From: Sanguinoderma infundibulare
Taxonomy: Eukaryota > Basidiomycota > Agaricomycetes > Polyporales > Polyporaceae
NCBI GenBank assembly: GCA_032821775.1
Contig: JAVLRN010000009.1
Location: 2,666,001-2,730,000, forward strand
Direction of reading: 5' to 3'
Length of the DNA: 64,000 nt
Positions 1-64,000 of the stretch are shown piece after piece; position 1 is the stretch's first letter, and every line of letters begins with the position of its first letter. The notes below the pieces were generated by a model. It was not told where the DNA came from, ran no database searches, and saw only the letters and a program-made list of their open reading frames with translations. The position numbers and the translations under genes were made by a program.

Positions 1-1655
1 TGGAGTTTTACAGTATGCATGCTCCGGTGGCCAGCCGTATCGATCAGTTGACAAGAACTCGCATCCCAGTCTTTTCTGTGGCGCGACGATAGGAACTGCA
101 GATACGTCGCTGCGCGCGTGGCTTTCTCAGTGGCCCCCCATTCCGATTGCGTGGGACGCCTCTGGCCTCCTAGAATGGTATTTTAGACGCCCAATGACGT
201 GGGGAGGATGGAATCGCTTTGTCGGAGTACTTCTCTGTATCAGGTTTTCGTGACAGTTTCCTACACATACCTGAACCTCCGTAGCCCAGCAGGGGGCAGA
301 TGAAGGCTGACAGGTAAGAGTTGGGGGAGGTTATGATGCTGCTGGCTCGGACCGACGAGGTGCTGCGTGTGGCGAAGGGCAGGACAGGCTTGGGGGCACG
401 ACTGTGACGACGGAGCTGTGTGGGACAAGGCTGCAACTTTTTTTTCGGCGGGGGAGGGCCCCCATGTGTGCGCTCGAAGAGGCGATTGTCGTTCGTCAGG
501 CACAGAACAACTGACAACTCGGGGCGTGGACTCCACGGCGTTGTCGAGGAGTGGACGGGCGTCGCTCGCGAGTACGAACAGGGCGTCAGTGGACTCAGTC
601 TCTTTTGCACACCCGGTAAGTCGATCAGCATCGGATTCCCTTGAGAGGGTCCCTTGACTGACTTCGCCGGCCTCAGAGTGCAAGTGGCACGAACGTGTCC
701 ATGAAGGCCGTTGACACTCACAACAAGGTGCGCGCGAACGAGTCTCGATTTCCTTCCGATCCCCCTGTGTATGCTCCCAGGATGGCCAACAAGAAGCCAC
801 TGCGCCAGATTTCGGCCCACAAACCTGGATGCTACTGACATACTTGGCGTGCTCAAGGCTCTCAGTTCGGGCACGCCTAGATATGACGCTTCAAAGCTTC
901 GGGCCCCAGCGAGTCCACATACACCTTGCTCTTGCTGCCCTTGTTTAATTGGCCACGTCACAAATCCCGTCGTGGGATCCGGCAAGTGCCAGACAGATTT
1001 CAGGGACGGAATTTCCACCATCGGCGCGTGGATTGACGTGAGATAGTTCTGGCGTTCAACCCGGAGCCGGAGAGCTTCATGCTAATGGCGGTTCGTGGAC
1101 AGATCCTAGCCTTTCCGGCGTAGCCTATCCACGCCGTATCTCCTATAGACACCGCGGCGCTGCGGCGAATCCAATGCCCACACGCAGTTCGGTTCGTTCA
1201 AGGCAACAAATCAACCCCGTCTTGGCCGGCCGACATGCACGGCGGTCAAACCGCGCAGAGCCACTTGATGTCACAGGTTGCTCCACGGCATACCATGCAT
1301 CATGTCGTCCAGCTCACCAATGGGCGGACAATACATCACAGGAGCCTTTCCTGTTTTGCACTGGTTCTCGTCGCCACATTCGACCGCCCTGCTCGGAAGG
1401 CTGTCAGTGTGGTCGAGCGCCGCACCGCTCCTCAGAGGACGTGTGTATAAACTCGACGGCGCGTCCACACTCCGGCGGGCTGGGTTACGCGTCCGCCTCC
1501 CCCTCTTCCTTCCCCTCCCTTACTGTGCGCCGGTTGGTTCTTCATCCATCTTCCCCCTCCTCACGTCGTATTAACCATCGCGATATAGCCGGCCGCTTGT
1601 GGTTGCCCATCACGGGAGAAGCATTTGGGTTTGAAGTTCGGATCCTGGTCACAAT
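1..1655. other. no recognisable gene; upstream region of HET gene 1
   Basis: Open frames exist on both strands (for example 170-1021 on the minus strand), but none shows a domain, a good splice pattern or codon use that I trust. A TATA-like TATAAAC lies near 1444-1450, about 270 bases ahead of the HET1 start, and may be its core promoter. Confidence 0.5.
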
Positions 1656-1712
1656 GTACGTCACTCAACCCTTCATCCGAGAACTGTGGATCTAATGGTT
1701 ACGTAGCTCCAG
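1656..1712 (+). other. 5'-UTR intron of HET gene 1
   Basis: GTACGT at 1656 and CTCCAG ending at 1712 define a 57-nt intron whose acceptor directly abuts the ATG at 1713. A branch-like CTAAT lies inside. The paralogue HET2 has a matching intron at 13235-13285 that also begins GTACGTC just before its ATG, which supports both start calls. Confidence 0.6.
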
Positions 1713-4700
1713 ATGCGACTGCTCGACACAAGAACAGGGAGATTTCGCTGGGTCGAGGATCCTCGCGAGGTCCGCTTCGCCATCTTGTCGCACGTCTGGT
1801 CGAGAGATCCGAACAATCCCGAACAGACGTATCAAGACGTTCTCGGCTTCCAAGAAAAGGCAGGCGATGGACCCATCCTCGACCAGCTCTCCGACAAGGT
1901 CCGCAAATTCTGCGAAATAGCGCTGGAGAACGGGTTCGAGCTCGGTTGGGCGGACTCTTGCTGCATCGACAAGACCAGCTCCTCCGAGCTCTCCGAGGCC
2001 ATCAATTCGATGTACGACTGGTACCGGTATGCGGCCGTCTGCTACGCGTTCCTCCACGACGTTGGCGACAGCCCCAATGATGCAGACGCCTGGAAACAAG
2101 AGTTCTGCGACAGCGAGTGGTTCACGCGCGGCTGGACCTTGCAAGAACTCCTCGCGCCCACCATCCTGCTGTTCCTCTCGAAGGCCTGGGATGTGAAGGG
2201 CTCGAAACAGACGCTCGCCACCCTCGTGGAGAAAATAACAGGAATAGACCGTGCCGTCTTGACGTTCGAGCGGTCGCTGGAGGAGGTCAGCATCGCTCGC
2301 AAGATGTCGTGGGCGGCGTCTCGGAAGACCTCGCGCGAGGAGGACCGGGCGTACTCGTTGATGGGGATCTTCGGCGTGAGCATCCCGATCACGTACGGGG
2401 AAGGCCGCTACGCGTTCATCCGCCTCCAGGAGGAGATCATCAGAGTCATCCCCGACCAGTCCATCTTCGCGTGGGGCCCGTTTCTGCGCCAGCACAACTT
2501 CGAGCTAGCAAGTCCGGACGACGCCGCGGTCTCGTCGATGCTCGAGCCCCCTTCGCTATCCCTTCCCTCCACCTCGAGTCAATATCTGCTGGCGTCGTCT
2601 CCCGGGGATTTCGAGCACTCGTCACGCTTCATCCACCTTTCGCGCGAGGCCTTCGCTGAGCGATTGGGCATCCTCCCAGTAGATGCGTACCAGGTTTTCA
2701 CCGTGACCGCGTACGGAATGCACACGCGGCTGCCTCTCATAGCGGTCGTCTCAAAGGGCACGCACGACATCATTCCGACGCACCTCGCGCTTCTCGCCTG
2801 CGAAGACCAGAAGGACGGACGCCTGCTCGCGCTCCTGTTGCGTCCTCACGTCCAGAGCTCAGGGACCGGCTTCTCTGTCGGCACCGTTGTGGGGAAGATG
2901 CCGGATCTCGTGGCCGCCAACGCGCTTGCGTCGACCGGGATACTCTTGTCCTCGTATTCCCGCGCGACGTACCTTTCCCTCCAGGAGGTGCAGCAGTGCC
3001 TCCGGCGCCGGTTCTTCAGGATGGCCAACGTCTACATCCCCCATCGCCCCTCACGCATCGCGAGCGAGGACGAGCGCGACGAGTCGTATCACACCGCCCT
3101 CCGGGACGACGTTCGCGACTCCTTCGAGGTCCGTTTGTCCGGCTGGTCGCGGAAGCTCCTCACCCTGCAGGGATATATGGTCTCCATATACAGGGGCGGC
3201 GCGAACGCGAATATCGCGCTTGAAAACCGTCCGTTGAACGCTACGCTCGCTCCCGGTGTCATCATCGATAGTGACCACATCAGCATCAACATCCAAATCG
3301 GACGCTGCAATTGCGCATTTGGTTCTCGGCTTCTTGGCGTTTTGGTCTGGTCTCGGAACGCGGAGTGTAGTCTCGAGCAGCAATTCAAGGAAGATCGCCA
3401 TCTCATGAACCATCCCGCCCACATCCCGTCGTGGGACTTCCGTGGCGGTATCGCGTCCACGACGGTCCACCTGTATCCTGACTCTTCGCCAACGAAGCGA
3501 ATCACCCTCCGGCTCACGTTCTGCCGTGACGCGTCCGTAATTCCCCGCGTGTCAGGCGCGAGGGCTTACCAGCTGGGAGTGGAAGTCACAACCTCGGAGG
3601 ACAACGTCGCACGCCCGTCACCAGCCGAAGCTGAAGCGCGAGAGAGGCGGCGGGAGGATATCTCCCGCACGTACCCTGGGAGTCACACTCCGGTCGTCGT
3701 CCAACCACACTCCGCCGACGGCTCTACCTTCCTATCACCCTCCGACCGCCCCCGAATTCAGCGCGCGCGATCCAACTCGGAGACGACATCGTACATTCAT
3801 CCCTTCGATGGCGACAACTCCCAAAAGCTCAACCCGTCGGGCGGTCTCCCTCCCTCCCCTCCCATCACTGCAGAAAACTCGAGAACGAGCGACGGCCTGC
3901 CACCGTGGTATCAGGGATCCGTCGAGCCACCGCCACACAATCACGATGCGCAAGCGGCGCACGGCAGTCACCGAAACCATCGGTACGAGAGAAGTGGACC
4001 GACCGCTCCCATCCCGCCAGGCCAGGGTCAGAAGCCGACCCAACGAAAATCATCGCTGTGGACCCCGGCACAGCAGCAGCCCGCGGGCTGGGGCGGATCA
4101 CAGTCTCCGCTCGTGAGACGACAACGCTCGCTAGATGATCCTCGGGCGAACGCTCGCTTTGAGGATCGTCATACGTCGACGTCGACGTCGACGACGTCTT
4201 CGTCGTCGAAGGACGACTCGTGCCTCGTCCGAGGATATAGGCTTCAGTCTGGTCAGCAACCTGTCCGGCCGCAGCCTCGTACCGTCAGGTCGGACGACGA
4301 AAGGAGACTGTCGGGCTACCCGGCGGTGGAGATCGGCAACGGTGCGCCCGGCGTGCGTTCGCTTCGGGAGCAGAACGGAGGGCCGTCTTCGTACGTTCCA
4401 GACTTCAAAAGGTCGGAAAGTCCGAAACCGCTCGCAGGCGACAACTCGGAGGGTGCAGAGTTTGGAAGGCATCGGCGTCGTCCCCAGGCCGTTGTCGGCT
4501 ATGCTCCAGGGCGCCTTCCAGATCAAGCTCAGTCATCTCTTCCCGTCAGGAATGGCAGGGGCAAGCAGACGAGCTTCCAGCAAGACACCGGCCCTTCCCC
4601 GCCTTCCGTCAACGGATGGTCGCCTCCTCCCCGCCCTGCGCTAAACCCCTGGACCACACCCATTGGGCCAGACAGGATCGAGGAGCGCCGACCGACCGGA

Positions 4701-5293
4701 CAAAGGTCGGACAGCAGGCACCAGAATCAGCCGTGGCCTGAGGAGTGGTCATCGCAGAACGCAGCCCGGGTTCCAGCGGAGAACCGGGAGCCGATGGATG
4801 AGGCAGGATCGTCCGTAAGTACTCCTGCCTGCCCCATGTCTCGCCGGTGAATATTCGAGCTGATCTCTGCGCGCGCAAGGTTGTCGCGCCGCCATCTTCC
4901 GCGCAACTTCACCGTGAGAAGCCGACCGTGGTGCCTCCCCCGGAGATTAGGATCAACCCTCCATCTCCTCCGACGTCTTCCGTTTCTCGTCCTGTGCCGG
5001 TGCGGACTGTCAGTCAGAATGGGGAAGTGGAGAAGGGAGTCGACCGAGACTCGGACCAAGCAACACCCACACCGAGCGTGCCCGTGCAGTCTTCGACGCC
5101 GGGGGTCGCTCAGCAGCGTCCCTCGAGCGACCGCCAATCCAATGGACATGGCGCACAGAGCGCCCCACCGCCGGCGACAATCGGCACGACAGAGAGCGGG
5201 AAGCAAGAGAAGACTAAGGCACGGAATTCCGGCATGCGAGGAGGATCACTGAGGAAGGCGCTGGGAAGGCTGTTCAAGACGAGTCGTACGTGA
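1713..5293 (+). CDS. HET-domain protein 1 (heterokaryon-incompatibility type) with long disordered tail
   Basis: Two exons, 1713-4814 and 4880-5293, give about 1171 residues; the 65-nt intron starts GTAAGT and keeps frame. The N-terminus has the HET signature: a FAILSHVW-type motif at residues 22-29, GWADSCCIDK near 80, a WTLQELLAP-type motif near 140, and YGEGRYAFIRLQEEI near 230, followed by a conserved extension to about 640. The rest is Ser/Pro/Arg-rich, probably disordered, and ends in a basic segment. HET domains in fungi mediate non-self recognition and cell death; that role here is inferred from the family. HET2 at 13292 is a clear paralogue with the same start context and order of motifs. 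No STAND or NTPase domain is visible. Start chosen by homology to HET2 and the 5'-UTR intron. Confidence 0.85.
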
Positions 5294-5553
5294 GCGGGTG
5301 CCGGTGAGCGGTGACCAGATCATGCTTCGGTCGTTGCGGTTCCCGTTTGTTGGGTTTTTGTCTTTTGGTTTACCTTATTACTCTTTTATGCACAGTTGCA
5401 CTACGCTCTTACTGAGAACCGACCATAACCAGAACCGTGACGCGTTCCACCGCTCTTCGAGGCGATGTCGTTCTAGGATGACGAGTAGAGCTTAAAGTTT
5501 CGACTCGAATCGGCGACACCGCCCGTCCAGATGCCGTAACTTTCTTGTCGTCT

Positions 5554-6178
5554 GTCACACACGCGAGGAAAACCAATATTTCTTGTGCTCAAAAATAGGG
5601 TGAAAAATGTTAATGAGAATGTCACGTTTTGCCGAACGTTATTCCCCATATAGAACTTGAAGTTTAAGATTTCTCCGAATGTTCGCCCAAACTTGACGTT
5701 CCGGACCGCATTCCGAGGCCAACAAAATGTGACGGAGAATGTCACATTCTATTGGCTGCGGAACATTGCGGAGAACATCGAGTTTTAATGAACATTTAAA
5801 CTCAGATAGCACTCAAAGTTCTCCGCTGAAATGATCAATAAACTTGAAGTTTTTAGCAACATTTACCGAGTTTTATGAGAACTTCAAGTTTATTGACCAC
5901 TTCAGCGGAGAACTTTAAATGCTTTCTGAGTTTGAATGTTTATTAAAACTCGATGTTCTCCGCAATGTTCTGCAGCCAATAGAACGTGACATTCTCCATC
6001 ACATTTTGTTGGCCTCGGAATGCGGCCCGGAACGTCAAGTTTGGGCGAACATTCGGAGAAATCTTAAACTTCAAGTTCTATATGGGGAATAACGTTCGGT
6101 AAAACGTGACATTCTCATTAACATTTTTCACCCTATTTTTGGCCACAGGAAATATTGGTTTTCCTCGCGTGACAGCTT
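5554..6178. mobile_element. fold-back (MITE-like) element, about 625 bp
   Basis: Two arms of about 295 bp (5561-5855 and 5876-6171) are inverted copies of each other at roughly 95% by eye, around a loop of about 20 bases centred near 5866. Most differences are transitions. The ends carry CACGCGAGGAAAACC and its reverse complement. It has no coding capacity and is AT-richer than its surroundings. I see no clear target-site duplication. The arms contain repeated GAGAATGTCAC-type words. Confidence 0.85.
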
Positions 6179-7329
6179 CCCGTCATAGACCACGAGACTG
6201 GTATGATGCCCGGTGGGAACGGAATACCGACAGTGACACGAGCTGACAGGTACTATCCTAGTACTCACCGGAGAAACAAGATCTTCACAGATGTGCGTCT
6301 GGTGGTCTGAGACGGTATAGACTTGTACACTATTATAGTTTGGAGAGGTGCGTACCCTGGGGGACGAGCTGCAAACTTGTGTGAACTAGTACGGTGGTTT
6401 ATTCAACCTCTCCGCCACCCATCATTTCGTTTGTGGTCATGGTCGACTCGGAACTCCTCCTCGCATCATCCTATCAGCTCGCGCACCCGAACGTGAAGCA
6501 TGATTGAGACGATCTCGCCAGTTTGAGCTCAGATGGAACTCGTCGCGCTGGTCGCTTCTCGAGCCGACAGACCTCCGCGCGCTCGCACACTACGCCGCCC
6601 ACATTGAAAACAATCAAGCATTCACCTCGAAGAGACTCTGCCGACCGAATTGAATAATCTCATTGTACCGACCCATCGTCCGACCAGTGGCTGCCGATAT
6701 GCCACAGGTTATTACAATCGTTCACGACGTCCGCTGCGCCAGCACTCGCGCCCGCCGCGCCTGTACCCACCTCCGTTCCTGCACACGGATCAGGGATCGT
6801 CTCGAAGTTTGCATCTGGCCTCTTCCGGCGGCGGTAGAGACTCGTGTCGAGGAGGACTCACCCAGTCAGTACCTTGACTAGGACTTTGTACGATTATCCC
6901 GTTATGCGAAGGTATATTGCGACGCTTTCTTGACGTTGAGTACTTGCGTACATGCGGTTCATGTACATATGAATAGTATGATCCCAACGTTGACGGCGAA
7001 CCTTGAAATGAATATCTATGACTCCATTGGGGCCAATGTGGTAGGTGATTGATTAGTTCCGCACTTCAATTGAATAAGGTGGACGAACACATATGCACGC
7101 AGGTCGGTATGTGAATATTTTGGTGGGAGCTGAATCAAGAGGGACAAAGTGAGTAAGCCAAAGGACGTCGACACTGCGAGAACATCGGAGTGAAATGTTG
7201 ATTGAATGCACGTGCTCGACGCGGTGTGGCGTCGCTGCTCCAGGCGCGTCTTGGCTCCCTCGATCACCGACCCGGACGCGCGGGACCGACTGCATTCTCC
7301 ATCCTCCCTCTTCGACGCGTCTCTCTTGC
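6179..7329. other. no supported gene; upstream region of the BRCT gene
   Basis: Short open frames at 6650-6881 lack any recognisable motif or splice signal. The stretch probably holds promoter sequence for the gene starting at 7330 and perhaps remnants of older sequence next to the fold-back element. Confidence 0.4.
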
Positions 7330-10300
7330 ATGCCACAGCCCGGTACTCCTCCAGCCGTCTTTGATGGCGTATTCTACTACATCTCCGAGACCATCCCCCT
7401 CGACGACCGCGACCAGCTCAGCGAGGTCCTCGACACGCGCCACGGCACTGCCGTCTCGGTGAATGATCCCAAACTGACCCACTTCATCACCACCTCCCTA
7501 GCCCTCGAAGAGTTCGTCGAATCCCTGCCAGAAGACTCCCCCGCGCACATCGTCACCCCTTTCTGGGTCGAACGCTCAGCCATCCTGCAGTCGCTCCAAG
7601 ACCCCGAGTTCTACTACGCTGACCCCGCCTTCCTCTTCTCCGGCATCGTCGCCGCAGCGACAGACCTCTCCAAGTCCGACTGCGAGCTCATCTCCGCCGC
7701 CGTCACCGCCCTCGGCGGCCAGTGGCGGACCGCGCTCACACGCGATGTCACCCACCTCTTCGCCCCCGCCCCCGGAAGCGCCAAGTTCGAGACCGCGATG
7801 CACTTTCGCGAGCAGACCGGCGTGCGCGTCCTCGTTCCGCACTGGTTCGACGACACCGTGCGGCTTGGCATCCGCGGCCTCCCGACGCGTAACTACGAAT
7901 GGCCCGAACCACGCGTCTTCCAGAAGAGGCCGGAGGGGAGGACCGCGTCCGAGGATGAGGACTACGAGCCGCCGCCGGAGCGCATGATGCTCTACCAGAC
8001 CGCGTCGCTGTCGAATGACGAGCAGAGCAAGGTCCAGCCCGCGCCGCGCGACGTCTGGCAGGGTAAGAAGCTGCTGCTCGGCCTGTCGCTCGGCCTGTCG
8101 GACCACCAACGCAAGGCGCTCTACGCCGACATCCGACGGCAGGGCGGGGACATCGTCGAGCTGTCTTCATCCAAGGCCAAGGCGCACGAGCGGGCGCGGG
8201 AGGAGCTCGCGAAGATGGACGAGGCGGACGTCTTTGTGACGCGGTTCAGGACTGGGCCAGCTTATGCCAAGGTGAGTGATCGTACGCGTTGTTCCCGTCT
8301 TTCTGTTCCTGATCCGTGCGCGTGCAGGCGTATCAACTGAAGAAGACGATCGGCACTCTGGCCTGGCTGTGGTACGTACGCGCGTCGGGCACGCTCACGC
8401 GCCCGGCCGACCAGTTGCTGCACTACCCCATCCCAGACACGCCTGCGGACGGCTTTGACAAGGAGGTGCGTCTCGCCACTTCTGATTAAGCTACCTGTTT
8501 GTGCTCAAACGAATTGACCACCGAAGGTGGTCACCGTCACCAACTACACGGGCAAGGACCGCGAGTACCTCAAGAAGCTCATCACGCTCATGGGCGGCGA
8601 GTTCACCGCGTCGATGGCCGCCGAGGTCAACACGGTCGTCGTGGCCGCTTAGTAAGTGCACGCATTTCTCTTTCATCCCGCATCCCACGCGCGGTCGGCA
8701 TATGCGTCTGCGTGCTCTGATAACCGCAATCTAACATCACACCCATAGCATGCATGGCACGAAGACGGACAAGGCGACGTCGTGGTCAATCCCGATCGTG
8801 AATCACACCTGGGTCGAAGATTGCTTCGTGCAGTGGCGCCGCCTCACGCCCGCACGGGAAAAGTACATCATCTTCCCGCCTGGCGTCGACTTCAGCACCG
8901 TTCTCGCGGAGCGCGGGATCGGACGCATCACGTGGGAGCCCGGTCAGCTCGAGGAGATGCAGCGCGAAGCCGAGGCGGGCGCGGATGGCGACATGCACGA
9001 GGAAGTGGTGGTGACGCCGAAGAACACGCGGCGGAAGGGCAAGAACGCGAACGCGAGTCCTGCGAAGGCGAAGGCTAAGGTGACAAGGAAGCGCGGCGCT
9101 GACGAAGACGAGGACGACCAGGAGGAGGACATTCCCGGAATGCTCGGGACGGCGCAGAGCGCAGTCGAGGTCGAGGACGCCGTTGCGATGGACGAAGGGG
9201 AGGGCGAGATTAGCCTGGGCGCGCAGATGGACGTCGATGCAGACTTCTCGAGCTTGAAGGTCAACGGTGCGCGCAAGGCGCGGGACGACGAGATGGACGT
9301 CGATGAAGAGGAAGAGGAGCAAGCTGGTCCCAGCAAGCCCCCAGTCACGAAGCAGGGTCCTCCGTCGAAGCCCGCGGCGCGGGAGAAGGACGCGGCTCCA
9401 GCTGAAGTCCCTACGAAGAGACGTCTCGTGCGGCGGTACACCCCGCGGAAGACGGACGACGAGGAAGATGCAGACGAAGCGCAGGAGGAGGACGACGAGG
9501 CGCCGCCTGCGCGCGATGGGGTGACTACGCCGTCGCCTACGAAGCATCCCGCGAAGACGTACGGAAGCGCGAGGGCGAAGCGGATGCTGCGTGGGCGGGA
9601 AGCCGCACAGACGGAGACGCCGTCCCCTGTCAAGCGGCCACAAAGTACCCGCCGGAAGGCTGCGCGCGTCGAGGAGGACGTCGAGATGGCAGAGGAGGAG
9701 CAGTCGAGCGAGGACGATGCGCCTGCGGCGAAGACAAAGGAACTGAAGAAGGCACCAGGCACGCGCAGCGCGAAGGGCAAGGAGAAGGAGAAGGAGCAGT
9801 CCGCGGCGCAGCCCACAAGGCGCAAGGCGATCCAGCTGCCAAGTAGCGACTCGGACTCGGACGGGACGGATGAGGAAATGCGCTCCGTGCTCGGCGACCT
9901 CCTCCCGAACCTCAAAGGCAAGGCACGGGCCGGCGCGACGTCCCCCACAAGGGCCGGCCGCACGCCGCAGCGGTTCGATTCCGTGCTCGTGCCTACGGTC
10001 GCGCAAGTGTACAGTTCGCCGGCGAAGCAGAACGGGGAGACTCCGCTCAAAGTCGGTCCGCCCAGGAAGGCCCGGAAGAGCGCGGCACCCGCTCCAGCAG
10101 CAGAGGAGGCGGACGATTCGGCACCCGCGCGAGGCACCGGGACCAAGACAAAGAAACCTGCGCGCGCGGCGTCGCCCGCCGAGTCCGGTCGCTCCACGCC
10201 TCCTCCCGCTCCCGCACCCGCCGCGAAGACGAGGGCGACGGGCAAGTCGGTATTGCCGGCCGAGAACGCGGAGGCGGGCCCGAGCCGGGCGTCGACGTCG

Positions 10301-11578
10301 ACGGTGGCGAGCCCGACGAAGGCGAAGAGGTCGGCGGCGACGAAGGCGACGCAGAAGCTGCACGAGATCATGCCCGACGCGATCTTGTTCCAGAAGGAGA
10401 TGAAGAAGGGCGCAGTGCGCGCGATGCACGAACAGTCCGCTGCTGCTGCTGCCACCTCCGCTGACGCCGCTACTGCGAAGGGGAAGACGCCTGCGAAGGG
10501 GAAGAAGAGGCAGTCGATCTTGTCGGCGGGTGCGGGCGGCAAGGAAGACGAGGACGGGGAGATGCCGGAGAGGAAGAAGCGGAAGCCAAACGAAGTTGAC
10601 GATGCTCCGAAGGGGGCGGCCAAGGGGAAGAAGGCTGCTGGGAGGAAGTCGACGAGGGTCGAGTCGGAGGAGCCGGAGAGTCTGAAAGGGCCCCCGGCGA
10701 AGAAGGCGGGTCCAGTGGCGGCGACGAGCAATGGCGCGACAGAGGCGAAGAACGTGCGGGTCATGACGACGCAGCTGACGCTTGCTGAAGACGTTGTGAG
10801 GGTAAGTTGATCCTTTCGGTGACCCAGGTCGCGACGAGCTCACAGAACCCGTTCGCTTTATTGACAGGGCTTGACGAGGCTCGGGGTGAAGATCGTCACG
10901 AAGCCTTCGGAATGCACGCATCTGCTCGCTAGGAGCGTCGTCCGCACGGAGAAGTTCCTGTGCGCGATGGCCGTCGCGCCGCACGTGCTGGGCGAGAAGT
11001 GGGCGCTGATGTCTGCGGCGAACAAGAGGCTACTTCGTGAGTCCCCCTGTCTAGATGACAGCGCACACTCACTGCATGGATGGCTGAGCACGAGTTACGC
11101 AGCCGAGGCGGACTACGCCATCAAAGACGACGCCACCGAGGAAAAGTACGGCTTCACCCTCGCCGACGCGCTGAAGCGCGCGAAGAAGAATGCGGGCAAG
11201 CTTTTTGGCGGCATGACGTTCTACGTGACGGCGAAGGTGTCCGTGGACACCAAGCTGCTGAAGAACGTCGTCGCCGCAAACGGCGGACAGGTACGTCCGT
11301 TCGACGCGCTCTGATGCTGTCCTGTCTTCGTGATCTTGAACGCGTTCGTTTGCTTTTTTTGCCAGGTGTCTACCCAGAAGCCGACGCTCCGCATACTCGC
11401 GGGGCACACCGACCGTTTCGTGATCTCCTGTCCAGAGGATGCCTCGATCTGGCGACAGCTCGCGAAAGAGGGCCACAAGATATATACCCAGGAGCTGTTG
11501 CTAACCAGTGCGCTCAAGCAGACGCTCGACCTGGAAGACACGGGGTGTCAGGTCGTGGGTTCCTATGATGATTCGTAG
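7330..11578 (+). CDS. multi-BRCT DNA-damage response protein, Brc1/Rtt107-like
   Basis: Seven exons (7330-8271, 8328-8465, 8527-8651, 8749-10801, 10868-11036, 11103-11290, 11366-11578) join in phase to 1275 residues. Four BRCT repeats fill about residues 1-470; TLAWLWYV and LHYPIP mark BRCT3, and AYMHGTKT with NHTWVEDCFVQW marks BRCT4. A long linker of alternating acidic and Lys/Arg/Ala/Pro-rich sequence follows (about 470-1080). A C-terminal BRCT pair starts near 1080; TKPSECTHLLA at 1097-1107 and TEKFLCA resemble the phospho-H2A-binding face of the Brc1/Rtt107 pair. That family acts in the nucleus as a scaffold at stalled replication forks. An in-frame ATG at 7195 is less likely, because homology begins at MPQPG. 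The intron 11037-11102 is a multiple of three and could be retained without a stop. Confidence 0.85.
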
Positions 11579-11842
11579 TCTTTTCTACTCGCGATTGGAT
11601 ACATAATGCTCGTTAGTACTGGCATGTCACAACGGATCCGGATCTATCTCACTACCCGTTTCGCTGGTCTTCGCTTTCCGTCTGAGACGTGCCGGATGTG
11701 CGTTATGGCGCTGAGATGGTTTGAATACCGGCCATTCTTTCGTCTTTAAATGATAAGTCGATCAACTGGTGCCGTGCCAGGCCTCCGCCGGACGGAAGTA
11801 AATGGGGGACAATCGCGGCCATACATGGGCGCATGAGTCTAC

Positions 11843-12434
11843 CTACCCAACCTTCACCTTCTGTCCTTCATCCTCGGCGTAAACTAATTCCAGCTTCACA
11901 ACATTCTGCATCATCTCCCCCCAGCCCAGCTCGCTCAAAATCACCGGTCCCGCGTCGTTTTTTCCGTGGATGTAGTAGAATGTGCCCGAAATGAACGCTT
12001 CTCGGGAGAACCTGGAGGTTTTGAACTCGCCGCTGCTGTAGACGGAGTACTTGAATTGTGGTTTCCATAAGAAACTCCTATACATCCACTCCAGGACGCC
12101 CTGCATTGACCGCAGTTAGTATGAGGATGATAATGAGTACGAAGAGGGATCCAAGCGGGCCTCGGCGCTCGGCGGCGGCGGCGACTCACCGTCATTCCTA
12201 AGTCTGCGAGAGCCTGCCTCCCGCAGGCATGCTCTATTTCCCCATAGCATACCATGACTTGAGGCACAGGCCAGGTAGCACGGGCTAGTCGTTGAGGGGA
12301 AACGAAATATGTGTGTTCTTGTTAGCACTATAGCGATGACGGCGACTCGGAAATGGCAGCTAGCGCACATACACACCGCCAGAAGGTGGAGGTTGGTTAT
12401 CGGTATTGGATTGAAGTGCTTGGCCGTCCGGCAT
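11843..12434 (-). CDS. small conserved-looking protein of unknown function, three exons
   Basis: On the minus strand, exons 12434-12377, 12284-12190 and 12100-11843 join in phase to 136 residues. Intron 1 has a CTAAC branch-like site and ends TAG; intron 2 runs from GTGAGT to CAG. The start, MPDGQALQSN, is followed by a Pro-rich stretch and then a compact Tyr/Trp/Phe-rich region with no membrane segment or known motif. I do not recognise the family. The exon-intron structure, with three frames cooperating, is the main evidence that it is real. It is convergent with the BRCT gene and divergent from HET2. Confidence 0.6.
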
Positions 12435-13234
12435 GCTCGAGGGATCTACGCAGAAAAGCGGCGCGGGGATATGCGTTCACGAGAGAGCGGATGTGAGAGG
12501 GAAGAAGTTTGCGGGCTCTGGAGCTCGTATAGATATATATGGTTCACAGGGCATGCCGCTGGTCAGTGGACGTCTTCTTCCTCTTCAGCGCTTCAGCCCG
12601 CAACTTACGGAAGTTCAGAGTGGTTAAGCGCCAAGGAAGCGTGGTCACTTGGCTTTGGAACCGGCGTTTTCCGAAGCGGCAAACTTTGTTTGGGACAGCG
12701 GACTGGGCTGGCGGCTTCGACAATACTTACCCACAGGCTTGAGCACTTCGCGGCATGCAGAGATTCCAACGGACGGGTGTTAGCGATCCTGCTCCGTCCA
12801 ATGTTCACAAATCTTCCAAACTGATTGCGTCTGCAGTCTTCTTCCAGTCGAACGCACTCACAAAGGCAAGGTGCGCCCTCCGTCGGGAAGACATTGATAG
12901 GACTATCTACTCTGGTCTCACGCCGTACAGCTTGCCATCACTACCATCTGCTGGGAAGCGCGTCAATGTGGTTTGAGCGTCGCGCCCAATTCGGCGCGCT
13001 TTCCCTATTGTCGGGTTTTCTGTATAGCACACGCGAGCGATTTTCGAGCTCACCATCCCCCCTCTTCCTTTCCTTGACCCGCTCGCTTCTGTACAAGTGA
13101 GTAATCCGTCTCCCGTTTCTCTGTTAGTTGTGGAACTGATCGTGACTGTATGTAGCCAACTGCACGGCTTGCCGTACGCACTCGGAGTGTGGGAGTGGTA
13201 GCCGCTGATTTGTGATCGTGTTGGACAACATCAT
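12435..13234. promoter_or_regulatory. intergenic region between the small gene and HET2
   Basis: No supported gene. The two flanking genes diverge, so this should contain both promoters. An AT-rich TATAGATATATAT stretch lies near 12530, and a C/T-rich tract just before 13090 is typical of basidiomycete transcription starts. Neither is proven. Confidence 0.4.
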
Positions 13235-13285
13235 GTACGTCCGAGCCTAACACTCTGGGCGAAGAAGTGTCTTACACGTGCCCAG
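13235..13285 (+). other. 5'-UTR intron of HET gene 2
   Basis: GTACGTC at 13235 and CCCAG ending at 13285 give a 51-nt intron six bases before the ATG at 13292. HET1 has the equivalent intron at 1656-1712. Confidence 0.55.
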
Positions 13286-13291
13286 ATACCA

Positions 13292-15793
13292 ATGCGCTTG
13301 TTGAACACAAGGACTGGGGAGTTCGCATTGTTCGACAATCCGCGGCAAGTTCGTTACGCGATTCTGTCGCACGTCTGGTCGACGGACGGACCCGAGCAAT
13401 CTTACGAAGCGACCCTTCGGATCCTCGCAGATACCCCGTCCGGCATTATCCCCCTCTCTCGATATTCCGACAAGATCCAGCGTTTCTGCGAGGTCGCTCA
13501 GAAGGACGGTTTCGAATGGGGCTGGGCCGACACGTCTTGCATCGACAAGACCAGCTCTTCCGAACTCACCGAAGCCATCAACTCCATGTATGACTGGTAT
13601 CGATACTCTGGGGCCTGCTATGCCTTCCTCCATGACCTCCACGACATTGACACCACAGATCCCACGTTCTGCGACGAATTCGGCAGCAGCAAATGGTTCA
13701 CGCGCATGTGGACGCTGCAAGAACTCCTCGCTCCACACGTCCTTCTATTCCTCTCCAGCACCTGGCGTGTTATAGGTTCGAAATATACCCTCGCTTCTCA
13801 TGTGGAGACCGTGACAGGCATCGACACCTCCATCCTCACCTTCGAGCATCCGTTGGAAGCTGTCAGCGTCGCGCGCAAAATGTCATGGGCCGCGGCGAGG
13901 ACGTCTACTCGTGTGGAGGACGAGGCCTACGCGTTGATGGGAATTTTCGGCGTGACCATCTCTGTGTCATATGGAGAAGGCCGGTACGCATTCATCCGCC
14001 TCCAGGAAGAGATCGTCAAGCATTACCCCGATCAGACCATCTTCGCTTGGGGACACATCCTCCCTCCATTCGAGTTCACATTTGTAGCTCCTGGGGGTCC
14101 CACCGAGATCTCCGTGAGCGACCTGGTGCGTCGGCCTCCTTCGTTGACCGAGTATTTCCTGGCGTCCGGACCCCGCGAGTTCAAAGAATCGTCGACATTC
14201 ACCCATCTTCCCCGGGGAACGTTTGCAGAGTTGCTCGGGCTACCCTCGGAGACGACTTATCAGGAGTTCAGGGCGACTTCTTACGGCATGCACGCATACC
14301 TACCTCTCCTCACCGTCAATCGCCGCGATCACCACTTTAATCTTCCGACACACCTCGCTCTCCTTGCCTGCGAAGACCAAGATGGTCGCTTGCTGGCCCT
14401 CTTGCTTCGCCCACAGCCCGACACAACTGGTCGCGATTTCTTCGTGGGAGCCGTTGTCGGCCACACGCACACATTCATGCACTCCGATACCCCACTGTGG
14501 CAGTCTCACTACTATCGTGTTACCTACCTCTACCGGGAGGAGGTTATTTCCCTTCGGGCCTATATCGAGATGGTAGATCTCTACATTCCCCACCGACCTC
14601 CTATCACTGCCCAGAAGCTAGAGCTGGAGGAAACCACGCATTCCGCTCTGCGGGACTCGCGAGAGTTTTTTGAGGTTCGCCTCTCGGGCTGGTCTCGGAC
14701 GCTCTTAACACAGTACGGGTATACGGTCTCGCCAGCGCAAGACACTAATATCGTTCGCCACGATTGTCGCCTTGTTCTCACCCCATCCGCATCCACGACA
14801 TGTGCAATCGTAATCTCCAATTGCGACGAGCATATCACCATCCGCGTCGGACGTTGCGGCTGCAGGGTCGCCGAGCAGCACCATTTGCTTGCCGTCATGG
14901 TGTCCGCGCGAGGTCGATCCAACTTTCTCGAGACGGAGTTTCAGAGGCCTGAGCACTACGACAAGGGCCACCCGGCACACATCCAATCGTGGGACTTCAG
15001 CGGCGGCTTCGCTTGGAAGGTGATAAACCTGGAGTCAGATTTTCGACCACGCATCACCCTACGCCTCACATTCAGCCACGACACCCAAAACTCTGCCGAC
15101 GTCCCGCGCACAAAAGCGTACCGACTGGGCGCCGAGATCTTGGACCCTCTTCCCTCCGAACCGGTGCCACTCTCGATCTCTCCTGTGTCCATAGAACCTG
15201 CGGTCGCGAGGCAGCTGCGCACATATTCTCAAGTTGCAGCCTCGCCGCCCATCTCGCACGCAGCAATGGCTCTAGTGAATCCGACACCACGGACAACTGT
15301 CAGACCGAGCTGGATTTCGCCACAGGTGTCTCAGCCGGGCAACAGGGCATCGATGTACACCCCGTCGCAGTCGTCGGGTATACCCCAGCCCATATCTCGT
15401 CGCGAGTCATCGCATCTTGTGCCGGTGGGTCAATCCCATTCGCGGAGGAGCAACGCGACAGACCCCGGCACAAGGCGACCGTCCTCCTCTGTGTTGTCTC
15501 CACCCGGGCTGCAATCCGTGCAGAGCGCTCCGGCTGCCTATCATTCGTACGGGTCGCACCGTCCGCCTGGCCAGTACGGCGGCACTTCAAACGGCGCTCA
15601 AGCATCGCGCCCGGCGCGTCCCGTCTTCCGCCAGCCGACCCTGTCGAACGGCGGCTCTCTGAACGGTGCCGCCCTTTCCGCGAGCTCCTCGCGCGCACCC
15701 AGTACGCGGCCGACGTCCGTGAGCGAGTTCGGAGACCGAACGGAGCGCGGAGCCGGTCCCGCGGCGACCCGTCAGAGCCATGGGCTCACATAG
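13292..15793 (+). pseudogene. HET-domain protein 2, 3' coding end cut off by the KDZ element
   Basis: One open frame of 833 residues, a clear paralogue of HET1: YAILSHVW near 22, GWADTSCIDK near 75, WTLQELLAP near 140, and YGEGRYAFIRLQEEI near 230, followed by the same conserved extension and a Ser/Pro-rich tail. The current stop at 15791-15793 comes from transposon sequence. The last native codons are CAT GGG CT (15779-15786), an exact 8-bp copy of 34961-34968. From that second copy the same frame runs on for about 53 residues of similar low-complexity tail to a stop at 35131, so the undisturbed protein would be about 885 residues. The HET domain itself is untouched and may still work. Role in non-self recognition is inferred from the family. 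Confidence 0.85.
15779..15786. repeat. left target-site duplication of the KDZ element (CATGGGCT)
   Basis: Eight bases identical to 34961-34968. Both copies sit at similar distances outside the recognisable inverted repeats, and both fall in the same codon phase of HET2. Eight bases is the duplication length I recall for Zisupton-type elements. Confidence 0.85.
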
Positions 15794-15890
15794 TTACACC
15801 ACTATATATAGGACTTACCAGTTACCCGGCGGTAACATAACCCTGGGGTTGCTAGGGAATCGGGCCTGGCCGGAATACCGCGTATCATAG
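15787..15890 (+). repeat. left terminal inverted repeat of the KDZ element
   Basis: Read inward, TTACC-AG-TTACCCGG at 15815-15829, then GTAACATA, TTGCTAGG and ATCATAG near 15884-15890, matches the reverse complement of 34862-34934 at about 70% by eye over 76 bases. The outermost 28 bases match more weakly. Confidence 0.8.
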
Positions 15891-16162
15891 GGTTAGGCAG
15901 GCCGGCCGGTCGCGTGCCCCAGTTAACCACAGATTGTCATGCTCATGTATCCTGACTGTCCAATTGTTGTAAATACATGCCCTCTATAGCGGTATTCACA
16001 GAAATGTACAACAAGTTCGAATTTACGCGGTCTAGGTGTACTGGGTGAAGTCACCGGCCGGAAAGCATCTACAGGGCAGAAGTATCTCGGCCGGTGGGTA
16101 AGGCTTATTACAGCTGATCCTCGGCCGGTGTAGTGAAGCAATTCCTTTCAGTTTCCGGCCGA
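15868..16162. repeat. left subterminal array of GGCCGG motifs
   Basis: Six sites with core GGCCGG or CCGGCC occur within about 300 bases (near 15868, 15896-15909, 16053, 16087, 16121 and 16155). The right end has a matching cluster. Clustered short motifs just inside the ends suggest transposase-binding sites, which is an inference. Confidence 0.6.
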
Positions 16163-16306
16163 CTACTAAGCCTTGGTACCAAGTATTGTGAGTACCTTGC
16201 ATTATGAGCACTGGCACACCCCCCAATCTCTTCCCCAACTGACAATATCATCGAATTTCAATATGCAATGGCGAGATACAATTACAACGAAACATAATGC
16301 CCAAAA

Positions 16307-17840
16307 TCACTCCTGTAGACTCTCCCATACTGTATCCACTGCCGTGACTCGCCGGGCCAGTGAATCTTGGTATGCTCGCCAATATTGTGGACCGCTGGTG
16401 AAAGCGGCGCCGTGCAACTGGCGAGCGATCAATTCAGCCTCCGTCAGCCCTTCTATAGTAGCTGCAAGTATTTCTCGATCAGCACGCATGCGGGATAAGC
16501 GAGAATGTACCCCAGCTTGGGGGTCATGCGTCACCATGGCAGGCTCCTTAGCCTCTTCGCTTGGGGGTCCCAGGGACATGTTACCCTGGCCTGTAGATTT
16601 GATAGCGGGCACAGGGCGAGCTGCCGGATCAAATGGGCGAGTGGCAAAGAGACCGTGCATGTTGATCGGATCGTTCATCACTTCGGCAGGCCCCCTAGCC
16701 TCTTTGCTTTGGGATCTCCGGGATGTGTCGGTCTGAGACGGCGATTGAATGGGGGACATTGGAGGAGCTGCTGATTCGAATCCACGATTGGTGAACAGAC
16801 CGTAGATCATCTCCGGAAACACCGACTCTGCCAGCAGCCCTATTCAACACAATTGCAATTAAATGTCAATTGGCCAAGTAGATCCAAAGTCCACTCACTC
16901 GTGATTGTGATTTGGGATTCTTGGACGACAAGCGCACCGTCTGTCTGGTCATCTGACCACATCAGCTGGTCCTCGCTGAGCTCTCCCATTATCGGCAGGT
17001 CGAACGTAGCATCAACGGGCGAAGGGGACGACGGTGGCTCGTCCTCGCTGAGCTCTCCCGTTATCGGCAGGTCGAACGTAGCATCCACGGGGTAAGGGGA
17101 CGACGGCGGCTCGTCCTCGCTGAGCTCGCCGGTCATCGGCAGGTCGAACGTAGCATCGACAGGGGAAGAGGATGCCGGCAGCTCATCCTCGCTGAGCTCG
17201 CCGGTCATCAGCAGGGCAACGTCCATGCCGACAGTGGAAGGGGACGACGGCAGCTCGTCCCCGCTATGGGTGCCCGTCATCGGCAGGTCGATTTCGCTGC
17301 CGCCAGTGGAAGGGGATAATGGAAAGGGCACCACCGGCTCTCCGGAGAGTGGTGAAGATGGATCAAATGACAATGAGGACTGCGACGGTGGTGCCGATGT
17401 GGGTGAGATGTCTCGTCGGCAGTCCAGAAATCCTGTCGTTGGATCGTGTTCTTGCGGCGGAAGCTGCTTGCTACGTTCCGGAGATGCTTCACCAATTATG
17501 CCGGCCAAAGATGGAGGTGTTTGAGGTGGAGTCGGAGACCTGATACGAACTTGTTTCAATCCTGTATTAATTTCCAGTCGCATGAGTACATTTGATTTCG
17601 CAAATTAAAACCGTTAGCGCACCTTCGCTTGGGGCACGGGAGATGCTGCGGTTCTGCAAGACGGGTGCCGGAAATGTTTGTGATTGAGCTACCTGTTCAA
17701 TATGACCTATCCGAAAGGGCTCAATGTAAATGTTTTACTTCAATATGGGCAAATTGACGATCGTTACGCACCTGCCGTAGGGTTTTTTGAGGTCCCCTGC
17801 CTGGACTCTCTGCCCCTAGCCCCCCCTCGCCGTGATGATC
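16307..17840 (-). CDS. KDZ-element cargo protein with 24-residue tandem repeats; 5' end unresolved
   Basis: Minus-strand exons 17840-17772, 17692-17623, 17561-16899 and 16839-16307 join in phase (444 residues plus stop); at least one further 5' exon must exist, possibly near 17.9 kb. The centre has five 72-bp units (16975-17334) encoding an acidic repeat of the type DLPITGELSEDEPPSS. The C-terminal 80 residues look helical (MRADREILAATIEGL). I know no family for it. It is the outermost gene at the left end of the element and diverges from the Cys-cluster gene. Three of the four introns are supported by good donor and acceptor sites and matching phases. Confidence 0.6.
16975..17334 (-). repeat. 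five tandem 72-bp coding repeats
   Basis: Units begin at 16975, 17047, 17119, 17191 and 17263, each starting GCTGAGCTC or a variant of it (the last GCTATGGGTG). Units 1-3 are most alike. Each encodes 24 residues in frame in the minus-strand gene, so copy number can change without breaking the frame. Confidence 0.85.
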
Positions 17841-18077
17841 CTGTAAATAGTTTCAGCAACTGATAGACATTGGCAGCTCTCGATATACATTCCTTTCTTT
17901 GGTGCCATATGCCTCCGGGACCTGCGAGAGTTGTGATGAAGGTACCGGAACAGAATCGATGGGCGCTAGTGTGCCACAACCTTTCCACTCGCGTTTTGCC
18001 GCTGATCTGATCGCGATCAACTGCCTTCATCCTCTGGCAGCTTTCACTTTTTTCGTATCAACGAGCTCACTATCACA

Positions 18078-21000
18078 ATGGCTGAAGCAGACGCAACAAC
18101 GAACAAACAGCTGCCGCCCCCGAACAAACAACAGATCCAAACCATGCGCGAATATGCAAGCCGCCTCGAATATGCCTTCCGGTGCCGTCCCCCTGTCAAC
18201 CACCGCAAACGGCGTTCTTGGCATGTCCATTTCCTGTCGGACTTGCTGCCTTCCTCCAGGCTCTCGCAGTCGCAGATTTTCCGCGTATTCCACCGTTCGC
18301 TGCTGGATGTATTTGGGCCAACAATCTTCGGCAGCGTGCAGGAGAGACAACGTTCGATCCGGAAACGATTACGTTCGCTGGCCCTGGGCATAAGGCGTAC
18401 AAGAAGGGAGTACTCGGCCGCCTTAAATGGGAGCCCGCCGGCGAGGAGGGCGATCTGTACAGGACCATTCCCGAGGATCAGCTGTATAACGTTTGGTGGG
18501 ATCAGCATCGACGCGGTACGTAGCGGTCAGACTGCATTGATCCTACTCTCGCTAATTTCTATGCTACATTTAGTGCTGAATGAGCCGCATCTGTCGCTCC
18601 CGATTAAAGCTGTGGAGAATGCGGAACGCTCCCGCCTGGCTGCCGCAGAAACGCAGAATACAAAAACATCCCGCCATGCACGACCGGCCACCAGCGGGAC
18701 GATAGGGAAACAGGGTACGGGTCATGGCTTCGGCACTGCAGTGATTCACTACTTACATTCTATTTCAGACACAATTGGCAGTGGTGCCGCCGACGACGAC
18801 GAGATGGCCGTCGATGGCGGTGATCACGACACCAGCACCTCGAAACCGACATCGGCACGTCGTGTTGACGCATCGACGGCCGTCCTCGATTGGGACACTT
18901 CCGGCATCACCGCTAGCGGGCGCATGTTGCGCTCGTCATCTCGCCAGATGGCCGCAGAACCGGACTCAGATGGGGAGAGCGAAATCGATGTGGATGACGA
19001 GCCGGAGGCCGTCGGTACCTCGAAGAAGAAGTCGGAACATCGCGGCTGCCAGCCCGCAAAGGCTGTGAATCGGAACCCGCCAACGGACAGCTCTGCCGGG
19101 CCTCGCTTGCGGTCCGTCTCTCGATCCAGAGGTGCCGGTACCTCTACTCCACGCTCCACCGCTACCGTGCGTCCATCATCCACGAAGCCGCGCCCGAGAC
19201 CTGCCGGAAAGGCTCAGTCCAGTGCCGGCACCTCCAGCAAGCCTTCCGGAAAGGTAGCGAAGACCCCAAATGAGCTCACGGAGGAGAATTCCGCAGGTGC
19301 CATCGTGCCGCGATCGGGGCAGCGAAGCAAGGGTCTTCGGACCTTGTACGATATTGCGCCGGAGCAAATTGAATTCCGATGGGTACCGCACGTACGTGTA
19401 TTTGTCTTCTACCATGTGTTTTTGACTGATATATTATCAGCCGCGTCCATGCGAGCGGTGCCGGGGAAGGGACGAGCCGTGTCTTGTTATGCTGTTGATG
19501 TCTTCCGCTTGCAAGAGATGCCTATCCGCAAAGCACGGCTGTTCGCTCGCGTTCAACGTCAAGATCGAGGTTCCTCTCGCGATTTATCTTGGGTTTGCCG
19601 TCTGGCGCATGCGTTCCTCTCCTGACCTCTATGAAACTCCAAATTTCTCCCCTACGAAGCTCCCGAAAACGTTTCCTGCCCAGGAAACATACGAGTGGTT
19701 TTCGAAGCAGTGGCGTGCGATTCCTCGGACGAAAGAGGCAAAAGCCAGTGCTCTTCGTGGAGCCACTCGACCCGAGGCTGCCGGTGATGCTCATGATGAT
19801 GCTGAACAGTCTGCTGATGAGCCGGGACGTGGTCGCGGTAGTCGGGCAAGGAGGGGTTCAGTCGCTCGGGCATCTCATTCTCTGTCACAGGCACAATCAC
19901 GCGATTCGACTACTCTTCCTGGCTCCTCTCGTGTTTCTGCAGAGCCGCCTCCGGCTTCTCCAACAACAGTATCCCGCCGCACATCGCCATCGTCGGCAGG
20001 TCGCATGTCGGTCGACCGGGAGGATGCAGACGACGAGCTCCGACTTGCGGCAGATTCCGGGACGACTGGGACATCGCGTACGTCTCGTGCAGCTCTTCGA
20101 GGAGCGGCGCAGACCTCAAACTCGCGTCCCGGATGGTCGAGAAGATTGCGTGCATCCGTGCCAATCGTGGTACTCCCGACCAAGGTGGACGAGGCAGCAT
20201 TTTCTACAACGCTTCAGCGTGCCCCTCCTGCTCTCCCACTCAGGCACCGGAGCTCTGGACCTGCCACTCGGACCGAGTGGACTGTCGGTAGCATCAAAGG
20301 TGCGATTTGATTGCACATATATCCGTTGGCAGCTTGCTGATCTTGCGCTGCACAGGATCATGGAAGGATCTGCCACGGGTGATGAAGGACATGTATCGTG
20401 GACTGTATCGAGTGGCCGACCCGCCACATGCAGACGGAACCACAAATGCGGCACCGATCGTGCCTCGCATCGATCGCGATGGTTTCGAGATCCTGGACAG
20501 CCTTCGAATCCATCCAGCCGACCTGCCGGACAGGTCGGATGCGACTGATTTCCAGGCGTTCCGATTCACGGATCCCCTCGCGCAGATGATCGAGGCGACA
20601 AAAGCTAAATTCGATGAAATTGTCTCACTGGGTACCGCTCTCACGCGCAATGCCGTCATGTTGCGACGAGAGGCCAGCATTGTTACCAACACTCGGAACG
20701 AGATTCACAGCACTGCCCTTGCATCGGAAGACGGCTGGGACACTTATCATGGCTTGGTTCGATACAGCGACCTTCTCGGTGACCATCTTGTCAATGCCCT
20801 GGAGTCCATTGCGGCACTTCGCGACATCCTTGCTCGTTTCTCGGCAGCATTCTCGAGTATCCCGCCAGTTCCGTTGAACTGGATCGCGATGCGGGACATG
20901 CTGCAGCTCGTCCAGGACCTTCGAACCCTATACGCAACAGCATTGGAGCGCATGCATATGTTTGAGGAAGACTTCCGTCCTGTCCGGGAGCGGTTACGCC

Positions 21001-21764
21001 GTGTGCAGGTCCAGGTGGACCGCAACGAGGACAAGTTGGCAACGTTTGCGAACATGGCCGCCTCCACATGCGAGCCGATGGTGCGCAATCTTGGCCAGCA
21101 TCTTGCCGGCAGCGTCGCGCTGCTCGACAGCCGTGTGCGGCAGCTCGAGGGAGTGGAGACAGAGGTGCCGGATGCCTCGCGCATCGGAGAGGAGGCGGAG
21201 GCGGAGGTCGTGCGGCAGCTCGAACGAGTGGAGAGCGAGGTGCCGGAAGCTTTTCGCACAGCCGAGGAGGCAGAGGCAGAGGTCGCAGAGCTCGCGATGG
21301 AGGACGTGCCGGTTGCTCAAGGTAGAGAGGCTGAGGTTCCTGGACTGCGGGACGCAACGGTTGGTGAACTTTTCAGCATGGTCAAAGACTTGTCAGAACG
21401 TGTCAACACTTTGGAGCGTGGACTTCCCCAGCGTAACGAGGACGACATGAAGCTCGCTGTCTCGACATACCTCACAGAACGCGGTCTCTCAGACGACCTC
21501 CTGCGCGGACTCGTGGTGGCTCTGACCACTGGTACTGGCGATGCCCCCACAGGCGGCAGCATCAGCGTTGGGCCCCAGTCCTTCAATATCCAGGTGATCG
21601 CACGCCGTGGAGGAGAGCGTGAGGATGACGATGGTGGCGGATCATCATCGCAAGCAGCTCCTCCCGCTGGTGAGCAGCCGCCAGATCTCGGCATAGCTGC
21701 CTCTCCTTCTTCACCCAGACCTGTTGCTAGAGGAACGCGAGCTCGAGCTGCCGGAGGAAAGTAG
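18078..21764 (+). CDS. KDZ-element cargo protein: Cys-cluster plus coiled-coil, unknown function
   Basis: Clear exons are about 18335-18515, 18574-18714, 18769-19391, 19441-20299 and 20356-21764, all phase-compatible. A first exon from the ATG at 18078 is likely, but its junction with exon 2 is not resolved. Exon 2 has an AGPGHKAYKKGV ... LKWEP segment that I associate with proteins repeated in agaricomycete genomes. Across the 19391/19441 junction lies a cysteine cluster, CERCRGRDEPC then CKRCLSAKHGC (CX2CX6C twice), likely zinc-binding and perhaps DNA-binding. The last 470 residues are largely helical with Glu/Arg-rich heptad-like stretches near 21000-21420, suggesting a coiled coil. It ends 165 bases from the convergent HMG-like gene. 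No catalytic motif seen. Confidence 0.65.
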
Positions 21765-21929
21765 AGGATGCATAAAACGAAAGCGCTGTGTACAATGTAC
21801 GTTACATATGGAGTGGTCATGAATGTCTCTGAAATCAATGCCTTAGCGAATTTCTACATGTACATATCTGAACGAGATGCTGAATACGAGGAAACGTGGT
21901 TGGAAAATTAACGGAGGGGGACGAGAGTT

Positions 21930-24905
21930 CTACGTAGCCGTTTTCTTCTTCCGCGTCGAGCGCCGCCTGGTGGCACCTCCTGCGGCTGCTGAAGTGCTCT
22001 CGGCAGCCGGCGGAGGTGCCGCTACCTGTTTTCCCTTCCCCTTCAACACTGGCGAATCGCGCGCAACATCTGCCGAATGCGTAGCCGACCCCAAGGCGTC
22101 AGAACAAGCCTGCAACACGATCGCCCGATGTCCAACCACCAGGTTCGAGTTCGCCATGTAGTCCGGCAGGCGAGTCGTCTGCGTGTTGGATTTCTGAGCC
22201 TCTGCGAGAAGCGACAAATCACGCAGCACGATGCCCAGGACGAGGCAGTAGCATTGTGTGTCTGCCGGTCCAGCGGCGGCCTCAACGCCTCTCTTGATCC
22301 AGTTCAAGAGGGTCTCGACGGTCTTCGCAGACGCCTGCACGGTAGCCGGCACATGTGCGCCCTTGAACGCCCAGGTTCCCCAGAGCACGGGAGCTCTCGC
22401 GGGAATACCACAGAGCTGCTGGAGCTGAGATGTATGTCAGTGAGACTGTGTACCATGCAGCGATACCAACCGTACCTTGTCACCCATCCGCATGATCATA
22501 CCTTGATAGTCCTGTTCATCGGACAGCCCAACAAGAAATTGGTGGCGCGCATACGCATCGTAGCCTATGGCCGTTGGTGTGAGCAGTGGAAGGGTTTGCG
22601 GCTGTTCCGGACATGTGTTGCCTCTTGCGTCCATGGTCGCAGCGTCGAAGCTGTCACTTTGAGCCTCTGGGGCGTTGAATGGTTCGGGATTGGCTGCACG
22701 ACCTGCATAACCAGCCACAGAGTCGGTCTCAGCGGAAGCCGACACAGCGGGAGCTTGAACGCGCTGTGGATCGGATGAGGGAACGGATGGATGAACGGGA
22801 GAGGTACGGTTTCCGAGAGAGCCGACATCAGCAGCGGTTGCGGTGCCGATTGTAGGGAGTGTGCTCACCAGTGATCTGAGATGATCGGGAGCAGGAGCTG
22901 AAATCCGAGAGACAGTGGGGGCACGAGCAATTGGTACCAGTTGCTCGACAGGGAGAGAGGCAGGTAGGATGTCCCCGACGCTCTCACCATCGCTCACCAT
23001 ATCGTCTGCACCCTCCAGCAACCAATCTTCCACCTCGTCATCGGACACCTCCGGCTCGTCTGTGGCATCCGGAACAAATGAAGGGTCACCGTCGTCGTCA
23101 CTTTCTTCGGCATTCTCGGTCGCGGCAGCATCCACATCAACTTCGGAAGCGAGCCACGGCCGGGGTCCGCTGTTGTCCCATCCGGAGGCCTTCATCTGCC
23201 GACGCGGCCGTGATGGTCCGGGCGTTGGAGGGGGTGCCGGAGAAGAGCTCGCTCTCTCTGCCTGAAGCGCAGCCCGGACCTTTTCGATATCCATGGAGAG
23301 GGCACGCTGGACTCGTGATCCGACATCCGGCACGGTTGGCTGAGATGGCACAGGGCTGCCGGGAGCGTTCGACGGGCTTCCGGGAGTGTTTGATCGAGTG
23401 TTGTCGCCGGCGGCAGGGGGACCGGTCTCGAAGTCGGGAACACGAACCGCTTTTTTCGTGCGCCGAGTTTCCGAAGCGGCTTCAAAGCTGCCGGCATACA
23501 CGGCAGGGATGTAGATGCGATGGGTGCGGGGGCCGGACTCGTAGTGACTGAAGCGGAAGCGGCGGGGAGGGGTGTCCAGGTCAAAACGATCGGGAGCTTC
23601 CATTCGGATGACATGGTTGAAGAACGCGAGAAGCTCCGGCTCGTTCAGTTTGCTTGGTTCTTGAAAGCTGAACCCTTCCGGCAGCATACCAGGCTCGAAG
23701 AAGGACACAGGATGCTGCCCCAACGACTGCCATGGCGCTGAGCGCACCTCCCACCCAGTCGCGTGACCTGCATTGTGTCGGTGAGACAATACATGGCGGG
23801 GAAGGGCATGTCGAGCACGTACTGTAGTGTTGCTTGAAGTATTCCCGGAATATGTCCTGCCGACGGCTGTTCAGAACGCCGTTGCCGTTCTCCTCGTTCA
23901 CCAGGATAGGAGTGCCGTCTGCATATAACGCGAACTGAAAGGGGGCTGCACGAACGCGCTTGATTCCTTTGACGAACTCGAGCGTATCGGGCTCAGCAAG
24001 GTCGGGACGGAGTGCTGCTTGAAAGAACGTCCATGCCTGCCGGCGAAAGTCTTTGTCCCATTCCGGCATGTTCCGAAACAGCGGCGAACTGCTGTCAGAC
24101 TGATTCCAGAGCTGGGACGTGTCGTAGCTATCAGAATCCGTATGTCAGTTTGTATTGCAAGCTGCCGGGACATCGATAGACTTACACGGCAGCACGCATC
24201 TTGCCATTCGTATCCTCGAACATGCCGTAGATGAAGATCGGCATGTTGCACTGTTCTAAAAAGAGGCTTGCGACGGCACGCATCCACGATGGTGCCCTCC
24301 TCTCAGCCATCCTGGTAAATGTACCGGGAGGGTCAGGCTGGCGGCACGCATGGGCAACTGTGAACGTACATTGGCTTCAGATCCTCGTCTGGACCCTGCT
24401 GACTCCAAAGCTCGGCCAACCTGTAATAGACCAACTGATCCTCTGCTGAGAGCTGAAGCCACAGGTTTCGGCAGGTCGCGTTCCAGGCGACAATGTATGC
24501 GCGATCGTCGGGATCACCGCTCGATTGTTCCTCGCCCAGTGTCTGTCGAATGAGGTCTGCGTTCTTCATGCCGAAGACGCGCTGAGGATGAAAGGATTGG
24601 TTGATGTGGAGTGGAAGGCGAACGCGCTTGCGAGTGTCGGCGTTGTTTTGGAACCAATTTCACACCTTCTGCTCTGCGGAATCAGCAATTTGTGAGCGTA
24701 CTCCAGGAAAAAATGGACATACGGCAACAAAGAGGTCGACAATGTAGACGTTGGTGGAGTCTAGATTGCGGCTCTCGATGATGACCTTGGCACACTCCTC
24801 GCGAAGAGCTTCCTTCCCGGCCGCTGCTGTGTTGCAATAGTCGACGAGGCGCGAGTTGAGATACGTCTCATCCGCATTGGACAGATCGCTAGGGCGCGGA
24901 GGCAT
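21930..24905 (-). CDS. KDZ-associated HMG-like protein, possibly interrupted by one stop
   Basis: Minus-strand exons 24905-24370, 24311-24186, 24127-23823, 23767-22476 and 22424-21930 join in phase to 917 residues. Residues near 130-180 (AYIVAWNATCRNLWLQLSAE ... YYRLAELWSQQGP) have the helical, Trp-rich pattern of the divergent HMG domain reported for KDZ elements. The middle is acidic and Ser/Pro-rich; the C-terminus is a basic TRRRSTRKKK tail. An in-frame TGA at 24662-24660 precedes NWFQNNADTRKR. It is either a nonsense mutation or is removed by an 84-nt intron (24665-24582, GTGTGA to CAG), which also keeps frame. It diverges from the TET/JBP gene across about 480 bases. Confidence 0.65.
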
Positions 24906-25383
24906 TGGCAAAAGTTACAGCTGGATTAGGAGGTCAGAGAGAATACTAGCCGGAAGACAACATAATCAATATGGAATGGACGTACAGACGTGCCACTGAA
25001 TAACGGCTCGTAGGATACTGTGGAGGGTGCGTGCCGCCTGTCTTTGAGTCAAATAGCGGAGGTCAGAGCGGTTGCGCTGGGTGCCGACACAGGGGGAGAC
25101 AAGCGAGACATACGGTGGTGGCAGAGAAATGAAGCTGGGTGTAAGGGAATGGCGGGAAAGGTGCTCTGCCGGTCTAGCTTTCGTCGGATCGAGAGGGTAG
25201 GCTAATAAATGTCGCGCTGTTCCGTGCAACTAAGTAACTGTATTTGGTAAGTGGATAATGCCGGCCGGGTGCACAGCTTTCTTAAGCGATCAATCAAATC
25301 ATGTTTTCGGCTATTGGGATCCTCTGAATATCCAACTTCGCCCCAAGTGCGCATTTTCGCAGCTGTTTGCACGGTCTCCTGTC
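24906..25383. promoter_or_regulatory. shared divergent promoter of the HMG-like and TET/JBP genes
   Basis: These 478 bases separate the two head-to-head starts. A GGCCGG word at 25262 matches the subterminal motif of the element. An in-frame ATG at 25258 would add 42 residues to the TET/JBP protein, so the true start may lie inside this stretch. Confidence 0.45.
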
Positions 25384-27027
25384 ATGGACAATGTACTCCA
25401 CACCCCATCTGCCCAATTCCAACGCCGCGCAGCGACTGCACAGTTTATAGTCGACCTCGAACAGTATTTCACGAAGCACGGTGATAACATAACGCCCCAC
25501 CAGCAGCTCATTTCGCAATGGCCCTTGCCCCCTGATCACCTGGATCGAGTTGCGGTGGACGACTGCCGAACCGTCGCCTTCACGCTGTCCAAAGCCCGCT
25601 CCAATCAATGTATGTATCTGATTCATTCCAATAGCACTGTTCACACTGATTTCTTCCAGATTCCGTGAATTGGGATGCAACGGCGTATGCCCATGAGGTC
25701 TCCCAAAAGGTCATTCCTGACCTGGAGGTGGAGAATTGTCTGATGCAGAAGTATGAACCGCTCATCGGCATCGAGGAGTTCCATGCCCGATGCGACTGGA
25801 ACCTTCCGTTGGTCGTCGACCCAGCCGTCTTTACAGATAAGAATGGTCGAGTTCTTGCCTGGTCGCTCCCGAACGTTCTCTCCGAGAATCGGCAGGTATG
25901 TATTACGTTGCGGCAGCTGCACCGGGGGTGCTGATCATCGGAAACAGCAAAAGATATTAAAGACGACGCGGATCCTTGAGGCTCAGCTGACAATCAAGAC
26001 GGCGGAAGCCAACCAGCCGATCACGAAAGGATGGCGCACGGCGGACACCTTTTTCTCAAAAGGGGCCGAATGGGACTCGGGGACGGTTCTACTCTATCCA
26101 GCGGGGTTTCAGCAAGGGCACACGGTACGACCGGCAGCCGAAATTCATTTCCGGCACCTACTGATCTCCACGACAGGGTCAACGCTTTGATCCGGCACCT
26201 AGCATGGACGTGCGGTCAGCCCGAGCTTCCGACTGGATGCTGGACTTTGAGGAGTCTGGCGGTATCCTGGACAGGATCCTCGCGGTAGCTCATCCAGAAC
26301 TATACGAGGCCAGCCAAGACCTGATGGAGCGGTGTGTCATGAGACATGCATCTTGCGCTTCCCTCATGGCCACCTGGCCCACGACTTTCACATCTGTGCA
26401 GATCATTGTGAATCGCTCGACTCTCCGCCACCGCGACACCAGTGCGATGCCAGGTTGGCTCGACCTGCTGCTCACGCTTGGCAGCTACGGTGAGACAGGT
26501 ATCTTTGAGATTCGTAATCTCGGCATCTCGCTCCCATACGGTTCCGGCTCCGTGGTTTTGCCAACCTCGAGGCTTCTCATTCACGGCGTTCCGAATGTGC
26601 CGAAGGATCGCATTGCATACGCGTTGTACATGAACAAGGCCGTGTACGAGTGGTTCAAGGTGCCGATGGTCGGCACAACGCAGCTAGTCACATCCGGTGA
26701 GTCCTTCATTGGCTGAGCCGGTCCACATGATTCACCTCCTGTTCAGAGAACGCAGACGTTGTGGATGACGTGCTGAGCGGAGCTGGACCACACGCGGCAG
26801 ATCAGCAGGACCTCCCGGCACCCATCGATAAGGGAAAGGGCAGGGAAATCGAACCGCCGGCTCCCGTGGCACCGGCAGCCGACGGGAGAGGGGATGGAGG
26901 TGCCGGTGCGGAACGCGATGAGCCGATGGACGAGGAGTCTGATCTGACGGAGGAAGAGGAGTCAGATCTGATGGAGGAAGAGGAGGATGCGGATGGCGAA
27001 ACAGATGGCAATGACATGGAGGAGTAG
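25384..27027 (+). CDS. TET/JBP-family 2-oxoglutarate/Fe(II) dioxygenase, intact
   Basis: Exons 25384-25609, 25660-25895, 25948-26124, 26177-26696 and 26747-27027 join in phase to 479 residues with no internal stop. The C-terminal half has the double-stranded beta-helix signature of fungal TET/JBP enzymes: NRSTLRHRDT with the iron-binding H298-R-D300, WLDLLLTLG, then LLIHGVP with H349, and R358 in KDRIAYALYM as the likely 2-oxoglutarate anchor. The family oxidises methylpyrimidines in DNA. The N-terminal 210 residues are unassigned; the last 90 are acidic (EEEESDLMEEEED). Linkage to KDZ transposases is known for basidiomycetes, and the transposase starts only 70 bases downstream. Activity is predicted from residues, not shown. 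Alternative start: ATG at 25258. Confidence 0.85.
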
Positions 27028-29408
27028 AGTACCAACACGGCATCAAACATTTGTCACTCCCCATCCCCCTGCGCGCGCCACTGTCTATGATACTGTGATG
27101 GCTAGACGACGATTCTTAAATGCACCTACTGGCTTTGACAAGATCACGGTGGGTACTCGAAAGACAAAACGGGGAGTTCAGATTGTTACAAAGAAATCAA
27201 AAGTACATTTCACCGCGCCCGAAGCCGTGCACGAGCCGTCGACATCGACTTCCCGCCGTACACCGCAAGAGGCTGCCGAAGCCCCGCCCCCGGCAGCTAT
27301 CGATGACTACAGCGAAATAACACTGGAATCGCACATACGTCCTCAGCGCAAAGGGAAGGTAAGGAAATACTTTTATGAAATAATACGCTAAGCATTGACA
27401 TCACCGGGACGTCCAGTCGCAAAACGATTTCCAGCGTGAGTACCTCATCGTCCAAAATGAATACATCGACCGGCAGCTCATGCTCGAGGCTCAGCCGCCC
27501 GGGGGAGTTGGAACATGTGGTCATCAAGCCCTCTGGAGGTGTCTGACATGCCATGCGACACCGACCTTCTGCAGCAGCTGCTGCCGTGATGCTCACCAGT
27601 CTCATCCCCTTCACCGCGTCGAATTTTGGGGCGGCACATTTTATAGACCAGCATGGCTACGGCAGCTCGGACTCCAAGTACACTGTGGCCACCGCGGTGC
27701 GCGGTGCCCCGCGTTAGGTGCATACGACACTGCCGAAGAGCAGCAGCTGCGAGTTCCTTCCATTGTCGATGATCTGCCATCCCTAGATCCCGCCAGGCAA
27801 CCACCCACACTGTTTCCCTTCCTCCCCCTTGCCAAATCCATAGCTACCGATGATGAAGATGGGAATGAAGACGATGAGCTGCCGTACCTGGAGGAGGAGC
27901 CTGACTCTGAGATGGAAGATGAAGACAGCGACTTCTACCTGGGTTCTGGTGACACTCTGTTGCCTGAGGTGTCTGACCTACCGTGGGTCGGTGAAGGCCC
28001 TCGCCGTCCTGCGCCGAGCACCTCGCCTGCTGCCTCTGCATTCTACAGCAATGACCAGATGATCGTCGTTGTTGACACGGACGGAGTTCATGAGTTGCCG
28101 TTCACCTTCTGTGCTTGCACAGCTGCCGAACGCCAGGACTTTCAGCTACTCGATCTCGGCTACTATCCCGCCTCTATCACTCAGCCAAAGACAGTCTTCA
28201 CGACTCGCGTTCTCGACGATTTCTTGCTCGCAAACAAGGAATGCAAGACTTCGGCACGAAACTACTACAACAAGCTTCGTCGGACAACCAATGCTGCCTT
28301 TCCCCATATGGTGCCGGTGTGTTGCCCAGACCCTCGTTGCATATAATGGATTGAAACGCTGACAGACAGTGCTAGGATCGATACAAGGAACTGCTCCATG
28401 TATCTCGTCAATGGCGCAACCAGCAGATGCGGAAGCTGGCGGGTTTTGCTCACCGGCAGCAGGTGATTGGGCCCGGCGATTTGGCAGTGCGTTGTCCCGC
28501 ATGTCCCCAGCCAGAGGTCAACCTACCTGAGTCATGGCGAGATGATCCTGAACAGTACGTCACCTACTCCTCCTCTCGGCTGATTGTGATCCTCATTTGA
28601 TTAGATGGAAGTACACCCGATCCGTCGTTCTCGATGGCAATTTCAGCGCGCAACATCGGCACATGCGAAATCCTGAGGACGACGTTTCCTTTGCTGATGG
28701 ACACGCCTTCATGGTAACTGATGCACCGTACAAGCAACACCTCAAAACCGCAACTGAATACCAAGAGGTGCGTCACGTAGTCGCATCGGCTGCCTCGCCT
28801 AGACGTTAAGTGAGATGCACTGTCTTGGGCAACTCAGAAGTCAACATGCAATGATCACCATGCAGTGCTGAATGTAACCGTCGACCGCGCAAAGCTGGAA
28901 GCTACCGGGATTGGCGCGGCAGCGTGTTCTAGGCATGGCTTTTTCGCCCCACACGCATCCGTCGACTTCCAACAGGGCGAGCGGTATGCATCTATGAATT
29001 CAGGAATCGTTCCGACAGCCACACTAACCTGCCGATAGCCAGCGGAACATGGACTACGTACTTAACTGGGTCCTCGCATATCTCAACGGCCTCACCCGCA
29101 TTCTCGTCCTCTATGACATTATGTGCCAATATTTCATTCATTTGTACGCCAGGTTTGAGAAGAGCCCGTCGCTTCACATGCCCGAGGGCCTCACATTCCT
29201 GCATGGTATCGGCCAGTTTCACGTCCATGGGCACATCCCGCAATGCTTCCCTCGCTTCTCGTGCAACTTTGTCGTTGGAGCCGGTGTCCAGGATGGTGAG
29301 ATATTGGAGACACTATGGAACAAGGTCAATGCGATCGCAGATAGCACCAGGGGAATGTCGGCAGCACACCGTCGGGAGGTCATTGACGACCACATGAACG
29401 ACTCCAAT

Positions 29409-29411
29409 TGA
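29409..29411 (+). other. premature TGA 1 in the transposase
   Basis: The frame is open with KDZ-like sequence on both sides, and the codon lies between AAT and ATG AAG, where the family usually has Trp. TGG to TGA is one transition. There is no donor before it that would keep the conserved DDHMNDSN. Confidence 0.7.
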
Positions 29412-30424
29412 ATGAAGGTCACCAGAATTAGTAAGCTACGTATGACCCCATAATTTTCGGCAGCTTACTGACCATCGTATCAGCCGCACTACTCACTCGG
29501 AAGTGGAAAAGGGCATGCCAACAATGGAAGCCTGCAGTATCCGCATTCGAGAGCCTTGCGGCAGCTACCGATGCCACCAAATGTACCGAGTGGAAGGCTG
29601 AGGCTGATGCCGCAGATGCTGAACGATTGCGGGACCCATCAGCGATGGACATCTATGCTGTCTCATCAAATCCTTGTGAGTAGTTCGAGGTACACTGTGA
29701 ACGAGAAATGAATTTTTGTCAATAGTGCCGACGAGGAAGGAGGTGCAGGTCATGCTTGCACAGGAAGAGCTCACCGATGCTGGGGCGTCCGATGAGACTC
29801 TTGGAGCTGCGGACTGGATTGCACATGGGCTGATGATTGAGGAAACAAAGTAGGTTTCTGAAGCGTGCCGAAAACGCACACTAATGACAGTGTTTCAGAC
29901 TCGCGATTGCTCACACCGCTCGTTGCACCAAGGACAGTGCCGGCACCCAGGCAAGGCTGTCACTCGTGCAAAAACGGCAGCGCCTCGCTTCCACTATTAG
30001 CGCATTCCACAAGACGGGACGGAAGCATCTGCCGGGCCACCTACCGGGCGATGGCGGAGTCCTCGGTGCGGATCTCACGATGTTCGGTGACGAATGGGAT
30101 ATGCATAACGTTGTCGGTGAGGCCATCCGAGAGCTGCCAGCAGATCGTCCTGAAACCCATCCAATTGGTCTGCCGTCCACGTTCGGAATCGACTTCCTTG
30201 CTCAGAACGATATGCTGGACCTGGCAAAGAAGGAGCGGCAGCTCCGTGAAGGTCAGCTCAACGACGCCCTACAGGGAATACGCACTGGAATCGGGTACAA
30301 ATCTCTACTGTACTGCGCTAAGGTCCGTAACGCATCATCATACCAGGCGAAATTGCGCAGCTTCGACGATGTCCACGTTGCTGACGAGGGAGTCCGGAAG
30401 CACGTCCGGGTCTATCAGCAAGCT

Positions 30425-30427
30425 TGA
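30425..30427 (+). other. premature TGA 2 in the transposase
   Basis: The same frame continues as AAMGWL after the stop. CGA to TGA is a CpG transition, the kind expected from deamination of 5-methylcytosine. Confidence 0.7.
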
Positions 30428-31262
30428 GCAGCGATGGGATGGCTATTCTATCTTGACGACCCTGAGGATGCGACAGCATTCGAACGCTTCCGAACAACAT
30501 ACAAAGACATCAAGAAGGAAGATCTGAAGACGACAACCGCGGTCATGGAATCCTTTACACCTGGGCTTCGCAACGAACATTCGGCCTGGTTCTGGAACAT
30601 CTCAGACACTGAGTCTGGAGAGCAGAGTACGTGGATGCGAGACTGTGAGTCGATCGCGGTACCGATATACCATTACAAAGCACTTACCAAATCCACAGAC
30701 CATCGCATGCTGTGGCTTCGGGCATATGCTCGTAAGTCCCGATGGGATGAAGAGGTTGTCCTGGTGCCGTTTGAGATGGACTGCACGGTTCGCACATTCG
30801 AACGGAAGGCTGCCGATTGGGAGAAATGGAGCACAACAGCTAAAACGCCGGGTCACTTGGCGTATGCTCACCGGCAGGTCTCAATGTGGCGCAGTCTCAA
30901 AGACCATGCGGTCGGAGTCTTTTCTAGTGCATGGAGTAAATACGTACCGTAGAAAGCAGTATGTTAGACCGTCTTCGGAAGCATTGACTGGAATATTGAG
31001 TGCATGAATAAGGTGCCGCAGATGGCCATAAATCATGGATATGACGAGAAATGCTGCCTGCAATGAAATCCTGGCACTTACAATCGTAATAGCGGAATTA
31101 GCATCATTTTGGGCAGCCTTGACTGAGACAGAGTGCGGCAGCGAGGTGCTATGGTCGGTGCCTCATTGTTGAATGCCATGTGATGCTTGGCCCGGGCCGG
31201 GACGGCTACAATACCATTATGTACCTTCGGCAGCGAAGCTTGCTATCCCAAAAGCCGCCATC

Positions 31263-32034
31263 ATGATACCGGCACCTCAGAATCCCGCTGGTGCCCCGTA
31301 CCTCAACGTACGCGGTACGGCACGTCTTGAAGTGCTCCTCATTACACGCCGAATCTCCTCTACGCTGCAAGCAATGCCACAACCTCCAAATGACCTCACG
31401 ATACGTCGATGGAACCACGGAATCGGTCGGGAGATGGTACGCACTAAATCTAAGAAACACCTCGGTTTGGTGTTGATATACACTCTAATGGTTCCGGATT
31501 TATTTGTAGTGGACGGCGATGTGCGCGATCGGTCTCACAGCCGCAATGGAGATGACACTGGCAGACTACAATACCGTCGAGCGTGTGTGGTGCAAACCAC
31601 TCGCGTATCTCCTTCGGGCCTCTGTTTGGGAGAACCGTCGGCTTCACATCGATGTCGGCAACATCAACTTTGCAATGTATCAATGCCTCGCAACATTCAA
31701 CGAGCAGGTTTTCCTCGGTATGGAGGACTCATGGATCTATCCGCAGTGGTGGACGTGGGCAGAAGATGGGCCTGGTCAGGGACACCGCACTCCCGGGTGG
31801 TGGATTAACCCTGCTTCAACTGTCATACGTCGACACGATCCCATTTCAGAAGATACCAGTGCTGACGCGCAACAGGGCGCCCCGATTCCTATTTTTGAGT
31901 CTGACAGGGATGACCTCCGCGCGCTCGCTGGTGAGGTGTATTTGCATATTGGTCGTATCGTTGAGGAGAAGGAGGAGGAACGGCACAGACTCGATGTTCG
32001 CATCATTGAGGAGGAGATGGAGCTTAGTCGGTAG
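31263..32034 (+). CDS. small KDZ-element cargo protein, unknown function
   Basis: Exons 31263-31436 and 31510-32034 join in phase across a 73-nt GTACGC...GTAG intron to 232 residues. The product is Trp/Tyr-rich in the middle (WIYPQWWTWAEDG) and ends in a charged helix rich in Glu and Arg (RIVEEKEEERHRLD). No domain recognised, no signal peptide or membrane segment. It lies 310 bases after the transposase on the same strand, so it is probably part of the element's gene set. An upstream exon cannot be excluded. Confidence 0.6.
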
Positions 32035-32112
32035 GCGGATGCACTTGCTGTTTCCGTGCGCCAAGATTTCGATGTACAACAAGCACCCGAACCAGTAGAA
32101 TGTATCACCGCG

Positions 32113-32308
32113 TTATTGTTCAGCCCTCAGACGTTAGCGCTATAAAACAGTTGTTGGTGCCGAAGCACTGACCACGTGCTGGAAAGGCTGCCGTCGAGTT
32201 GATCAAAATGTAGACCCATCTTACTGTTCAGCCATCACACTTGAGTGCTATAAAACGGTTGTTGGTGCCGAACCACTGACCACCGGCTGCGACGGCTGCC
32301 GCGGAGTG
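32113..32308. repeat. direct repeat of about 88 bp, two copies, each with GCTATAAAAC
   Basis: Copies at 32113-32199 and 32221-32308 share the TTGTTCAG or CTGTTCAG start, then GCTATAAAAC, GTTGTTGGTGCCGAA and CACTGACCAC. Each copy holds a TATA-box-like TATAAAA. Confidence 0.75.
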
Positions 32309-32945
32309 AATCTATGGATATTCAAGGACCGGCAGTAGAACACTCTGGTCGAAATCGTGTCCGCCATCGGCGGTCAACGAATGAATAAAACGGCGATACT
32401 ACACAGTAATTATCATCGTCAAAGCGGCCAACGAATGGCCGTGGCCCACGGCATAGACCCTGAAGTGTAATACTTGAGTCAATTAATTCTCCCGGCACTG
32501 CTCTCGCGGTACTGCTCCTGCAGCAGCTCCGTCCCCTGTAGCTCCGGTCCACCCGAGGTCTTTGCGGCAGCCCGCTAGCGGCAGCTAAGGCACCTTCCGA
32601 GGAAGTCGAGCGCGTCATGCCCGATACGTAAATTATGTACCGGTAATGCTAGAATGAGAATAGTAATGAGCGTAGTCCCAAAACAGAGAAGAAACCTACT
32701 TACATCTTCTGTGGCCACCGTGGTAGGATGGGACCGTGTGACTGCAATTAGACCTCAGCTTGCAAGACTAACCTTGCATAGTCTCACAAGCTGACGACTA
32801 ATCCACTGCGGCAAGGTAGGCCATACCACTGCGGCAAGGTAGGCCACATCGCGCGGGCGTGCCCCAGCAGCACCGCGACTACTGCGGCAATGGAGGAAGC
32901 CTCCCGGGCCTACCCATACATGGTCCTGCTTGAGCATAGGCTAAA

Positions 32946-33491
32946 TTCACATTGACTAGAAGGTTGACTCACGCAGTACACTTCAGGGTCTACGCCCTAA
33001 GCCTTGTATGATCCGCGGGGGTTGAGCTAAAGTCCGAAAACGAGAAGAGGGCTAGAGGCCCTTACACTCGGGACAGCCTCCCGTGGGCTAGGTGAGTAGC
33101 CGTGTTCGGACGGGGACGATGGCTGCGGTGAGCAGCCGGAGGATGAGGAAGGCCGTGGACGCTGCCAAGGAAGGGAGCTGCCGGGGTGAGACCCGAGCTA
33201 GACCACAGCTGCCTGGGAGAAGGCTGCCGCAAGAGCACTACCGCGAGAGCGGTGCCTGGAGAATCTAAGACATTTGAATCAGCATTGGCTCAGTTCACAT
33301 TGACTAGAAGGTTGACTTACATTGTACACTTCCGGTTCTACGCCCTAAGCCTAGTACGACCCGCGGGGGTTTGCGTGGACGTGCGAAGGCGAGAATAGAG
33401 CAAGAGAGAATTTACACTGAGGATTGCCTCAGATGGGATAGGCGAATAGCCGTGTTCGGCAGGCAACGATGGGCTGCGGTGAGCAGCCAGA
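32946..33491. repeat. direct repeat of about 195 bp, two copies
   Basis: Copies at 32946-33140 and 33294-33491 share TTCACATTGACTAGAAGGTTGAC, TACGCCCTAAGCC, CGCGGGGGTT, AGCCGTGTTCGG and GGCTGCGGTGAGCAGCC in the same order. Confidence 0.8.
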
Positions 33492-33579
33492 GTACTACCT
33501 TAGCTGCCGCACACTTTTTATACTATTCTGGCATGGATAGTACCATGATGAGATTGGAGAGAGAGATTGGGGGTGGTGG

Positions 33580-33900
33580 ACAATGGCTGCCGCTCGAGAG
33601 CTACCGTCGAGATCTGCGGTAGACTACAGCTACCAGGAGAGAGCTGCCGCAAGAGTGCTGCTGCGAGAGAAATATTGTCTAAAGCTACCGTCGAGACCTG
33701 CAGTAGACTGAAGCTACGGGGGAAGAGCTGCCGCAAGAGTGCTGCCGATCAAGCCTAGCTCCCGTTGAGAGCTACCGTCGAGACCTGCGGTAGACTGCAG
33801 CTACCGGGGAAGAGCTGCTGAGAGCAACGCACAGTAGACGGCAGCTACCTGAAGAGCTTCCGCAATAGTACTACTGGGAGAGTGCTGCATGGAGAGAGCT
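33580..33900. repeat. imperfect tandem repeats with GAGCTACCGTCGAGA core
   Basis: At least three copies (near 33597, 33680 and 33768) of a unit of about 85 bp containing GCTACCGTCGAGA, CTGCGGTAGAC and GAGCTGCCGCAAGAG, with more decayed copies after them. A separate GAGATTGGAGAGAGAGATTGGGG word occurs at about 33550 and 34020. Confidence 0.7.
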
Positions 33901-34548
33901 ACCGCGAGAGCACTGCCAGGAGAGAGATGCTGTGAGTGACAGATTGGATAACTAACAGCCGGCAGCTAACGCAGCTGCCACAGACTTGATATGCTGCTGT
34001 GCGACCTGTGATGCGATGGTGAGATTGGAGAGAGAGATTGGGGTCAGTGGAAAGCGACGTCACAGCTGCCATAAAGTCAGGCTTTCAATGTCCAATGAAC
34101 GGCAGCCGGGATGGCTGCCGTGGACCATACTTTGGTTTCGGGAGTTTGCGGTGGCTCAGGCCGCTGCTATGGAACGGTTGTTGGCGCAGAAATGAATCCG
34201 CAGGTCACGGGCGGGACCTGAGGATGTTGAGACGCGTGTGCATGACTCCAGTACTGACATCTATGCTGCGTCCAGGTGATCAGTGATGTCAACAAGATAG
34301 AAATGTGCCAAATACAAAGTGCTCCCACTGCAAACCTTCCGGAAAGAGTCAATACCCCACACGCGCAATCTACGTCAACCACTGTACCCAAGGTAGGGTA
34401 TTGATAAGATCGATTTGGGGAATCGCAGGTGGTGTTGTGTATGAGATATGTGACATACAATAAATAATACACATGTATTAATATGTTGTGGACAAACCGA
34501 AGCGTGTGGGGGTTCGTGGATGGTCATACAATTGAGACTTAACCATGT

Positions 34549-34884
34549 CGCCGGCCGGCTGGCAAGAGCTTGGAGGGCAGCCACCGGGCCGGCTAGCAAG
34601 CGCTGGTATAATGTCTCACGGCCGGCTGGCAAACACTGTGATGTCATTTAACTGTCTACAGAGCTTGAAAACAAGAGCAACAATAGTATACCTCTGTTTT
34701 ACATATGTAACAGAGTTTTTAGAATGAGGAATCGCACACAGGACCACTGGGGAGGTATCTGCGTTCATAACCGGCCGGTCAGCATAGCCACCTATAGACG
34801 CCGACCGGCCGGGGCGCTAAATGCAGCCACATCGGCGCGCCCGGCCCGGTAGCAAAGGTGGCTATGATGTGGGTCCCGGCCGGC
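34549..34884. repeat. right subterminal array of GGCCGG motifs
   Basis: Sites near 34549, 34586, 34620, 34770, 34804 and 34875, with a variant near 34841, mirror the left-end cluster. Several share the flanks GGCTGGCAA or GGCTAGCAA. Confidence 0.6.
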
Positions 34885-34960
34885 GCCTGCTGCCTAGCAA
34901 AGCCGGGGATATGTTACAACCGGGTAATAGGTAATATAAGCAATTGTGATGGAATGGTCT
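34862..34960 (-). repeat. right terminal inverted repeat of the KDZ element
   Basis: Reverse complement of the left end over its recognisable 76 bases (34862-34934), with a weaker match out to 34960, where the target-site duplication begins. Confidence 0.8.
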
Positions 34961-35131
34961 CATGGGCTTCGAACGACTGCAGTCACCACTCCACGTCAGA
35001 CTGCCGTTCCGGGCTATAGTCGCAGTCAGCAGCGCCCCGCGCCACATGCGACGAAACCATTCCTTGTCAATGGTGGCCAGCGAGGACGGAATGGGAGTGG
35101 TCGATTCCCAGTCGTGAACGAGGACACTTGA
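34961..35131 (+). pseudogene. detached C-terminal end of HET gene 2
   Basis: It starts with the second CATGGGCT copy. Read in the HET2 frame it gives HGL, then 53 residues of Ser/Arg/Gln/Gly-rich tail ending in FPVVNEDT and a stop at 35129-35131. The composition matches the rest of the HET2 tail. It lies 133 bases from the convergent WD40 gene. Confidence 0.8.
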
Positions 35132-35264
35132 CCTAACCGATGTATTGGTTTCGGCCTACGTAGCATATTGTCTCAGCCCTTGAACAAGTAGTATTGTATC
35201 GACAGTCGACATAATCCAGACATCATGTATTCAAAGAAATATGTATCCTTGTAAAGTACCGACT

Positions 35265-35794
35265 CTACTTCGCTATAGTCGTATCCCACGAGCAACCGTC
35301 CTCAGGAATGACATCAGAGAGACGACGGATGAAAACACTCCCATCCAATGCTCCCGACGACAGTGTTCTCCCATCCGGGGAGAAAGCTACCTTTCTAACC
35401 CGGTCTCCATGCTCGCGGAACGTCGCCACGCACGAGCCGTCTCGAGTCCTCCACAGTCGTACCGTCTTGTCTTTCGACGCCGATGCGATGTACCGCCCAC
35501 ATGGGGAGAAGCACGCAGCGAAAACATCGTTGCTATGCCCGCTAAGCAAGAGGAGCATCGCACCGCTGTGCGAATCCCAGACCTTCACCGTCGCGTCGAA
35601 CGACGCAGACAGCACCAGCGCCCCATCCGGCGAAAACGCCACGTCCAATACCCTACTCGAGTGGCCCTCCAACGTGAAGACCTGTTGCCCTGTATGCGCA
35701 TTCCAGATCCGGACAGTGCCGTCTTCAGACGCGGTGCCGAGGCGCGTGCTGTCAGGATGGAAAGCGACAGCCTGGGGCTGCGCCTTGTGACCGT
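35265..35794 (-). pseudogene. WD40-repeat gene, C-terminal part (blades 5-8)
   Basis: It encodes four WD40 repeats (FHPDSTRLGTASEDGTVRIW, FSPDGALVLSASFDATVKVW, FSPCGRYIASASKDKTVRLW, FSPDGRTLSSGALDGSVFI) and ends at 35265. The first repeat lacks its start, which lies on the other side of the LINE. Joining 38165 directly to 35780 restores one frame through GHKA-QPQAVAF. Function unknown; WD40 propellers are scaffolds. Confidence 0.85.
35781..35794. repeat. left target-site duplication of the LINE
   Basis: CGCCTTGTGACCGT, identical to 38165-38178. A 14-bp duplication is typical of target-primed insertion. Confidence 0.85.
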
Positions 35795-37537
35795 ACCTCC
35801 AGCTCATTTGCTAACAACATTACCATGCTCACAGTGCTCGTACCCGACCTCCTCGGATGGTCTGGCCGCCACGCGTGCCGGTTCGACATTCCCAAGTTCA
35901 AGATGTTACACTGCACTCGGAACGAGAAGCGGTACCAGCCGCTCCCCCTCGTTTTCGGTGATCACACCATCCAGCCATCAGACTCCGCTAAGTATCTTGG
36001 TTTCATCCTCGATCGTCGCCTCCGCTGGCGTGAACATGCTGATTACGCTATTGCCAAGGGGACCTCCACCGCCCTCGCGGTGGCCCGCCTCTCGAAGCCT
36101 TCCTATGGCCTCCCCCACAAGCACATCCGTACCCTAATCCGATCGGTCGTCTTCCCGCGGATGGAGTACGGACTGTCGGTCTGGTACACCCCCGTCATCA
36201 AGCCGCCGGGAGCATCGCGGCGCAAGGGTTCCGTCGGACTGGCTCGCCGCCTCGGCACCATCCAGCGGCTCGCCGCACGGATCATCTGTGGCGCCTTCAA
36301 AACGACAAGCACCGACTTCCTCGACTACCACGCATACCTGCCGCCCATTGACTTGCGCCTGAACCACACAGCCTTCAACAGCACGGCACGCCTGGTCACC
36401 CTCCCACCGCCCCACCCCCTTCACCCCATGGTCAAGCGCTGCGCGCGCAGTTATCCCCGCCTACACCGCTCCCCATTGCACGAACTCCTCTACTCCTTCC
36501 CGGAGCTCCGGAATGTCGAAACCATCGACCCGGCCCTGGGTGGTGAAGTTGACGGCGCACTCACATTTGTAGCAGCCAGCGACAAGGAGCAGGCGGCTCG
36601 GGAGGCCCAACGGGCGGTGAGTACCAACCGACTTCACGTCTTTACTGACAGTGTCCTTTCCGAAGACGGCTCGGGCGCAGCCGCGTCCACGACAGGCCGG
36701 GCTCAGTGCCATGCGCGGCGTGCACACCTCGGCGCCTCGGCCGGGCGTACCCTCCTCGACACCAAGGTCGCGGGACTGGTCCTCGCTCTTGTCGTCGCGG
36801 AGGCGGAACCCCGAGCTACGAAGGTCAACATTTATAGCAACAGCAAGAGCGCGATCACCGCCGTCCGGGAGCGACGCCCCCAGCCTGGCCAGCAGCTAGT
36901 GGAGCTCTTCCACCAGCAGCTCGCCCGACTGAAACGCAAGCGCCATTCACTCGCGGTTACCCTGATGTGGGCCCCAGGCCACAGCGGCGGCGACAGTGCA
37001 CTCGCGGCCAACATTCACGCACAAACAGCGGCGACCGGAAGCTCGTCAACCCTCCCGCGCAGCACCCAGGGGCTCCTCGATCTCCCGAGGAGTGTCGATT
37101 CACTCAAGCGGGGCGCCGCCGCGCGCACCCTGGACGAATGGAAGACGCGATGGATCGCCTCGCCCCAGGGTAGCCGGTTGGCGCGCCACATCGACCCGAC
37201 CCCCCCGGGCGGGCAAGTCCTTCGGTGGTTCAAGAAGCTCCCCCGCCGCCAGGCCAGCATCATTTCGCAGCTCCGGAGCGGCCACATCGGCCTCAACAAA
37301 TACCTCCACCGCATCAAGGCCATCTCCTCTCCCCTTTGCACCGCCTGCAACGAGCCCGAGACCGTCGAACACTTCCTTTTCTCCTGCCGTCGTTTCCGAG
37401 AGGAGCGCGACACGCTGCGACGCGCTGTCGGCAGCCCCCTTTCCTCCCGCACGGTGCTCGGCGACGTCAAGCACCGGGCGGCGCTCATCGATTACGTCGA
37501 GGCGACGGGTCGCTTCGAGCACTACCTGGAACACTAA
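35795..37537 (+). pseudogene. LINE ORF2 fragment: RT C-terminus, RNase H-like, CCHC
   Basis: About 580 residues, truncated at the N-terminus, so the RT catalytic motifs are gone. WSGRHACRFDIPKFKMLH and KYLGFILDRRLRWREHADYA are typical of the RT C-terminal part in fungal LINEs. The RNase H region keeps the first Asp (VFTDSV), but SNS stands where SDS is usual, and the WAPGHSGGDSALAANIHA segment lacks the usual Asp. CTACNEPETVEHFLFSC is a CCHC-type zinc motif. With the RT core missing and two RNase H positions changed it should be inactive. Confidence 0.8.
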
Positions 37538-38134
37538 CCCCACACGAAACCAGCTGAGTCCTTCTCCCTTTATCTTATTTCCCTTCTTCCGCCCTCTCGC
37601 CTCCTTTCGCTACTTTTCGGCCCTTCTTTTTCGTCTCTCTCTCGGTTTTCGAACCGCACCACCTTCTCGGGACTGATCTGTCTCGTTAGGCCTCCTACGT
37701 GGGCGCGCCGCCCCTTATCCACTAGAAGATACCCCCATCCTCAAGACCCCCCCCAAAAAACCACACTGTGTTCAACCACAGTTTCCGGACCCGGAGCTCA
37801 TACGCGCTGCGACATTATGTCTTCTTGTCTCTCTCCTCCCGCTCCCCTGGGCGTCAGTGGGTGCCGGCCCAACCCGGTGCTCCGAAGGGTAGTTTGGGCG
37901 GACATCGGGGCAACCGATAGTCCGCATTCCTGGACCGCCCACGGGCGGACGTAGTCATCTACGACGACCAGCGGCCAGGTTAAGCCCCGCGCACCTTCCT
38001 TGGATGGACAGGGGGAGCATTACTATACTATACGATACTCTACTGTACACATGCTTTCCCGCCTACACGCCAGCGTAGTCACTCTGTACCTGTCTGGAGA
38101 GTAGCCACATAAGCCGTAACCGGCTTAAGCGCTA

Positions 38135-38164
38135 CTATAAAATCGGAATTCTCTCTCTCTCTCT
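38135..38164. repeat. CT microsatellite at the LINE 3' junction
   Basis: A short (CT)n run directly before the right duplication; a simple-sequence tail in place of poly-A. Confidence 0.6.
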
Positions 38165-38178
38165 CGCCTTGTGACCGT
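38165..38178. repeat. right target-site duplication of the LINE
   Basis: CGCCTTGTGACCGT, a perfect copy of 35781-35794. Confidence 0.85.
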
Positions 38179-38779
38179 GAAGGACTGTGTGCAGTGCGCC
38201 CAATGCGATGTCCCAAATGCAACAGTGGCCATCGAACCCGCACGAGGCAAGCCAGCGTCCATCCGGAGAGAAGCAGACGAAGTGGATTACGCTTGCCTCA
38301 TGACCACCTGTGAGGAGGTGGAGCTGCTGGGACGTCCGGACGTCCCACAGGCGCACGGCCGGGGTCCGTTCCGACACACCGCGGCTAGGATCACCAGTGT
38401 GGTAGCATGCGAAGGCGATCGTGGTCCCGTCAGGCGACCACGCACAGGTCGAGTGGCCCTCGAGTGATGCAACTTCGAGGGCCCCGCCCTGGCTGATGTC
38501 CCAAATCGCCACCTTCCTGTCGTGCACAACAGATGCGAGAAATCGACTATCTGAGGAGAACGCAAGCGACCAGAGCAGTCCGAAATGAGCGACCCATTCA
38601 TGGGAGACCTGCCCGTCCGAGCTCCATAGAATGATGGTAGAATCGTGAGACCCGGTTGCGATCCACTTGCTGTCCGGAGAAACAGCGAGCGAGGACACTT
38701 TGTAGTTGTGACCAGTTGCGTTCCCTACACAACCGATGAGCTGCATTGCCACCATCGTAATCGCGATTTTACAACCCAC
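38165..38779 (-). pseudogene. WD40-repeat gene, N-terminal part (blades 1-4)
   Basis: It encodes four repeats: VSPDSKWIATGSHDSTIILW, FSSDSRFLASVVHDRKVAIW, a third with SPDGTTIAFACYH, and FSPDGRWLASCGFDGHCCIW, then LHGHKA where the LINE begins. Several start codons are possible between 38779 and 38744; MVAMQLIG near 38755 is plausible. The start overlaps the end of the F-box gene by about ten bases, so the true 5' end may differ. If transcribed now, the product stops within the LINE after an (RE)n-like run. Confidence 0.8.
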
Positions 38780-40068
38780 CTACTCCGTCCGACGAGAGAG
38801 TGATTGCATTACGTTTGTGAAAACCGGGGAAATGCTGTCGGAGCACTTCAATCCAGAAAGCATTCCTGCGAGATATAGGTGTAATGGTTTCGAATGTTAT
38901 TGCGGGTTGAGGGAGATGCAGCAGTTCCTGTTCCAGCTCGGAGCATCTGGACGCGATGCGGTCTTCCTTGAGCAACTTCTGATACGCGTACCATGGGGAA
39001 TCCAAGAAGGAGACCGTAACCTTCTTCAAGGTTCGAGAATCGATAACCTTCAGCCACTCGACGACCTTCGTGATCTCGTCGGTGTCGAACTCTAGTTTTA
39101 GAGTCAGGAAGCAGAGTTGAGCCCATTCGTTCGGTTGTGGAAGTGGAAGCCATTCTGAGCAGGTTGACGGGAGTAAGTATGATGTGAATAGACCGCTACA
39201 GCCAGATGTAAAGCAGTTGTGGACTCACGTTTGTTATTTTCTCCCAAAACCAAGGACAGAGTCTCCACCGTGGATTTACCCAGCTCTAATAGAAATGCGC
39301 CTGTCGTTCCGTTAACGCTTCGGCCTACCTAAAATAAGGAAGAGTAGCTCAGCGATCGTCCGGGAGACATGGTGGATGGTCCTCACTTCGAGCGTCCTGA
39401 GCTGTAGTCGTCTTGACGAGCGTTGTCCCGCCACAAGCACGTTGGGGCTAGCATTTTTATCGATGGACACATCCCGGCAGAAGAGCTCATCGGTGCTTGG
39501 AAATGCCGCCAGTAGGCGGAGAAACTCCAGATCTGTCGCAAAATTCACGTGATAGAATCCGAGGGTCTGAATGTGCGTTCCGGATACACGACAGTGTGTG
39601 AGACTGGACTGGTGCAGATTGGTCTTCTTTTGGAGGGGCGGGGGGGGGGTGATCATATTGGAGATCAATCGCGGGTGTGAATTCGACTTTTATCAGGTTG
39701 GGAAGGATTTTGAGAGGGAGGGAAGGCACCAAGTCGGTCGGATACATGGCTATCGTCTGAACCAGGGGTGCGAGGTGGGGTTTGGCCCGGAGGAAGTCGC
39801 AAAGACTGAAGATGTCATCTATGCAGATGATCCTGACGTAGGCAACGAGAAGACAGAGACTACGAGGACGGAGTTCGCGACATGTGAGGGAAAAGTTGTA
39901 CAGCGCCTTGCGATCGTGCCGGTCGAATGGATCATGATGGCCAATGACCCTTTCAATGACCTCCCAGGGGAGAGGAGGGGACATAGCGAGTCGAGTGCGG
40001 AATGGGAGGACGAGTGCCATGGCAAATCGTGTGGGGAATGGGAGGAGGGAAAGGCAGGAGGAGTACAC
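38769..40068 (-). pseudogene. F-box/LRR-type protein with a one-base frameshift in a C10 run
   Basis: The first exon runs from about 40068 to 39329, then 39285-39229 and 39154-38769, with phase-matched introns of 43 and 74 nt. An F-box-like LPWEVIERVIGHH ... LYNFSLTCREL lies near the start (likely Met at MSPPLPWEV), followed by the leucine-rich pattern seen in many agaricomycete F-box proteins. The frame breaks at the homopolymer 39640-39649 (C10 on the coding strand): upstream sequence reads in one frame, and the conserved THCRVSGTHIQTLGFYHVNF in another. Nine C residues would restore it. This is either a real mutation or an assembly error. F-box proteins select substrates for SCF ubiquitin ligases. 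Confidence 0.65.
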
Positions 40069-41900
40069 GCGGCCGATGCAGTGTCGTCGGTGAGATATAG
40101 TCTTTGAGCCGCAGTAGCCCCGAGGGTCCGAAGGCGCGGTATCTGCCAGCCGTCTACAACGCTTCGGACGCCCGAGTCCACACTACACTGAACTCAAAAG
40201 TACCCTGAACCCTCAAGCCAGTCTCGCGACATGAATTCATACACTCCTGACCGACCGCATTTCTACTTCAGCTATGTCGAAACAACGTGGAGAGTTCATT
40301 CTGCCGCCACCTGTGGAAAGATACAAGGGCCGAGCCACGCACCGTCACGCCTGTTATTTTTAAGTCCGGGGGAGATCAGTCTACCATGTACAGCTTCCGG
40401 ACCAGCCGCGCCCCCGGAAGCTGAAGCTCCTCGACTTATTACTACGCGCAAACTGAGTCCACTTCCACATGACATAGCCAACGAGCCTATACAACGCGGG
40501 AACGATCGCCTGCATCGGTACAAGTCTACGGTATGAGTATGGATAGTAGCATGAATATTTGCATGCACGTACCTGTAGTAGGGTTCTGTCGGCGGGCAGT
40601 GTCCCTTCTGGTTCCGTACGCGCGTGGTGGTTCGTGCGTAGCGATCGATGGGATATGATATGGCAGAGAGGCAGACGAATAGAACCGTTCAGCGGATCGA
40701 GCTGAAAAGGGCGCATCATGGGTGATTGTACGGGGCGACTGTTGCGGATGTAAAGTCTCGGCCCAGCACGGATGGCGGCACACCGTTGTCGAAGGAGATA
40801 AAAACGGCCTCGTCTCCTCGTCGAGAACATGTCAGGACCACAGATAGCTGAGAAAAGCCGAGAGAAAGCCTGTGGAGAGCCTGTAGAATCAATATGCGAG
40901 CCTGTGCCAATGAGAACCGTCCGAGAAGCCAGATGTATAGACTATGTGAACGAGAGCCTGTCTGAGAGGAGACTGGGAAGAGAGAGAGAACAGATCCTGG
41001 GTTCCAAGCGGCGAACCCAGATGAGACGTCCGAGACAGTGCGGAATGTACAGATATGGATACATAAGAATGTAATCCGGCTATCTCAAGCCGGCGTGCTC
41101 GTATCGCGTCCAAGCTATATCCTACGGGATCGTCAGCATCGTCCGAACACGAAACGAAGAGTCCGAGAGGGAGAAAGCGTCTGTGTCGATGTAGGGAAAT
41201 CTAACATGTCGATGTATCGTAAGCACTCATGTCCGAACACCAATGTCGCGAGCGACACTGCCACAGCGTCCGATATTTGCGCATTTGTGATAACAATATA
41301 CGGGGGCTAGGACTGTCTGTAGGGAAAAGAATGGACATACCAGCGAACTGCGCGGCCAGGCATATGACCGTTGACGTGCGGGTGCGGTGCATAGGTGTGT
41401 CTTGACACATACAGTGCTCCGCTGGAACACTTGTGCGGGTGAGCCCGAACAAAACAAGTTGAAGGAAATTACTACATACTTGCTCAGGTCGCTCTGGTCG
41501 ACAGCGCTCGGATGTATCTCGGCGTGTTGCGTGCTCTTGGTGAGCCCGGCCGCCGCCGTCGGGAATGCGTTTTCGTCGTTCGTGTCCACGACGCATATCG
41601 GCGCTGTAACGCACCGGCAACGCTGAGCGACGATGACAGGACGCACGGTTACGCGCTGGGCCGGGGATCCAGCGATGCTGACAAGACCCTCTTTAACTTG
41701 AAGTCGCCGATGCGAAGTCTCCGGGCCAGTACAGATGAGTCTGTTCTAACATACTGATCGGCGGCGATCGGCGTGACTCCAGGACGATTATAACGAATAA
41801 CGAGCGAATGCGATCCCCGAGTATTGCGGTGGTGATCTGAACTTGAGGACTTCCATGGCACGCGAACATGTTCCCCCTGCTCTAGCGGTGCACTGGGCCC
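40069..41900. other. no supported gene
   Basis: Short open frames on both strands carry no motif I recognise. GAGCCTGT and GTCCGA words recur near 40850-41240, giving a weakly repetitive look. Confidence 0.4.
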
Positions 41901-41989
41901 TGAAGCGAAGGTCAGGTGGAGGAAAGGTCGAGTCTGTGGGTCTGTAGGGGATGAACTCACGCAGCAGGGAATGTGGTCCGTCTGCTCGA

Positions 41990-42128
41990 CAATTTCCTCT
42001 TGCAAGCGGAGAAATGGGCAATCGCCTTCGCCGTAGATCAGAGATTGATGGACGGTATCGAGTATCTCAGGGAGAGTGTCGCGCTCGTCATCTAGGCAAG
42101 TCGTCTGGCAGTCGGCATTCCAAGAGAT
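41990..42128 (-). pseudogene. relic of a third HET-domain gene
   Basis: On the minus strand, ISWNADCQTTCLDDE ... SLIYGEGDCPFLRLQEEI aligns with the MSWAA...YGEGRYAFIRLQEEI region of H1 and H2, the two HET genes described above. The rest of the domain is not recognisable on either side, so this is a decayed fragment. Confidence 0.6.
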
Positions 42129-42338
42129 GTGCTGCGAGGACGCCGAGGAGGGGACTCGAGTGCTCATCCTGGTCGTTTCGGATGCCGTGTGAGTAAGGAC
42201 TCGCCGAGATACACCATGAACCTGAGAGAAACACGACGCACGTTTGGCCAAAACCTCCAGAAGCATCCGCCCACGAGGGGACCGTTTGCTCCGCCTGAAC
42301 GATGAAACCTGCACATGGATGCCTTCCCGGAGCCGCAC

Positions 42339-43453
42339 ATGGAAGAACGGGAAGCAGGTCCCAGCATAGCTATGAACCTGGAGTCAATGACCCCGGACAG
42401 CTTCGCGCCGCTCGTCTTCCTTGACCCGTAGCCGTACTCGCCCGCTGCGAGACGGCCGCTTGACAAGTATAGATTTTTGTCGGAGGAAGGGGAAGAATGG
42501 TCACGGAGAGGAAACGTGTATTTGATTCCGAGATCTTGGAATGCGAATTCGTCTTCTTGTCAGACATGGAAGAGGATCGCGTACAGCATTTCGGGGGGTT
42601 GGCGTCGTCGTGAGTGTTAAACGACGACCGCTGCGTCGACTCTAATTGTCTATCAGTTATGATGCGATGCTTAGCTGACAGCAAGTACGTACTTCCGTAG
42701 GTAGAATCCGTATTTGGGACACCCATACTTGTGATAGTACAGGATACGAGGACGTTGAAGAGAAGGAGGAACGTGGGAAAAGATCCAAGCGGACGCGACA
42801 AGACGCGAGATCGCATGCCGCCGTCACGTGTCCGAAGTGCCCTACCAGTTCAGATCGCGGATACAGCACCCGGGCCGTCGTGCTCTCCCCGTCGACGGAC
42901 AACCCACGACGTCATGTACACCCGGCTACCTCTATGCCCCCATCGACGCTGCGCGCGACGTCCTCCGAACCGCACTTCAGTCCTGCACGAATGCGCGCGA
43001 CCCCAAACGCTTACTAGTCCGTCTCGATAAGTATCGCGACGGTCGTCTCTCTCGAATTGCCAGGATGTCCAACAAACCTGATTGCGTGATACTTAGGCTT
43101 GGAGACCATGGAACTGGCCCCGCGAATGCGGCCGTGCGCGGTTAGCGCGAGTACTTGAAGTGGGCCTGGTACGTGTTCAAGTCCGTGCGTCCGTTCTCTG
43201 CCCCCGAATGCCTGCCTGAGACTTTTTCAAGATAAGCTCGGTAGGACGAGGGCCCCACTCGCGGGTATTGACCTGACTCCCGCGAGGCAGGCGTTCGGAC
43301 GAGGCAACTATATCGGTCTTCGTGGAAGGGCGATGAACTTGATATCGGGCCGCCTAAAACTGTCGTCATATCGACGAAGGATACAAGCAGACACACATAT
43401 GCGCGCACGGCAAATAGGTGTCATGTTCGATGAGAGCACAGCGTTGGGGGGAA
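42339..43453. other. no supported gene
   Basis: An open frame at 42828-43145 (+) has some coding character (YAPIDAARDVLRTALQSC) but no start context, homology or splice support that I can defend. Confidence 0.35.
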
Positions 43454-46400
43454 TCACATTACTGTACAGCAGGGAAGCCATGCGCGTATAGACTTGGTGG
43501 GACGGCGGACGTGAGCCGTGGGCTCTCCAGGCGACAAAGACGTCGAGTTGTCCAGAAGAAGCATGGAAGACGATGCTCCTTTTTCCGCGGGAGGCCCCGA
43601 AGGTTTCTCTGAGATTTCGGCCTTGATGACAGAGGTGCCGACAGGAGGGGGTGCACTCGCTGCTGGCGGAGGCAAAGGCGCACTCCCTGACACTTGAGGA
43701 ACGAACGGCGTCGGTCGAGGGGGTAGTGGATCTGCTGGCGGCTTCTCCGGCGTCGCTGCGCCCGATCGAAGCGTGGACGACGCAGTCTGTGATCCTGCAT
43801 CCGTCGGCGGAGGACTCTGAATCGGTGCGACTGGGGACCGGCTCCCCGACAGATGGCCCTCCATGTTGGTCAAGCGATTGTCCATGTTCAGCCTCAGCGT
43901 CTTGACCTCGTTCTCGAGCCGCGCCAGGCGTTCGTCCGCGCTGTACGCCGCCTCCGATTCGTCCCAGCCGACCGGCACGGAAACGAGCGTGTGGGACCAA
44001 TGGTGGACCCGTTGCGCGTAGCGAGCGTTGGCCCGACGCTGGTACAACCAAGGCTGCTCGCGCCGAATGCGCTCATTGCACGCGTAGCATAGCAGCGGTG
44101 CGACTGGGAAATCGATCAGTGTCTGGCATACATTTACGAGGACGCGTCGCAGAACTCACGTGTATCGGTTGCGGAGGGTGGCGCACCTTCGCGACCCGCT
44201 AGAGTGGACCTTTCGCAGTCGATGCAGCACCAGTACGGACGCGACATAACAGGCCACTTGCACTCGATGCAGCGAAAGGGATCGGAGGACAGCGCAAAGA
44301 TGTTGTCGGCGACGACCTCTCCTGTTCCCACCCTCGCGACCGCCCCGTCGGCGCATATGCGAACCTTCTTCGCCTCGGACATGTAGGGATGCACGTACGA
44401 CGGCGCGCGCACCAAGCGCCACTGGACGACGCTGTGGTTTGCGGCGTGAACCTTGCCGTCGCCGATCTTCTCCTTCCCTTCGGTGAAGCAGTCGTAGCAC
44501 AGGCTGAACCAGTCAGGATAGGCCTTCTTGTCCGAGCACACTGTGCATATCATACGCGCGTGCATGATTCGGACATTGCATATGCCGCATTTGGCGTCCC
44601 TGAGACCGACGTGAACAGAAGTTCGGGTCAGCAGGACCAGAGAGTACGCGAGCGGAGGGCCTTACTCGGAGTGGACGATATTACCCCCTTCTATCGGACT
44701 TGCGTTCTCTCGCACCGCACATATATTTCCATCGTCAGCGATATGCTTCCACTGGTGAAGGTCCCCTGGATGAACATCCTTGATCAGCTCAGCCCAATCC
44801 CGCGCGGTGACGGAACCAAATCGCCAGCGGTCCTCGAGAAACAAGAGAAAGAACCGGGAACGTTGCTCTCCCCGAGCTGTGATGTCGTCAGGATACGATG
44901 TGGGGTCGCGACGTTCAAAGCTCAGCGTGCCGCTACACGTCTGAACTGCTGTGGAGGATGCGTGATTGTTCCTGACATTCATATAACGCTCGAGTTCAGC
45001 GAAATCAGGTTCGTCTATCGCAAGATGCATGTGACGCACCTTGTGTCTCGATCGCCAAGGGTAGCTACGGCGGACTCGTCTTGCGGTCGCTCGCCCGGCA
45101 TGAAATCCGCGCTCCAAGATCCCGTGAGCCGGTTGCCAGATGCCTTGATCTCGATCGAGCCTTTCCATTGCCAAGGCTCATCGTCCTTGGCAAGCGTCAC
45201 CAAGTACTGCTTCGTGAACGTGTACCGTCTTCTCTCTTGATGGTCACCGCAGACGATGAACGCCCCAAGCGCGTCCGTGCCAGATCCGGTGAAGGAGCTC
45301 CTAGATGCCTGGAAGATGGTGAAGGTGCTGTCCAACTGCTTTCCACCGTTTCCGTCGCCTAGCGAGAAGTGGCCTTTCCAGTGGCCGATCAACCCGGGCA
45401 ACGATACATTAGACTGGGAGTGAGGCTGGAGCGTCGGGAGATTGCCTTTGAGGATGACGTCCGGCTTGGGAGCTTCGTTTCCGACCACCGGGTGAGGGCG
45501 CAAATCCTCGGTATACTGCACATCGGACGGAGATGCGGCATCTGCTCCGAGTGGACACAGCCAGTACGGCCCAATCTCGGGTTTCGCTAGGACGTGGGAA
45601 TACTGAAAGTCGTCGGTACACCAGAACAATTCGCGACGCGAGCGGAAGGAAACCTACCAGGCCGAAAAAGTAATGCCCGAGCTGTTCTTTCGCATTCAAA
45701 GCACGGTACTTGAAGGTATCTAGGACAAGCACGGTTAACATCACAGGAAGCGAATCGCCTAAGTAAGAGGCTTACTTTGCAAGGACCGAATACGGTAGTG
45801 AACGACATCGCGAAGAGATGAGAGGGCCCCTTGGACGATCGAAAGCTCCTTCTGACTCAAAATGCTGCTTTCGGACGTTTGGATGACCGTCAAACTCCTT
45901 CGCAACAGGAGGAAGGCCATGGGGAGCAAGAACTGCAGTCCGTTTCCGCTAAGCTCTGGAACGTATCGGATGACATGTGAATGAACCTACGGTCTCCGTT
46001 CGTGCTCCTCCCGATACCAGCGTCAGGGCATGCTCTTCCTCGATACGATAGTTCATCGCCCGAAGCTTCTGTCCCAGGAGGGTCTCTGAGGCCACAACGT
46101 AGTTCTTGAACATCGACAGATTGCGGTCAGAGTCCCAGTCGAGGTTGTGATGCTCCGCGTTGTGGAATCCGGAGAGCAAGTCCTCGATCCAGCGTATTTC
46201 CGGGTTGGTGATGAAGGTGTTGATGGCTTCTCGGTTCCAAGGTAAAGCGTTGCTCGCCGCTTCCGCGAGATCGAGATAGAGCCGCCGGATTCGACGGTAG
46301 TACCATCGTACCGTAAGCTCGAAGCCTAACAAAGCAGCACCGAGTCAGGCATCCGGGGAGGCGGAAGATGTGCGCAATGCGTACCGACTGTCCAGTATGC

Positions 46401-48187
46401 GATCCAGTGTGGGAGTCTGGTGGTAGAACCGGCATCAGCAAAAACGCGCAGCGCCATATCGAATGGTCAATAACCTCCAGTCGAGCGGGCACAATGCAGT
46501 GAACCTGTTGATTTCGGCAGTGGTGATGTACGCCGACAGGTCGTCGTCGAGGGCTTCGACGAGCGACTGCTGATGGACGGTGATGTATTGCAATGTCCAC
46601 GAATCGGCGTCAGAAATTGGCAGCACACCCGGGTCAGGTGTTGAGTTCGTGCGCGTTTCTGAATCGTCGGCTTCATCGTCATTTCCTGCGTCAATGTCAA
46701 CGCTAGCGTTGGCGTCGGTGGGACCAGTCGGTGGGCGCTCGCGGTGGTGGAAATGATGGTAAAGCGCCACGGCGAGATGTCTCGCCTCGACGTGCCCTCG
46801 CCAGTCCTGCCCCAAAGTCAGTCGTGTACAGAACAAGCGTGTTTAATTGGACCCACATGCCGCCTCCAGACCACTTTCATATCCTGTGACGAAAATCAAG
46901 GCTCTGTTCGATCGCCGCCCTTGGAGAGAGAGAGAGAGAGTACTTACGTTGTCGACGATCTCCTTGCTATTCTCTTGCGCGATGTTGATAAGTTGTATCA
47001 TACTATTGAGGTTGTCCAAGACGACCGAGAACTTCGTTTCGAAGATGGTGTTGTCGTCAATGAGTCGATCCACGCCGCCTTTCACCTCCTTCTCCAGCTG
47101 TTCCATCGGAGGCATATCTTCGTCGACGGCGGGTCCGCGCGCAGCCGCTCTCACGTCGGCAGACTTCTTGATCAGATCCTGGAGAAGGGCGGGGTCATCA
47201 TCCGCGCGTCCTTTGGATATCATATGAAGCTGTCGTTCCGTAGCGGAGAGGTGCTTCTCGAACGTCATCTGAAAGAAGCTCTGGTTCATCTGTTTCGGAA
47301 GATCGAGGATGAGCTTCTTCAAATCAACAATGCTCAAAGCCGTGTGGATCTGGAGCAAGTCCCGCAGCGCCTCCTGGTGTTCGGCGAACTCGCTCGCGAC
47401 CTGCGTGAACTTCTCTTGCCACCTCAAGCACAGGATCACCTTCACTGTATATCCATCGGAGCGTCAGCAGACGGCTCAGCTTCCTCGGAACCGGTGTGGC
47501 ACATACCGAGGAGGTTCCGCTTGTGGTAGCTGTCGCAGACTTTGCCGCACTTGATGATGGACGTGTGGACCTTCGACATCCGCGCCTCCAGCTTCCTCTG
47601 AGCGGGTTCGGCAATTTCACCCGCCTCTACGCCCTTCAACCTGACGGCGGGTAAGCGAAACGTCGGACAATCGCAGAATCGGCGCCACTGACATTCCAAG
47701 CGTCTCCATCATGCACGTCATGGTGCCCAACAACGTCAGCGCCTTCGCGTCGTTCTCGCGCCGTGTCAGTTCGAGCACTATGCACGCGTCGAAGGCCTTC
47801 ACGGCGACTGGATACGGGAACTTCAGGTCAGCGATAATGAGATCCTGTCGCATGAATACGAAACTGACCTCCTATAAACGGATGGATGGCCGCGATCCCG
47901 CCCAGAAGGGTGCGCAACGCGTGACAGCGCTGCTTGAAATGCTCAGCTTCAGACATGGCGAACGCAGCGGCGTCCTTAGCAGCGTCGCTCTGCAATATCG
48001 GTACCACTCGACCGAAGACCACATCGCCTGTCAGACAGACAAATGAGTTGCGTACAACGAGGGTAGTCTGGAGAGCCGTACTGAAGTGGTTGTAGGTCTC
48101 TTCCGCCTCGGAGGGTTTGTAGTTTTGACCTGCTTCTACTGCAGCTTCGGCTTGTTGAGACGCGAGAGCCGTAAGATCGTCGGACAT
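43454..48187 (-). CDS. large EF-hand and ZZ-type zinc-finger protein
   Basis: Exons 48187-47869, 47807-47693, 47640-47507, 47444-46948, 46806-46475, 46416-46385, 46325-45991, 45953-45776, 45719-45658, 45602-45040, 44932 onward (end unresolved), 44599-44160 and 44103-43454; all resolved junctions match in phase. The N-terminal 350 residues are helical (LELTRREND, EFAEHQEALRDLLQIHTAL). DDDLSAYITTAE fits a 12-residue EF-hand loop, and WIAYWTVGFELTVRWYY follows it. A beta-rich region (GHWKGHFSLG ... GSWSADFMPGER) comes next, then a ZZ-type zinc finger (CGICNVRI ... CTVC ... CYDCF ... H), more Cys pairs, and a short coiled coil (RLARLENEVKTLRLNMD). The architecture resembles uncharacterised agaricomycete proteins; calcium and zinc binding are predictions. 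Confidence 0.75.
46928..46941. repeat. (GA)n microsatellite in an intron
   Basis: A pure GA run directly beside the GTAAGT donor at 46947 of the EF-hand/ZZ gene. Length changes could affect splicing. Confidence 0.6.
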
Positions 48188-48977
48188 TGTTTAGCGGGCT
48201 GATGACGACGAAAGGTGAGAAGGAAAGAGACTGGAGCTGAGGGCCCCGATGAGTCGCTCTGATCTCCTTTATGCATTGGCTAAAAGCCCCCAGACTCGCA
48301 ACGCGACACCCTTGCGTTAAACTGGTGTGAGCCTTACAGGTGGACGAGAGGCTTCTGTCTGAGGAACACATCTACCTCTTCAGGGAAAGCTCACCGTGTG
48401 GCGTTCAAGGAACCCCAGTGTGCCAAGGAACGCACCTCGGTCTGCCACAGTATGTCAGCGATGTCCATGCGATCTCAATAGCTATGAGGCAGGGAACGCG
48501 ACGCGCACCTGGGCCGCGACCGAGGGTATATTCTTCGAACACTCCGAACGGGCGGGGTACTATCAGGCGCCGCTCCAAGGCTCCGACCGAGAGAACGCTC
48601 GGAAATGAGCAACATGCCGGTACCATGGCTCGAAGGACATCCCTCGACCGATCCGCTCCCTGATACGCAGCGCACACTCGGTGGACCTGATTCTTCACGA
48701 CGGCGCTCAAGCTGGCTCACCCACACGCACGGCAATGCGTCGATGGTAAGGAAGAAGGTTCCGTCAATACGTGGTGTACACATTCGTAAAACAGACAGGA
48801 AACAGCGTGCAAGAGCGCATAGTGAACAAAACAGAGAGTGGGAAGGGAGAGAGGAACTCGTGAGCATGACGTAAAAACAAAGGAGAGGGTGCACCCAAAG
48901 GCCAAATGATGATAAGTAAAAACGGACCCGAATCCCAAGCGCAGCACCGCAGAGGCACAGGCGGACCGTGCGCTCGA
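48188..48977. promoter_or_regulatory. intergenic: EF-hand/ZZ gene promoter and SNX3 3' region
   Basis: Both flanking genes are on the minus strand. No gene supported inside. Confidence 0.4.
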
Positions 48978-49797
48978 TCACTGCCACTGTGCCTTGTCCC
49001 AGCCGGGGTCTTGCAGGAACGCGCACAGAACCTTGCTCCCCGTCTGTCGTACGACGCAAGCTCGTCAGAACATGACCAGCTCAGGGGGACACGACCGCAC
49101 GCACCTGGAGCAAAGGATGGCCGGCAACGATCGTCAAGAACCTCTCTAGGCCCTCGCGCCTGCTCTCGATGACCTCGTCCGAGAACCTGTTGGTGAAGAC
49201 CTTGCCGGGGAGGGGCGGGATGTTCACCCGGGTCGACTCGCGCTCGAGGATGTCGCGGAAGGCCTCGAAGTCCGAGTACCGCCGGCGGACGACCGAGTGG
49301 CGGAGCTTGAACGCCGGGATGTTCGTCTGCAAGTCCCGACGCCATGACCCGCCCGAGAGCACGAGCACGGGTTCGTGGACGGCAGCAAGGTTTAATGGGG
49401 AAAAGGGAGGAGAAGGAGGGACGAAAACGGGAGATGAGAGATGCAAGGGAGGCGGAACTGGAGCGGGGCCTATCTCACGCACCTTACACACGATCTCGTA
49501 GTCGGTGTACATCTTCCGGCCAAAGCCTACCACCAAGCCGACTGTTAATAGGCCACGAATTGCCACCAGGCATGCAAAAGCGTGCTCACCGTGCGTATGG
49601 GGATTGCGTACTTCGATCTCCAGGAAGCTCTCCGGCACGCTGTACATCTCCTCGATCTGCCCGCACGAATGTAGGCCCTGTTTGTACTCTGACGGGGCAA
49701 TACGGGGAGTACGGGGAGCACTCACAGTCTGTTCGCGCCCGCCAAGGCGGGGCTCGTCAAAGACGCTGCTCCGCGCGAAGGGGGAGACGGTGGTCAT
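48978..49797 (-). CDS. SNX3: sorting nexin 3 / Grd19-like PX protein
   Basis: Exons 49797-49726, 49656-49590, 49526-49483, 49326-49105 and 49043-48978 join in phase to 156 residues, close to the 162 of yeast Grd19/Snx3. The whole protein is a PX domain: [30 protein letters not shown], the phosphoinositide-binding [14 protein letters not shown], and a C-terminus ending [10 protein letters not shown]. In the family it binds PI3P on endosomes and helps retromer return cargo to the Golgi. Start chosen at MTTVSPF, which follows an ACC ACC context. An upstream in-frame extension has no homology. Confidence 0.9.
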
Positions 49798-50353
49798 GGT
49801 GGTCGCAGGCGAAGAATGGTTTGACACTCGGCCTCTTCCTCTCCTCCCCCACTGCCCCAATGTAGGCGCCCATCCGTGGAACCGGCGCCAGGCCCTGGAA
49901 ACCTCTTGCCGATTCACAGGTGCTTGCTCGGAGTGGAAACGCATTGACGGTTCAAACATACAAGATAGGATGGGAGAAGCATGAGGCATACATGACTTCC
50001 AGAGACCATATTATACACAAAGTCTAGACAAGAAACTGACGCGGACATCCTTGTGACCACTACTGCTATAAAATCCAAGCAACAGGACCCAAGCGCAGCT
50101 AGATCGACATAAATGAGGGGGAGCCAGATGGATAGACAAAACAATCGGTCGTGAGGAGGGGGAAAAGGAACATAGTTAGATAGCAACACAAACGGCCATT
50201 CATTCGCGGAACCGTCCGGGCTCGTGTTCATCAAGAAGACGAAGAAAGACGGGACAAATCAATCGCCCATCATTTCCACCTATCAACAGCGCACGCTCGT
50301 CAGCCAACAATCAACAACGGAAACCCAACGAACGAACACATACGCACATACAC

Positions 50354-53300
50354 TCAACCGCGAGGGGGAACACTGTAACGCCTATCGCTGCCCGCGTACG
50401 ACGGCCGCGCATACGTCGGAGGAGGGGACCGCGGCGGTGGCGGCGGCATTCGGTCGCGCCTTTCGTAGAACCCGGGCTCTCCTCGATCCCGCGAGTCGAC
50501 ATACTCCCTGTCGCGCCCCGGGCTCGCGGGGTACCTCGCGTCTTCGTAGTAGGCCCCACCGGCGGGCGGCGTGCGCAGGCGCGACGGGTAATCCCTCGGC
50601 TCATCGCGCTCCGCAGGAGGATAGTACGCACTGCCTCCTGGGACAGCGTACGTGTCGTCCCTAGGGCGCTTCAGCGGCGGGCGCAGGTCGTCGCTGGCCG
50701 CGCGGCGCAGCGGGCCCGGGCTGGGGCTCCGTGGGCGCACACGCGAGTACGAACTTGGCGGGTCGTATCGGGTTGGCCCGCGGTCGTCCCGGGCATACGC
50801 CCGGTCCTCCACGAACGCATCCGTAAGGCGAGAATCGAGTGGGCGCCGCTCGTATGATGAACGAGCTGATGGCGGAGGCAGGTCGGTGGCAGGCGGGTAG
50901 GTCCCTGTCCCCCTGCGCTCTCGTTCTTCGCGCGTCTCCCATGCGGGAGGCGGAGCGGCATCGCGGTCCGGGAAGCGGCTGTCCCGGTCGTAGTCCCTCG
51001 TCCGGTCCCACGAGCGTTCGTGTAAGTCATCGCCGTACGGTCCCCGGTCAGAGTCGCGCCATTCGCGGGACGGGTAGCTGTGCGAGTCCGTCGGGGGCCT
51101 GCGGCTAGGTTCTGTATCCCTGTACGATGAAGCTTCGCTAGCAGGCACCCAAGCCCTGTCGCGGTCTCCTGTACGTGGGGTGTAAGGATCTGCAGGCGGT
51201 GGAGAAGGTCGACGGTAAGGCGGCCGAGTGTCACTGAACCTGGGTGCGGGATCGACGTCCATCAATTCGGTGGCACGACGTTCAGGCGGGTACCGGTCTG
51301 GATCAGGACGATACGGAGGACGAGAGTCCACACGATCCCGATCCCTGTGCTCACCGGGAGGGTTAGGCCGGAAGTCAGAGCGAGAAGGAAGAATTGCCGG
51401 GATCGGAGAGAGGGCCCTGGAAGAACGTGGCGGCTCATCACGAGCCAAGGAAGGCGCACGATACGGAGGACGGAGAGGTGGGTGGCCACGTTCACTCAGA
51501 GCAGGGCTCGCAGGACGTGTAAAGCGACCAGAGGGAACGAAGTGGCGGTCGTCACCGTGTGGTGGCAGACGCTCGCTCAATGAGGCAGCTCGTGCAGGTT
51601 CAGCAAGAACAGTGCGGTCATCGGGTCGCGCAATGGGTCTGTCAGATGGAGGAGGAGGTCTAGGAGGCCTGTCATCGAGAGGGCGTGGCGGACGACTGTC
51701 GACAGCAGAAGAAGGGTTCGAGAGACGTTGCTCCAAGGAAGGCTGAGCATTAGCTGGGCGGCTGAGCCGTTCCTCCAACCGGGGTGCAGGCCTATCGTCC
51801 AGTCTTGCGGGAGGAGCAGGATGGCTAAGTCTTTCTTGAAGTGAAGGTACACGGCTGATCCTCTCTTCCAGTGGCCGAGAACTCCTATCATCAGGCGGAA
51901 TAGGACGGGGACCGCGGTCGTCCACAGGTGGCCGAGCAGGTAGAGAGTCGACGGGAGCAGAGATAGACGGGCGAGCACCACGTTCCTCCAAAACAGCTGG
52001 CCTACGATCCTCCACAGGTCGCGGCCGGTCCGCAGGAGCCGTTGCTGGCGGGCGCCTGTCGTCCTTCACAGCCTCAAGTGGGGGACGATCGCCAGACGGC
52101 GGAGGACGGTCATCGCCTGGCCGTACTTGTCGGTCAGTAGGCAGAACGGATGGCGCAGGAATAGGTGGACGGCGGTCATCAAGAGGTCTAGGGGGAGCCC
52201 TGTCACTTCCAGCAGGCGAAGGGGGACGGCGTCGGTCGTCCAAAACCAGTGCAGGACGGTCTGTCGGAAGGGGAGGTGGAGGACGTCGGTCGTCGGGCCT
52301 TGCTGGACGATCAGCAGGTGAAGGAGGAGATCGATGTTCTTCAATGACCCTAGGCGGACGCTCTGGGCTGCGAATGGGTCTTCTGTCATCAATAACCGGT
52401 AGAGGGTGTGACCGAGTACTACGATCGTCCACACCAGACGTCGGAGGACCACGACGTTCCTCGGAGATAGATGAAGTAGCAGAGGCATTGACTGGCGGCC
52501 GTATGATTGCACGTTCTTCACCAAGGTTCCGGGGGGGAGGGCGTGAATCAGGACCACGGTCGTCACGTCCGCTGGACCCGAAGCTGTCGGTGGCCTTGGA
52601 GTCATACCGACGCAGAGGATAACGGGGTTCATACCGCGATCCATTCAGAGGCCTGCGGTCGTCTAGCGGACGAGAGCGGTCATCAATGCGTCGATCGTCT
52701 CTGTACCGGTTGTAACGATCACGGTCTGCATCCCGATCGTAATCCCTCTCCCTGCTACGGTCCCGATCTCTCTCCCGGTCTCTCTCTTTCTCCCGATCTC
52801 GCTCTTTCTCCCGATCGTAGGGCTTTTGGTCTCTTGATGGGGGTCCCCGGTTGTCGTTGGGTACCAAACCAATGTTTCCGTTCCGGGTGTCAGAACGAGT
52901 GCCGGGAGGTCCTGGGCGCTCTCTGTCGTCATAGCCGTTCCGCGAAGTCCAAGCAGAATCTCTGAGTCGTACGTCGTCTTTCGAGTCGACAGGAGGAAAC
53001 TTGGCCGGTATGGAGCTAGGACTATTGGTGAGCTCACCTCCATGACTGGCACGTTCTGTCTTGGCCGGCCCAAGGGGTCCTATGCGAGGGCTGGATTCAA
53101 CGTTTCCAAAGCGTTGAGAACCTCCCGGGTCGTTTTTGTCTTGCTTGGAAGGAGGAGCTGGCATCGAACTAGAGATTGGATCATACCTGTCCGAGCGCTT
53201 TGGAGGCGACTGCGGCGGCTGCATAGTCTGCGACGAAGGTGGGTGATTAGCGGAAATGACAGAGTACAACAACTCGAAAGTGAGTAGCACATTGGTCTTC

Positions 53301-54025
53301 GGTAACTCGCTCACGGACGAACGGTGCACCGGCTTGCTAGGGCCGTCCTTGTGATCTGGCGTCTGTGGGACACGTGGAGGCATCGTCGGCGTCGAGACAA
53401 CGGTGTCGCCTGCAGACTTGGGGACATCCTGAGCAGGCTGTGTGGGACCGGAAGGGGCAGGATCGGTGTGAGCTTGTTCGGGATGGGGAGGAACATAGGC
53501 TACAGTAGACGAAGACCTAGGACCGAGGTAGACACTAGCGAGGGCAGCAGGCTGAGGAATGGGGCGGAAGGCCTCGTGTTGGTTATTCTTGATGGTCTCC
53601 TTGAGCTTTTCCAGGATTTCCAGGTCGTTCTGGCCTGAGGGAAGTTGGATGGGAACGGATGGTAGCGCTGGCGTGGGCTGATACAGCTGAGGGTTCGAGA
53701 GGTGGATCGGCGGCTGGAAGGAAGCACCCGGTGGGTGTTGGGCCATGTGTGCAGGGGAGTAGTACGGGAATGGACCAGAGAAGGGTTGAATGCTGTATGG
53801 GCCGACCGGCAAGCCTGGGGGAGGAGGCTGCGCAGAAACGATAGGGGTGCTCACGTTTACGGAGAACGGGGGAGACAAGGCGTGGTCGTCGGCTATGGAG
53901 ATGGGGACGACAGGAGAGGAAGGGAGGAAGGGACCGTCTGAGCCGTCTGTGAGGGTGGTGACGGTGCGTTCGCGGGGAGGGGCATTGTTGCGGCCCTTGC
54001 GCTTCTTGTTTTGCCTTGTCGCCAT
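50354..54025 (-). CDS. long disordered Arg/Asp/Pro-rich protein, unknown function
   Basis: Open from MATRQNKKRK at 54025 to 50354, about 1223 codons. An in-frame 63-nt intron is likely at 53290-53228 (GTGCTA, branch-like GCTAAT, CAG), which would remove the hydrophobic VLLTFELLY. The start has a basic patch; DLEILEKLKETIKNNQHEAF near residue 150 is a probable short helix. From about residue 380, long runs of RD/RE dipeptides (EKERDREKERDRERDRD) are followed by some thirty DDRRPP- or DRP-type repeats and a Tyr/Arg/Ser-rich tail. The RD/RE runs recall RNA-processing factors, but no RRM or other domain is visible. It diverges from KRS1. Confidence 0.75.
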   Translation of the reverse strand: MATRQNKKRKGRNNAPPRERTVTTLTDGSDGPFLPSSPVVPISIADDHALSPPFSVNVSTPIVSAQPPPPGLPVGPYSIQPFSGPFPYYSPAHMAQHPPGASFQPPIHLSNPQLYQPTPALPSVPIQLPSGQNDLEILEKLKETIKNNQHEAFRPIPQPAALASVYLGPRSSSTVAYVPPHPEQAHTDPAPSGPTQPAQDVPKSAGDTVVSTPTMPPRVPQTPDHKDGPSKPVHRSSVSELPKTNVLLTFELLYSVISANHPPSSQTMQPPQSPPKRSDRYDPISSSMPAPPSKQDKNDPGGSQRFGNVESSPRIGPLGPAKTERASHGGELTNSPSSIPAKFPPVDSKDDVRLRDSAWTSRNGYDDRERPGPPGTRSDTRNGNIGLVPNDNRGPPSRDQKPYDREKERDREKERDRERDRDRSRERDYDRDADRDRYNRYRDDRRIDDRSRPLDDRRPLNGSRYEPRYPLRRYDSKATDSFGSSGRDDRGPDSRPPPRNLGEERAIIRPPVNASATSSISEERRGPPTSGVDDRSTRSHPLPVIDDRRPIRSPERPPRVIEEHRSPPSPADRPARPDDRRPPPPLPTDRPALVLDDRRRPPSPAGSDRAPPRPLDDRRPPIPAPSVLPTDRQVRPGDDRPPPSGDRPPLEAVKDDRRPPATAPADRPRPVEDRRPAVLEERGARPSISAPVDSLPARPPVDDRGPRPIPPDDRSSRPLEERISRVPSLQERLSHPAPPARLDDRPAPRLEERLSRPANAQPSLEQRLSNPSSAVDSRPPRPLDDRPPRPPPPSDRPIARPDDRTVLAEPARAASLSERLPPHGDDRHFVPSGRFTRPASPALSERGHPPLRPPYRAPSLARDEPPRSSRALSPIPAILPSRSDFRPNPPGEHRDRDRVDSRPPYRPDPDRYPPERRATELMDVDPAPRFSDTRPPYRRPSPPPADPYTPRTGDRDRAWVPASEASSYRDTEPSRRPPTDSHSYPSREWRDSDRGPYGDDLHERSWDRTRDYDRDSRFPDRDAAPPPAWETREERERRGTGTYPPATDLPPPSARSSYERRPLDSRLTDAFVEDRAYARDDRGPTRYDPPSSYSRVRPRSPSPGPLRRAASDDLRPPLKRPRDDTYAVPGGSAYYPPAERDEPRDYPSRLRTPPAGGAYYEDARYPASPGRDREYVDSRDRGEPGFYERRDRMPPPPPRSPPPTYARPSYAGSDRRYSVPPRG

Positions 54026-54483
54026 GTGTGGGTCCACAAAATATTTGGGCCCAGCGTGCAAGCGAGTGATAAGATGCCGGGCACAACCGCTCCCACAATC
54101 CGGTGCTCGACGCTGCCTCCGCTACGCCTGGTGCACCTACGAGACGGAGTGGAGGATGGAGGAGACGATGAGGACGAAGAACGGAGCAAGATCCGTCGCT
54201 TCATTTCGCGCCGCACTCCACAGCAAGACTAATCCTCGTCACGCGTGACCTTGCGAAGATTAGGCGGAGTAACAAGTCTTGTAAGTGTGGGAAAGAATGA
54301 CATAAGACAGAGGCGTGGCATTCGTAACATGTCACACTGACTCACATGGACTCGAATTGAGCTGGGACAAACTCAAAAAAGTGAATGCAGGGACTGATTC
54401 GCTTCAGATTTCCTGCACTCATCCTGCGAAGGACTCATTTTCCTGCAGCTCCTCGTCCTATCTCCTTCCATCATCTCCGTACC
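54026..54483. promoter_or_regulatory. divergent promoter of the disordered-protein gene and KRS1
   Basis: 458 bases between two head-to-head starts, with C/T-rich tracts just before the KRS1 ATG (TCCTATCTCCTTCCATC). No other gene seen. Confidence 0.5.
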
Positions 54484-56583
<2,100 letters not shown>

Positions 56584-57078
56584 ATAAAATCAATCCGTAG
56601 ATGTAGATGTATCTCTAGACTTGGCCATAAGCATGCCAGGCATACTTACCTTGCCCCTTCTTGTGCTTCTCGAGCATCGCGAGTCCCACGGAGCACTTCA
56701 AATTCGGCAGAATTGGTGTCGCGTGCGATCAGCGTAACCTCAAAGTCTTGTCGTCGATCCAAAATGCTCCCCAGCGATCACCCAGCTGGGCTTGCGCCGA
56801 GCCCAGGGCGCACTGCGGCGATGCAAGGAAGAGTAAGAGATATCGATGGGGCGCGGCGGGGGCGTGGTGGAAGGGCTTGGAAATTGCAAGAACGTTCAAG
56901 AACATGCCTGAATTGGGAAGTGACGCCAATCGGCCTCCCAATTTATTTAAATTTTGGGCGCGTAAAAGCGATCAGGGTGCCACAAATCCTGCACGCTGCA
57001 CCACCCCTCTGCCTCCCCGTCTTTACGCTCCATTACGACGCCCTCCACGACCTTCTCCCCCTCGTATCCTTCCCTACC
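56584..57078. promoter_or_regulatory. KRS1 3' end and Hsp110 promoter
   Basis: No gene supported. The AT-rich ATTTATTTAAATTTT at 56941-56955, about 130 bases before the chaperone ATG, is the best candidate core-promoter element; I did not find a convincing heat-shock element array. Confidence 0.4.
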
Positions 57079-60000
57079 ATGTCCGTCGTCGGCATCGATT
57101 TCGGTGCTCTCCACAGCAAGGTGTGCAGACCATTCCGATCGTGGCGTCTAGATCGATAGTTGACTCGCGCGACGCTCTGCAGATTGGTGTTGCGAGACAC
57201 CGCGGTATAGACATCATCATCAACGAGGTCTCCAACCGTGCTACGCCGTACGCTCGCCACGTCCCCTCATTGTGTTGTGCGAAGGAACCACGCGCTGATC
57301 AAGTCCCAAATCTTGCTAGATCCCTCGTCTCGTTCGGGCCCAAGCAGCGCTCCATCGGCGAGCCCGCGAAGACCCTCGAGATCTCGAATTTCCGCAACAC
57401 GGTCGGCTCGCTCAAGAGGCTGCTCGGCCGGACGATTGCAGACCCTGAGATCACCGACGTCGAGTCGGCCTTTACGCACGTGAAGCTCGTCGATGCGAAT
57501 GGCACCGTCGGCGCGCAGGTAAGTCTTTTTTTTTCTTTCCTGGCGACTCCAGTCATTTCCGCAACTCGGCGCCCGTTTCGGGATGAACATGCATCGCGTT
57601 CGGTCGAGTGCATGCATGAGTAGTAAGAGTGAGACTCGGTTACCGGCGAGGCGGTGGACCAGAGTTCGGGGCGGGCAAGTCTAACTGCTTTGTGGGGAGG
57701 GAGGCATGACCCGCTTCCCTCAACACCCTGCCTGCCTCCTCGCGCCGCTCCTACTCTAACCATAGCGGCGGACGCCGTGCGCGTGCGCGTGCCGCAGAGG
57801 GTAGCTGCGCCGGCGAGGATGGTCGCATACCGTATGGGAGCTCAGTGTCGTCTGGGGCGATGGTCGTCCGAGACAACTTTAAGCTCTCGTAGTATTTGCC
57901 GGCGCGGTTGGCTCCTACGTCCAGGTGGGCAAGTCCAAGGCGTCCGAGCGCCGGCGAGCGCGGTCGTATGCGTTTTCATACACTGCCTCACAGTTGTCCG
58001 AGACGAGCGTCGTACATGCCAGAGACGCACGAGGCGACAAACCACCCGCTTCCTCGTCCTCACTGACATCCTCTTCTCGGTACTTATTTGTACTTGGATT
58101 TGATGGGGACGCGGGAGAAGGAGCGGCCGAGTCGACGAAGTCCATGTTCGGCGCGAGTGCCCTCAGCCCTGCTCTTCGGCGTACAGGGCATGTTACACAT
58201 TGCGTGGTTACGCGGCGCCGCGGCGCGCCTTCCTCCCGACAAAATACGCAGGCTTCCCGGTTCGCCGCCTCGACAGGGCAAAATAGTAAGACTCGGGTAG
58301 TTTAGCCAAGTCTTACTCTCACTTATGCATTGAATACGGCATCGCCCAGTGGGATATTGACGGAGCTTTCAATAGGTGAACTACCTGGGCGAGCAAAAGG
58401 TCTTCTCGGCCACTCAGCTCACGGCTATGTACCTTGGCAAGCTCCGTGACACTGCCGCCAAGGAGCTCAAGGCTGGTGTTTCCGACGTTGTCATTACTGT
58501 CCCTGGCTGGTACACGGACATCCAACGGCGGGCACTCCTCGACGCAGCGCAAATCGCCGGTCTCAACGTCCTTCGTCTCATCAACGACACTACAGCCGTC
58601 GCAATTGGCTACGGTATCACCAAGTCTGACCTGCCCGAAGCCGAGAACCCAAAACATGTCGCGTTTGTCGACGTTGGCCACTCTTCGATGTCCGTCTCCG
58701 TCGTCGCGTTCTCCAAGGGCCAGCTAACCGTGAGGAGCACGGCGTACGAGCCCCACGTCGGCGGTCGCGACATCGACTACGCGCTCCTCAAGCACTTCGC
58801 CGCCGAGTTCAAGGAGAAGTACAAAATTGACGTTCTCTCGAACCCGAAGGCGATCTTCCGTCTCTCCGCCGGCTGCGATCGCGTGAAGAAGGTGCTCTCC
58901 GCCAACGCCGAGGCGCCGCTCAACGTCGAGTCGATCATGAACGACGTCGACGTCCACAGCCGTCTCACCCGCGAAGACTACGAGAACCTCATCTCCGGCG
59001 TGCTCGACCGCTTGGAGGGCCCGCTCCAGGTCGCGCTCGCGGACTCTGGCCTGACGATCGACCAGATCGATGCCGTCGAGCTTGTCGGTGGCTGCACACG
59101 CATCCCCGCCGTCCGCCAGAAGATCCAGAACTGGTTCGGGGGGAAAGCGCTGTCGACGACGCTGAACCAGGACGAGGCCGCGGCCCGCGGCGCGACGTTC
59201 GCGTGCGCGATGGCCTCGCCCACTTTCCGCGTGCGCGACTTCGCCGTTCAAGATATCGCCTCGTACTCGGTCAAGGTTGCGTGGGAGAAGCAGGCGGACG
59301 ACGACGACACGGAGCTGACGGTGTTCCCGCGGGGGAACAACGTGCCGTCGACGAAGATCCTGACGTTCTACCGCAACTCGGGGTTCGAGATCGAGGCGTA
59401 CTACGCGGAGCCCGCTGCGCTGCCTGGCGCGATCAACCCGTGGTTGGCGAAGTTCACGGCGAAGAACATCGAGCCGCAGCCGAATGGCGACCATCAGGTG
59501 GTCAAGGTGAAGACGCGGCTGAACGTCAACGGCGTGCTGTCGTTCGAGCAGGCGTACACGGAGGAGATCGAGGAGAGGGAGGAGCCGATGGAGGTCGACG
59601 GCGCGGAGGGCGAGGCTGCACCGGCGAAGAAGAAGAAGGTCGTCAAGAAGCACGACGTCGCTTTCGTCTGGGGCCACACCGGTCTCGACGAGTCCGTCAT
59701 CGGGCAGTTCAAGGAGTCCGAGGCGCAGATGCACGCGGCCGATAAGCTCGTATTCGACACGGTGGTATGTGGTCCCGTCCTCGTGATTCTCTCGCAGTTG
59801 CTGATTAAACTGGGGTGTACAGGAACGGAAGAACGCTCTCGAGGAGTTCATCTATGATACCCGGAGTCGACTTGACGAGCGCTACGCGCCTTACGCGCAA
59901 TCTCAGGAGAAGGAGAAGATCCTCGCCGCGCTCCAGGAGGCTGAGGACTGGCTGTACTCCGAGGAGGGCGAGGACGCAACGAAGTCGGTCTACGTGACGC

Positions 60001-60452
60001 GTATCGATGCTCTCCACGCGCTGGCGGACTCGGTCATCAACCGGTTCAAGGAGGCGGAACAGCGGACGCGGGTGGTGAGCGAGCTGCGGGAGACGATCAA
60101 CAACTACATGAGCCAGGCGACGTCGGGCGAGGAGCGGTTCGCGCACATCGAGGAGAAGGACAAGCAGACGATCGTGGAGAAGTGCGCGACGATCCAGAAG
60201 TGGCTCGAGGACCAGTCGGTGCGGCAGAGCGAGCGGGCAAAGGACGTGGACCCGGTGCTGCTCGCGGCGGACGTGCTGAAGAAGAAGGACGAGATCGTGT
60301 ACTTTGCGACGCCCATCCTGACGAGGCCGAAGCCGAAGCCGAAGGTGGAGCCGACCCCGACGGGCACGCCTGGGACGCAGACCCCGAAGCCGGAGGAGCA
60401 GCAGGAGCAGGCGAAGCCGGCGGAGGGCCCTTCGGAGATGGACGTAGACTAG
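57079..60452 (+). CDS. SSE1: Hsp110/Sse1-type chaperone, Hsp70 nucleotide-exchange factor
   Basis: Exons 57079-57120, 57183-57247, 57320-57518, 58376-59764 and 59823-60452 join in phase to 774 residues. An N-terminal actin-like ATPase (VGIDFGALHSKIGVA, FSATQLTAMYL, VPGWYTDIQRRALLDAAQIAG, FVDVGHSSMSVSVV, VGGCTRIPAVRQ, LSTTLNQDEAAARGATFACA) is followed by the beta domain and an acidic loop with KKKKVVKK, then a helical C-terminal domain. The GHSS and TTLNQDEA signatures separate it from canonical Hsp70. It serves as exchange factor and holdase in the cytosol. Intron 3 is 857 nt (57519-58375), more than ten times its neighbours, and seems to hold an inserted element. Confidence 0.93.
57611..58330. 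mobile_element. probable non-autonomous element in Hsp110 intron 3
   Basis: The left edge (ATGCATGAGTAGTAAGAGTGAGACTCGG) and the reverse complement of the right edge (58305-58330, ATGCATAAGTGAGAGTAAGACTTGG) form an imperfect inverted repeat, and GGCGAGGCGG further in is echoed near 58265. No transposase-like frame lies inside. Without it the intron would be about 137 nt. No clear target-site duplication. Confidence 0.45.
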
Positions 60453-60897
60453 ATTGCCATCACCATCGTCCCCCCTTTACCCGCTTCTATGATGCCGCAC
60501 GACGCACACGCACTGGGGGCTGATGCACTCGCATTTGACAGACGAGCAGTATCTACTAGAAGAAAATAATGTGTTGTAAGTAGAACAGCGTATATTGTAC
60601 TTTTTACACCTCGATACTCTTTCGGGACTTTGTACTCGTCTTGTTCTGTTTGGGGGTCTGTTTGTTGGTGTGCCTTTGGGCAACAGGCCATTGTCGTTCT
60701 TTCCCCCGGTCACCACCGGCGGGAAGCAAGGGGGATTGGGAGAGGCGAACTGATTGTCGCGCCGCCTCGACGATTGGTAGTGCTGAGTAAGGGTATTTCA
60801 AACTCCGCTAAGCAGGTCGTCATACACCCAGCTGCAAGGCCTCGCCGGAACCGTGCTACTTGACTCTGCCGCTTACCACCATCTTCCTGTTTCTCGC
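60453..60897. promoter_or_regulatory. Hsp110 3' region and RBR-ligase promoter
   Basis: No gene supported. AT-rich sequence near 60540-60610 (AGAAAATAATGTGTTG) may contain the Hsp110 polyadenylation region. Confidence 0.4.
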
Positions 60898-62974
60898 ATG
60901 CCGTCTCCGTCCGCCATGTCTTCCGATTACGAGATTTCAGACGATGAGAACTACTCTTATGAGGAGGAGGACGACGAGATGGAAGTAGACGAATACGACG
61001 ATGGTACGCATACACCCCACACACGACCTCGGCTTTATGCACAGAAGATTCCTGACACACACATGATCTCTGCGCAGGTTCGGCCTCCGAGATTGAGGCG
61101 GAAGGCTTCGGCGATGACTTCAAAGTCGCGAGCGGGAGCGAGCAGAAGGTATACGAGGTGGACTACACATCTCTCAGCCAGCCTGAGGTAGAGAAGATCA
61201 TCACGACGGACATTAACTATATCAGCGGTATCTTTGGCGTCGAGGTGCGTGGACATTTGCTTGTTGCATACTTATCTCAATTTGACACGTTATGTGGGCG
61301 TAGCCGGCCGTCGCTGCGCAACTCCTGCGCCACATGAACTGGAACAAGGAGAAGCTCACGGACAAGTACATGGACAGTGCGTCCCAGGTCGCCGTCGCGG
61401 CTGGCGTGGAACGTCCCCCTCGAGAGCCGACCCCGCCACCGCCAAAGGCGTCTTCGAGTCGCTCTGCCGGACCCACTCGGACCGCCCGGCGTTCCGCCGT
61501 GGAGGCCGCGAAGACGTCCAAGTCGTCCAAGCGCGTAGCGTCCCCAGTCGAGCTCTCGCAGCCGTTCGTCTGCCCGATTTGCTTCGACGACAGCCAGACG
61601 GAGACGCTTGCGCTCATCTGCGATCACAAGTTCTGCACGTCGTGCTGGAAGGAGTATATTACGAGCAAGGTGCGCACCGAGGCCGAGTGCGTCATCACCT
61701 GCATGGCCGAGGATTGCAACATCGTCGCGCTCGACCCGTTCGTCAAGAAGGCCCTCGCGGACGACAAGGAGACGTGGGGGCGTTACCAGGAGCTGCTCGT
61801 GCGACAGTTCGTGTCATGTATCCCTCACCTCAAGTTCTGCCCGTACCCGTCCTGTACCAACACCGTCTCCTGCACGTCGGCGGCGACCAAGTCCTCGCTC
61901 ACGACGATGGTCCCGATCGTCGCCTGTGCGGCTTCCCCAACTCACGTGTTCTGTTTTGGGTGCCCGATCGACACGGACCACCGACCGATCGTCTGCGCAG
62001 TCGCGAAGATGTGGCTACAGAAGTGCAGGGACGACAGCGAGACGGCGAACTGGATCAAGAGCAACACGAAGGAGTGCAGCAAGTGCCAGAGCACGATCGA
62101 GAAGAATGGCGGGTGCAACCACATGACATGCAAGAAGTGCAAGTACGAGTTCTGCTGGGTCTGCATGGGTGAGTGGCGACGCGTTCGGGGGGGAGTGGGA
62201 ACGGAGTGATTCATTGATCCTGTTCACATCATATAGGTCCTTGGTCCGAGCACGGCACGTCGTGGTACTCTTGTAACCGGTACGACGAGAAGGCGAGCGT
62301 GGACGCGCGTGACGCCCAGACGAAGAGCCGAGCTTCCCTGGAACGATACCTGCACGTAAGTGCTTTCGCTAGGATTCTTCCGTCTCCGGTCCAGAAATTA
62401 ACCGAGAGAGCAGTACTACAACCGATGGGCGAATCACGAGCAGTCGGCGAAGCTGTCGATGGAGCTGTATGCCAAGACGGAGAAGAAGATGGAGGAGATG
62501 CAGATTACGTCGGAGCTGACCTGGATCCAGGTCCAGTTCATGAAGAAGGCGGTCGACGTCGTGTTCAAGTGCCGGATGACCCTCAAGTGGACTTACGCGA
62601 TGGCCTATTATCTCGCGTCGGGGAACGAGAAGGAACTGTTTGAGGACAATCAGCGGTACGCTTCAGTAAACATATTTGCTGGGCATGCGGTGATTTCTGA
62701 CATGATCTGCAGCGACCTGGAGAGAGCAGTCGAGGAATTGTCTGAGCTCATTGAGGCTCCGATTGACCCGGAGTCGATCATGACCCTTCGGCAGAAGGTT
62801 ACTGACAAGACGGTGAGACGCGCATTTCGTCTACATGGCGGTTCACGGGATAGTTAACATCTCTATTGTCAGGTCTATGTGCAGAAGCGGAACGAGATCA
62901 TGCTCGAGGACACTGCCAAAGGCTACCTAGAAGGACGGTGGTCGTGGAACTCTACCGTAGACGGCTTCGACTGA
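60898..62974 (+). CDS. Ariadne-type RBR E3 ubiquitin ligase
   Basis: Exons 60898-61003, 61078-61244, 61304-62168, 62237-62355, 62414-62655, 62713-62812 and 62873-62974 join in phase to 566 residues. After an acidic start ([20 protein letters not shown]) comes a UBA-like helical segment ([17 protein letters not shown]), then RING1 from C181 ([11 protein letters not shown] ... [10 protein letters not shown]), the IBR with FCFGC and KMWLQKC, and RING2 ([19 protein letters not shown]) with the likely catalytic C362, then the C-terminal Ariadne helices ([14 protein letters not shown]) ending [11 protein letters not shown]. The family transfers ubiquitin through the RING2 cysteine and is autoinhibited by the Ariadne domain. 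A second Met at 60916 is an alternative start. Confidence 0.92.
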
Positions 62975-64000
62975 ACTTCCTGCCCTCGCGTTACAATGCC
63001 GCCCCTCATCCCCAGAGACTCTGTTCCTTGCTCGCCCTATCCCATCCCTGCTCGGCTGACTTCTTACTGCGCTCTCTCACTCCCATCCATGTCCACGTCC
63101 ACGTCCACGCCCTGTCTATATCGTCATCGCCTCCCGACCTGTGTATAATGTACATCACCATCCCCGCACTTCCTTCTCGTTTTTATCGCCTCTTCTCTCG
63201 CACTGTATCACAACCGCACACCGCATCCCCACACACCTGCCCTGTTCTATCTGTGGGCTTCGCGCTAACGACACGTAATGTAATGCACTCTTTTCCAGGT
63301 TCATCGTCTCCGCTCGCTACAGCTCCGCCGTCGAGAATTGGAATACTGACCCCATCGCTCATCGGTAGCGAACTCGGTGGGCTCCTCGATCAGGTCGGTC
63401 GCAAATATTGTCGATGCAAGTCTGCGACGCACCTGCACACGACCTTGGAACTACGTTGTATACGTACGCGTGCTGTGCGGTGGCGCACTCGGCTGACAGC
63501 GAGTACCTAAGTTGACCGATCGTCTTGGCGATGCTCACCGAAATACATGTACTTGGCACGCAACCTCACGCAAACCGGCCGACAACCGACGCTACGCGGG
63601 TGGATGTCGCGTTCCTGGTTCTTGAACAGTGCAAGATTCAGAACCCGCTTGAGAGCCTGAGAGGACGATTTCCTTCGATCTTGCAAATCACGACGGGAAT
63701 AGTACCACTAGGCATCAGTGGTCGCAGACATGGTCCCCGAAAGCTATACGATCGGGCGGCGGTCACAAGGCACGCCGCCGCAGTACCTGAGGGCCAATCG
63801 GGGTTCAAACGTTCAAGAATACATATTGTGACTCGAAATTCGTGGCGACGAAAATTGGCAGTATATGTACAAGGTAAGAAACACGTTCCGCTGTTCTGTT
63901 GCTCTGGCCAGGCGGGACCGCACAGTGCACGGCGTCGCTCGTGTCAGGCAACCGATCGGGGGTTGGGTAGGTCTGTTGCTACCGACACGAGTTGACGCGG
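62975..64000. other. no supported gene
   Basis: Open frames at 62866-63510 and 63525-63995 have low-complexity or unrecognisable products and no splice support. A short CCACGTCCACGTCCACG repeat lies near 63090-63108. Confidence 0.4.

Follow-up and report, generated by a model that had tools for sequence, protein, structure and literature searches.

A 19-kb TET/JBP-carrying KDZ transposon in the coding end of a HET-domain gene of Sanguinoderma infundibulare

A KDZ-superfamily transposon of 19,175 bp with a TET/JBP gene (positions 15787..34961, forward strand) lies in the coding end of HET2, a HET-domain gene, and is absent from the allele found on another contig (C18) of the same assembly. We consider it highly probable that this element, most probably a Kyakuja, entered codon 832 of HET2 by cut-and-paste on one of two haplotypes, at a 7-bp staggered cut. 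A KDZ transposase of the same family would have been the mover. Contigs C9 and C18 would represent one haplotype each, from the two nuclei of a single dikaryon, and a truncated HET2 protein would still be made from a message whose 3' end comes from the element.

The truncated gene and its empty counterpart

The host is a polypore, a wood-decay-type fungus. Its assembly has a size of 48.9 Mb, and the window (the whole stretch of 64,000 nucleotides analyzed) lies at the end of C9. Truncated HET2 (13292..15793, forward strand) is an open reading frame of 833 codons plus a stop. It reads into the left copy of the duplicated site as CAT-GGG-CTC, in the predicted phase (CAT-GGG-CT), and then as ACA-TAG. 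Residues 1-832 match the intact allele and are followed by a threonine and the stop; the transposon supplies the Thr codon and completes the Leu codon with its third base. The displaced 3' end of the gene (34969..35131, forward strand) contains the remainder of the 53 codons that were lost, together with the stop that used to end the gene. As had been predicted, reading on in frame from the right copy of CATGGGCT gives 53 residues without a stop, and this tail is present in the intact C18 allele, where 51 of the 53 residues are identical and in frame. The original prediction also had the C-terminus swapped for element sequence; the loss is real, but replacement amounts to one added residue, leaving a nearly pure truncation.

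The HET domain (PF06985, residues 22-115, 43.2 bits against a cut-off of 22.5) identifies HET2 as a HET-domain gene and is uninterrupted by the insertion, in line with the prediction that it had been left intact. An AlphaFold2 model of the truncated protein has a confident core up to residue 619 and pLDDT values below 50 at residues 620-811 and 813-833. On this model the insertion takes 53 residues off a predicted disordered tail, adds one (Thr) and leaves the predicted folded core unaffected. Simple patterns of polyadenylation-like signals were absent 3' of the HET2 stop in 610 bases of the filled allele and 469 bases of the empty one.

The original prediction proposed looking for an empty site with HET2 continuous through one CATGGGCT. 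Such a site is present on C18 (allele L068, 886 aa), which bears out the placement of the transposon in the coding end of a HET gene. The C18 sequence aligns first to window positions 13122-15786, at 96.7%, and next to 34961-35772, at 92.5%, with three gap openings in each piece, and the two pieces overlap by exactly 8 bp. Both junctions between transposon and HET2 were read from this one assembly, and four other near-identical copies of the element, at 97-99% identity, could have misled the assembler into joining it to HET2. We give a misassembly almost no credence, since the 7-bp duplication is perfect, with its site present a single time in the empty allele as expected from transposition, and since each of the five other copies has different flanks.

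Sequence comparison makes it most likely that C18 is the other haplotype of the telomeric arm of C9. The two contigs match in reversed order at 99% over window positions 55000-59900, at 99.0% over 59853-61855 and at 99% between C18:450000 and C9:2351182; these stretches lie 93-100 kb and again 450 kb in from the end of C18. Between HET2 and the 55-kb probe C9 has 21.3 kb more than C18, roughly what the transposon and a LINE-like insert of 2.4 kb add up to. HET-locus spacing differs between the contigs. Subtelomeres duplicate, and telomere repeats stand at the start of C18 and at the end of C9, as might be seen if C18 were a subtelomeric segmental duplication, its HET2 a paralogue and the intact copy in the same nucleus. 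Further HET2 copies at 94% occur at C9:2568874 and C18:167509, and a probe at C18:300000, in a repeat array, is matched on C9 by short pieces only (best 40 of 50 candidates), so the two arms differ there. Such a duplication is nevertheless highly unlikely: the 99% matches recur in the same reversed order out to 450 kb, neither of the two probes searched genome-wide has so good a match elsewhere, and the four HET loci between these matches are collinear and correspondingly oriented on both contigs (HET2 was aligned directly, the other pairs being assigned from order and score).

The lost tail was also sought in copies and homologues of HET2. The displaced sequence lies in the same frame in copy L085, with one stop inside the copy, and 190 bases further on and in another frame in copy L086. 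Among 120 listed homologues, numbered from P0001 as the closest, the five closest (P0001-P0005) have a related C-terminus, with E values of 1e-6 to 0.007 from a search of those 120 sequences alone, whereas 111 of the 120 had no tail match at E 1 or better. The latter include ranks 6 to 8 (P0006, P0007, which is a partial record, and P0008); the others are at most 55% identical and many are shorter proteins. The tail is thus a trait of the closest relatives and not of all.

Ends, genes and affinities of the element

The element belongs to a family of six copies with the same two termini (5'-CACATAG...GGTCTC-3'), five of them near-identical and one diverged. CATGGGCT occurs at 15779-15786 and 34961-34968, as had been claimed. 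A third copy lies at 29824-29831 in the window, where 1.98 are expected by chance, so the pair of 8-mers alone proves nothing. Comparison of the six copies and of paralogous empty sites showed that the target site duplication is ATGGGCT (left copy 15780..15786, right copy 34962..34968). The 7-bp duplication is exact in five of the six copies and retains six of seven bases in the sixth, while exact 8-mers are found at only three of six. The base before the duplication is C on the right-hand side of all six copies and C, C, C, A, G and A on the left. At the C7 copy, all five paralogous empty sites examined (of eight such matches among the best 40 of 221 candidates) have the left-hand G, and the one paralogue examined for the site at C2:203870 has A, again the left-hand base. 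The other C2 site, with C in both flanks, does not discriminate (4 of 32 such matches examined). These comparisons rule out the 8-bp duplication originally predicted: the eighth base is the element's own last base, and the element ends at 34961, not 34960.

Imperfect subterminal inverted repeats are found at 15815..15890, starting 28 bp inside the left end, and at 34862..34934. Their best local alignment, some 75 bp long and interrupted by mismatches and small gaps, scores 47, against at most 29 for 2000 pairs drawn at random from the window. The inverted match that had been predicted just inside the CATGGGCT copies is therefore present, although not from the first base. With repeated copies, the same ends, target duplications and an empty allele, the element is a mobile unit.

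Inside the shared ends we found matches to PF12851, PF18758 and PF18803, which agrees with the prediction of a TET/JBP-carrying KDZ transposon. The TET/JBP oxygenase gene (25234..26713, forward strand, exons approximate) has its oxygenase domain in 26165-26713 (PF12851, E 3.7e-14). TET/JBP proteins are DNA-demethylating-type enzymes, and we take the HRD and HG motifs of this one to be iron ligands. Both motifs align with CcTet (PDB 7vpn). The transposase gene (27399..30949, forward strand, exons approximate, conserved frames) combines an exon for a CxC2 cysteine cluster (PF18803, E 5.2e-24) with a KDZ transposase domain at 29037-29408 (PF18758, E 4.4e-28), and this KDZ-type domain places the element in the KDZ superfamily. 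Three further regions carry predicted cargo genes with no assigned function, judged by protein identity in the diverged C8 copy. The first (16310..17604, reverse strand, toward HET2) has two frames at 56% and 33% and no Pfam match at E 0.1. The second (18006..21761, forward strand; one gene or more) appears to evolve fast, with three frames at 29-39% and no Pfam match at E 0.01; the frame in use at 18086-18520 is uncertain, an overlapping frame having 55% identity. The third (21933..24914, reverse strand; one multi-exon gene or more) has frames at 44-66%, and 22437-23786 is without a Pfam match.

KDZ transposons are already known to carry TET/JBP genes. The sections of Kojima (2025; PMC12730594) on TET-carrying elements describe TET+ Kyakuja of Agaricomycotina, which combine a KDZ transposase with a TET/JBP gene and have a 7-bp target duplication, and report TET+ elements of Kyakuja only in Polyporales. 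Our element shares the gene pair, the 7-bp duplication and a left end in CA, and it is probably of the Kyakuja lineage. According to the same sections, two Laccaria Kyakuja families have 5'-CA...TG-3' ends and are said to be without terminal inverted repeats (TIRs), whereas here the right end is TC and imperfect subterminal inverted repeats are present, so that the element departs from a description that was given for two families and may not define the lineage. Zisupton also belongs to the KDZ superfamily, but its 8-bp target duplications, as given there (PMC12730594), differ from the 7 bp found here. Insertion into a gene body, as here, has been shown experimentally for KDZ1, KDZ2 and KDZ3, which likewise combine a KDZ transposase with a CxC cluster (PMC12810828). 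The relevant parts of that paper give lengths of 9-11 kb, TIRs of 139-241 bp, a CxC1 cluster and target duplications of 8 bp (for KDZ2 and KDZ3, 4-8 bp), and mention no TET/JBP gene, in contrast to the 19,175 bp, CxC2 and TET/JBP gene of our element.

Position of the family relative to HET genes

Two of the six copies lie inside HET genes: the C9 copy in HET2, and the diverged C8 copy between stretches aligning to HET2 residues 56-164 and 167-369, hence inside another HET gene. If HET genes make up 0.7-1.4% of the genome (assuming 150-251 genes, each 2.2-2.7 kb long), the probability of at least two of six is 0.0007-0.003, as would be expected if the family targeted HET genes through a preference for sequence, chromatin or a tether. 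However, the window was picked for its HET hit, and given that, the probability of at least one more among five is 0.03-0.07. Of the remaining four copies, one is in a dispersed repeat, one in a multicopy family on C7, one in a stretch that has a related copy on C10 and one at a site without other match, and no HET2-like frame is present in their 1.5-kb flanks. KDZ loci overall are no nearer to HET loci than random, and we regard such targeting as very improbable.

The genome-wide comparison covered 55 merged KDZ loci (82 of 87 matches, the five left out each lying within 3 kb of an included one) and 157 merged HET loci (150 matches, the best 150 of 251 candidates, plus 10 of 54 matches from another search apparently absent from those 150). 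The genome has at least 150 PF06985 matches over the cut-off (best 150 of 251 candidates), and HET loci are undercounted since only these were scored. Within 25 kb of a HET locus we found 8 of 55 KDZ loci; the random expectation is 8.1 if loci are kept to the same contigs and 6.2 with contigs pooled. The lengths of C1, C11 and C16 were approximated by their largest observed coordinates. An association of KDZ with HET loci was rejected, with no enrichment at 15, 25, 50 or 100 kb.

Significance for recognition and methylation

HET2 has the same domain (PF06985) as the fungal incompatibility genes, and its alleles have a dN/dS of 0.11, which is purifying selection. This is unlike the expectation for a diversifying recognition locus and is an indirect sign against an allorecognition gene. 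Among the papers searched, none combined Kyakuja with heterokaryon incompatibility. In the literature on transposons and HET or incompatibility genes no KDZ case was evident from titles and abstract openings. One Ganoderma genome paper names both KDZ and heterokaryon incompatibility, where cited as listed domains, and the Marasmius oreades genome paper (PMC8290104) makes no mention of HET in the parts concerned.

The closest homologues conserve the tail, and a LINE-like insert breaks up a WD40-repeat neighbor of the same haplotype as well; the truncation could thus be adaptive, loss of the tail altering or silencing HET specificity and widening fusion compatibility. We think this quite unlikely, as a single insertion on one of two haplotypes has the look of a new neutral or mildly harmful one. 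A bolder reading, still unlikely, is that insertions of the TET-carrying KDZ family into HET genes recur and that one haplotype here carries a tail-less allele, perhaps subject to demethylation by the element, while the other has an intact one; the tail-less form would be a transposon-made allele of a recognition gene. Under the favored account of an insertion into one haplotype, if recognition changes at all, the likeliest route would be loss of a conserved C-terminal motif in the disordered tail or an altered message level, and not loss of the HET fold.

TET-carrying KDZ elements are characterized from family consensus sequences in PMC12730594; here a full-length 19-kb copy is available, and one assembly reveals its exact ends, the empty allele and the effect on the gene. 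Filled and empty HET2 on sister haplotypes would form a natural experiment on whether a disordered HET tail matters for self-recognition, and the same pair may tell whether a TET-carrying element changes the methylation of the gene it enters.

An uninterrupted copy of HET2

The HET-domain gene HET2 has a plus-strand open frame at 13292-15793 (833 codons plus stop). Its HET domain scores above the Pfam cut-off, and its closest protein match is from Ganoderma leucocontextum (68%). The lysyl-tRNA synthetase of the genome matches G. leucocontextum at 93%, Earliella at 92% and Lentinus at 91% (64% of the query aligned); further polypores score little lower. The window's second HET gene (1713-4850, 1045 aa) is 48% identical to HET2. 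Both copies of CATGGGCT were confirmed at 15779-15786 and 34961-34968. Since the window contains three occurrences of this 8-mer versus two expected by chance, the pair by itself is insufficient and other support is required.

A HET2 protein search revealed, on contig C18 of the same assembly, a 98% copy whose open frame extends 53 residues further (stop-to-stop frames of 916 aa on C18 and 863 aa on C9, where the window occupies positions 2666001-2730000). The fetched C18 sequence aligns to window positions 13122-15786 and then 34961-35772, the two pieces overlapping by 8 bp; it contains a single CATGGGCT and its HET2 product has 886 residues. The original prediction, that HET2 would run continuously through one CATGGGCT into a displaced 53-residue tail, is thus borne out: the tail is in frame on C18 and differs from the window's at two positions.

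The most likely reading of C18 is that it represents the second haplotype of the C9 arm. Telomere repeats lie at the end of C9 and the start of C18. The two contigs match at C18:94953-99851 (window 55000-59900, 99%), C18:93000-95000 (window 59853-61855, 99.0%) and C18:450000-452500 (C9:2351182-2353679, 99%), the last of these probes having no further genomic match that strong. Four HET loci occur in the same order on C9 and C18, in matching orientation though at different spacing, the HET2 pair being the one paired by direct alignment. A probe at C18:300000 fell within a repeat array and had no full counterpart on C9 among the 40 of 50 candidate matches scored. This array (C18:249620-302500) has a period of ~12.5 kb; related arrays on C5 and C23 have a period of ~18 kb. 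The distance from HET2 to the 55-kb probe is 21.3 kb longer on C9, approximately the transposon plus a 2.4-kb LINE-like insert. These observations are most simply explained by a dikaryotic or heterozygous strain with both haplotypes assembled separately; a subtelomeric duplication is a less likely alternative.

The LINE-like insert (35781-38178) lies inside a minus-strand WD40-repeat gene adjoining HET2, is missing from C18 and is flanked by a 14-bp repeat, CGCCTTGTGACCGT. Within its ORF (35825-37537), zf-RVT and RNase H give weak matches that fall below their Pfam cut-offs.

Element ends and target duplication

Searches with the left and right ends of the transposon identified copies at C17:128356, C2:3993545, C2:203870 and C7:586397, compared at their ends only (97-99%), and a diverged sixth copy on C8, compared whole. 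All six copies start with CACATAG and end with GGAATGGTCT. Immediately to the right, all of them have a C, while the corresponding left-hand base is variable. Because paralogous empty sites (five for the C7 copy, one for C2:203870) have the left-hand base, the C belongs to the element, which therefore spans 15787-34961 (19,175 bp). So counted, a 7-bp duplication is exact in five of the six copies and matches at 6/7 bases in the diverged one; an 8-bp duplication, exact in only three, was rejected. The predicted duplication is real but 7 bp long, not 8. The inverted repeats described as matched do exist at both ends, but are imperfect and start about 28 bp inside. The C7 copy lies in one member of a clustered multicopy family (C7:580-853 kb), of which at least eight further members match its empty site at 90-95%.

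Effect on the HET2 product

The predicted truncated product retains 832 residues, gains one Thr and loses 53 residues. The HET domain is intact, as predicted, but the C-terminus is hardly swapped for element sequence, given the single Thr. The five closest homologues have C-termini related to this lost segment, with a GQQRPARH-like stretch and a PWEVVNED-like end. Of the 120 listed homologues, nine showed a tail match with E ≤ 1, including five with E ≤ 0.007; the other 111, including those ranked 6 to 8, had none with E ≤ 1. An AlphaFold2 model of truncated HET2, built on 40 sequences chosen from the homologue list, was mostly confident through residue 619, with pLDDT below 50 at 620-811 and 813-833. 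From this model and the homologue C-termini, the insertion trims a predicted disordered tail with a terminal motif conserved in close relatives. Between the two alleles, 884 codons show 56 synonymous and 19 nonsynonymous changes (dN/dS 0.11); HET2 is under purifying selection.

Gene content, insertion sites and relation to known elements

Comparison with the C8 copy marked conserved open frames at 16310-17604 (minus), 18006-21761 (plus) and 21933-24914 (minus), as well as in the TET/JBP gene (about 25234-26713; Tet_JBP domain in 26204-26713) and the KDZ transposase (about 27399-30949; CxC2 cluster in 27480-28343, KDZ domain 29037-29408). Overlapping frames of both strands match as well, which leaves the exon boundaries, and in some places the choice of coding frame, uncertain. 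Some cargo frames had no Pfam match. Both the HRD and the HG motif of CcTet are present in the TET/JBP domain. The genome has at least 29 Tet_JBP matches (at least 22 above cut-off) and at least 87 KDZ matches. The C8 copy is a mosaic, 83-88% identical to the window element over its right-hand 2.8 kb and about 65-70% over the remainder; it contains roughly 10 kb of additional sequence, and its counterpart of window 31257-32034 is inverted.

The C8 copy splits a second HET gene (C8:990606-991196 and C8:1020886-1021222). Its flanks encode parts matching HET2 residues 56-164 on one side (55%) and 167-369 on the opposite side (35%), with a Pfam HET match 139 bp from the copy's end. No HET2-like frame was found within 1.5 kb of the four remaining copies. 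Two of six copies in HET genes has a chance of 0.0007-0.003 at face value, but 0.03-0.07 once the window's own insertion is set aside, because the search started from it. KDZ loci generally showed no association with HET loci across the genome (55 and 157 merged loci, respectively). We do not claim that the family targets HET genes.

The kind of element is already known. According to Kojima 2025 (PMC12730594), TET-carrying elements of Polyporales are Kyakuja only, two Laccaria TET-carrying Kyakuja families have 7-bp duplications and CA...TG ends without TIRs, and Zisupton duplications are 8 bp. The 7-bp duplication here therefore fits Kyakuja, not Zisupton, a putative lineage assignment; the right end differs from the TG of those Laccaria families. 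CxC2 precedes KDZ, as in intact Pleurotus KDZ elements according to PMC7641404, and PMC12810828 describes an experimentally demonstrated KDZ insertion into a gene in another system. The original observation and its reading stand once the duplication length is amended to 7 bp, and the combination of this insertion, the empty allele and the HET target is a clean test case.
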